Origin: a virus
Length of the DNA stretch: 33,473 bases
Virus record (IMG/VR): IMGVR_UViG_3300035698_013606
Span: 1 to 33,473 of that record
Strand: one strand, 5' to 3'
This document shows, in pieces, positions 1-33,473 of this stretch. Made by a program: the position numbers and the translations under genes. Under the pieces are notes generated by a model that worked only from the letters and a program-made list of their open reading frames with translations, had not been told where the DNA came from and did not search any database. The first letter of the stretch is position 1, and each line of letters begins with the position of its first letter.

Positions 1-38
1 CACAATTTTCCTCAAACTTTCATCTTATTATACATTCA

Positions 39-359
39 CTAATTAATTACATCTCTCAATTTCTTTGCATACTTCTTGAAAAAAGGAACTTTACTCATAA
101 GATTAGCGACAGCTTCCAAAGCTTCATCAACTTCGCGCTTTACTTTCTTATAATCTTTCTTTATTTCAGGATCACTATTAAATTTATTTTCATATTTCTT
201 AAACATCTTTTTAACAACAGTGACAGCTTCAACAATCTCAATAGTACATTTTCTCAAACCTATAATAACACCAAAAAGACCAAGAACTGATATACCTAAA
301 ACCCCTGCAATAGACCTTACCATACCAATATTGCTTGCAACATTACTGAGCCATTCCAT
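39..359 (-). CDS. Small single-pass membrane protein, unknown function
   Basis: A 106-residue protein with one hydrophobic segment at about residues 14-36, followed by a strongly charged, lysine-rich helical tail (about 45-106) with heptad-like spacing. The ATG at 359 has a GGAAGGA Shine-Dalgarno about 7 bases upstream, which supports the start. It is the last complete gene of the leftward series in this window. A single N-terminal helix plus a basic cytoplasmic tail would fit a holin-like or virion-associated membrane protein, but no family motif is recognised. The 62-base gap before it contains an AT-rich element resembling the leader motif of the rightward genes, so it may have its own promoter. 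Confidence 0.6.
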   Translation of the reverse strand: MEWLSNVASNIGMVRSIAGVLGISVLGLFGVIIGLRKCTIEIVEAVTVVKKMFKKYENKFNSDPEIKKDYKKVKREVDEALEAVANLMSKVPFFKKYAKKLRDVIN

Positions 360-378
360 AAAAAAATCCTTCCGTTTA

Positions 379-396
379 AGATATATAGTAATATAA
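379..396 (-). promoter_or_regulatory. Possible variant of the phage leader motif
   Basis: On the minus strand this reads TTATATTACTATATATCT, about 20 bases before the start codon of the 39-359 gene. It resembles the leader at 20293-20312, which shares the TATATTA and TATATATCT blocks before a GGAAGG/AAAGG ribosome site. It is only a variant in AT-rich DNA, so confidence is low. Confidence 0.25.
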
Positions 397-421
397 CTGA
401 TATTTTCTGCAATTAAAATAG

Positions 422-757
422 TTATTGCACACTATATCGTATATACCCAGTAACAGATACTGCATTATCAACAGCAATAATCAAGCCAGCTTGTGCATCA
501 TTAGTAAACATATCATCATCATTAACATGATATTCACCTTTAGCCAATAACTCTCTTTTAAATATATCTTTATTGCCCAACTTCAAAGTTATAACACACG
601 CGCCACTAACATTCAATTCAATTTCATGAACATGAATTTTCACAAATGTTTCAACACCTTCATCAACTCCATGTTCCAAAAGATATTGATTAGTTACAGG
701 GCCTGTAACATCAACTGCAGCTCTCTTTTTGCTCATAGGATTAAAATTTGTAGCCAT
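422..757 (-). CDS. Small soluble protein, possible head decoration or neck protein
   Basis: A 111-residue protein with no membrane segment. It is rich in alternating beta-type sequence (about residues 38-110) and ends in a beta-strand-like run (VTGYIRYSV). I start it at the ATG at 757, which has AAGGAG eight bases upstream, rather than at the GTG at 766, which lies too close to that site. No family is recognised. Its place downstream of the capsid gene and its compact beta-rich look would suit a capsid decoration or head-completion protein, but that is inference from position only. Confidence 0.6.
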   Translation of the reverse strand: MATNFNPMSKKRAAVDVTGPVTNQYLLEHGVDEGVETFVKIHVHEIELNVSGACVITLKLGNKDIFKRELLAKGEYHVNDDDMFTNDAQAGLIIAVDNAVSVTGYIRYSVQ

Positions 758-769
758 ACTGCACACTCC

Positions 770-1180
770 TTATTTAGTTAATAATTTTTTAATGATTCTA
801 CCAATAATTTCATCTCTAATGTAATCTTTGCCATCATTCAAATTCAACCCCAAATGAAGTTTATTCAATTCTTTATTTGGAAGTTTGTTCAGTTCATTTG
901 ATATTCTATTCCTAATATCTTTCATTTTAATAGTTCTTGGTTCATCAGTTGTCTTATTCTTATTTTTAGATAGATCAATCCACACCATAACTTGATTCTT
1001 AAAAGGAATATTAAACACTCTAAATACATCATTACACATCAACACAGGAATTTTACTTCTTTGAGCCTCAGCAAAACAAGAATCACACAATATTCCATTT
1101 ACACCTAATGGTTTGTTGCATCTTGATTTAAGTGGTTTCTTTGTGTTTTTAATTCTAACACATTTATACATAGTCCCCAT
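770..1180 (-). CDS. Small zinc-finger-like protein, unknown function
   Basis: A 136-residue basic protein. Four cysteines near the N-terminus (C7, C21, C32, C35, the last two as CDSC) could bind one zinc ion. The rest is charged and helical, with a lysine-rich C-terminal helix. The ATG at 1180 is preceded by AAGGAG at 9 bases spacing; the GTG at 1198 would fall inside that ribosome site, so I reject it. It sits 12 bases after the next gene with no promoter visible. No family is recognised. Similar small Cys-rich proteins occur at 11561-11872 and 13192-13515, but they share no alignable sequence beyond paired cysteines. Confidence 0.6.
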   Translation of the reverse strand: MGTMYKCVRIKNTKKPLKSRCNKPLGVNGILCDSCFAEAQRSKIPVLMCNDVFRVFNIPFKNQVMVWIDLSKNKNKTTDEPRTIKMKDIRNRISNELNKLPNKELNKLHLGLNLNDGKDYIRDEIIGRIIKKLLTK

Positions 1181-1209
1181 ATAAAAAAACTCCTTCACTC
1201 TTGTAAAAT

Positions 1210-3570
1210 TTATAAATCAGTTTCTTTAACTTCTTTCATATTTTTTTTAGGTGAATTAAGAATATTGACATTATTCTCATATCTTTCTTTGGGTGAAACA
1301 TATACTTTATCAAAATATCCTTCCCTCAATACTGGAGGCAATTTCCCAGTAAATGCCTCAGCAGTAGTCCCAACCGGATTAGTAGAATTTGTAGGATCTC
1401 CAACTTTCCAATTGGTAAAATTATCAGTAACATTCTGTTCAATACCTCTATTGGCATAGTAATTAATTTTTGCCCTAACCTGATCTGAATCTCTAGCATG
1501 ACCTAAGTGATAACAAAGTTTTTCCATCAAATTCAAAAATTTATATTTAGGTGGTTTGACATCATTACCATCCTTATCTCTATAGAAATTGAATCCAGTT
1601 TTAACGCCATCTACTGGATGTCTAAAATCTTCTCTCCATCTCCACATACGCGCTTGTGGCCTAAACCATTGACCACCTATAGCAACCGTCTTTAAACTTT
1701 TCCAAAATTCGTGTTTCAAAATCTGAATGCAAGTTAATCTTTCATCCAATATAAAATGTCTTTTCAAATATTCTACATCCGATTCTGTAAAAATTTCATC
1801 GCTATCTACTTTCAAATATAAATCTGTATCAATCCTTTCTGCAATGGCATTCTGCATCTCTGCTTTATTTTTCCAATATCTACCATCAGGCGGGGGTACT
1901 ACTTCAATTTTACCATATGGATCAAATTCATCAATACATTTTGCTATTTCTTCAAATGTACCATCTATACTATCATAATCAGTTTGTTTAGGCTTTCCTC
2001 TATCTACAAATACCATATCAGAATTAACTCTAGCATAATCCTCAACCGCTCCTTCTACTATTACAATCTTATCTACGAAATCGTAAATAGATCTTAAAGC
2101 TAATCTAATGGTGTCACGTCCGTTCAACACTATAATTCCCGCCGTAATAGATAAATCCTTACCGTTATAGAATACCCTTTTAAGAGCCTTCCTCATGGTC
2201 GTAGGAAGATATGGGATAGTAGAAGCTTGATTAAAAAATCCACTATAACCATATTCCCCCCTTTTAATCCGTAATTCATCATCTCTCAAATACATTTCCA
2301 TTATTCTTGCTACATCATTCATATCTTCATATTTAGCATAATCCAAATAATCTTTATATTCCCTTCTCAAGACTGGAATGTCATAAGTGATACAAGGCTT
2401 TTTGCAATACAATGCCTCTGCTGGCGGTATTCCAGCTCCTTCAAAAACTGTAGGGAATATCATCATCTTAGATCGTTTAATTATGTAGAATTTTTCCAAA
2501 TCATTTACATTGGCATAAAATCTTATATTAACATCAACTGCCGTTGCATTAGTCATCATTTTTTCTCTTAACTTGGCACTATGAGAACCAACATAATTAA
2601 TAGTTGGCCGTATATCTTCCGGTATCTTTGCCACTGCAAATATTATCCCATCAGGATTTTTAAATTCAACGTGCCTGCCAACAAACACTACTTCATTTTC
2701 CTCTTTATTGCAAGCAACTCTATCAGCAGCCCAAGTATTAATGCAAGGAACTACGATTTCATATTTTCCTTTAAATGTCTCAAGCCATTCAATTGCTGAA
2801 TCACAAGACTCCTTGGAAATACTCATCAACTTTTGAGCAAAATTAAGAATACCTTGTTTATATCTGCTCCAATACTCTTCGGTGGAATCTGCTCCACCCC
2901 TATATTTTCTTACAAAATTAGGAGACTCAAATAAACATGCATATAAAGGAATTTTCCATTTATCCGCATATAAAAATCCCATATTGGCTAAAGGACTTTC
3001 AATCACATAATCAAATGGATTTTCTTCAGCAGTATAATATCCTTTAGTTTTATGAAAGAATTTTTCAACATACCATTCAACTCTATTTTCAACATCTAAA
3101 AATTTAAAATCATCTAGGAAGAATGCTCTTTTGTCTGACAATATAGTTACTTTGTGGCCCATTTGTGCAAGCATATATGCAAGAAAAACCAAATAATATC
3201 TACCGCCACTATAATGCCCAATGTTATTCATATATAAAGCAATATGCAGCATTCGTCTTTTTGCGGAAACTAATTTATAAATACTTGATATATCTGAACT
3301 CTGACTTAACAATTTCGGTGCTTTTACCAAATTCAAAGCCTTCTCAATATCCATAATACTAATGTCCATCAAATCACTATTTGATATAGTAATAATAACT
3401 TCATTTTCATCTTTAACTAATTTTGATTTACCACCTAATTGCACTATACATTCATCTAATCTTGATAATGATATATCGCTGGCCTTATCAACAGGAACAT
3501 TTTTTCTTCTTTCAATTTGGCGTTGCGTCATATGACGCCTTCTTTTTCTCAAATCTTCTTTAGGTCGCAT
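1210..3570 (-). CDS. Tandem two-domain glycosyltransferase (GT4-like + GT2-like)
   Basis: A 786-residue protein. After a basic, poorly conserved N-terminus (1-105), residues about 107-435 look like a GT-B fold, GT4-family transferase: GGRYYLVFLAYMLAQMGH early, VFVGRHVEFKNPDG at the second Rossmann unit, and an E-x7-E motif (E377/E385 in FEGAGIPPAEAL). Residues about 475-710 look like a GT-A, GT2-family transferase: TAGIIVLNGRDTIRLALRS, then a DSDE metal-binding motif at about 589-592. It should transfer two sugars, or one sugar twice, from nucleotide-sugar donors; the acceptor is unknown. It lies among virion genes, directly after the capsid gene and its terminator, apart from the main glycan island. 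That position suggests glycosylation of a virion protein (inference). The ATG at 3570 has only a weak AGGA site. Confidence 0.88.
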   Translation of the reverse strand: MRPKEDLRKRRRHMTQRQIERRKNVPVDKASDISLSRLDECIVQLGGKSKLVKDENEVIITISNSDLMDISIMDIEKALNLVKAPKLLSQSSDISSIYKLVSAKRRMLHIALYMNNIGHYSGGRYYLVFLAYMLAQMGHKVTILSDKRAFFLDDFKFLDVENRVEWYVEKFFHKTKGYYTAEENPFDYVIESPLANMGFLYADKWKIPLYACLFESPNFVRKYRGGADSTEEYWSRYKQGILNFAQKLMSISKESCDSAIEWLETFKGKYEIVVPCINTWAADRVACNKEENEVVFVGRHVEFKNPDGIIFAVAKIPEDIRPTINYVGSHSAKLREKMMTNATAVDVNIRFYANVNDLEKFYIIKRSKMMIFPTVFEGAGIPPAEALYCKKPCITYDIPVLRREYKDYLDYAKYEDMNDVARIMEMYLRDDELRIKRGEYGYSGFFNQASTIPYLPTTMRKALKRVFYNGKDLSITAGIIVLNGRDTIRLALRSIYDFVDKIVIVEGAVEDYARVNSDMVFVDRGKPKQTDYDSIDGTFEEIAKCIDEFDPYGKIEVVPPPDGRYWKNKAEMQNAIAERIDTDLYLKVDSDEIFTESDVEYLKRHFILDERLTCIQILKHEFWKSLKTVAIGGQWFRPQARMWRWREDFRHPVDGVKTGFNFYRDKDGNDVKPPKYKFLNLMEKLCYHLGHARDSDQVRAKINYYANRGIEQNVTDNFTNWKVGDPTNSTNPVGTTAEAFTGKLPPVLREGYFDKVYVSPKERYENNVNILNSPKKNMKEVKETDL

Positions 3571-3617
3571 ATCAGTCCTGTTCTAATTTCAATTTGAAAA
3601 TGTCAGTCATAAATGTT

Positions 3618-3649
3618 AAAAATAAGGAGAGCCTTTCAGCCCTCCTTAT
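3618..3649 (-). terminator. Rho-independent terminator after the capsid gene
   Basis: An 11-bp stem (3639-3649 with 3622-3632) encloses a 6-base loop. Read leftward, ATAAGGAGGGC pairs with GCTCTCCTTAT and is followed by a T run ending at 3618. The only imperfect pair is G·U in the minus-strand RNA; in the plus-strand RNA it would be an A/C mismatch. The hairpin is therefore tuned to leftward transcripts. It starts 30 bases after the capsid stop codon and should end the head-gene transcript. Confidence 0.85.
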
Positions 3650-3678
3650 CCCATCACCATCAATCACCATATTAACAA

Positions 3679-4701
3679 TTAAGAACCGGAGCCAGTTGTG
3701 AGTCCAGTAAAAACAAGGATTGCATTATCATATTCAACTTCAAGAGCAACACGCTCTGAAATTGCCCAGATAACACTATCATCCTTAATAATACTATCCT
3801 CAGCAAACTTAATCTTCCTACGATCCCCAAGCAAAACATTATCAACATGAGTAGACACTCCATAACCTTCCGGAATGTAATCTGTCTGAATAATTTTCCA
3901 CTTGTTATACAGAAAGCCAATTTCTCCAGTAAGGATAGTTGCTTTCGGGCCATATTTATCAACAGTTCTCAAATCATCATCCGCCAACATCTGATTAGCT
4001 GAATAAGGATTCAAGAAAGTTATCAATTTATTGGACTGACGGCCAAACCTACCAAGCTTGTAGATTCCAAGCCGGAAAACATCATTAGTGCAGTTTCCAT
4101 TAACAGCCTGATTAATACCGCTTTCAATGCCAATAGTAAGGATACCATCAAAAGCAAGCCGAGCATCCTTATTAAACCAAGTACCACTATAACTATTAGT
4201 ACCATTAGCTTCAACAGTAGTAGTAGGAGTGTGATCTACGTCACCAGTAAGAAATGCCCGCTCTTCCCATTCTCCCAAACCTTGACCAAAAATGTTCCTG
4301 ATCATTGTCCGCATATCAAGAACACCATCTTCAAAGGTTTCCTCGGAAATCTCCAACCAAGCAAACAGCTTACGAGCAACTAGCTCAATCGAGCCAGCCG
4401 TCCAAGTTGTTTCCGTCCCAGTTGTAGCTTCCTGTGACTGATAGTAAACCTTCGTACCAGTCAGAAGTTTAGGAACAGTACGCACTCTACTTTTCATGTT
4501 AAATGAACGAAACACCTTCCTAAAATTATTATACTCTTTCACAATATCAATAAAAGTAGCAGCAAGCGGATCAGGCAGAAAAGGTTGAGCAATTGTACCA
4601 CTCGACCCCCTGCCAAAAGGAGTATTACCAATAGTTGTAGCATTAGCAGTTGACTTAAACAATTGCTTCAACTGCTTCAAAGATTTAATAGTAAGAGGCA
4701 T
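3679..4701 (-). CDS. Major capsid protein (HK97 fold)
   Basis: A 340-residue protein with the layout of an HK97-fold capsid subunit. There is a short basic N-arm with a glycine-rich stretch (about 25-36). The middle (about 105-155) has the usual acidic helix region ending in a GEWEERAFLTGD-type sequence, comparable to the 'afl.GdG' region of HK97 and related capsids. A beta-rich C-terminal half ends in a strand before a Ser/Gly tail. Length and position (after portal, protease and scaffold-like gene) are typical. GC content is visibly higher and codon use richer than in neighbouring genes, as expected for a highly expressed gene. The ATG at 4701 has GGAG about 8 bases upstream. A strong terminator follows. 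Assignment is by family pattern and synteny. Confidence 0.87.
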   Translation of the reverse strand: MPLTIKSLKQLKQLFKSTANATTIGNTPFGRGSSGTIAQPFLPDPLAATFIDIVKEYNNFRKVFRSFNMKSRVRTVPKLLTGTKVYYQSQEATTGTETTWTAGSIELVARKLFAWLEISEETFEDGVLDMRTMIRNIFGQGLGEWEERAFLTGDVDHTPTTTVEANGTNSYSGTWFNKDARLAFDGILTIGIESGINQAVNGNCTNDVFRLGIYKLGRFGRQSNKLITFLNPYSANQMLADDDLRTVDKYGPKATILTGEIGFLYNKWKIIQTDYIPEGYGVSTHVDNVLLGDRRKIKFAEDSIIKDDSVIWAISERVALEVEYDNAILVFTGLTTGSGS

Positions 4702-4771
4702 AAAATTACTCCATTATAACTATTAATTCAAAATTAATTTAGTGTGGGTGAGTACATAGTATTAATACAAA

Positions 4772-5461
4772 TTAGTCATTATCTTTCAATTTTTCAATAA
4801 CACCTTGAACAGTATTGCCAATAAAATTATCAAGCTGCTGCCGTTTAACACGCTCAGCAGTACTCAACTCTTTCCCAAGAGAATCATGGGTTTCAACTGT
4901 TTCCAGTTTTACTCCACTTTTATTTTTGCCTTTATTCTTTGCAACAGGTTCCTCAATGGTTTCATCAGTTGTATCTTCAGTTGTTTCCTCAGTAGTAGTT
5001 TCAGTAGGTTCATCATCCAATTCCGATTCATCAAGACCTTCATCTTTGGCAATCTGACGCACCAGTTTATCAATTGCATCATCCGCTCCATTACCTTTGG
5101 GCTTGGATTTATCTTTAACAATATTCTTCAAAGATTCAGTTACAACATCCTTAACAATTTTCTTAATGTCGCCAACAGTAGCTGAATCCTCATCCTTCTT
5201 TTCTTTTACAGTTCCTTCTTTCTTATCCAATTTATCAAGAATAGGCTGCATCTGCTCCTTGACAATTTCTTCAACCGTCTTAGGTGTTTCAATATGAACA
5301 TTATCCTTAATAAAATTCACAATACCATCAATTTTATTAGAAATAGACTTTACAGCCTTATCAGTAGCGGCAGTAACATTTTCATCAGAATCGCCTTTAA
5401 GTGATTTCTCAATATAAGAATTGAGAGCACCAAGAACTTCATCCTTACCAAGTTTCGGCAT
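4772..5461 (-). CDS. Scaffold-like acidic, coiled-coil protein
   Basis: A 229-residue, highly charged protein without hydrophobic core patterns. It is helical and amphipathic throughout, has a low-complexity acidic Thr/Glu segment at about 150-170, and a basic helical C-terminus. That composition, between the prohead protease and the capsid gene, matches capsid scaffolding proteins, whose C-terminal basic helix usually binds the capsid subunit. The ATG at 5461 has GAAGAGG six bases upstream and lies one base after the stop codon of the protease gene, so the two are likely translationally coupled. A TTG at 5476 is in frame but lies upstream of that ribosome site. A head-fibre or other structural role cannot be excluded. 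Confidence 0.6.
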   Translation of the reverse strand: MPKLGKDEVLGALNSYIEKSLKGDSDENVTAATDKAVKSISNKIDGIVNFIKDNVHIETPKTVEEIVKEQMQPILDKLDKKEGTVKEKKDEDSATVGDIKKIVKDVVTESLKNIVKDKSKPKGNGADDAIDKLVRQIAKDEGLDESELDDEPTETTTEETTEDTTDETIEEPVAKNKGKNKSGVKLETVETHDSLGKELSTAERVKRQQLDNFIGNTVQGVIEKLKDND

Positions 5462-5462
5462 G

Positions 5463-6557
5463 TTAAACCTCTTCAATTAAACTATTTAGAGAATCAGTAA
5501 TATTTTGTGCAATCTCAGAAACAAGACTCTTAATCATATTTTTGCGTTCATCAAGCGTACCATTCATTTTGTGAATAACATTTACACTAGACTTCAATTT
5601 TTGAAGTGAAGGCAAAATCTCATCATCAAATTTTTCCTCAACAAATTGTAAATTTTCAACGCTACTAGCCAGTTCAATATAATCATCAGCCTTATCCAAA
5701 AGACCAATGACACTGAGATGTGTTTTCAAATGTTTCAAAATAAAATCAGAAGCATTCTCCTTGATTGCTTTCTGATATGAAGAAAATAAAGCATTCTTAT
5801 GTAAATAAAGTATATTGTCCTTAACATAATGATGAGCGTACTCTTTAAAAATTTCACCTTTTGAATAATTAACCGGGAAAGCCTGATCTGGCGAAGATTC
5901 AATATCCAAATCTTTAGGCTCATCTTTCAATATATTGGAATTATGTTTAAAAGTAGAATCTGAATCTGTTACAATTCTTTCACGAGTATTCTTACTTTTA
6001 TTCTCTTTAATGGATTTCAAAATCCCTTCCATAAATGTATCTTTATTAGCAGGTTGATCTGTTATAAGAATATGAGACAAAACGCCATCATCTAAAACAT
6101 AAGTTAATTTTCCCTTTTTATCAGTTTCCACAAAAGTCTTAATTACTTTCCCATAAATAGAAAAACCAAAAATAATTCCATCATCCATCTTTTGAACTAA
6201 CTTCTCAACATTTACATTATTTTCAGGTTTCTGTAATTTACCTTCAATGTCAAGTTTTTCTTTACTACCACCTTTATTAGTGATAACTCCAACAATATCA
6301 TCAAGCGCTCTTGAGAAATGACCATTAACCCTTAAAGGTAAATTGATAACCTGTTTCTTCATACTTTTAATAAAATTTTCAGATACCCTCTCTTCATCCC
6401 AATCAATTGATGTAGTAGATGCAGTACCCGAAACATAAAATCTTTTACCATCATCTGTATCCTTGCTCAAAAGAAATTTGTCCTTACCGGACGCATCCTT
6501 CTGAACAATATTCAATGGCACAAAAGTCTCAAAATTCAAATCAACCTGTTCACTCAT
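5463..6557 (-). CDS. Possible internal in-frame protease start
   Basis: Residue M209 of the protease frame is an ATG at 6557 preceded on the minus strand by ATGGAGGGATT, a near-perfect Shine-Dalgarno with 4-5 bases of spacing. It is stronger than the site at the upstream TTG. A product starting here would be 364 residues: the whole protease domain plus its helical C-terminal region, close to the usual size of a prohead protease. Either two proteins share this frame (compare lambda C/Nu3, a known case of nested in-frame head genes) or the upstream 208 residues are a separate translated unit fused in frame. This is my reading of the ribosome site, not proof. Confidence 0.5.
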   Translation of the reverse strand: MSEQVDLNFETFVPLNIVQKDASGKDKFLLSKDTDDGKRFYVSGTASTTSIDWDEERVSENFIKSMKKQVINLPLRVNGHFSRALDDIVGVITNKGGSKEKLDIEGKLQKPENNVNVEKLVQKMDDGIIFGFSIYGKVIKTFVETDKKGKLTYVLDDGVLSHILITDQPANKDTFMEGILKSIKENKSKNTRERIVTDSDSTFKHNSNILKDEPKDLDIESSPDQAFPVNYSKGEIFKEYAHHYVKDNILYLHKNALFSSYQKAIKENASDFILKHLKTHLSVIGLLDKADDYIELASSVENLQFVEEKFDDEILPSLQKLKSSVNVIHKMNGTLDERKNMIKSLVSEIAQNITDSLNSLIEEV

Positions 6558-7181
6558 AATCCCTCCATCCATTCCACATTTATTCAATAAGTTTTTAACT
6601 CTTTCTTGAGCTATTCTATTCTTATAATGCCATACACCATTCTTTAAACAACAATTCTTTTTAACATATTTCCAAGTAATATCCTTATCAAAATTATTAT
6701 TAATATAACTTAAAATAAATGCTCTCCCTATACTCAATGCAAACTTTTTATTATCATCAAAAATCCATTTATAAAAACCATTTTCACTTTTTCTATAATA
6801 ACCGGCATCAGGTAATACATCATCTATTATAGCCCCAACAATATTTTCCTCCGAGTAACCAATACTATAATAATATAACACTGATTTAATCATCAATAAA
6901 GAAACATTTAAATCATCTTGTTGCCACATAGAATTAAGAAATGTGTACAACTTTCTTTTTCTACTTTTTTCAGCATCCTTATCAAATTGCATTGCTAAAT
7001 AATAACAATTAGCAATATCTCTAAAATTAACAACAGAGAATTTTTTAAATTTATTATCAGTAAACTTCAAATCATATAATGAAAAAATAACCCCATTCCC
7101 AACAGTTTTGAAATGGTACTTGCCGCAATTGACTCCATCCATGCTAGGATAGATTACCTGCTCTTCAATACGTTGCTCCAA
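5463..7181 (-). CDS. Prohead protease with unusual N-terminal extension
   Basis: A 572-residue frame. Residues about 245-385 look like a phage prohead serine protease of the HK97/S78 or XkdF type. There is a beta-rich start (YVSGTASTTSIDWDEERVS), a likely catalytic histidine H288 in VNGHFSRALD, a likely catalytic serine S341 in IIFGFSIYGKV, and SHILITDQPANKDTF, equivalent to the 'SPANP' region. It should cleave scaffold and capsid proteins in the prohead. Residues 1-208 are unrelated to the protease and unrecognised. Residues 400-572 are charged and helical, scaffold-like. The TTG at 7181 has AAGG six bases upstream but overlaps the portal gene by 28 bases; an ATG at 7142 is the alternative. 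A strong internal start at 6557 is listed separately. Confidence 0.8.
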   Translation of the reverse strand: MEQRIEEQVIYPSMDGVNCGKYHFKTVGNGVIFSLYDLKFTDNKFKKFSVVNFRDIANCYYLAMQFDKDAEKSRKRKLYTFLNSMWQQDDLNVSLLMIKSVLYYYSIGYSEENIVGAIIDDVLPDAGYYRKSENGFYKWIFDDNKKFALSIGRAFILSYINNNFDKDITWKYVKKNCCLKNGVWHYKNRIAQERVKNLLNKCGMDGGIMSEQVDLNFETFVPLNIVQKDASGKDKFLLSKDTDDGKRFYVSGTASTTSIDWDEERVSENFIKSMKKQVINLPLRVNGHFSRALDDIVGVITNKGGSKEKLDIEGKLQKPENNVNVEKLVQKMDDGIIFGFSIYGKVIKTFVETDKKGKLTYVLDDGVLSHILITDQPANKDTFMEGILKSIKENKSKNTRERIVTDSDSTFKHNSNILKDEPKDLDIESSPDQAFPVNYSKGEIFKEYAHHYVKDNILYLHKNALFSSYQKAIKENASDFILKHLKTHLSVIGLLDKADDYIELASSVENLQFVEEKFDDEILPSLQKLKSSVNVIHKMNGTLDERKNMIKSLVSEIAQNITDSLNSLIEEV

Positions 7182-8785
7182 CTTAAACCTTGTCCTTGAA
7201 TAGATCCCATTAATGAATCAATTGAATATCCTGAAAAATCAACAAATGTAGTTTTCTTCTCTCTCTCTTTAATCAATTTTGCAACAACATCTTTTACAAT
7301 AGTAGGATCTACTTTTTCCAAACCAGTTGGAACTTCATAATTTTCAACCATAACATTCGTACTATCTTTTTTCTTGACTTTCTTTTTCTTATCATCTACT
7401 CCATCAACATTGTTGTCTATACCATCATTCATAGCATTCTTTCTATTAGCCTCTATTCTTGACATCTGATATTCTCTCAAAATACTCAAAGGCGAAAAAT
7501 TAAGAGGAACGAATGGTTCATTGCCCCAATCAACAGGCGGCATTTGTAACTTATCCCTAACCTGATTAATTGTAATAACTCCAGACCTCAAGAATATCTC
7601 CCAAATTTTAGCTTGTTTATCTTCATCATCTATATCCAAATTAGAAGATGTCAAATATATATTATCAAAATTCAGATTAGCATCTCCCCAAACAAGAACC
7701 GAATTCATCATATTACAAAATAACTTCACCAAAGGTATAATTGTATTTTTCTTATACTGTTCGGATTGTACCTCTGAATTCAATTTCCCCGTAGTATCAG
7801 TCAATATACCTAACACCATAGGCTGCATGCCATATACTGCCATTATCCTTGACAAAAGAAGTAACTGCCAATCACTAAATTCCATATCCTTATTGGATAC
7901 AGTCAACTCCTGTATTTTCACTTCACCTTTTTGTGTACCCATAAATAATGGCGAATGAGGTTTTCCTTTATGCTCACTCTGATACCATTTCTTAGCTCTT
8001 TCTAATGCCTGCTTGCCCGGCCCAAATCCAAGATTATTAAACAAGAATGCAATATTAGGTCTAGCATTATTCTCAAAAAATTTCAAATTATAATTCATGG
8101 CTTCTATATCGCCTAGAATAGACTCTGCAACTGACTCGATAGGAGAAAAGCCATTTGCATATCCTGCTCTCACATTCTTTATGAAATTTATAAATTCATA
8201 TTTATCCCAATACGATAAAATTTCATTATTCCTAATCTGTAAAAATGTCTTTTTCTCATTCAATACGCCATTCCTCTTAGCATTCACATATAACTCAGCC
8301 CCAGTTACTGATGCCCTCAATTCATATGCAATCTTTTTTTTGTTAATATAATTTCTTCCCTTACCTATTTGAATGCCACCTTCATCATAAATTAATACAT
8401 CCTTTATAACTTTCTTTTTAATTGAACTAAAACTCTCAAAATCACTATTTGGTATATAAAGCATATTAGACGCAGTTTCCATATTTCGTTTCACATCATC
8501 TGGGTAATCAGTTGATTTAGTATCTCTTTTGGTCGCAAGTGGTATAAAAAATGATTCAGTCTGAGCAAATCTCTCACTTGATAAATCAACAATAGCTCTT
8601 ATCCATGCATTTACTCTATATGCATCTGTCATAAATGATCTATCAACTCTATATTCTGATTGTGACTCAACTATAGAGTTACTCAAATCGCTACTACCCA
8701 TAAAATCACTTATCCTTAATCTACCACGCACACTCCTATCTTTACTTACGGTATTACCAGATAACATCTTAGATGTAGCGAACAT
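7154..8785 (-). CDS. Portal protein (HK97 type)
   Basis: A 543-residue protein resembling phage portals of the HK97/PF04860 group. Typical features are an early AYRVNAWIRAIVDLSSERFA helix, LSYWDKYEFINFIKNV followed by FSPIES, a central NNLGFGPGKQALERAKKWY segment, and FSDWQLLLLSRIMAVYGM followed by a loop that includes NSEVQSEQYKK. Residues about 460-490 are lysine-rich linker. The portal forms the dodecameric DNA entry ring at one capsid vertex and docks the terminase. It lies between the terminase and protease genes as expected. ATG at 8785; the gene starts only a few bases after the membrane-protein gene and overlaps the protease start if the TTG at 7181 is used. Confidence 0.9.
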   Translation of the reverse strand: MFATSKMLSGNTVSKDRSVRGRLRISDFMGSSDLSNSIVESQSEYRVDRSFMTDAYRVNAWIRAIVDLSSERFAQTESFFIPLATKRDTKSTDYPDDVKRNMETASNMLYIPNSDFESFSSIKKKVIKDVLIYDEGGIQIGKGRNYINKKKIAYELRASVTGAELYVNAKRNGVLNEKKTFLQIRNNEILSYWDKYEFINFIKNVRAGYANGFSPIESVAESILGDIEAMNYNLKFFENNARPNIAFLFNNLGFGPGKQALERAKKWYQSEHKGKPHSPLFMGTQKGEVKIQELTVSNKDMEFSDWQLLLLSRIMAVYGMQPMVLGILTDTTGKLNSEVQSEQYKKNTIIPLVKLFCNMMNSVLVWGDANLNFDNIYLTSSNLDIDDEDKQAKIWEIFLRSGVITINQVRDKLQMPPVDWGNEPFVPLNFSPLSILREYQMSRIEANRKNAMNDGIDNNVDGVDDKKKKVKKKDSTNVMVENYEVPTGLEKVDPTIVKDVVAKLIKEREKKTTFVDFSGYSIDSLMGSIQGQGLSWSNVLKSR

Positions 8786-8791
8786 AATAAA

Positions 8792-9325
8792 TTATCCTTC
8801 CTCATCAGATTCTGTTGATATTTCCTTACCTTTATGGATAATCCCTTGGAATGGAATATGATTTTGGGCTATCAAGCAAATTATCGCAACAGATATTGAA
8901 CAAACCATTTTAAATACCAATATCCATATATTATCCTCATCATTAGAAGCAATTGCAATATATATAATATACACTATGCTCACGATGGTAAAAAGGATTA
9001 AAGAGTCCACGAAAATTGTGTAACATAAATTTTCAAATGTTTGTATTATAGAAACGTAAGTTTCAGGATTAACTAAAGCACTGATAAATCTCCAGATAGC
9101 TGTGAAAAATTTTGATTGCTTATCTTTTTTCTTTTCCCTATCAAGATTTTTCTTTTCCCTATCAAGTTTTTTAGCTAATTCATTCTTTCTGCATTCTTTG
9201 TCTATTTTATTCTTAGCAATCATATCAATAATATTTTCTTCCTCAATAATCTTACCAGGAATACCATCATCTGTTTCAGAATCTAAAACATCATTCAACC
9301 CATCAACCAATACATCTTCTGACAT
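8792..9325 (-). CDS. Two-helix membrane protein between terminase and portal
   Basis: A 177-residue protein. The N-terminal half is acidic then lysine-rich and helical, and contains a tandem LDREKKN/LDREKKK repeat at about 54-67 that reflects an exact 20-base DNA repeat. Two hydrophobic helices follow (about 105-128 and 132-152), then a short polar tail. No family is recognised. A membrane protein in this slot, inside the terminase-portal gene pair, is uncommon in model phages; it might tether head assembly to the membrane (inference only). The ATG at 9325 lies 9 bases after the terminase stop and has a GGGGAAAAC-type ribosome site. Confidence 0.65.
   Translation of the reverse strand: MSEDVLVDGLNDVLDSETDDGIPGKIIEEENIIDMIAKNKIDKECRKNELAKKLDREKKNLDREKKKDKQSKFFTAIWRFISALVNPETYVSIIQTFENLCYTIFVDSLILFTIVSIVYIIYIAIASNDEDNIWILVFKMVCSISVAIICLIAQNHIPFQGIIHKGKEISTESDEEG
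9126..9166. repeat. Exact 20-base tandem repeat inside a gene
   Basis: Positions 9126-9145 and 9147-9166 carry the same 20 bases (T5-CTTTTCCCTATCAAG), giving a 21-base period, so seven codons are duplicated in the membrane-protein gene without a frameshift. This looks like a recent slippage or duplication event in the charged helix. Confidence 0.85.
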
Positions 9326-9334
9326 GTTTTCCCC

Positions 9335-11257
9335 TTATCCAAAAAATACATTTCCACCATCTGAAATTTCATTAGACAAATTAAATGTTACTCCGGCTGT
9401 GCAATCTACCACATCTTTACTCCCTTTTTCATTACCTTCTTCTTCAAATCTATCTGTTGATAATTCAGGATGATCAATCTTATTATTGACTTCAATCAAT
9501 TCTTTAGTTTCTCTTTTCCAAACAAAATGATCATATATTTTAAATAATCCCATATGTACAAAATCTTTTTGAGTATGATGCGGGGCTGGAGTTTTATCCA
9601 CTGACAATAATTCCGCCTCAATTCCTTTTCGATTAAATTCTTGTATAGTTTCAACGCTCTGCCATCCATCTATAGTAACTTTAAATAATTCAAATCCCCT
9701 CTTTTCTTGTAATCCAATAGCAAAATCTCGGATGTCTTTCAAATTTACCTCTTTATCTTGTCTCTTGCAAATTATTTGGACTACTAAATCCATCACAATC
9801 CCCATTCTTAGTTGTCCTTGCAATCCTGACAAATCCTGATTAAAATTCTGCCTGTAATATCCTATGATAAAATCATCCAAATATAATCTCATTTCTTGAG
9901 TGTGTCCTAAAGCAATTGCAGCGGCATCATGTCCTTTCCATACTTGACCTTTTGCCAAGTCAAGATGCATAGTGTAGAAAAAATCATTAGAACCTTTAAA
10001 CCAATCTTCCAACAAATTATCAATTCCTGCGTAAATATTGTTTACGATTATTTTTTCACCTTTAAATGGATTAATTGTATATTTTTTTTCTACATCAATT
10101 GCTTTATTAATAAAATAAATATTGCTATATAAACTATCAGTCTCTACCTTTGGATCTTTACACTCATACATCATAGCAGCTTTTTCAGGATCTCTAGCAT
10201 ATTGAGAAGCAAACTGCGATCTCAATCTTGACTCTGGAGTATCAGTTCTTACATCATAAACAGAATATACTCTGACAAATTTCTTCTTATCTTTTTTGTT
10301 TTTCTTAACCAATATTGACATAGGACAATTCTTGCCATACTTATATGACATAACCACTAATTTTCCATATCCATTTGTAGAAGTAGAACGTGCAGTTGCG
10401 GATAGTGAATCATACTGACCAACCATTCGCTCATCTGTACCAAAAACTTTTTCCAATCTCATAGCTCCTAATTCATCCATAAATGCTAAAAGAATGTTCA
10501 AACCTTCCGCAGTAAATCTTTCAGATGTTAGAGAATGACAAGTTATTCCCCTTCCAAATTCAATATTCTTTATCTTTATGTCGCCATCTTTGTCCCTTAA
10601 ATCGCTATACCGGAATGTAGATCTACCTACATCCCACCAAAAATTCTTAGATGCAAACCAATTCTTATTTGTATTTGGGTCTTTTGTTAATTTCATAAAA
10701 CTAGACAAATATTTAAAAAATACATTTTTCGCTTGTTCAGAAGTAGATGCTACATTTACAATATCTATACTACTTCCGACCCCCATCCCTATAAATTCTT
10801 GAGGAAAAAATAAACAACATAATTTGTAACATTGATACAATGCAGACTTTGCCAATGTAGAATCTTTACCAGATCTTTTCCCCCACATAGCATTTACTTC
10901 TTCATACTTCATATCTGTAAATTCAAATGGACTCTTGCCGCAAATAATATCTACAGTTTCTTGTTGTAAAGGAGTAAATGCTTCGCCTAACATTTTTTTA
11001 GAAAAATAGGAAGATGTTACAGGTTCGTGTCTCCATATATCGTTATACGGTCTAAAGCCAACAGGATACAGTTCATTTACTTCTTCTTTTGGTTCATCTT
11101 TATTTTTTTCCTCATCAGTCTTACATAAGTCCTCTAATCCATCCATAAACTCATTTACAAAAAAAGTACCCATATTATCTATGCCGGCATCTTTAGCATC
11201 TTTGATGCCTTTTATGGGCCGAAAGTTCCCAACTTGATCTTTTTTGTAAATAGCCAT
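9335..11257 (-). CDS. terL: Terminase large subunit (packaging ATPase/nuclease)
   Basis: A 640-residue protein. The ATPase half has a Walker A-like motif GKRSGKDS (126-133) and a Walker B motif LLAFMDE (256-262) with catalytic E262. The C-terminal nuclease half has the acidic positions of the RNase H-like fold: D433 in MHLDLAKG, D530 in VTIDGWQS, and D615/D618 in KDVVDCTAG. It cuts concatemeric DNA and pumps it into the prohead through the portal. The first 90 residues are a variable, charged extension. The ATG at 11257 shares a base with the upstream stop codon (TAATG), so it is probably translationally coupled. No small terminase subunit is recognisable by sequence; one of the two small upstream genes could fill that role. 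Confidence 0.92.
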   Translation of the reverse strand: MAIYKKDQVGNFRPIKGIKDAKDAGIDNMGTFFVNEFMDGLEDLCKTDEEKNKDEPKEEVNELYPVGFRPYNDIWRHEPVTSSYFSKKMLGEAFTPLQQETVDIICGKSPFEFTDMKYEEVNAMWGKRSGKDSTLAKSALYQCYKLCCLFFPQEFIGMGVGSSIDIVNVASTSEQAKNVFFKYLSSFMKLTKDPNTNKNWFASKNFWWDVGRSTFRYSDLRDKDGDIKIKNIEFGRGITCHSLTSERFTAEGLNILLAFMDELGAMRLEKVFGTDERMVGQYDSLSATARSTSTNGYGKLVVMSYKYGKNCPMSILVKKNKKDKKKFVRVYSVYDVRTDTPESRLRSQFASQYARDPEKAAMMYECKDPKVETDSLYSNIYFINKAIDVEKKYTINPFKGEKIIVNNIYAGIDNLLEDWFKGSNDFFYTMHLDLAKGQVWKGHDAAAIALGHTQEMRLYLDDFIIGYYRQNFNQDLSGLQGQLRMGIVMDLVVQIICKRQDKEVNLKDIRDFAIGLQEKRGFELFKVTIDGWQSVETIQEFNRKGIEAELLSVDKTPAPHHTQKDFVHMGLFKIYDHFVWKRETKELIEVNNKIDHPELSTDRFEEEGNEKGSKDVVDCTAGVTFNLSNEISDGGNVFFG

Positions 11258-11574
11258 TAAAAAATCTCAGGTGGACTAAAAAAATATGGAACCCCTTTTA
11301 AATCATATCTGCCATACTGCATTCCTGCGCACAATAATTCTCCATTAATGAATCTAGGCTTTATAATTTTGTAGCACAAAATCTCATTTTTTAATCTTAC
11401 TTTAAGCGTTAATGAATCTTGAAACTTAATGTGAGTCTTTTCCCCATCATTTCTCAAATATTCAAATTTATTATCTACTGCATTTAATGCTGCATGTATC
11501 TTTTCAGATGTCATATCCCAATTGACATATCCATCATAAATTTCTTGTGATAAAACATCTTTAATGAATTTCAT
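11257..11574 (-). CDS. Small protein upstream of terminase, unknown function
   Basis: A 105-residue protein with a mixed helix/strand pattern and no cysteine cluster, membrane segment or recognisable DNA-binding helix-turn-helix. The ATG at 11574 has CAGGA five to six bases upstream, and the gene overlaps both neighbours (14 bases upstream, one base downstream), so it is co-translated with terminase. By position it could be a small terminase subunit, but the sequence does not show the usual N-terminal helix-turn-helix, so I do not name it that. Confidence 0.55.
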   Translation of the reverse strand: MKFIKDVLSQEIYDGYVNWDMTSEKIHAALNAVDNKFEYLRNDGEKTHIKFQDSLTLKVRLKNEILCYKIIKPRFINGELLCAGMQYGRYDLKGVPYFFSPPEIF

Positions 11575-11872
11575 ATAATCCTGCCTTCAATTTCTTTTGA
11601 TAATTTTCAAATGAATCCAAATATACAATTTTCTCCGGTTCAATATGATCTATGCAATTTACGCAATATGATTTAAAAATTGATTCATTCTTAAATAAAA
11701 CCATTAAAGGCTTTTTAATTATCAAAATATTCTTTTGAGGATTTAAACATAAAATACATTTGCAATCCTCACAAACCAATGTAAACGAATCTTTTGCAGT
11801 TGCAACAATTTCAGTTTCAATTTCTTTTTTCTTTTCAAGTACGACATCTAATTTATTTGTTTTTGGAATCAT
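11561..11872 (-). CDS. Small Cys-rich zinc-ribbon-like protein
   Basis: A 103-residue protein with paired cysteines: CEDCKCILC (C34, C37, C39, C42) and CVNC (C70, C73), about 30 residues apart. This spacing fits a zinc ribbon. No family is recognised. It is the first gene of the leftward head operon, next to the divergent control region, a place where a small transcription or packaging factor would make sense (inference). The ATG at 11872 has no clear Shine-Dalgarno site. Confidence 0.55.
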   Translation of the reverse strand: MIPKTNKLDVVLEKKKEIETEIVATAKDSFTLVCEDCKCILCLNPQKNILIIKKPLMVLFKNESIFKSYCVNCIDHIEPEKIVYLDSFENYQKKLKAGLYEIH

Positions 11873-11924
11873 AAACAGGCTCTACTTGTTTGACATATCG
11901 CAATAGTTATACCCCGATAGGATT

Positions 11925-11957
11925 AGATCTTAGATCTTTTAAAGATCTTAGATCTTT
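11925..11957. repeat. AGATCT direct/inverted repeat cluster, operator-like
   Basis: AGATCTTAGATCTTT occurs twice exactly (11925-11939 and 11943-11957), so four AGATCT palindromes sit within 31 bases. The centre is a perfect inverted repeat AGATCTTT-T-AAAGATCT (11932-11948). The cluster lies about 55 bases before the first leftward start codon, a suitable place for a dimeric regulator to bind. AGATCT is also a BglII site and contains GATC, so a methylation-related role is conceivable. Confidence 0.6.
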
Positions 11958-12142
11958 AAGAAAGAGTATAATTCTTTTCTTTGCTTCTTTCTTTTCTTGT
12001 AAAACGGCATTTGAAGTATATTTTCAAAAAATGTTATATTCATAATTCAATGTCTTCTGTATAAAAACAAAATAACTCATAAAACCTTTCTTTTTAACTT
12101 CCCTTAATATAATATAATTCCATCCGCTAAAAAAGACTTTAG

Positions 12143-12171
12143 TTGATAGTTTCTTTTATTTGTTCTATTTT
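12143..12171 (+). promoter_or_regulatory. Possible sigma70-like promoter for the 5' nuclease gene
   Basis: TTGATA (12143-12148), a 17-base spacer and TATTTT (12166-12171) lie about 40 bases before the nuclease start codon. The match is moderate and such pairs arise by chance in AT-rich DNA. Confidence 0.3.
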
Positions 12172-12195
12172 ACTCTAGTATTCACTAAAAAAATT

Positions 12196-12206
12196 TATTA
12201 TATTTA
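12196..12206 (+). promoter_or_regulatory. Leader motif TATTATATTTA, copy 1
   Basis: The 11-mer ends four bases before the ATG of the 5' nuclease gene and is followed by GTCT. The same 11-mer recurs at 13164 and 20295, each time just upstream of a gene after a gap. If it acts as a -10-type element, this transcript would have almost no leader, which fits the lack of a Shine-Dalgarno site before this ATG. Confidence 0.5.
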
Positions 12207-12210
12207 GTCT

Positions 12211-13146
12211 ATGAGATTTAGAAATATTAAATACGATAATGTTACTATCCTATTTGATTTTAACAATCAAGTATGGAGATCATTTCACGCTACAGAGAAA
12301 CAACATCTAATTAATACAGATGGCATTAATGTTGGTTGCATTATTGGTTTATTTAAAATATTACAGTATTCCATGAATCATTCTAACAGTAATAAATTAA
12401 AATTAGTTATTTGTGAAGATAGAGTACCAAGAAGAAAAAGAGAATTGGTATTAAATAATAAAGATGCATTTGTCGAATATCCTAGTGACACCAATTACAA
12501 ATATAAAGGAAAACGACCAAAAAAAAATTATCTATACAACCCTATAGAAATTTGTAGACAATTTATAGATTGTATTCCGCACACTAAAATTTGGGCTGAA
12601 AATGAAGAAGCTGATGATGTTATAGCGGCATATGTTAAAAGTAATTATGGTGAAAAAGTATACATATATTCAACTGATAGAGATTTATGGCAATTATTAG
12701 GTAAAAATAAAAACATTAAAATATTCCTAGATGATGGTTCAGAGCCTAATGAAGAAAAGTTGGAGAAAAGATTTTGTGAGGGAACTACATTTGACAAAGT
12801 AATATTACATAAAGTTATTAAAGGAGATTCTGGAGATAATGTAAAATCAGTTCTAAGATTTCCATTCAAAAAACATATAGAAAGTTATCAAAGATGCAAT
12901 GGCACTATAGAACATTATATTAAATGTGTATCAGAAGATTATGGAGATGATAGTGAGGTATTCAAAAGGTTAATAAATAATGCTTTACTTATAAGACTTA
13001 ATTATTGGCTAGTTAAATTAAAGGATGATATCAAATATGATGAACAAATTATTACAAACTATAATTACAATACTTGGCTAAAGTTGTGTAATGTATTTCA
13101 AATTCCATCCATGATAAATTTTTTGCACAAGTGTATTTTTTACTAG
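12211..13146 (+). CDS. 5'-3' exonuclease / flap endonuclease (T5 D15/T4 RNase H type)
   Basis: A 311-residue PIN-domain 5' nuclease. Visible motifs in order: ILFDFNNQVWRSFHA (D16, first metal ligand), an arch region rich in Lys/Arg (about 72-106, with YKGKRPKK), EEADDVIAAYV (E132, E133, D135, D136), YSTDRDLWQLL (D156, D158) and the helix-3-turn-helix motif VIKGDSGDN (202-210; D206, D209). Such enzymes remove RNA primers and flaps or degrade DNA from 5' ends during phage replication. It has no polymerase domain and is the length of a free-standing phage nuclease. The start ATG at 12211 has no Shine-Dalgarno; the family normally begins 5-15 residues before the first Asp, so this start is reasonable. 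Confidence 0.92.
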   Translation: MRFRNIKYDNVTILFDFNNQVWRSFHATEKQHLINTDGINVGCIIGLFKILQYSMNHSNSNKLKLVICEDRVPRRKRELVLNNKDAFVEYPSDTNYKYKGKRPKKNYLYNPIEICRQFIDCIPHTKIWAENEEADDVIAAYVKSNYGEKVYIYSTDRDLWQLLGKNKNIKIFLDDGSEPNEEKLEKRFCEGTTFDKVILHKVIKGDSGDNVKSVLRFPFKKHIESYQRCNGTIEHYIKCVSEDYGDDSEVFKRLINNALLIRLNYWLVKLKDDIKYDEQIITNYNYNTWLKLCNVFQIPSMINFLHKCIFY

Positions 13147-13163
13147 GATACCAACTATTTTTA

Positions 13164-13174
13164 TATTATATTTA
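13164..13174 (+). promoter_or_regulatory. Leader motif TATTATATTTA, copy 2
   Basis: This exact copy of the 11-mer is followed by ATATCT and then AGGAGGG, an excellent ribosome site for the 13192 gene. It occupies the 45-base gap after the nuclease gene and could start transcription of the zinc-finger gene and the glycan island behind it. Confidence 0.5.
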
Positions 13175-13191
13175 ATATCTAGGAGGGACTA

Positions 13192-13515
13192 ATGTCAAAG
13201 AAAAGAAAAAAAAGAGTTGTGTTTTGGGAGAATGAGAAGGTAGTTCAGTACTTTAATGCACTTTGCGATAGAGCTACTAAACCATCTGTACATTGGCCCA
13301 AGTTTAGAGAATTAGACAAAAAGGGGATATTCTCTAAATATAAATCTGCACACTTGTCTCTAGTAAGACGGCAATTTCTATTGGGGAAGAATGGATTGTG
13401 TACGGAATGTGGACTTCGTGAGCCAAAGATTGGGCATAAAATTTGTGGCGACTGCATATCTAGGAGAAGAAAGTATTATACGAACAAAAAAAAATCATTA
13501 CAAAAAGAAAAATAA
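13192..13515 (+). CDS. Small basic zinc-finger protein
   Basis: A 107-residue, strongly basic protein. The C-terminal part carries CTEC (C70, C73) and CGDC (C85, C88), 11 residues apart, followed by a basic helix RRRKYY and a lysine-rich tail. This is a plausible four-cysteine zinc-binding, nucleic-acid-contacting module. The AGGAGGG site six bases before the ATG is one of the strongest ribosome sites in the window, so it is probably well expressed. It sits directly ahead of the glycan island and, with its own leader motif, could be a regulator of it (inference). No specific family is recognised. Confidence 0.65.
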   Translation: MSKKRKKRVVFWENEKVVQYFNALCDRATKPSVHWPKFRELDKKGIFSKYKSAHLSLVRRQFLLGKNGLCTECGLREPKIGHKICGDCISRRRKYYTNKKKSLQKEK

Positions 13516-13517
13516 TA

Positions 13518-14471
13518 ATGTTCATTCAGTTTAATTGTTTAAGAACTGGATTGGGTAATGGCGGCGGTAGCAATACTATTTTACGGTGTCAACAGACATT
13601 AAAAGAATTGGGACATAGATGTGAGATTGTTGCTACTTTAGATAGATTTACTTGGTTCAAACATGATACTCCAAAACAGCATTTATCCGCTGATGCTGAT
13701 TGGATAATTGCAACTGGAGTTCATTCTTTTGATAGTACATTACATTCAAGAACTAATCATAAAGCATGGTATATTCGCGGCCATGAAACTTGGATAAAAG
13801 GATTTGATGAAAATGTATTAGTAAAAATGTATAAAAATTCTCATGTCCATATGGTATCAAATTCTACTTGGATGAAAAAATTTATTGAAAATCAAGGTGG
13901 AACTTGTAATGTAATATTTCAAGGAATAGATTGCAAAAGTTGGATTAATAATACCATAAAAAGAGATGCACAAGATAAAGTTACTATAGGTTGTCTATAT
14001 GGGGCTAAAGCAAGTAAACATTGGGATCATTTTTTAACATTAAAATCACTATTGGGTGATAAATATAATTATATGGCATATGGATTGAAGGCCCCAAAAG
14101 AATATAAAGGAATCAATTTTTTTACTCAACCCGGTCATAATCTTTTGAATAATATATATTTGTCATGTCATATATGGTTCGCTCCAACATCTCAAGAAGG
14201 ATTACATAATGTTCCTATGGAAGCAGCTTTATGCGGCTGTAGGATAGTATGTTCAGATGATGAAAGAAATGGAATGGGAGATTATGCAAGTGAACATACG
14301 GCCTATATATATTCAGATAGCAGAGTAGCTGATGCTGCAGATATTATAAAGGATGTGAACTTTCAAGATAACAAAGTAGAAAATATGAAAAATAGAATAA
14401 TCAATCATATAGGCGATAGAAAACATAATATGAAAAAGATGATAAACTTACTACATGAATCATCCCATTAA
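13518..14471 (+). CDS. Glycosyltransferase, GT-B fold (GT4-like)
   Basis: A 317-residue retaining-type transferase. The N-terminal unit has NGGGSNTILRCQQTLKELGH (14-33), the glycine loop and first helix usual in GT4 enzymes. A WYIRGHETW segment (84-92) lies in the acceptor domain. The C-terminal donor domain has the E-x7-E motif (E227/E235 in SQEGLHNVPMEAALCG), followed by RIVCSDDERNG. It should transfer a sugar from a nucleotide donor to an unknown acceptor in the cytoplasm. It is the first gene of the glycan island, begins two bases after the zinc-finger gene, and overlaps the next gene by 17 bases. Confidence 0.88.
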   Translation: MFIQFNCLRTGLGNGGGSNTILRCQQTLKELGHRCEIVATLDRFTWFKHDTPKQHLSADADWIIATGVHSFDSTLHSRTNHKAWYIRGHETWIKGFDENVLVKMYKNSHVHMVSNSTWMKKFIENQGGTCNVIFQGIDCKSWINNTIKRDAQDKVTIGCLYGAKASKHWDHFLTLKSLLGDKYNYMAYGLKAPKEYKGINFFTQPGHNLLNNIYLSCHIWFAPTSQEGLHNVPMEAALCGCRIVCSDDERNGMGDYASEHTAYIYSDSRVADAADIIKDVNFQDNKVENMKNRIINHIGDRKHNMKKMINLLHESSH

Positions 14472-15156
14472 TATAGATATTACAATGACGGCAACGTTGA
14501 GACCCAAAGTTCTCAGAAAGACATTGAGAAGTTTTGAAAAATATGCATTTGGAGATACATCTAAATATAAATGTAGATTGGTAATAAATATAGATCCAAT
14601 TGGAGAGTTATTGGTTTCGCAATATAAGATAAAGAACATTGCCAAAAATCATTTTCCTAATGTATTATGTAATATTTCAGATACACCGTCATTTCCAAAG
14701 GCGTTAATATGGTGCTGGAGTCACATAAAATCTAATTATGTATTTCATCTTGAAGATGATTGGAGATTAAATAGATTCGTTCCAATTGATGCATTAATAT
14801 ATGCTTTAGAATCAAATAAAAAATTGGCATCAATTAGACTTAGTAAATCACATATTACAAAAGATATTGATAGGAAATTGACATTTAATCCTTCTATGTT
14901 TAAAAAGACTTTTCTTGTTAAATTTGCAAGATTATTAGATTCAAACAAAAATCCTGAAAAACAAGTTAATTCTAATTTTCCTAAATTGTATAATTTTTGT
15001 AACCAATGGGAATATGAAGTATTCGGAAAAGTTGGCGATAGAAGATTAGTTACAGATATTGGTAGAAAATGGATGCAAAGACAGAAGTTTATAAAATTAA
15101 ATGAAAATAATGGACAAAATTCATCTTCCTTTACTACGTGGGAGAAAAAATGTTAA
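14455..15156 (+). CDS. Glycosyltransferase, GT-A fold (paralogue of 18121-18825)
   Basis: A 233-residue GT2-like protein. It starts with a strand plus TATLRPKVLRKTLRSFEK, the usual nucleotide-binding start, and has a metal-binding motif in FHLEDDW (LEDD at 99-102). Residues 10-50 and the C-terminus (TDIGRKWM, then TTWEKK) match the protein at 18121-18825, so the two are paralogues. No ribosome site is obvious, and the ATG overlaps the preceding gene by 17 bases, suggesting coupled translation. The paralogue's N-terminus aligns near residue 7, which supports this start over the ATG at 14485. Donor and acceptor are unknown. Confidence 0.78.
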   Translation: MNHPINIDITMTATLRPKVLRKTLRSFEKYAFGDTSKYKCRLVINIDPIGELLVSQYKIKNIAKNHFPNVLCNISDTPSFPKALIWCWSHIKSNYVFHLEDDWRLNRFVPIDALIYALESNKKLASIRLSKSHITKDIDRKLTFNPSMFKKTFLVKFARLLDSNKNPEKQVNSNFPKLYNFCNQWEYEVFGKVGDRRLVTDIGRKWMQRQKFIKLNENNGQNSSSFTTWEKKC

Positions 15157-16073
15157 TCATATTATATGGAAAATATAGCCCAAAAGAATATAGCTCAAAA
15201 CATCAAATGTTAATAGATGAGAAAAGCGTTTGTGGTTATAGAGATTATGCTGAACAATTTGGGCACATTATATATATGACTCCGCAAAAAGTTAGAAAAC
15301 CATGGGAACATTGCTTCTCTGAAAAAGGTATTTTGGATTTTATTAGTAAATATCCTGATGCTATAGTATGGTCAGTTAAACATGATCCTGCCAAAGATGA
15401 AATTCTCAAGAAGATTAAAAACAAAAAAGTGTATTATTCATGTTGTGCTAAAAATCCATATAATTCATATTGTAATATCAGTCTAGTAGATACAAAAGAA
15501 AGAATACAACAAAATGCAGTATTATATGTAAAAGGAAAAGACCCTAAATTTTGGGCATCATCTTATGACACAAGAAAAGAATTTGATTATTTATTAATAG
15601 GTAAAAGATGTGATAAAAATGAGGTTTACTTTTTACATGAATTAGATAAAGTTGGAAAAACTAGAAAAGTATTATGGATAGGTGGCGAACAACATAAGTC
15701 TAAAATAAATGTTAATAATGTAGAAGTAGAATATACTCCATTTCTAAATAAAGAATCTGTAAGAGATAATATATTAAGAGCAAGAATTGGCATTTTGTTT
15801 ACTGAGTTGGAGGTAGAGGGATTCCCTCAATCATATTTGGAAATGACTATGTGTGGATTGCCGGTAGTGTATAATCTAAAAGCACCGTACAATAAATACT
15901 ATTTTTTGGATCCAAGTTGTTCAGTTCGTACTGATAAAAAACATCTTATTGAAGCTGCGGAATTTTTAAAAAGAAAATATGATAAATCCATGATATATTA
16001 CACAAGATTGTCAGCTGCTAAAAATTATAGTCTTGATGTATCATATGAAAGGATTAAACAATGCATAAAGTAA
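15150..16073 (+). CDS. Glycosyltransferase, GT-B fold (GT4-like)
   Basis: A 307-residue protein. The C-terminal donor-binding half is recognisable: FDYLLIGKRCDKNE at the inter-domain start, VLWIGGEQ, then the E-x7-E motif (E223/E231 in ELEVEGFPQSYLEM) followed by CGLPVVYN. The N-terminal half (VCGYRDYAEQFGH) is divergent. The start is the ATG at 15150, with GGGAG five bases upstream inside the end of the preceding gene; a GTG at 15138 is too early for that site. It overlaps the next gene by 13 bases. It is probably one step in the same assembly line as its neighbours. Confidence 0.8.
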   Translation: MLIILYGKYSPKEYSSKHQMLIDEKSVCGYRDYAEQFGHIIYMTPQKVRKPWEHCFSEKGILDFISKYPDAIVWSVKHDPAKDEILKKIKNKKVYYSCCAKNPYNSYCNISLVDTKERIQQNAVLYVKGKDPKFWASSYDTRKEFDYLLIGKRCDKNEVYFLHELDKVGKTRKVLWIGGEQHKSKINVNNVEVEYTPFLNKESVRDNILRARIGILFTELEVEGFPQSYLEMTMCGLPVVYNLKAPYNKYYFLDPSCSVRTDKKHLIEAAEFLKRKYDKSMIYYTRLSAAKNYSLDVSYERIKQCIK

Positions 16074-16873
16074 TAACGATGTGTGATAATGGATATTTCC
16101 AATATGGAAAATTATTCATACAAACCCGTAAAAAAATAGATGCAGACTTTATTCTATATGGGCCTAATTTAGATTCAGGCCAAATACATATATTGACAAA
16201 AAATAATATAGAATATAAGAAAATGGATAAACGTGATTTCAATCTTAAAATGCAATATATGAAATTTAAGTTATTATTTGATAATATAACTGGTGCCACG
16301 GAAGATAATATAACATTTGTAGATTTTGATACATTATTCTTAAACGATTGGAATAATTATATATCTGGAAAGCAATTTGATTTAGGAATAACATATAACA
16401 ATTTATTCATAAAACAAAAGGTGTATAGGTCATTTGCTAATGGTGGTGTAATATTTGTTAAAGATACTTTTGGATCAGTGAATATGTGCGCTTATGCCAG
16501 ACATACAATGAATATTGGGAATAGTAAATTTTTGCCAGAATATGATTCTATTTATAAAACCCTTGAAGATCATAATAGACCTGAACATAAAAGATACTCA
16601 AGAACTTATTTAAGATGGTGGTGTGATCAGGTTTTTCTATCTGCCATAATATTACAATATTTGAATACGCACTCTAAATTGATTATGGATGATTGTGCGT
16701 ATAAATTTCACAAACATAATATACAGTTTTTTGATTGTAGCAAATTTAATAATCTTAATGTTACTTCTGAAAATATCACAATTAGAATAATGAAACATAA
16801 TCCGTATATTTGTCATCTAAAAAATATAGGAAGGTCTGGTAGTTATGAAAAAATCATTAAAAGATTATTATAG
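16061..16873 (+). CDS. Glycosyltransferase, GT-A fold (GT8/nucleotide-diphosphosugar transferase-like)
   Basis: A 270-residue protein. It has a DxD metal motif in FVDFDTLFL (D88, D90), FANGGVIFVK (125-134), the usual 'NsGv' strand of GT8-like enzymes, and a WWCDQVFLS segment (186-194) equivalent to their 'DQ' motif, with CHLKN near the C-terminus. This points to a metal-dependent transferase using a UDP- or GDP-type donor. The ATG at 16061 has AAAGG eight bases upstream. It overlaps both neighbours, the downstream methyltransferase by 29 bases. Confidence 0.78.
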   Translation: MHKVITMCDNGYFQYGKLFIQTRKKIDADFILYGPNLDSGQIHILTKNNIEYKKMDKRDFNLKMQYMKFKLLFDNITGATEDNITFVDFDTLFLNDWNNYISGKQFDLGITYNNLFIKQKVYRSFANGGVIFVKDTFGSVNMCAYARHTMNIGNSKFLPEYDSIYKTLEDHNRPEHKRYSRTYLRWWCDQVFLSAIILQYLNTHSKLIMDDCAYKFHKHNIQFFDCSKFNNLNVTSENITIRIMKHNPYICHLKNIGRSGSYEKIIKRLL

Positions 16874-17516
16874 TAAATGGAACAATTATGTCATTAATAA
16901 AATACGTTTTATCAATTCAACTAAAAGTAATATGCACAGAGATTATTTTGTGCAATATGTTAAAAAACACAAAGATATAAAATCAATTGTTGAAGTTGGA
17001 GCAGGAGAATTAATTGAAGCACAAAAGATATTAAAGAATAATCCTGATATATTTTATATGGTTGCAGATATTTCAGATACATTTTTAAAGTATGCCAATG
17101 AATTGAAAATTAGTGCTATACAATGCGATATGATTAAATTAGCTAAATACATACGATCTAATTTTTTTGATTTGTTATATGTATCAAGCGTATTAGAACA
17201 TTCTCCGAATATAACACAAACTATTGACGCTATGAGCAAAATTAGTAAACAATATTATATAAGTATGTTTAAATGGAGAGTCAAAGGTGGTTCTTTAACT
17301 TCTCATTTTAATGATAAAAGAAATTATTATACATCTATATTTAGTATCCAAAATATAATGAATTTATTGCAGTTGCATAGTAAAGTTAAATATGCTTTTA
17401 TGTTAAAAGGCGATGGCAATACCATACCATATGGGGATTATATCCAAATGTATAAAGATAACAATGAAACACAAAGAGATGGCAGTAGAATGATATTCAT
17501 AGGTAAATGGGATTGA
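16845..17516 (+). CDS. SAM-dependent methyltransferase, class I
   Basis: A 223-residue Rossmann-fold methyltransferase. Motif I is IVEVGAGELIEA (48-59), an acidic residue follows the second strand (VADIS, D75), and the post-strand-4 segment is FDLLYVSSVLEHS (108-120), the usual type-11/type-23 pattern. The C-terminal part has an aromatic, Asp/Asn-rich lid. Given its neighbours, a sugar O-, N- or C-methyl transfer is the simplest guess; no substrate residues are diagnostic. The start overlaps the upstream transferase by 29 bases. The downstream gene begins after an AAAGGAG site that overlaps this gene's stop. Confidence 0.78.
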   Translation: MKKSLKDYYSKWNNYVINKIRFINSTKSNMHRDYFVQYVKKHKDIKSIVEVGAGELIEAQKILKNNPDIFYMVADISDTFLKYANELKISAIQCDMIKLAKYIRSNFFDLLYVSSVLEHSPNITQTIDAMSKISKQYYISMFKWRVKGGSLTSHFNDKRNYYTSIFSIQNIMNLLQLHSKVKYAFMLKGDGNTIPYGDYIQMYKDNNETQRDGSRMIFIGKWD

Positions 17517-17527
17517 AAGGAGATGTA

Positions 17528-18124
17528 ATGACTGAGTTATGTAAACTTGCAAATAAGTATCATACTGACAAGTATTGCAAACATCATTATACCCAAGTAT
17601 ATGATACATATTTTAATTCATTAAGATATGCCAAAATGAAGGTACTAGAGATTGGGGTAGCAGATTGCGCATCAATAAATATGTGGTTAGATTACTTCCC
17701 TAATTCCTATATTTTTGGGATGGATTTAATCATACCTGATGATTTATCTAAAAATTCAAAATTTGTTTTTATAAGAGGTAATCAATATAATCCTCGTGAT
17801 TTGGATAATATAATTAAAAGTGGCAAAAAATTTGACATTATAATTGATGATGGTTCTCATGTTTCAGAACATCAGCAATACAGTTTAAGTTATCTTTGGA
17901 AATACTTGAAACCTGGTGGTTTTTATGTTATAGAAGATTTGAATTGCAAAAGAACTACGCATATAGAAACTACTGAAATAGTATTTAAGGAATACATTAA
18001 AACAAAATCATTTAGAAGTAGAATAATTGCATCTGATGAATCAAAAAAAATATCTGATGAAATCTATATGTGTAAATTCCATTGTAACAATAAAATCATC
18101 TTTATTAGAAAGAGGGTGAAATGA
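17528..18124 (+). CDS. SAM-dependent methyltransferase (MycE/CmcI-like)
   Basis: A 198-residue methyltransferase. It begins LANKYHTDKY, then HHYTQVYDTYF, a signature of the sugar O-methyltransferases related to macrolide enzymes such as MycE. Motif I is VLEIGVADCASINMW (39-53), the ribose-binding acid is D66 (GMDL), and a metal/substrate-binding IIDDGSH motif is at 105-111 before LKPGGFYVIEDL. The family usually needs a divalent metal held by these acids. The ATG at 17528 has AAAGGAG six bases upstream. The stop overlaps the next start as ATGA. It probably methylates a sugar hydroxyl. Confidence 0.86.
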   Translation: MTELCKLANKYHTDKYCKHHYTQVYDTYFNSLRYAKMKVLEIGVADCASINMWLDYFPNSYIFGMDLIIPDDLSKNSKFVFIRGNQYNPRDLDNIIKSGKKFDIIIDDGSHVSEHQQYSLSYLWKYLKPGGFYVIEDLNCKRTTHIETTEIVFKEYIKTKSFRSRIIASDESKKISDEIYMCKFHCNNKIIFIRKRVK

Positions 18125-18825
18125 TACCATTTGATTTCACTACTACTGCTACAAACAGAATTGATATTGTAGAACACTGTTATGCTTCATTCCATAAAAA
18201 TTTGGAATGGGTTGATTGGAACAATTCTACACTATTAATCAATATCGATCCAGTTCCGCTTGGTATTAATGCAAGCAATTTTATGGATATGTGCTCAAAA
18301 TATTTTGGCCAAGTAATTATTAACATACCTGATAAACCTAATTATACACAAGCATATAAGTGGGTTTATAGGAAAGCGAATTCAAAATTGATATTTAATT
18401 TAGAAGATGATTTTATACTTACAAGAAAAGTTGATGTCAGGGCATTAGTAGAATATTTCAATCAAAATAAAGAATTGTATTCAGTATCATTAAGAGTATA
18501 TCCTTGGCATTACCAAAGCATTCCTACTTCTCCGCAGATTCTACATAAAAGATTTTATAAAATAGTTGGAGAAGGTTTGGATCCGAAAATCAATCCAGAG
18601 GTACAATTGAGAGGATCTAAATGGGGATTAAAGATGCCGACATTTAGAGAAGGATATGGACCTAAAATTTCAGAGAAAGGTAAACTTGTAGTCTATCCAG
18701 AACAAGGGGGAGATCATAATTGCATTGTTAAAGATATTGGCAGAGAATGGTCTAAATCACGCGGTCTTTTGAGAACCAAAGAAAAGAAAGATTTTGTTAC
18801 ATGGGAAAGGAAAGATAATGGCTGA
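18121..18825 (+). CDS. Glycosyltransferase, GT-A fold (paralogue of 14455-15156)
   Basis: A 234-residue GT2-like protein with FNLEDDFIL (LEDD at 94-97) as the metal site. It shares with 14455-15156 the opening TTTATNRID, the LLINIDPVP strand and a C-terminal KDIGREW then FVTWERK. Divergence is enough that the two probably have different acceptors or donors. It starts as an ATGA overlap with the methyltransferase stop, with GAGGG upstream. The C-terminus overlaps the next gene, whose ribosome site is inside it. Confidence 0.78.
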   Translation: MIPFDFTTTATNRIDIVEHCYASFHKNLEWVDWNNSTLLINIDPVPLGINASNFMDMCSKYFGQVIINIPDKPNYTQAYKWVYRKANSKLIFNLEDDFILTRKVDVRALVEYFNQNKELYSVSLRVYPWHYQSIPTSPQILHKRFYKIVGEGLDPKINPEVQLRGSKWGLKMPTFREGYGPKISEKGKLVVYPEQGGDHNCIVKDIGREWSKSRGLLRTKEKKDFVTWERKDNG

Positions 18826-19672
18826 CATTGACATTATAACATATGTTCATAAGACAGAAGACTATGCTAATTTGATGAGAAGATCTTGTGAGATATTTGC
18901 TAGTAAAGAAAATACATTTCATTGGAAATGCATAAAATCAAATATTGATCAAAAGCCTATTAAAGACTGGGAAACTATTAATGTATCTAATAGCGAGGAA
19001 TACGGCCTAAGAGGATCTACATGCCATGCAATAGCCTTAAACAAAGCCTTAACATACGCTAAGAGCGATTATATAATAGTAGCGGATGCAGATATTGCTA
19101 TTTTATATCCTGAATGGGATAAACAAGTCATACACATACTTCATGATATAGGAATACAATTTTATGGATTTGAACCACCTTGTGAATCAAGGAGAGGAAA
19201 TCAAAGTTTTCCTTGTGTATTTTTTATGGCATTTAAAAGAAAAATACTTGATGATCTTCAATTAGACTTTAAACCTGATGTAGATGAAAATGAGAAATGC
19301 AAAAGGTATCAGATTGATACCCCTGAGAAATCACATATATTTAATAAACATATAGGCGATAGTGTAAAATGCGATACTGGATGGAAAATACCTATAATTG
19401 CCAAGAAATATAGTTCTGCCGTTATTCCATATATGGGCCAAAGGATTACAAGTAATATTAGTTATACTAGAATATTGCCATATAAAAATAAAGAACAAGA
19501 AAGAATATGTATGCAAAATCCAACTCATATGGCAGAATGGCATTTAAAGAATAAATTGTTTGGGACTCATAAACAAGCTGCAAGAGTTCATCCTTTAAAT
19601 AAAGGTACTGGTAAAATTTGGAAAGATAGAATTGATGTATATACTCAAAAAGAATTTGGAGTGATTTTATGA
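18818..19672 (+). CDS. Glycosyltransferase-like protein, GT-A fold
   Basis: A 284-residue protein starting with a beta strand and a DxD motif in YIIVADADIAIL (D90, D92), followed by a Cys/Gly-rich middle (about 118-135) and a C-terminal histidine-containing tail (MAEWHLKN). The motif and order of strands suit GT2 or a related nucleotide-sugar transferase. The ATG at 18818 has AAGGA six bases upstream; an in-frame upstream start at 18794 lies before this site. The stop overlaps the following ATG (ATGA). Confidence 0.68.
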   Translation: MADIDIITYVHKTEDYANLMRRSCEIFASKENTFHWKCIKSNIDQKPIKDWETINVSNSEEYGLRGSTCHAIALNKALTYAKSDYIIVADADIAILYPEWDKQVIHILHDIGIQFYGFEPPCESRRGNQSFPCVFFMAFKRKILDDLQLDFKPDVDENEKCKRYQIDTPEKSHIFNKHIGDSVKCDTGWKIPIIAKKYSSAVIPYMGQRITSNISYTRILPYKNKEQERICMQNPTHMAEWHLKNKLFGTHKQAARVHPLNKGTGKIWKDRIDVYTQKEFGVIL

Positions 19673-20274
19673 GAACTTTTAAAATCAAATCAAAGTTATA
19701 TGATAAATCGTTTGATGTTCCTGACGAAGTAGAATTTGATAAAGATGCTCACGCATTAGTAATATACATGATAGCAAAAGGATTATCTGATGCTAAAATG
19801 TTAAAAAATTATTTAGAGATAGGTATATCAAGAGGGGCTACATTTAATCTTGTTGCGCCATTAGTTTCCAAAACTGCTTATGCAGTTGATAAAGATCCTC
19901 ATTGTTATAGATTCATAGAGGCAAATGAAAATTTATCATGGCATAGATTAACTAGCACTAATTTCTTTAAATTAAATCCAGGTGTAAATTTTGATTTAAT
20001 ATTTATTGATGCAGAACACACTCATAGTAAAAGTCTAAGAGATTTTATAGTATCTGCAGATAGACTTAATGACAATGGCCTAATATTGATGCATGATACA
20101 TATCCTCAATCAGAAAAATATATTAGCTTAAAACATTCTGGAAATGTATTCAAAGCTATTATATATTTGAAAAAGAATTTTTATCATAAATATGAAATTG
20201 TTACACTTCCATTCTATAGTGGCATAACTATTATACGCAAAGCTCATAAACATATAATGTGGAAAAATACATAA
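19669..20274 (+). CDS. SAM-dependent methyltransferase (Methyltransf_24 type)
   Basis: A 201-residue protein. Motif I is YLEIGISRGATFN (48-60), the acidic residue after strand two is in AVDKD (D74), and the family-typical FDLIFIDAEHTHSKSLRDF (108-126) is followed by LNDNGLILMHDTYP (133-146). IDAEHTH and HDTYP are hallmarks of the type-24 methyltransferases found in polysaccharide and antibiotic clusters. Likely a sugar or glycan methyl transfer. It ends a run of overlapping genes; 52 bases with a leader motif follow, so it may be the last gene of the first island transcript. Confidence 0.86.
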   Translation: MRTFKIKSKLYDKSFDVPDEVEFDKDAHALVIYMIAKGLSDAKMLKNYLEIGISRGATFNLVAPLVSKTAYAVDKDPHCYRFIEANENLSWHRLTSTNFFKLNPGVNFDLIFIDAEHTHSKSLRDFIVSADRLNDNGLILMHDTYPQSEKYISLKHSGNVFKAIIYLKKNFYHKYEIVTLPFYSGITIIRKAHKHIMWKNT

Positions 20275-20294
20275 TAGTATTTGCATAGAAAATA

Positions 20295-20305
20295 TATTAT
20301 ATTTA
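20295..20305 (+). promoter_or_regulatory. Leader motif TATTATATTTA, copy 3
   Basis: The third exact copy lies in the only sizeable gap (52 bases) inside the glycan island, followed by TATATCT and a GAAAGGA ribosome site. A TTGCAT at 20281 with TATATA 17 bases on overlaps it. It probably gives the second half of the island its own start of transcription. Confidence 0.5.
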
Positions 20306-20326
20306 TATATCTGAAAGGAACAATAT

Positions 20327-20956
20327 ATGAAAAAAATATTTTTAGATTTAGGGGCATGGAAAGGAACTGCAACCCAATTTTTTATTCGCGCCCATCCACA
20401 AGCAAAGGAATTTGAATATTATTTGTTTGAACCTCATCCTAATCTGATTGAACATTTTTTATTCAAACTGCCACAACTTAATGATTATAAAATATGGATA
20501 CTCCCTAACGCAGTTTGGTCAAGGAATACTGAATTAGACTTTTATGTAGGAAAATCAAAATACGCTAGAGGGAATACTTTATTGGATTCAAAAACCAGTG
20601 GTAATTTGAATAAGGAACATCCAATTAAAATAAAAGCGTTGGATATTAGTCAATTTATAAAAAATAATTTCAAACCTGATGATTACATAATTTGTAAATC
20701 AAATATAGAAGGTGCAGAATATGAAATATTGCCCAACATGATAGCTAATGGTTCATTATCCTATATTAACAAATTATATATTGCATGGCACTGGAATAAG
20801 ATCGATTATAAAGAAAGTCTACATAATTCTATTGTAGAGCATGTTAAGAAATATACTACTGTATTTGATTGGATTCTTGATGAAGATGAAAATTCAAATT
20901 TAATTTCTAAAAAGAATCAGGAATGGTTCCTTAAAACATTAGAAGGAGATATTTAA
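20327..20956 (+). CDS. FkbM-family methyltransferase
   Basis: A 209-residue methyltransferase. Motif I is FLDLGAWKGTAT (5-16), the acidic ribose-binding position is in YLFEPHPN (E35), then NAVWSRNTELDFYVG (61-75) and SNIEGAEYEILPNM (125-138). The last is the FkbM 'KiDiEGaE...' motif with an Asn/Ile in place of the usual Asp, so a metal or substrate contact may differ. FkbM enzymes methylate sugar or polyketide hydroxyls and are common in O-antigen clusters. The ATG at 20327 follows GAAAGGA. The stop overlaps the next start as TAATG. Confidence 0.85.
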   Translation: MKKIFLDLGAWKGTATQFFIRAHPQAKEFEYYLFEPHPNLIEHFLFKLPQLNDYKIWILPNAVWSRNTELDFYVGKSKYARGNTLLDSKTSGNLNKEHPIKIKALDISQFIKNNFKPDDYIICKSNIEGAEYEILPNMIANGSLSYINKLYIAWHWNKIDYKESLHNSIVEHVKKYTTVFDWILDEDENSNLISKKNQEWFLKTLEGDI

Positions 20957-21630
20957 TGAGAAAAGTTGTTTATTCCGCTATCATGAGTTCTAATTATAAA
21001 CTTAATGAGCCTATTGTTAAAAATAATGATTGGGATTTAGTTTGTTTTACTAACAATAAAAATATAACAAGTAAATATTGGACTATTGTGCAAGTGAGAA
21101 AACCACCTAATTTTACTAATGTAAAATTTGCTAGAAGATATAAATGTTTGTGTGATTATTATTTAGGACACCAATATGACTTGTCTCTATGGCTAGATGC
21201 TAAATTTACTATAAAGCAAAATTTAGATACTTTTGTAGGAAATAGCCTTAAAGATTATGATATGGTAATAATGGATCATAACAAACGACACAATATAGCG
21301 GATGAATCAGAAACTCTTATAGAAAAGAATTTTGCAAATAATCCTACTGTAATTAAAGAAATTAAAGAACAAATGATAAGATATGCAGTAGCTGGTTACC
21401 CAAGTAAAAGAAATGTACTACTTTCTACTGGAATATTGATAAGGAAACATAATGTACCGCAATTGAAAAAAGTAATGGAAGAATGGTGGAAAGAGATATT
21501 GAAAGGTTCCCAAAGAGATATGTTAAGTTTGCCCTATGTATTTTGGAAACTTAAACAAAAAAATATAACTCCATCGGTACGTGTTATAAATTTCAAAAAA
21601 ACCTATGAATCATTCATGAATAGAAAGTAG
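20956..21630 (+). CDS. DUF616/TOD1-MUCI70-type glycosyltransferase-like protein
   Basis: A 224-residue protein. It starts with VVYSAIMSSNYKL and a FTNN strand, then FARRYKCLCDYYL (58-70) before LSLWLDAKFTIK (76-87), whose acidic residue takes the place of the DxD metal site. This order fits the DUF616 domain of the plant TOD1 and MUCI70 proteins, which belong to glycosyltransferase-like GT-A folds and occur in bacterial and phage sugar clusters. Function is inferred: a sugar transfer. GGAG seven bases before the ATG, which overlaps the preceding stop. Confidence 0.72.
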   Translation: MRKVVYSAIMSSNYKLNEPIVKNNDWDLVCFTNNKNITSKYWTIVQVRKPPNFTNVKFARRYKCLCDYYLGHQYDLSLWLDAKFTIKQNLDTFVGNSLKDYDMVIMDHNKRHNIADESETLIEKNFANNPTVIKEIKEQMIRYAVAGYPSKRNVLLSTGILIRKHNVPQLKKVMEEWWKEILKGSQRDMLSLPYVFWKLKQKNITPSVRVINFKKTYESFMNRK

Positions 21631-21632
21631 CT

Positions 21633-22118
21633 ATGAAATTTTCAGATCTCATTAAAAAAGTAGAGTTAATAACGCCATCTTCTAAGATGGTTAATGTTGA
21701 GGATATTTGTGCACAATATAATCCTGATCGTTTTAAATATTGGAAAAGATGTCAACTTAGTAATGATAAAGACAAAAATATATTAGATATGAATTATTCG
21801 CCTCATGTAACTTTGTTAAAAAATAAAATCAATTTTAGCAAAATAGAAAAAACTTTATATTATCAATTACAAAAATTGTATGGCAGGAAATATGAATGGA
21901 TACTTGATAAAATAAATCAATTTATAATGTTACATAATTCAATAGTATTCCATTATGATGAAAAGTTTCCAATTCAAGTATTAACTCAACCTATTGTTTC
22001 CAATAAATATACTGGAGATAGATTTGAAATATATGAAGGTCATCATAGATTGGCTTGTGTACTTGCCAATGGATATAAACAAATATTGGCTCAAGTTTAT
22101 GATTGGAGATTAGGATGA
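21633..22118 (+). CDS. ParB/sulfiredoxin-fold protein (SerK-like?)
   Basis: A 161-residue protein. Its C-terminal part has FEIYEGHHRLACVLANGYK (131-149), the G-x-H/R-R-x-x-A motif of the ParB/sulfiredoxin fold. There is no helix-turn-helix domain, so it is not a partition protein. Free-standing members of this fold include the serine kinases SerK and SbnI (established for those proteins). Here, in a sugar cluster and overlapping a phosphoglycerate-dehydrogenase-like gene with ATGA, a small-molecule kinase role is an attractive guess but not proven. The start has a weak AGAAAG site. Confidence 0.6.
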   Translation: MKFSDLIKKVELITPSSKMVNVEDICAQYNPDRFKYWKRCQLSNDKDKNILDMNYSPHVTLLKNKINFSKIEKTLYYQLQKLYGRKYEWILDKINQFIMLHNSIVFHYDEKFPIQVLTQPIVSNKYTGDRFEIYEGHHRLACVLANGYKQILAQVYDWRLG

Positions 22119-23113
22119 ATGTATTAGTAACAACAGATCCATTTGGGAAAATTGATAAAACTCCTATTGATCTATTGCAAAATTGTAAGCAAATAAAACA
22201 ATTATCATTTAATGCTATTGGCGAAAAAATGAGTAAAGATGATTTGCACAGGATGTTATTTGAAAATAAACCTGATGTTATCATAGCTGGAACTGAAAAT
22301 TATTCAGTTGCCGAATTAGATTTGGTTTCAAATTTAAAGATGATATCAAGAGTTGGGATTGGTGTCGATTCCATTAATTTAAAAGAATGTGAAAAAAGAG
22401 GTATAATTGTTACCAATACTCCAAATGCTCCTTCTAATGCAGTTGCTGAAATGACTATACTTCAAATATTGAATATGTTGAGAAAAGTTCAAAATGTATC
22501 TGAACAAATGATGCACTTAAATAAATGGAATAGATATATTGGCAGAGAACTTAAAAATTGTAAGGTTGGTATTATTGGATATGGCAGAATAGGATCTATT
22601 GTTTGTAGAATATTACAATCATTTGGGTGTGATATTTTAATCAATGATATTGATTCAAACAAAATTAATCAAATACCGAGAGATTTAGAGAATGTATGGA
22701 AATATTCAAAAGCAACAGCTATTGATAATATAAGAACATTATATAATAGTTGTGACATTATTACAATACATATACCATTAAAAGATGATGTAATTGACAA
22801 TCATAATTTCATAACTGTTAAAGAATTAGATTTGATGAAGCCTAATGTAAGATTACTTAATTTGTCAAGGGGCGGTATAATTAATGAAGAAGGCTTATAC
22901 AATTGGATGATATCTCATCCTAAAGCAACTGTAGCATTAGATACTTATGTTTCTGAACCATATTATGGCAGGCTGAATAATTTAAGAAATGTATACTTGA
23001 CTCCACACTTGGCAAGCTGTACCGTTCAAAGTAGAATTGATATGGAAACTGGAGCGACAAATGAATTCTTAAATTACATAAATAAAAAACCATTTCAAAA
23101 TAGGGTGGCCTGA
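22115..23113 (+). CDS. D-isomer-specific 2-hydroxyacid dehydrogenase (phosphoglycerate dehydrogenase-like)
   Basis: A 332-residue NAD-dependent dehydrogenase. An N-terminal substrate half leads to ISRVGIGVDSINL, then the Rossmann GYGRIGS motif (155-161) with D178 after strand two (INDID). The catalytic trio is complete: R252 in LSRGGIINE, E281 in VSEP, H298 in TPHLAS. It should interconvert a D-2-hydroxyacid and a 2-oxoacid, with 3-phosphoglycerate a possible substrate. No C-terminal ACT domain is present, so there is no serine-feedback site. ATG at 22115 overlaps the ParB-like stop; GGAGATTA upstream. In this setting it may make a glyceric- or lactic-type side group or an amino-acid precursor for the glycan. 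Confidence 0.88.
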   Translation: MNVLVTTDPFGKIDKTPIDLLQNCKQIKQLSFNAIGEKMSKDDLHRMLFENKPDVIIAGTENYSVAELDLVSNLKMISRVGIGVDSINLKECEKRGIIVTNTPNAPSNAVAEMTILQILNMLRKVQNVSEQMMHLNKWNRYIGRELKNCKVGIIGYGRIGSIVCRILQSFGCDILINDIDSNKINQIPRDLENVWKYSKATAIDNIRTLYNSCDIITIHIPLKDDVIDNHNFITVKELDLMKPNVRLLNLSRGGIINEEGLYNWMISHPKATVALDTYVSEPYYGRLNNLRNVYLTPHLASCTVQSRIDMETGATNEFLNYINKKPFQNRVA

Positions 23114-23770
23114 ATGATTAAATTTGGTGCATTTTTGAAAACTGATTATTGCAGAAAATTGAAAACTAATAATTCATGCATTATTATATGTACCGGAACA
23201 ACTATAAAAACATATTCTGATAAAATACAAAATTTCATTAATAAAAATAATTTAATTGTATTTGCTGTGAATCAATATCCAGATTTTTTCTCAATAGATC
23301 CTAGTTTACATTTATTTACAAATAATCATAGATGGCAAGAAATTAGTTGCTCAGTAAGAAAAATGTCGAAATTGATGCTTGGATGTCATATCAAAAAACT
23401 TCCTGCGGATAATGATTATATAAAAATAAAGTATACAGATAGAGTTGTTAATGAAAAAATGTCTTATAACAATAGCGTTATATTTGGATACTATAGATCA
23501 GTGGGGACACTAGCTATTATGATAGCGCACATGATAGGATTCAAGAATATTTATGTAGTTGGTATGGATGGCCATAGTCTAACTGAGAAGTATATACATT
23601 ATTATAAAGACCCAGAGGATAGCTTTTACAAAAATGTAAATATAGAACATAGAAAGTTGTTCAATCCTGCTATGGGAATTGTGCTTGATAATCTTAAAGA
23701 TTTTGGTATAAAATTTTCCATTATTACTCCAACTCTTTTTTCAAAACATTACAAAGAGAAATTTTTATGA
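23114..23770 (+). CDS. GT42/DUF115-like putative glycosyltransferase
   Basis: A 218-residue protein. It opens with a strand and a CTGTTIKTYSDKI segment, then LIVFAVNQYPDFF (47-59), and later SVGTLAIMIAHMIGFKNIYVVGMDGH (129-154). A small-residue turn near the start, an 'vNqf' strand, and a 'GtyAl.lA..lGfk.IyvvG.D' helix-strand are the pattern of bacterial sialyltransferases (GT42) and of the DUF115/Maf flagellin glycosylation proteins. I infer a transferase using a CMP-sugar; identity to a known enzyme is low. The ATG at 23114 directly follows the upstream stop; the end overlaps the next start as ATGA. Confidence 0.55.
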   Translation: MIKFGAFLKTDYCRKLKTNNSCIIICTGTTIKTYSDKIQNFINKNNLIVFAVNQYPDFFSIDPSLHLFTNNHRWQEISCSVRKMSKLMLGCHIKKLPADNDYIKIKYTDRVVNEKMSYNNSVIFGYYRSVGTLAIMIAHMIGFKNIYVVGMDGHSLTEKYIHYYKDPEDSFYKNVNIEHRKLFNPAMGIVLDNLKDFGIKFSIITPTLFSKHYKEKFL

Positions 23771-24432
23771 TTATATTTTTACATATCCCTAAAACTTCTG
23801 GTACAACTATCATGAGAAGAATTGTACCCAATAATGTAATTTGTGGTCATTATCCTTATGGTATACACAAATATGTTAAGATGTTCGGAATTACATCTGA
23901 AAAGTTTCAATATTTTACGTTTTTAAGAAATCCAATAAGAAGATGGAATTCACATTACAATTATATATTATCTGCCAATAATGTTAAATATAAAAATTCT
24001 CCTTTATCAAAAACAATTAAATCTCACAATTCCAATATGCTAATGGATAAAGGATGGCTGTGCAATAATATGACCAAGCAATTAAGTGGGTTGGGTGATT
24101 TTAATGATAGATTTTATACAAATGAGACATTATTATCATTAAATATATATAATCCATTTAGTTGTTTTATACATGATAATATTGATATGGCAAAAGCATT
24201 TAAAATTGCAAAGGAAAATATTAAAAAATTCAGCTTTGTAGGATTTGTTGAAAATACACCAAATGATTATTATAGATTATGTGAACAATTTGGATGGAGT
24301 GCACCCAAAATAATACCACATTTAAGAGAAACAAAATATTCTTGCATAATAAACCCTAAGTTAATTACTGAGATGAATAGATATGATTTTGAGTTATATA
24401 ATTGGGCAAAGGATTTATTTTGGAAAAAATAA
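23767..24432 (+). CDS. PAPS-dependent sulfotransferase
   Basis: A 221-residue protein with the two PAPS-binding signatures of the carbohydrate sulfotransferase superfamily: 5'-phosphosulfate loop FLHIPKTSGTT (4-14, K9) and 3'-phosphate site FLRNPIRRWNSHY (52-64, R54 and nearby serine-equivalent positions). The C-terminal half has the family's FVGFVENT strand. This is the Sulfotransfer_2 type that sulfates sugars. It would add sulfate to the glycan. No PAPS-synthesis genes are present, so the host must supply PAPS. It starts with an ATGA overlap and its end overlaps the aldo/keto reductase start. Confidence 0.85.
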   Translation: MIIFLHIPKTSGTTIMRRIVPNNVICGHYPYGIHKYVKMFGITSEKFQYFTFLRNPIRRWNSHYNYILSANNVKYKNSPLSKTIKSHNSNMLMDKGWLCNNMTKQLSGLGDFNDRFYTNETLLSLNIYNPFSCFIHDNIDMAKAFKIAKENIKKFSFVGFVENTPNDYYRLCEQFGWSAPKIIPHLRETKYSCIINPKLITEMNRYDFELYNWAKDLFWKK

Positions 24433-25064
24433 TTGGACTCGGCACTGCATCATTCGGTATTAAAAGATATGGGCCTATATCTCATAAAGATGCAGAAGAG
24501 GTATTAGAGACCTATATGTATAACGATGGACATTTAATTGATACGGCAAGAACATATGGTGATAGCGAAAGTATAATTGGGAATTTTCTTCACAATAAAA
24601 GAGAACCATTAGTTCTGTGTACTAAAACCGAAGGTGTCAAAGTAATTAAAGATTGCGAAACATCTTTAAAGAAATTACAAACCGACTATATTGATATATA
24701 TTATTTGCATTCAGTAGACTTTATAACAAAACGCATGATTGATGATATGCATAAATTAAAGAATAATGGCAAAATAATTAATATAGGCTTATCAGTTAAG
24801 AATTCCATAATACCATTTCTACCATATGTTAATGGATTTGATGTAATACAAATTCCATTCAATATGAACTATGTTGCAAATGAAATTCTATTTGGTAGAT
24901 TTAATGGTAAAATAATTGCCAGAAGTATATTTGATCGCGGAGTATTAAAAAATAAAATAAAAGAAGCTATGAAATTTGTTTGTTCATTTCCGAATATAAA
25001 TTCAATATTAATTGGCCCAAAAAATAAGGAACAAGTGTGCGAATTGATGAATCTCAATTGCTAG
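24420..25064 (+). CDS. Aldo/keto reductase, short form
   Basis: A 214-residue NAD(P)H-dependent oxidoreductase. It starts EKIIGLGTASFG, the usual first strand of the family. The catalytic tetrad is complete: D41 and Y46 in LIDTARTYGDSE, K69 in LCTKTE, H97 in YLHSVD. The barrel is completed to GLSVKN, VIQIPFN and SILIGPKN, but at 214 residues it is well below the usual 280-320 and lacks much of the loops. The TTG at 24420 has AAAGGA six bases upstream; a TTG at 24402 precedes that site. In sugar-activation clusters such enzymes act beside CMP-sugar synthetases to change a side group. Confidence 0.85.
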   Translation: MEKIIGLGTASFGIKRYGPISHKDAEEVLETYMYNDGHLIDTARTYGDSESIIGNFLHNKREPLVLCTKTEGVKVIKDCETSLKKLQTDYIDIYYLHSVDFITKRMIDDMHKLKNNGKIINIGLSVKNSIIPFLPYVNGFDVIQIPFNMNYVANEILFGRFNGKIIARSIFDRGVLKNKIKEAMKFVCSFPNINSILIGPKNKEQVCELMNLNC

Positions 25065-25804
25065 ATGTAAAAAAAACTGATACTCTTATTATATATGGCT
25101 GTGGATATAGTTTATGGGACATCACAGAACAAGAATGGCAAAAATTATCACAATATGATTCTATGGGATTTAATTGGTTTATATGGCAAGATTGGATATC
25201 GCCTACGTATGAATTAGCAGGTGGGATAAGATGGGATAAATTTTCAGAAAAACTTGGCAAAACAAAAGAGGAAGCACATAATAGTTATAGGGATAGGGTA
25301 AAGGATAATCCGCATCTTTATGCAAATACTGTATTCCTTGTAACTAATGAACAATCTAAATTACTTAAAGGTGGCCCATCAAAACAATTCATAATAGAAA
25401 GAATTAATTTTTGGGAACTAGAAGATCTCAAATTTACCTATTTTGTATATGAAACCAGCCAGACTATTTGTGCATTGCAATTTGCTATAAAAATGGGTTA
25501 TAAGAAAGTTGTATATGTAGGAGTTGATTTATATGATTATAGGTATTTCTTTTTAGAAAAAAATCAATTGCGCAGAGTTGCTACTGGATGTATGCGCAGA
25601 AAAAGACCACCTAAATATAAAAAACCTGACATTAATGCAATTCATATTGGTAAACCTAAAGTATGCGGAATGTTCATAAAATATCCAGAAATATTTGATT
25701 TTGTAGAAGTATATTCATATAATCCAAAATCATTATTATTAGAAATTCCACAGATAAAAGTATGGAGGTTTGATAATGAATATAGTATCAATACTAATAG
25801 GTAG
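25037..25804 (+). CDS. GT42/DUF115-like putative glycosyltransferase
   Basis: A 255-residue protein. TLIIYGCGYSLWDITEQEW (13-31) resembles the 'vvGnGPSL' start of GT42 sialyltransferases and DUF115 proteins; SMGFNWFIW corresponds to the following 'vNqf' strand, and ALQFAIKMGYKKVVYVGVD (about 147-165) to the 'A..lGyk.I.lvGvD' strand. It is likely related in fold to the protein at 23114-23770, though direct identity is small. The GTG at 25037 has AAGGA six bases upstream; it overlaps the upstream gene by 28 bases and the CMP-sugar synthetase by 29, so all three are probably made together. Role inferred: transfer of a CMP-activated sugar. Confidence 0.55.
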   Translation: MRIDESQLLDVKKTDTLIIYGCGYSLWDITEQEWQKLSQYDSMGFNWFIWQDWISPTYELAGGIRWDKFSEKLGKTKEEAHNSYRDRVKDNPHLYANTVFLVTNEQSKLLKGGPSKQFIIERINFWELEDLKFTYFVYETSQTICALQFAIKMGYKKVVYVGVDLYDYRYFFLEKNQLRRVATGCMRRKRPPKYKKPDINAIHIGKPKVCGMFIKYPEIFDFVEVYSYNPKSLLLEIPQIKVWRFDNEYSINTNR

Positions 25805-26489
25805 AAAGAATAGTAAAGGTTTTCCAGGCAAGAATACACATAATGTTTGTGGACATCCATTATGCTATTATCCTATGATTGCGGCAAAACAATCACATTT
25901 GATTACTAATCATTTTGTTTCAACTGACGATCCTGAAATTATGAAAATAGCAAAAGATATGAATTTTACTGTAATTGATAGACCCCCAATATTGGCAACA
26001 GATAAAGCATTAGGGGAAGATGTATTTGTACATACCTATTATAAAATTAAGGCAAGATATGGCAACATAGATATGTGTGTATTATTGTTTGCAAATGCTC
26101 CTATGGTAACCGGAAGAATAATTGATACCGGAATAGAGGCGTTGTATAATGATTGCCGTTATGATTCTTGCTGCACTGTATCAAAATATAATATGTTTAA
26201 TCCATCTAGGATGAAGCAAATAGAGAATGGATATTTAAAAACTTCAAATGAGTCCGATATTACAAATGCTGATTGTGATAGAGATTCTTTTGGAGATCAT
26301 TATATGTATGATTGTTGTTGTGCAGTCGTAAAACCAAATTGTTTAGAAAATATAAATTATGGGATACCCCCGCAAAGATGGTTAGGACAAGATATTTATC
26401 CCATAATTAACAATATTGGTTTGGATATTGATTATGAATGGCAATTAGGTCAAGCTGAATATTGGGTTAAAAATTATTCTAAGGAGTAA
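25776..26489 (+). CDS. CMP-sugar synthetase (acylneuraminate cytidylyltransferase family)
   Basis: A 237-residue nucleotidyltransferase. The CTP-binding loop reads GRKNSKGFPGKN (R10 to N20), matching R-x-x-S-K-G-x-P-G-K-N of NeuA/CMP-Kdo synthetases; a strand VLLFANAPMV replaces the usual 'LQPTSP'. FVSTDDPEIMKIA (50-62) and the C-terminal DIDYEWQLGQAE (metal-binding DxD region) also fit. It should activate a sugar acid such as a nonulosonate as its CMP derivative. No nonulosonate synthase (NeuB) or epimerase is in the window, so the sugar would come from the host or from elsewhere in the phage. GGAGG seven bases before the ATG at 25776. Confidence 0.85.
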   Translation: MNIVSILIGRKNSKGFPGKNTHNVCGHPLCYYPMIAAKQSHLITNHFVSTDDPEIMKIAKDMNFTVIDRPPILATDKALGEDVFVHTYYKIKARYGNIDMCVLLFANAPMVTGRIIDTGIEALYNDCRYDSCCTVSKYNMFNPSRMKQIENGYLKTSNESDITNADCDRDSFGDHYMYDCCCAVVKPNCLENINYGIPPQRWLGQDIYPIINNIGLDIDYEWQLGQAEYWVKNYSKE

Positions 26490-27805
26490 TGATGAAGATA
26501 GCTTTGGTAAATCCGCCTTATCGTATCACAAAAGAACACGTAACAAATTATGCTAAGAATTCATTGCGCAGGGCTCAGCCAGTATTAAGTCTTGCCATAC
26601 TAGCAACTGAATTAAAACAACTTGGGCATGAAATATTATATCTTGATAGCGTTATAGAGGGGATTGACCAAACTCATCACTTTGATGAATATACAGATTA
26701 TTATGGATTATCTATAGAACAAATTAAAGAAAGAATTAATAGCTTTGGAGCAGATCAAGTATGGATGACGTGTTTGTGTACTGCTCTTTTCCCATTAGCT
26801 GAAAAAATTGCTCAATCATTAGAGCAACCTGTTATAATAGGTGGAAATCACGCATCTTTAAATGTCAAAGAAATATCTCAGAATGATACATTTTATTCAA
26901 TAGTTTGTGGAGAGGCAGATAACCAAATTGAAAACATTTTCAGAAAAATGGAACATAAAAAAATAATACATTTGCCAAGATTAGAAAATATGGATACTGC
27001 TATTCAAGTAGATTGGAGTTTATTACCGTTAATGGATTATTGGGAAAAGGCATTGCCTCAAAATCCATTTGCCAAAAGTAGAAAAACTATTTTATATGAG
27101 ACTTCAAGAGGTTGCCCTGAAAGATGTATATTTTGTTCAACTACAAAATTCTTTGGAAATAAATTTCGGCCTAAAAGTTCACAATTTGTAGTGGATGAGA
27201 TAACTGCAGCGGTAAGAAAATATAATATAGAAGAAGTGCAATTCACAGATGATAGTATGGGCGTTAATGCTCAAAGATTCATGGAAATATGTGATGGCCT
27301 TAAACCTTTGAAAATACATCTTTGTAATCCATCTGGAATAAGATTGTACACTAAAGATGAAAATCAAATAAAAGAAATATTCCAAAAGATGAAGGATGCA
27401 GGATTTTATCAATTTACATTTGCAGTAGAAAGTGGCAATGAAAGAGTATTAAATAAATTGATAAGAAAAAGACTCGATTTAAAATTTACAGAAAAATTAA
27501 TATCAATGGCAAAAGAATATTTTAAAGTGCATGTATTTTTAATAATGGGTTTGCCAGGTGAAACTATGAATGAAATGCAAGATACTATAGATTTGGCAAG
27601 AAGAATAAAAGCAGATAGTTATTCAATATCATTAGCTCAACCATTCCCTAAAACTGATTTGGAACAATTGTGCAAAGATAGTAATTATATAATTGATGGA
27701 ATACAAGAATATGATATGTTGCTTGGCCGACAAACTATTAAAAGAGATGATAATCTTGATATAGAAAAATTAGTTCAAGATTTATTGATTGAACTAAACA
27801 ATTGA
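26489..27805 (+). CDS. Radical SAM enzyme with B12-binding-like domain
   Basis: A 438-residue protein. Residues about 3-150 form the N-terminal Rossmann domain typical of cobalamin-binding radical SAM enzymes (IALVNPPYR, LGHEILYLDS, IIGGNHASL), though the strict DxHxxG ligand motif is not seen. The radical SAM core has ETSRGCPERCIFC (C209, C213, C216 binding the 4Fe-4S cluster), the FTDDSMGVN strand, and FAVESGNERVL. Members methylate unactivated carbons or rearrange substrates. In a sugar cluster, C-methylation or radical chemistry on a sugar is a fair guess. The ATG at 26489 overlaps the upstream stop (TAATG); AAGGAG lies just before. Confidence 0.88.
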   Translation: MMKIALVNPPYRITKEHVTNYAKNSLRRAQPVLSLAILATELKQLGHEILYLDSVIEGIDQTHHFDEYTDYYGLSIEQIKERINSFGADQVWMTCLCTALFPLAEKIAQSLEQPVIIGGNHASLNVKEISQNDTFYSIVCGEADNQIENIFRKMEHKKIIHLPRLENMDTAIQVDWSLLPLMDYWEKALPQNPFAKSRKTILYETSRGCPERCIFCSTTKFFGNKFRPKSSQFVVDEITAAVRKYNIEEVQFTDDSMGVNAQRFMEICDGLKPLKIHLCNPSGIRLYTKDENQIKEIFQKMKDAGFYQFTFAVESGNERVLNKLIRKRLDLKFTEKLISMAKEYFKVHVFLIMGLPGETMNEMQDTIDLARRIKADSYSISLAQPFPKTDLEQLCKDSNYIIDGIQEYDMLLGRQTIKRDDNLDIEKLVQDLLIELNN

Positions 27806-27815
27806 AAGAAGATTT

Positions 27816-28823
27816 ATGAACATACTTTTTCTTAGAGGTCAAGAACCACAAGATAGAGATCCAAAGGAAACATATTACAATTCCTTAGAAGATTGTGACG
27901 ATATGTGGACTCATCTTGCCAATGCTTTAACTGAACAAACTGGCATAGGAGAAATACTATATTGGAATGGAGACAGAAAAGTTCATTACACAAATAGATT
28001 TACAGAAAAGAGAATTAAGACATTTGAAGGATATAAACCATCTTTTACTCCAGATGTAATATTTGCGCGCGGTGGTTTCTCGGAATATGATTACATTATA
28101 AAATCATTCCCTAAAACTATCAAGATATATTATGGCGCTCACGCCAAAAGATTCTTTCCACAAGATGACAAAGTCTATTATGATATTATATTTGTAGATT
28201 CACAGGAACAGAAATCTATTGTATCAGAAAAATTCCCAAATTCTTATGTAACTTTGTTCATTAAATCTACTGTAGAAAACATTATGTTTCCTCATAAAGT
28301 TAAAAAGGAATATGATGTATGTTTTCCAGCTAATGGTTCTCAAAAAAAGTTCAAAGAACACGAATGGGTATTTTCTACCGCCCCTAAAGATCTAAAGATA
28401 CTTAATTTAGGGAATACAAGTGGTTTATCCGTCCCTTCTCATATTACTTCCTATAAAGTTAATAGGAAGGCTATAGCGAAGGAATACTCTAAATGTAGGG
28501 TAGGAATAGTGTGTTGTAATAAAGATCTTGATTCATGTCCTAGAGTGTTACCGGAAATGCTTGCCTGTAATATTCCAGTAGTATGTACTAATACTTTTCA
28601 TTTTTGGTCAGATTTATATATGAATAAAGACACAGGAATATTAGTAAACAAAGAGACATTATGGGATGCTGTTAGATATACCTTGAAAAATGTAGAGAGA
28701 TTTAAACCAAGAACATTTTATGAAAAAAATCTATCAATTAAAAAATCAGTCGAACATATAAAGGAACACTTATATTATTTTGCTAATAAAACTCAAAAAG
28801 AAAGGTTATCAAATGGATGTTAA
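27816..28823 (+). CDS. Glycosyltransferase, GT-B fold (GT4-like)
   Basis: A 335-residue protein. The N-terminal unit is MNILFLRG..., then a PDVIFARGGFSEYDY segment; the donor half shows YDVCFPANGSQKKFKE and the C-terminal DSCPRVLPEMLACNIPVVCTN with a GILV strand, corresponding to the E-x7-E/donor-binding region of GT4 enzymes, here with R/E spacing that is not a strict E-x7-E. Activity and donor are not determined. The start has GAAAGAAG four to five bases before the ATG. The 3' end overlaps the following radical SAM gene by 11 bases. Confidence 0.72.
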   Translation: MNILFLRGQEPQDRDPKETYYNSLEDCDDMWTHLANALTEQTGIGEILYWNGDRKVHYTNRFTEKRIKTFEGYKPSFTPDVIFARGGFSEYDYIIKSFPKTIKIYYGAHAKRFFPQDDKVYYDIIFVDSQEQKSIVSEKFPNSYVTLFIKSTVENIMFPHKVKKEYDVCFPANGSQKKFKEHEWVFSTAPKDLKILNLGNTSGLSVPSHITSYKVNRKAIAKEYSKCRVGIVCCNKDLDSCPRVLPEMLACNIPVVCTNTFHFWSDLYMNKDTGILVNKETLWDAVRYTLKNVERFKPRTFYEKNLSIKKSVEHIKEHLYYFANKTQKERLSNGC

Positions 28824-29850
28824 ACAATTTGCTTCTGATAAGATTTTAAGTGTAGAACATCTGCCAAAAGTATATGAATGGTTAGAAGGTAAAAATCCTT
28901 TTCCTGTCACTATGGAATTAGACATCACTAATGTATGCAATCATAAATGTCCTGCATGCTCAGGTGGATTTGACAAAGATAATTCAACATGGCAGATGAA
29001 TGATGGTATTAAAATAATAAGGGAAATGGCTGCATTAGGTTGTAAAGCTATTATATTTAGTGGTGGTGGAGAACCATTTTGTAATCCATTCTTGGAACAT
29101 TTTATTTTAGAGGCTTATGACAATGACTTAAATATAGGCTTAATAACAAATGGAAGTAAACTAGGAACTATTGATGCAAGCACATTATTTAAATGCACAT
29201 GGATAAGAATTAGTTTAGATGCCGGAACAACTGCTTTACATCAAGCAACTCATGGAACGAATGACTTTGATATAATTGTAGAAAACATAATGCAACTGAT
29301 GAATGAAAAAAATCCATATTTTCAAACTGATATTGGAATTGGATACTTAGTAGGAAATGGTACTGATAATTTCAATGATATGATGGATTTTGTAGAATTG
29401 GCTATTAAAATGAAAGTAAGTTATGCTCAATTTAGACCATTTCATACGCAAGCAAAAAAGAATTTTAGTAATTTTAAAGAAATAGATTTTGCTTCATTTG
29501 TGAAATTATCTAACAACAGAACAGAAATTCTCTATTCTGCACATAAGTTTGAAAATATGATGAATGGTTTAGCCAATAGAAATTACTCAAAATGTTATGG
29601 CCAACAATTTGCCGGAGTAATTACTGCCAATGGAGATATGACTGTATGCTGTCACACTAGAGGTTTGAATCAATTTACATTAGGTAATGTGAAATCAGAA
29701 TCTATCAAAAAAATATGGAATTCAAGTAAACGTAAAAAAATAGTTGAAACCATTGATTTAAAAAAATGCCCATTACTTTGTAGGTGTAATGCTATTAACG
29801 AATGTCTATGGAATTCAAAGAAAAGAAAAAAACATGTTAATTTTTTATGA
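28813..29850 (+). CDS. Radical SAM/SPASM enzyme
   Basis: A 345-residue protein. The cluster motif is CNHKCPAC (C42, C46, C49) after MELDITNV, followed by IIFSGGGEPFCNP (the SAM-binding GGEP) and SLDAGTT. The C-terminal region has a SPASM-type cysteine set: CYGQQFAG, MTVCCHTRG, GNVKSESIKKIW, then CPLLCRCNAINEC. It should carry auxiliary iron-sulfur clusters and do radical chemistry such as oxidation, dehydration or crosslinking; SPASM enzymes act on sugars (BtrN-like), peptides or proteins. The ATG at 28813 has AAAGG seven bases upstream. The stop overlaps the next start (ATGA). Confidence 0.88.
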   Translation: MDVKQFASDKILSVEHLPKVYEWLEGKNPFPVTMELDITNVCNHKCPACSGGFDKDNSTWQMNDGIKIIREMAALGCKAIIFSGGGEPFCNPFLEHFILEAYDNDLNIGLITNGSKLGTIDASTLFKCTWIRISLDAGTTALHQATHGTNDFDIIVENIMQLMNEKNPYFQTDIGIGYLVGNGTDNFNDMMDFVELAIKMKVSYAQFRPFHTQAKKNFSNFKEIDFASFVKLSNNRTEILYSAHKFENMMNGLANRNYSKCYGQQFAGVITANGDMTVCCHTRGLNQFTLGNVKSESIKKIWNSSKRKKIVETIDLKKCPLLCRCNAINECLWNSKKRKKHVNFL

Positions 29851-30617
29851 AAGCTAAACAATTTAGAGATATAGACATTCATAGAAGAAAATACTCAATT
29901 GTAGATTCTGATTGGGAAATATTGCAATCGCATACCAATAAAAAATCACATAAATTTAAAAAAGGTATATCATTAATTACCAGATGTAGCAATAGAGAGC
30001 AGCAATTAGAGACTTCATTAAAAAGTTGGGTTAAATATAATTTTGATGAAATAATAATTGTAGATTGGAATTCAAAAGGTAATGTGCAAGCAATAATAGA
30101 TAAATATCAAAATAACAAAATATATAGAATACAAGTTCCTAATCAAAAAAAATTCTCAACAGTATTGTCAAGAAATGTTGGTTTAAAATTTGCAAGATAT
30201 GAAACTGTATTGATGATTGATTGCGATTTAATAATGAAAAATAATTTATTATTTGTCAGAATATTAAATTTAAAAGATAATGAAATAATAACTTGCAGAA
30301 ACACAATGTATCACTTAGGCGGTACTTGTATAATGAAATTGGAATACTTTTATCAGATAAATGGATACAATGAATTGTTATTAGGTAGAAAATATGATGA
30401 CTCTGAATTTTATAAAATAGCAAAAAAAAATGGAATCAAATTGAAAAAACAATTAGACTATAAATACTTCACACATCAACCTCACAACAAAACAAAAAAG
30501 AAGGAAGTCATTAAAAATAAAAAGGTATTTTATAGCAACAAACGTCATAAAGTAATGCAAACATTTGTAACATATATCACTTATCCTACTGGTATAACCA
30601 AAAAGGTATTATTATGA
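29847..30617 (+). CDS. Glycosyltransferase, GT2 family (galactosyltransferase-like)
   Basis: A 256-residue protein. It has LITRCSNREQQLETSLKSW (43-61), DEIIIVDWNSKGN (67-79), LSRNVGLKFARYE (107-119) and the DxD motif in LMIDCDLIM (D125, D127). A later INGYNE and KYDDSEFY are typical of the acceptor-side motif of the GT2/GT27-like group. It is likely a nucleotide-sugar transferase. No Shine-Dalgarno is visible, but the ATGA overlap with the upstream stop suggests coupled translation. The next gene also starts within its stop codon. Confidence 0.82.
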   Translation: MKAKQFRDIDIHRRKYSIVDSDWEILQSHTNKKSHKFKKGISLITRCSNREQQLETSLKSWVKYNFDEIIIVDWNSKGNVQAIIDKYQNNKIYRIQVPNQKKFSTVLSRNVGLKFARYETVLMIDCDLIMKNNLLFVRILNLKDNEIITCRNTMYHLGGTCIMKLEYFYQINGYNELLLGRKYDDSEFYKIAKKNGIKLKKQLDYKYFTHQPHNKTKKKEVIKNKKVFYSNKRHKVMQTFVTYITYPTGITKKVLL

Positions 30618-31441
30618 AAAAATTATTATTGTGTGGCCCATGGCAAGGAGAATTTGGTTGGGAGATATGTATGTGGCAACCACATCTTCGTTACATTTCC
30701 CAAACAGAAAAATATAATAAAATCATAATATCTACTCAGCCAACCCATGAAATACTTTATGAAGATTTTGCGGATGGTTTCATCTATAACAAAAGAGGAA
30801 GAAACTCAGATGGATGGAAAAATCGTGATGTAGATTTTTGTTACTTCCCTCAATCTGTATTAACAGAAGTCAAACGCAAACATAAAGGATATACTATACA
30901 GGTATATTCTCCCAATGATGATAGTACATCAGAAAATTCTCCAAAGACATATATACGTTATGGCAGAAAAGAATCAAAACCGAAATATGATATTCTATTT
31001 CATGCTAGATGGACTAACAAGTGTAACTCCGGAGATAGAAATTGGCCATTAAAGAAATGGGAAGAAGTGAGCAATCATTTTAAGAGGATGGGTTTAAGAA
31101 TGGCCTCAGTTGGCCTTAAAAGCAGTTCCAAATATATTGCTCATACTGATTACTTAATGAATATGGATTTAAGAGATATGGTCGATATAATGGTAAACAG
31201 CCGGCTTATCATTGGGCCATCTTCCGGCCCATTACATTTGGCCAGTTTCTGTGGTTGCCCTCAATTGGTTTGGACAAATAATAAGTTCTGGAAATCAATT
31301 AACGGCACCAACCGCAAAAGATGGAAGCATTCATGGAATCCTTTTCAAACAAAAGTCAGTGTAATAGATAATTGTAACTGGCAACCCAGGGCAAAAGATG
31401 TTATATCTAATATTGAAAAAATGCTAAATATTAGATATTAA
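30614..31441 (+). CDS. Glycosyltransferase, GT9/heptosyltransferase-like
   Basis: A 275-residue GT-B protein. It opens with LLLCGPWQGEFGWEICMWQP, a 'GEFGWE' start seen in a group of GT9-like phage and environmental proteins. The donor half has LFHARWTN, NWPLKKWEEVSNHF, a VDIMVNSRLIIGPSSGPLHLAS segment (189-211) and a CPQLVW strand, the arrangement of ADP-heptose:LPS heptosyltransferases. The last gene of the island: AAGG seven bases before the ATG, then 71 non-coding bases follow. It would add a heptose or other sugar late in the pathway. Confidence 0.8.
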   Translation: MKKLLLCGPWQGEFGWEICMWQPHLRYISQTEKYNKIIISTQPTHEILYEDFADGFIYNKRGRNSDGWKNRDVDFCYFPQSVLTEVKRKHKGYTIQVYSPNDDSTSENSPKTYIRYGRKESKPKYDILFHARWTNKCNSGDRNWPLKKWEEVSNHFKRMGLRMASVGLKSSSKYIAHTDYLMNMDLRDMVDIMVNSRLIIGPSSGPLHLASFCGCPQLVWTNNKFWKSINGTNRKRWKHSWNPFQTKVSVIDNCNWQPRAKDVISNIEKMLNIRY

Positions 31442-31474
31442 AATATCATAAAACAGTAGCTATTCAACTTACTT

Positions 31475-31485
31475 TATACTATATT
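31475..31485 (+). promoter_or_regulatory. Possible variant of the leader motif
   Basis: TATACTATATT lies in the 71-base gap after the last island gene, followed 8 bases later by AAGGAG. It resembles TATATTATATT of the 13162 leader. It could start the small-gene block, but the match is partial. Confidence 0.3.
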
Positions 31486-31512
31486 CTTTAATAAGGAGAA
31501 AAGGATATACCT

Positions 31513-31680
31513 ATGTCAATAACATCTATATTTAGAATAAACGCATTTTCTATATGGTTCATATACTATAATTGGGCATGGGTATCTACCTATCTAATTA
31601 TAGTAATAATATTTGTATCTATAATACTTACACCATTAGTTCTGGAAATGGAGAAAGACCATGAGATCCAAAACGGCTAA
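31513..31680 (+). CDS. Small single-pass membrane peptide
   Basis: A 55-residue open frame with an aromatic N-terminal half and one long hydrophobic helix (about residues 27-44), then a charged tail. The ATG at 31513 has AAGG eight bases upstream. Its end overlaps the next gene, whose ribosome site (GGAGA) lies inside it. Size and topology fit a holin or other membrane peptide. Function unknown. Confidence 0.5.
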   Translation: MSITSIFRINAFSIWFIYYNWAWVSTYLIIVIIFVSIILTPLVLEMEKDHEIQNG

Positions 31681-31963
31681 ATTGTTAAAGAAGTTTGCAA
31701 CAACACTTCCAGAGTCCGAACTTTCTGACAAAGTTATAGAACACAAAAAATATTCTGTTTCAAATAATTTCAAGAAAAAGCCAGATGGTAAAGTTGCTAC
31801 TATAAGAAAGCAGAATATTAAAGGTGGTAATTTCATCGAAAAGGAAACAAAGCGTATTTGGAATAATACCCCAAGGCCAGAAAGATTTAGTTTAAGAAAA
31901 ATAATGCAAGCTGCAATTGAAAAGTCAAAAGAAATTCTGACAAAAATAAATAAAGAAAAATGA
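31661..31963 (+). CDS. Small basic protein, unknown function
   Basis: A 100-residue, lysine-rich soluble protein with alternating charged helices and a PRPERFSLRK segment near residue 74. The ATG at 31661 has GGAG seven to eight bases upstream and overlaps the preceding frame by 20 bases. No family is recognised. The stop overlaps the next start (ATGA). Confidence 0.6.
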   Translation: MRSKTAKLLKKFATTLPESELSDKVIEHKKYSVSNNFKKKPDGKVATIRKQNIKGGNFIEKETKRIWNNTPRPERFSLRKIMQAAIEKSKEILTKINKEK

Positions 31964-32163
31964 TAATGTTAAGAACATTAATTGCATTGTGTATATTGTT
32001 ACTTAGTAATTGTTGTGGTTCATATTACATGACTGTAGAAAGAATATGTGGATTAAATGAGCCATTTGTATTCAATAACGGAGAGAAACTAATATCAATT
32101 GATACTGTTTATGATAATGGAGTGCATCGTATTTTAAAACTCAAAGTTAAACGAAAGGATTAA
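31960..32163 (+). CDS. Small putative lipoprotein
   Basis: A 67-residue protein. A short N-region is followed by a hydrophobic stretch (about residues 7-16) and a lipobox-like LLSNC (C18), suggesting signal peptidase II processing and lipid attachment. The mature part is only about 50 residues with a beta-rich look. Small lipoproteins next to a murein peptidase gene can be outer-membrane spanins, but these are normally proline-rich and this one is not, so I leave it as a lipoprotein. Confidence 0.5.
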   Translation: MIMLRTLIALCILLLSNCCGSYYMTVERICGLNEPFVFNNGEKLISIDTVYDNGVHRILKLKVKRKD

Positions 32164-32165
32164 TT

Positions 32166-32321
32166 ATGTCTAAGCGTGTGTTTAAGTATGCTTTCTTTCT
32201 TAATTGTACGTGCGCTATTGTTTATTCTAATGTTTATCAAAGAATTGAAACATTAGGGATTATATGCATCGGAATGGCACTTGTAATGGGCATTATGTCG
32301 GCAATTACCGAAAGCAAATAA
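32166..32321 (+). CDS. Small membrane peptide
   Basis: A 51-residue frame starting at an ATG two bases after the lipoprotein stop, with a basic start (MSKRVFK), one or two hydrophobic segments (about 8-20 and 30-47) and a polar tail. No clear ribosome site beyond the AAAGGA in the preceding stop region (7 bases upstream). Holin-like size; function unknown. Confidence 0.45.
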   Translation: MSKRVFKYAFFLNCTCAIVYSNVYQRIETLGIICIGMALVMGIMSAITESK

Positions 32322-32325
32322 TATT

Positions 32326-32523
32326 ATGACTAAATGCAAATTCAAAGTTAATGATGTAGTAATGGTCAAAGATTGTCTATTTGCTATTGCCGTGAATTAT
32401 GTTGGAAAGATTGGTGTTGTAAAATGGGTTTATGATGATTGCCAACAGCTGTATGTTAAATTATTTATAAATAAATGCATTATAATTTATTATGATGAAC
32501 TCATCTATATAGGAAGGCTATGA
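32326..32523 (+). CDS. Small SH3-like protein (paralogue at 33444)
   Basis: A 65-residue protein. Its sequence, FKVNDVVMVKD then GKIGVVKWVYDD and VKLF, has the strand spacing of small SH3/KOW-like barrels. The start MTKCKFKVNDVVM is matched by the partial gene at 33444-33473 (MKFKINDVVM), so this is one copy of a duplicated gene. Function unknown. Confidence 0.55.
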   Translation: MTKCKFKVNDVVMVKDCLFAIAVNYVGKIGVVKWVYDDCQQLYVKLFINKCIIIYYDELIYIGRL

Positions 32524-33005
32524 TGAAAAAAATAATATTTACATTAATTACTTTGCTATTAATGAATAGTTGTAGTGTTGATGATAAATATGCATATGAA
32601 ACTAATTGCGATAATTTTTTTAAAGGTAACCACAAATTACTTTCTCTTAACAATATGGTAAATAAAGAATCCATAGAAACATCTAGTGCAGCATTCTTTA
32701 TTATTGTTGGTAGTTATTCATCAGAAAAAAGAACAATTGTAGAAAATTATGTAATATTTTCATGGTTGAATAATAAAGATGAATATATGGTAACAAAATT
32801 ACCAATATCCAATGTAAGATTCCGAATTGATTCAACTATATTAGATCCATATTGTAAATTTAGATGGAAATATCCCGGTAATTTTGGTATAAGAAGTTTT
32901 ACAGAATCTGATTGGAAATTGTTTTTTATATATGCTTTATTTGTAATAAAACCTGAACACATATACAATGCTAATGTAAAATTAGATTTAGGAATCATAC
33001 AATGA
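32520..33005 (+). CDS. Putative lipoprotein, unknown function
   Basis: A 161-residue protein with a signal sequence: MMKKIIF, a hydrophobic run to about residue 15, and a lipobox-like MNSC (C18) followed by SVDDK. The mature part is a single globular domain with mixed strands and a hydrophobic C-terminal segment (about 130-142). No family is recognised. The ATG pair at 32520/32523 overlaps the preceding stop, with AGGAAGG upstream. It precedes a murein-peptidase-like gene, so an envelope role is likely. Confidence 0.55.
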   Translation: MMKKIIFTLITLLLMNSCSVDDKYAYETNCDNFFKGNHKLLSLNNMVNKESIETSSAAFFIIVGSYSSEKRTIVENYVIFSWLNNKDEYMVTKLPISNVRFRIDSTILDPYCKFRWKYPGNFGIRSFTESDWKLFFIYALFVIKPEHIYNANVKLDLGIIQ

Positions 33006-33021
33006 AAGGAAGGTTGTAATT

Positions 33022-33345
33022 ATGTCACTCAGAATCAAATCTGGCGTTAGTATAACAGGCATTAAACCAGAAATGGTGCTTGCAGCCATTATTGCCGATG
33101 GAGTATATAAGTCAGAGTATATATCTGAATGTTGGATAACTTCTGGCCTAGAAGCTAAACATATGACCAATTCTCTTCATTATGTCGGTTATGCTTTGGA
33201 CTTTCGTATCAATAATCTATCTGATTACCAAAGAGAAAAAATATTAATTGTATTGAAAGATCGTCTTGGCAAGCAATATGATGTAATATTGAAAAGTAAT
33301 TGTATCCATATAGAGTTTCAACCTGAAATGGGAAACAATCTGTGA
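33022..33345 (+). CDS. M15-family zinc peptidase, probable endolysin
   Basis: A 107-residue protein with the zinc-binding pattern of M15 peptidases: SLHYVGYALDFR (51-62, ligands H53 and D60) and a C-terminal HIEFQP (H96). The ITSGLEAKHMTNSLH segment is the usual lead-in. Members such as phage T5 endolysin cut the L-Ala-D-Glu or D-Ala links of peptidoglycan. The usual catalytic acid three residues before the last His appears as N93; E98 may serve instead. It lies among small membrane and lipoprotein genes, as expected for a lysis cassette. The ATG at 33022 has AAGGAAGG upstream. Confidence 0.75.
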   Translation: MSLRIKSGVSITGIKPEMVLAAIIADGVYKSEYISECWITSGLEAKHMTNSLHYVGYALDFRINNLSDYQREKILIVLKDRLGKQYDVILKSNCIHIEFQPEMGNNL

Positions 33346-33440
33346 TTCACAAAATTATGTCAATAATGTTTTTCATAACAATTGCTCTTGCAATATTCTT
33401 GGTAGTCTATAACATTTACACATTTTTATTAGGAAGGTAA
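33342..33440 (+). CDS. Very small single-helix membrane peptide
   Basis: A 32-residue frame from a GTG at 33342 (overlapping the peptidase stop as GTGA) or from an ATG at 33357, almost entirely hydrophobic, ending LLGR. No strong ribosome site. It might be a holin or spanin fragment; it may also be a chance frame, so confidence is low. Confidence 0.35.
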   Translation: MIHKIMSIMFFITIALAIFLVVYNIYTFLLGR

Positions 33441-33443
33441 ATT

Positions 33444-33473
33444 ATGAAATTCAAAATCAATGATGTAGTAATG
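33444..33473 (+). CDS. Second copy of the small SH3-like gene, partial
   Basis: Ten codons (MKFKINDVVM) run to the window edge, matching the beginning of the 32326 gene at the DNA level as well (AATGATGTAGTAATG is identical). AGGAAGG lies seven bases before the ATG. The gene continues beyond the window. Confidence 0.55.
   Translation, partial: MKFKINDVVM

Follow-up and report, generated by a model that had tools for sequence, protein, structure and literature searches.

The window, which is the whole stretch of DNA analysed here and corresponds to a virus record of 33,473 bases, carries on its minus strand a run of head genes in which the major capsid gene precedes, in the direction of transcription, a gene for a two-unit glycosyltransferase (hereafter the fusion). 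A large island of glycan genes occupies the other strand. The features discussed below are the following:

1210-3570, minus strand: two-unit glycosyltransferase gene (the fusion), 786 aa with an ATG start, taken from the ORF list and PF00534, and located behind the capsid gene in all relatives
3247-3570, minus strand: N-terminal region of the fusion, residues 1-108, with a basic start and a small conserved segment
2221-3246, minus strand: predicted GT4 (GT-B) unit, residues about 109-450
2416-2442, minus strand: EX7E motif, E377 to E385
1426-2163, minus strand: predicted GT2 (GT-A) unit, residues about 470-715
1795-1806, minus strand: putative DXD metal motif D589-S-D591-E592 (DSDE, residues 589-592)
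3622-3649, minus strand: terminator-like hairpin between the capsid and glycosyltransferase genes, -17.1 kcal/mol, followed by a U-run
3679-4701, minus strand: major capsid protein gene, 340 aa (PF05065, 3.1e-14)
4772-5476, minus strand: scaffold-like protein, from position, composition and synteny
5463-7181, minus strand: putative prohead protease-like protein, from synteny and a weak match to the N-terminal part of phrog_617
7154-8785, minus strand: portal protein (PF04860, 6.7e-33)
9335-11257, minus strand: probable terminase large subunit, mainly from position, with a weak match to phrog_17415 (E 0.022)
13518-31441, plus strand: glycan island, 10 kb from the fusion

The layout given in the original prediction, in which a 786-residue protein with a GT4-like and a GT2-like unit is encoded directly after the major capsid gene and its terminator and away from the main island, was recovered at each of these points. 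The hairpin is missing from the consensus scanner's own list, and a promoter scan was uninformative (23 sites versus 28.6 expected). Between the portal and terminase genes, the minus strand also encodes a small protein with strongly hydrophobic segments (8792-9325) that relatives retain with low sequence identity; head operons do not usually encode a membrane protein.

Domain analysis could have shown neither unit to be a transferase, and instead both come out as glycosyltransferases. PF00534 (Glycos_transf_1) is matched at residues 287-442 of the GT4 unit with an E-value of 5.9e-18 and 65.4 bits against a Pfam cut-off of 26.4, and a profile of the full-length fusion retrieves WlaC and TarM from the PDB for this half. 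The unit further contains a HYSGGR loop at residues 119-124 and an EX7E motif that sits in FEGAGIPPAE in the window protein, with Glu at both residues 377 and 385. From these profiles and the EX7E motif, the GT4 unit is predicted to be a glycosyltransferase.

The GT2-like half of the window's own copy has no Pfam match and was therefore tested through relatives and structure. PF00535 is matched by the C-terminal halves of four of ten homologues (best 3.2e-6), and a family profile of this half places SunS at the top of the PDB (5.6e-5). The half was modelled separately from ten sequences with AlphaFold (pLDDT 77, pTM 0.78), while a full-length model built from six sequences (pLDDT 48) was set aside. 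A Foldseek search with the model of the half returned SunS and ThuS first (1.4e-9) and 197 chains at E<=0.001 with GT2 enzymes at the top, and VIA-align placed WrtF (Z 16.7) before ThuS (16.0), SpsA (15.2) and TarS (14.9), with TarS, TarP and SpsA all at Z 14-15 and the top matches covering 168-173 residues at 2.7-2.8 A. SunS-type enzymes thus rank first by profile and Foldseek but level with other GT2 enzymes by VIA-align. The modelled C-terminal half has a clear GT-A/GT2 fold, an assignment that holds for the fold and not for a subfamily.

The predicted catalytic residues E377, E385, D589, D591 and E592 are all invariant in ten full-length homologues that extend down to 33% identity, so the observation is not one of chance. 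Both units are under purifying selection, with dN/dS values between L007 and L008 of 0.066 for the GT4 unit and 0.148 for the GT2 unit, of which only the direction is safe as dS lies above 1. Ahead of the two units, the N-terminus has a net charge of +8 within 30 residues and conserved R17, Q18, R21 and R22; residues 1-108 could possibly form a docking part.

A single-sequence search of viral contigs gave no match to the fusion protein, and tblastn did not find it in 50,697 GenBank phage records at single-sequence sensitivity. Relatives were reached via the capsid protein (PF05065) and then via alignments of the fusion and the capsid. As a scan of species genomes yielded no bacterial or prophage relative of the fusion, no host is proposed. 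Among lineages with this capsid type whose contig extends beyond the capsid gene, the fusion lies behind that gene in 14 out of 14 (the window, L004, L005-L007, L008, L009, L012, L013/L014, L015, L019, L020, L034, L035, L037 and L052, with L005-L007 counted as one virus and L013/L014 likewise as one), and the linkage holds to about 40% capsid identity. The contig ends within the fusion gene in L019, L020 and L035. In most lineages the fusion is the immediate next gene after the capsid gene. The two are separated by an HNH-type gene in L005-L007, by a small gene in L012 and L020, by about 0.7 kb in L035, and by about 4 kb that holds five predicted ORFs in L037. The intervening gene of L005, L006 and L007, assigned by eye from the sequence as HNH-endonuclease-like, follows the capsid terminator. 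A hairpin and then a T-rich stretch are found in all 12 capsid-fusion gaps examined, with a sequence that differs in each virus. Further out, both this capsid type and the fusion are missing from the stretches read of more remote terminase relatives (25-29% identity), and G015, a capsid relative at 31% identity that was treated as the outgroup, has no fusion anywhere in its record of 104.9 kb. Recoding in G016 was considered and rejected, the stop inside the match being simply where the gene normally ends (TAG after residue 707).

Across nine lineages, pairwise distances of the fusion correlate with those of the capsid (r=0.93), the portal (0.91), the protease-like protein (0.95) and the terminase (0.97), the last of which served as the vertical marker, and these correlations are as strong as those of the head genes among themselves. 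With 32.9% GC, the fusion has the base composition of the head genes (32.5%) rather than of the island (29.1%). By synteny and shared descent, the fusion gene belongs to the head module, and it is this membership that is new here.

A virion acceptor fits with membership in the head module. The suggestion that the gene may start or extend a glycan on a head protein is thereby strengthened in two of its parts, the transferase nature of both units and the place of the gene among the head genes, while the acceptor itself is a proposal drawn from gene position, shared descent and precedent. With a probability of roughly 0.6, the fusion builds the inner disaccharide of a short virion glycan, most likely on the capsid or another head protein. 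It would act as a soluble, cytoplasmic glycosyltransferase with two active sites that is produced late together with the head proteins, and its metal-dependent GT2 (GT-A) half and its GT4 (GT-B) half would add two sugars in turn, so that the product would be the inner, constant part of the glycan. This core could then be elaborated or capped differently in each lineage by genes elsewhere, namely the big island in the subgroup of the window, a glycosyltransferase, a pyruvyl transferase and a methyltransferase in G016, and no more than a GT17 and methyltransferases in G014. The order of the steps, the identities of the sugars, the protein acceptor, the late timing and elaboration on the same chain are all elements that we infer. 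Speaking against this reading, the terminator hairpin between the capsid and fusion genes allows separate expression.

The relation between the fusion and the island is less direct than had been supposed. The island encodes GT4, GT2, GT9-like and TOD1/MUCI70-like glycosyltransferases, SAM methyltransferases, FkbM, a sulfotransferase, a CTP transferase (cytidylyltransferase), radical SAM proteins and others. Two of its products, a radical SAM/SPASM protein (28780-29850, plus strand) and a B12-binding radical SAM protein (26489-27805, plus strand), suggest unusual modified sugars or peptide chemistry, and for neither of them did the island HMM build yield a homologue among the relatives' proteins examined. 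The original prediction suggested that the fusion may supply the acceptor for the island, a link that co-occurrence supports only in part and on the whole weakens. Island families are present in four contigs, and related islands occupy the same locus in G001, G003 and G004, but these families were not found by HMM in G014, G016 or the available part of G002, all three of which keep the fusion. The fusion can therefore do without the island. G014 is a contig of 89.7 kb and presumably near-complete, since its gene order equals that of G001 around the full circle. Its island locus (L039:1348-3633) holds only a methyltransferase-like gene, a P-loop-like protein and a patatin-like phospholipase (PF01734, 2e-14). 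The corresponding locus of G002 (L021:865-2225) starts like that of G014 before the contig ends, and the P-loop-like protein at both loci is unassigned, has no Pfam match and carries a KRSGHH motif that resembles the P-loop of sulfotransferases. Elsewhere in G014, the island-family HMMs find one methyltransferase only and Pfam finds one GT17. In G016, a glycosyltransferase (PF13524, 1.1e-15), a polysaccharide pyruvyl transferase (PF04230, 1.6e-12) and a methyltransferase-like gene lie directly behind the fusion (L045:10676-14312), which places a glycan cluster inside the structural region. Relatives with this gene, no other glycan genes and unglycosylated virions would have counted against the original prediction; G014, with its GT17 and methyltransferases, and G016, with its three genes behind the fusion, are not fully of that kind. 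Across the lineages the fusion stays as a constant core, whereas the island is a variable add-on and the other glycan genes are replaceable.

Perhaps the fusion and the island serve unrelated glycans, the island acting on the host or another target and never meeting the product of the fusion. This is a possibility of some substance though doubtful overall, and it can hold alongside the main reading of the fusion. The three lineages that keep the fusion with no island families found, the opposite strand of the island and its lower GC all speak for it, while the glycan genes directly behind the fusion in G016 suggest that accessory genes do team up with it.

A role in the infected cell, modifying a surface glycan of the host (O-antigen, capsule or wall polymer) so as to block superinfection or aid release, with the gene merely riding in the head module, appears unlikely. 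Such polymers are the usual target of GT4 and GT2 enzymes, and the solved relatives of both halves include enzymes of the wall or LPS type (TarM and WlaC; TarS and TarP). However, the fusion has no membrane segment (max KD19 1.29), and host-surface morons rarely show the strict linkage to a capsid gene across deep divergence that is seen here.

Also improbable, to a similar or somewhat greater degree, is an acceptor among the virion proteins other than the capsid, such as a protein of the neck, tail tube or fibre, or the small conserved proteins that the next two genes encode (770-1198 and 422-766). These two genes are kept together with the fusion in most relatives, and the tail tube proteins of mycobacteriophages are glycosylated (PMC12363180). 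The capsid gene, on the other side, is the immediate upstream neighbour in most lineages; neither fact identifies the acceptor. Glucosylation of modified DNA bases in the manner of the T4 alpha- and beta-glucosyltransferases is highly improbable, for although phage glycosyltransferases with such a role exist in T-even phages (PMC9614988), two fused units, sugar-modifying partners and a head-module position do not fit, and the thymidylate-synthase/hydroxymethylase family (PF00303) was not found in G001, G002, G003, G014 or G016, near-complete records included.

Returning to a glycan on the capsid or another head protein, the capsid C-terminus was considered as a site. It reads ...GLTTGSGS in the window, and despite divergence it ends in S-x-S or a similar serine-rich motif (SGS, SAS, TSS, TES, TVS) in most members, which could be a site of modification. 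With ...LGALAS in the outgroup G015 and ...PPAS in L019 as exceptions, the C-terminal serines as acceptor are a lead only. Peptide is the direct substrate of the solved enzymes nearest to the GT2 half, so that by analogy direct initiation on a protein would be possible, while the SunS-like fold is common to GT2 enzymes of wall and polysaccharide synthesis (TarS, TarP, SpsA) and hence does not prove a protein acceptor. A bolder version of the main reading, offered tentatively and rather speculative as a whole, is that the SunS-like half would put the first sugar straight on a capsid residue, with the serine-rich C-terminus (...S-x-S) as candidate, and that the GT4 half would extend it without a lipid carrier. 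The whole tailed-phage group would then depend on the enzyme, and a constant disaccharide core decorated by the replaceable gene set of each lineage would be the phage counterpart of the core/variable capsid glycan of chloroviruses.

Virion glycosylation in phages is documented in the literature consulted for only a few mycobacteriophages, to which the present group of uncultured phages is unrelated. A two-unit glycosyltransferase that is as stable in the head module as the portal or terminase suggests that glycosylation of the capsid or head can be a long-standing, permanent feature of a lineage instead of an accessory. It also sets a constant core enzyme apart from variable decorating genes, and makes the idea testable on one gene whose catalytic residues are known.

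Each half of the fusion has better-known relatives in other settings. The glycocin S-glycosyltransferases SunS and ThuS (SP-beta prophage, Bacillus), which profile and Foldseek searches place closest to the GT2 half among solved structures, glycosylate peptide directly (PMC6405829), but differ in their identity of about 15%, their bacteriocin cluster and their single GT unit. TarM and the PglH/WlaC-type GT4 enzymes are, among solved or curated proteins, those nearest to the GT4 half, and share the EX7E motif. They likewise have a single GT unit, and their substrate is wall teichoic acid or lipid-linked oligosaccharide.

The mycobacteriophage system, the functional precedent for a capsid glycan, resembles the present one in its phage-encoded glycosyltransferases, in its head-module location in cluster O and in its O-methyltransferase partners. 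Corndog and Firecracker have an O-methyltransferase and glycosyltransferases between the portal and protease genes (PMC4351075), a position also seen on inspection of the Firecracker gene order, and Corndog gp38 and Che8 gp110 are reported to be essential for capsid glycosylation (PMC12363180). However, these enzymes are separate small GT25- and GT2-type genes (Che8 gp110 is a GT25) together with a GT2-methyltransferase protein, whereas the fusion joins GT4 and GT2 in one protein after the capsid gene. No homology of the fusion to Che8 gp108, gp109 or gp110 was detected (hhalign probability under 1% each). Che8 gp108 (L137:2172-3347), annotated as a glycosyltransferase only, also has a methyltransferase domain (Methyltransf_24/TylF) and is thus a GT2-methyltransferase fusion.

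The chloroviruses offer the nearest parallel in logic. Their transferases belong to a eukaryotic algal virus and to other domain families and do not lie behind a tailed-phage capsid gene. In PBCV-1, A111/114R, which is present in all sequenced chloroviruses, is assigned to the conserved core of the capsid glycan, while A064R builds the terminal part (PMC9614988). Both are virus-encoded multi-unit transferases, and the same split between core and variable parts is found here.

Follow-up and report, generated by a model that had tools for sequence, protein, structure and literature searches.

We observed that a phage genome fragment (the window, i.e. the whole stretch of 33,473 nucleotides analysed) carries an island of 23 ORFs at 13518-31441. 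In at least six phage groups the core of this island turns up again in the form of a CMP-ulosonate module. We give an even chance to the reading that this island is a cytoplasmic phage pathway that would put a methylated, sulfated, ulosonate-bearing oligosaccharide on a protein of the virion, with a head protein as the likeliest acceptor, and would need neither lipid carrier nor flippase.

The backbone of the window was firmly that of a phage, the major capsid protein (MCP), portal, terminase large subunit (TerL) and 5' nuclease all being identified (names such as G001 and L065 are our handles for other phage records).

1210..3570, minus: GT4 + GT2-like bifunctional glycosyltransferase (GT), 786 aa; adjoins the MCP gene; in island-bearing and island-less relatives
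3679..4701, minus: MCP (PHROG major head protein, 5.5e-11)
7154..8785, minus: portal protein (PHROG portal, 8e-41)
9335..11257, minus: TerL (tblastn, ~27% to annotated phage TerL; 12 IMG/VR loci)
12211..13146, plus: 5'-3' exonuclease bordering the island (PF02739, 1.7e-18); kept in all relatives reaching that position
13192..13515, plus: small Zn-ribbon-like protein between nuclease and island (35-39% conserved, also in island-less G010)

The 786-aa protein is a further GT, outside the island, that the preliminary description had missed. PDB profile searches matched it to WlaC/TarM (GT4) and weakly to SunS, and its AF2 model (pLDDT 71.8) gave Foldseek GT-B matches down to 1e-14. A two-domain GT lies beside the MCP gene throughout the window's own lineage; among 50,697 phage records the 786-aa protein had no match.

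The island had been described as lying on one strand, nearly gapless, after the phage 5' nuclease gene, and we found all 23 ORFs on the plus strand. Neighbouring ORFs are separated by -44 to +52 bp (maximum gap 52 bp), and since the ORFs total 18,156 bp in a span of 17,924 bp, most junctions overlap.

13518..14471, plus: GT4, core, first island gene (PF00534, 1e-4; 48-51% in G001/G005, 31% in G017)
14455..15156, plus: putative GT-A (LEDDW), paralog of 18121; conserved, no Pfam or PDB match
15138..16073, plus: GT4, core (PF13692, 2.4e-5; 47-50% in G001/G005)
16061..16873, plus: putative GT-A, DxD, core; no Pfam match, conserved 45-48%
16845..17516, plus: SAM methyltransferase, core (PF08242, 7e-7); homologs in L060, L065, G018
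17507..18124, plus: SAM methyltransferase (PF13578, 2.5e-4); fused to GT 18121 in G001/G005
18121..18825, plus: putative GT-A, conserved; fused to methyltransferase in relatives
18794..19672, plus: GT2-like, core (PF00535, 1e-4)
19669..20274, plus: Methyltransf_24, core (2.5e-12)
20327..20956, plus: FkbM methyltransferase (PF05050, 2.3e-9)
20956..21630, plus: TOD1/MUCI70-type GT, core (PF04765, 2.7e-9)
21633..22118, plus: ParB-like EGHHR protein, module gene (EGHHR motif); fused to GT-GT-methyltransferase in G018
22103..23113, plus: D-2-hydroxyacid dehydrogenase, module gene (PF02826, 3.8e-35); 33-57% homologs in other phages
23114..23770, plus: Maf/MptE-like protein, putative CMP-ulosonate transferase, module gene (PF01973, 1.4e-4, below cut-off)
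23767..24432, plus: Sulfotransfer_2 (8.5e-5, above cut-off; PKTSG and RNPxxR motifs); homolog in L065
24402..25064, plus: short aldo/keto reductase (PF00248, 6.7e-27)
25037..25804, plus: putative second Maf/GT42-like protein; no Pfam match; three jumbo-phage contigs have homologs (28-31%) in their glycan islands
25770..26489, plus: CMP-sugar synthetase, nearest PseF/NeuA (PF02348, 1e-11; TIGR03584, 7e-21, below cut-off; PDB NeuA-type, 9e-12)
26489..27805, plus: B12-binding radical SAM enzyme (PF04055, PF02310; CPERCIFC motif)
27816..28823, plus: GT4, core (PF00534, 1.7e-5; 49-50% in relatives)
28780..29850, plus: radical SAM/SPASM enzyme (PF04055, PF13186)
29847..30617, plus: GT2 (PF00535, 3.6e-11)
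30614..31441, plus: GT9-like, core, last island gene (PF01075, 3.5e-5); homologs in G005, G001 (tblastn) and G017

Pfam matches bore out the four methyltransferases of different families (16845, 17507, 19669 and the FkbM type at 20327), and likewise the sulfotransferase, the CMP-sugar synthetase, the two oxidoreductases (2-hydroxyacid dehydrogenase and aldo/keto reductase) and the two radical SAM enzymes. The B12-binding enzyme at 26489 is probably a methyltransferase; its best NCBIfam match was an rSAM P-methyltransferase (below cut-off). The claimed count of 12 GTs is plausible, and Pfam backed GT4 (13518, 15138, 27816), GT2 (18794, 29847), TOD1/MUCI70 (20956) and GT9 (30614), several of these matches scoring slightly under the Pfam gathering score. 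The remainder of the count is less secure: 14455/18121 and 16061, with no Pfam match, were read as GTs from DxD-type motifs and paralogy, and 25037 is weakly like 23114. The methyltransferase 17507 and GT 18121 form one fused protein (463-477 aa) in G001/G005, and in the G018 fusion the Nucleotid_trans portion weakly resembles 16061. As for the 'ParB/SerK fold' of 21633, the EGHHR motif is present, but PDB sequence searches with this protein gave nothing credible; the same was true of 14455/18121 and 25037. For the ParB-like protein, a resemblance to toxin glucosyltransferase chains was discarded, its best PDB matches (E 0.26-0.6) being taken as chance.

To call the island a 'nearly complete assembly line' was an overstatement. 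GTs and tailoring enzymes are present, but the aldolase of the relatives is absent, and nucleotide-sugar biosynthesis is not evident beyond the CMP-sugar synthetase, so that the host has to supply most donors.

The putative transferase at 23114 scored 22.2 bits against PF01973 (cut-off 34.6) and its L060 homolog 22.8 bits; its AF2 model was weak (pLDDT 60.5), with no Foldseek match at 1e-3. Proteins of this type recur together with CMP-sugar synthetases in other phages. PF01973 is the central domain of Maf enzymes, which resembles Cst-II, and these enzymes use CMP donors to place Neu5Ac and Kdo directly on Ser/Thr residues of proteins (PMC11339370).

We searched related contigs for the island plus capsid-gene synteny, a check that had been suggested earlier. 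Collinear islands were found in G001 and in G005 (in each, 13 of the 14 matched genes keep their order), and G017 carries the same island on unrelated head genes and backbone, where 13 of the 15 shared genes do so (permutation p about 5e-5 for each of the three). Island bearers group together in a TerL tree, which was used solely to show this grouping (L010 is badly placed on a very long branch, and most forks are unresolved). Among 50,697 phage records the GT4 at 13518 had no relative; among named phage records GT 18121 had a single match, an uncultured huge phage, and the 2-hydroxyacid dehydrogenase matches were generic (about 26-31%). Scans of genome contigs for a bacterial source, with this dehydrogenase and the B12-radical SAM enzyme, gave no match.

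The module comprises a KdsB/NeuA-type synthetase, 2-hydroxyacid dehydrogenase, HpcH/HpaI aldolase, the Maf/MptE-like putative transferase and the ParB-like protein. A KdsB-type CMP-Kdo synthetase occurs in relatives only (G001, NF003952, 200.9 bits, cut-off 193), the window enzyme being PseF/NeuA-like. KdsA, the synthase of the canonical Kdo pathway, was not found, and G001, G005, G017, G018, L060 and L065 have the HpcH/HpaI aldolase instead; the window has neither.

We also observed that GT genes are linked to head or tail genes, as in the 786-aa GT beside the MCP gene and in G017 and G018. In G017 the island has the portal gene (phrog_145) on one side and the gene for the major head protein (phrog_212) on the other. 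The G018 module is enclosed by a putative MCP and Phage_HCP/HK97-gp10-like genes, and in L071 and L072 connector-like genes follow the module at a short distance (those of L072 are gp10-like by Pfam). Within the lineage of the window the island lies next to the head genes, on the opposite strand, and is not embedded in them; no head genes were seen near the module in jumbo phages.

The initiating transferase Bac_transf (PF02397) and the Wzx-type flippase Polysacc_synt (PF01943) were absent from all nine phage records searched, which are fragments, and the controls gave matches. This agrees with the earlier claim that the island has neither; nor were wzx/wzy and an initiating transferase found adjacent, the window being a fragment and the 105-kb relative incomplete. 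As had been described, no protein of the window island has an obvious membrane segment (maximum 19-aa Kyte-Doolittle 1.56, in 23114). Given the absence of PF02397 and PF01943, a cytoplasmic acceptor is reasonable. Virion protein, DNA and a host carrier had been left side by side as acceptors, and the location among head genes of other phages favours the first; gene content and location together thus suggest a virion acceptor.

In the proposed pathway, the chain would be started by the virion-linked 786-aa GT beside the MCP gene or by an island GT, and extended by the GT4/GT2/TOD1/GT9-type enzymes with host nucleotide sugars as donors. Methyltransferases and radical SAM enzymes may tailor it, and the sulfotransferase would add PAPS-derived sulfate. 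The CMP-sugar synthetase would activate a Kdo/nonulosonate-like acid for transfer by the Maf/MptE-like proteins. The phage would probably benefit by shielding, adhesion or altered particle chemistry.

Placement in the head gene clusters of G017, G018, L071 and L072 would imply late structural expression, of little use for exclusion. This counts against the alternative that the enzymes act in the cytoplasm on the host's lipid-linked precursors of O-antigen or capsule, extending or modifying them and blocking superinfection by other phages, as does the island's lack of an initiating transferase, flippase or membrane protein. We regard host-surface remodelling as unlikely, even though it is the published reading of GT-rich pelagimyophage regions (PMC7029224), an array of GTs and epimerases plus a methyltransferase covers 12 kb in the Prochlorococcus phage P-SSM2, and sugars of the Kdo/sialic type, like sulfated ones, are characteristic of glycans on bacterial surfaces.

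A chain built on modified DNA bases to evade restriction appears improbable. Phage DNA can bear large oligosaccharide-like groups, as in the Yersinia phage YerA41, which has several GT genes and for which a ~1-kDa thymidine oligosaccharide was inferred (PMC9023294). The window phage has AT-rich DNA, and ThyX is present in its relatives; however, PF00303 (thymidylate-synthase/dCMP-hydroxymethylase) was absent in G000, G001, G005, G010, G017 and G018 (incomplete genomes), and the module sits in head operons. A Tet_JBP search gave no match, its control being equally silent. Nor are we aware of any function that sulfation or an ulosonate cap would have on DNA.

Misassembly of a host locus at 12-13.5 kb, raised in the preliminary description, was rejected because the island recurs collinear in relatives, near-identical copies of one related island-bearing phage are present in other metagenomes, and island genes are under purifying selection (dN/dS well below 1 wherever dS was measurable). 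Contig L002 is identical (100%) to the window across 7577-12361, and the TerL-nuclease-island arrangement is reproduced by G001/G003/L004. A neutral or decaying bacterial polysaccharide locus acquired by one phage, or an assembly chimera, is scarcely credible: one island gene is split in two in G005 and peripheral genes differ between islands, but independent assemblies reproduce the junction, and the conserved core is shared by phages with TerL identity of about 61-69% and by an unrelated backbone.

More tentatively, at less than even odds, we propose a horizontally shared module (CMP-ulosonate synthesis, Maf-like transferase, ParB-like protein and tailoring enzymes) by which diverse tailed phages may coat their heads, cytoplasmically and without a lipid carrier, with a Kdo/sialic-like glycan that is methylated and sulfated. 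Such coats would be the bacterial-virus equivalent of the capsid glycans that giant viruses make for themselves. If so, glycan coats would be a pathway-level trait common to some unrelated phage lineages and not a matter of a few stray GTs, bearing on particle adhesion, persistence and escape from recognition. Sulfated and ulosonate sugars would join phage biochemistry, and sets of enzymes that work without a carrier would become available for the synthesis of glycans of this kind. The G017 placement between portal and head protein, and that of G018 beside head genes, make the acceptor question directly testable.

Compared with known systems, island phages differ from YerA41, whose acceptor is DNA, in that no base-hydroxylating gene was found, and from a Wzx/Wzy-type O-antigen or capsule locus in that PF02397 and PF01943 were not found. 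To our knowledge, mycobacteriophage virion glycosylation involves a few GTs only, and no 20-gene pathway with CMP-sugar, sulfation and radical SAM enzymes. In mycobacteriophages, capsid and tail-tube subunits bear glycans that serve as a shield (Freeman et al. 2023, as cited in PMC12619734). Maf-dependent glycosylation of flagellin with nonulosonates would share with the proposed system a CMP-ulosonate donor and a PF01973-type transferase, acting directly on protein in the case of Maf (PMC11339370); however, Maf is a three-domain enzyme, whereas the phage proteins have about 210-255 aa and a weak PF01973 match. The P-SSM2 array (193,428-205,500) is alike in packing 15 genes, among them GTs, a methyltransferase and enzymes of sugar metabolism, densely on one strand of a phage genome. 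It has nucleotide-sugar epimerases, while counterparts of KdsB, HpcH, the MptE-like protein, the sulfotransferase and the radical SAM enzymes were not found there, and its cross-matches to the islands are few and generic. In pelagimyophages, many GTs lie in a variable host-recognition region with tail fibre genes, read as O-chain modification (PMC7029224), whereas the window island has a conserved collinear core. Phage glycan clusters are thus already known from P-SSM2 and the pelagimyophages, and the window island is a variant of them.

The window was a virus record 33,473 bp in length. We observed that its left arm, on the minus strand, was a tailed-phage head module, and that the island was formed by 23 plus-strand ORFs (13518 to 31441) with no gap above 52 bp. 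A small Zn-ribbon-like gene, also on the plus strand, preceded the island beside the 5' nuclease gene. The phage landmarks were as follows:

3679-4701, minus strand, major capsid protein (MCP)
7154-8785, minus strand, portal
9335-11257, minus strand, terminase large subunit (TerL)
12211-13146, plus strand, 5' nuclease, 5' of the island

By Pfam, the island encodes glycosyltransferases (GTs), methyltransferases, a sulfotransferase, a 2-hydroxyacid dehydrogenase (2-HADH), an aldo/keto reductase, a cytidylyltransferase and two radical-SAM enzymes. The sulfotransferase and the radical-SAM enzymes had intact motifs. The CMP-sugar synthetase was closest to PseF and NeuA, a sequence relationship that implies a nonulosonate-like sugar. 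Right after the island lay two short lipoprotein-like ORFs (31960-32163 and 32520-33005, with LSNCC and MNSCS), a weak hint at the lipobox type of the host. The small protein encoded at 33022-33345 resembles an endolysin-like M15-type peptidase, by its SLHYVGYALDF motif alone.

The phage-island arrangement recurred in other assemblies. A separate contig (L002) was identical to the window across 7577-12361, and G001, a distinct phage of this kind, carried TerL, the nuclease and a homologous island; copies from two further metagenomes (G003 and L004) were 99.996-100% identical to G001. In the 105-kb relative G005 and the contig L009, the site matching that in the window was likewise occupied by the island or by its beginning. 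The matched genes were collinear with the window in both G001 and G005 (13/14 in each; permutation p about 5e-5 for each). The related contigs hold the conserved island that the preliminary description had proposed to look for, and the misassembly it had considered is ruled out by these copies and collinear relatives. Between G001 and G005, dN/dS was 0.09-0.30 for island genes with measurable dS and 0.05-0.12 for head genes and the nuclease, values that are rough since dS was near or past saturation.

The conserved core of the island was a GT, methyltransferase, ParB-like, 2-HADH and MptE-like set. Homologues of methyltransferase 17507 and GT 18121 were a single fused protein in G001 and G005, which suggests that the two act on one sugar. 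Set against G001 and G005, only the window had the sulfotransferase 23767, the aldo/keto reductase, the PseF-like synthetase, gene 25037, GT2 29847 and the two radical-SAM genes; those two phages had other sulfotransferases in their place, along with an HpcH/HpaI aldolase and a synthetase of the KdsB type. In G001 and G005 the far end of the island carried a C92 permuted-papain amidase gene (L016:5083-5634) that the window lacks, and the GT 18794 homologue of G005 was in two pieces (G005:86276-87089), owing to gene breakage or to an error in sequencing.

In three relatives lacking the island (G010, L040 and L045), two genes occupied the same site: a methyltransferase gene and one that is sulfotransferase-like, by motif and homology only, and related to one in G001/G005. 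As one branch of the TerL tree also splits island bearers from non-bearers, a small sugar-tailoring locus may have expanded into the large array, or the array may have been reduced to such a locus. G010 also has a patatin-like phospholipase gene (G010:21348-22295) where its relatives have the glycan island.

When the MptE-like and 2-HADH genes served as queries, the scans reached unrelated phages. BLASTP similarity to the window counterparts was not found for TerL, portal or head protein of G017 (a 38.6-kb contig), and its 24-kb island was flanked by the portal and major head protein; 15 of its genes matched the window, 13 of them in window order. A shorter island in the phage G018, between putative MCP and head-completion/gp10-like genes, contained a 1018-aa fusion, MptE-like, KdsB, 2-HADH, SPASM, B12-radical SAM and HpcH genes; the fusion (L077:13808-16864) joins GT4, a second GT, a methyltransferase and a ParB-like domain. 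In contigs L071 and L072, KdsB, 2-HADH and HpcH lay two genes upstream of connector-like genes, and L073 was detected through 2-HADH and HpcH searches only. The module, or parts of it, was also seen within larger glycan arrays on contigs of 298, 351 and 548 kb. The 548-kb contig additionally encoded a HAD phosphatase, as well as a relative of the window's sulfotransferase; the 351-kb contig had extra NeuB, NeuC-type (UDP-GlcNAc 2-) epimerase and cytidylyltransferase genes and no HpcH. On this 351-kb phage contig (L064:7983-15165, L070), a near-complete nonulosonate pathway adjoined MptE-like, ParB-like and B12-radical-SAM genes. A 462-kb uncultured phage (LR756500, L086:10957-12711) had a gene judged KdsA-like by eye near a KdsB-like gene, another CMP-Kdo-type route.

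In the proposed pathway, the aldolase of the module could condense pyruvate with an aldehyde, a phosphatase (found in L065) could free the ulosonate, the synthetase would convert this to a CMP-sugar, which would serve the MptE-like protein as donor for the transfer. Maf enzymes provide a precedent for the transfer step: they transfer both Neu5Ac and Kdo directly from the CMP-activated sugar to protein Ser/Thr, and their central domain is PF01973, Cst-II-like (PMC11339370).

No initiating transferase or flippase (two families searched, controls positive) was found in nine phage records, and no window-island protein had a clear TM segment; the preliminary description had stated both absences for the island of the window. 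The chain is therefore probably built on a soluble acceptor, which agrees with the cytoplasmic one proposed there. Two observations speak for a virion protein as the acceptor: other phage groups show a linkage with head genes, and a 786-aa GT4+GT2 enzyme (1210-3570, minus strand) adjoins the MCP throughout the lineage to which the window belongs. An acceptor on the host surface is possible, as is DNA. A homologue of the MCP-linked GT (L046:1112-4276) has 1054 aa and is about 270 residues longer.

Phage glycan arrays are already known from P-SSM2 and from pelagimyophages (PMC7029224), as are virion glycosylation in phages (Freeman 2023, as cited in PMC12619734) and, in YerA41, an oligosaccharide carried on phage DNA (PMC9023294). 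The island differs from all of these by its conserved, horizontally shared CMP-ulosonate core and by its sulfation and radical-SAM tailoring genes, and those of the islands described here that are sited in head operons differ further by this placement.
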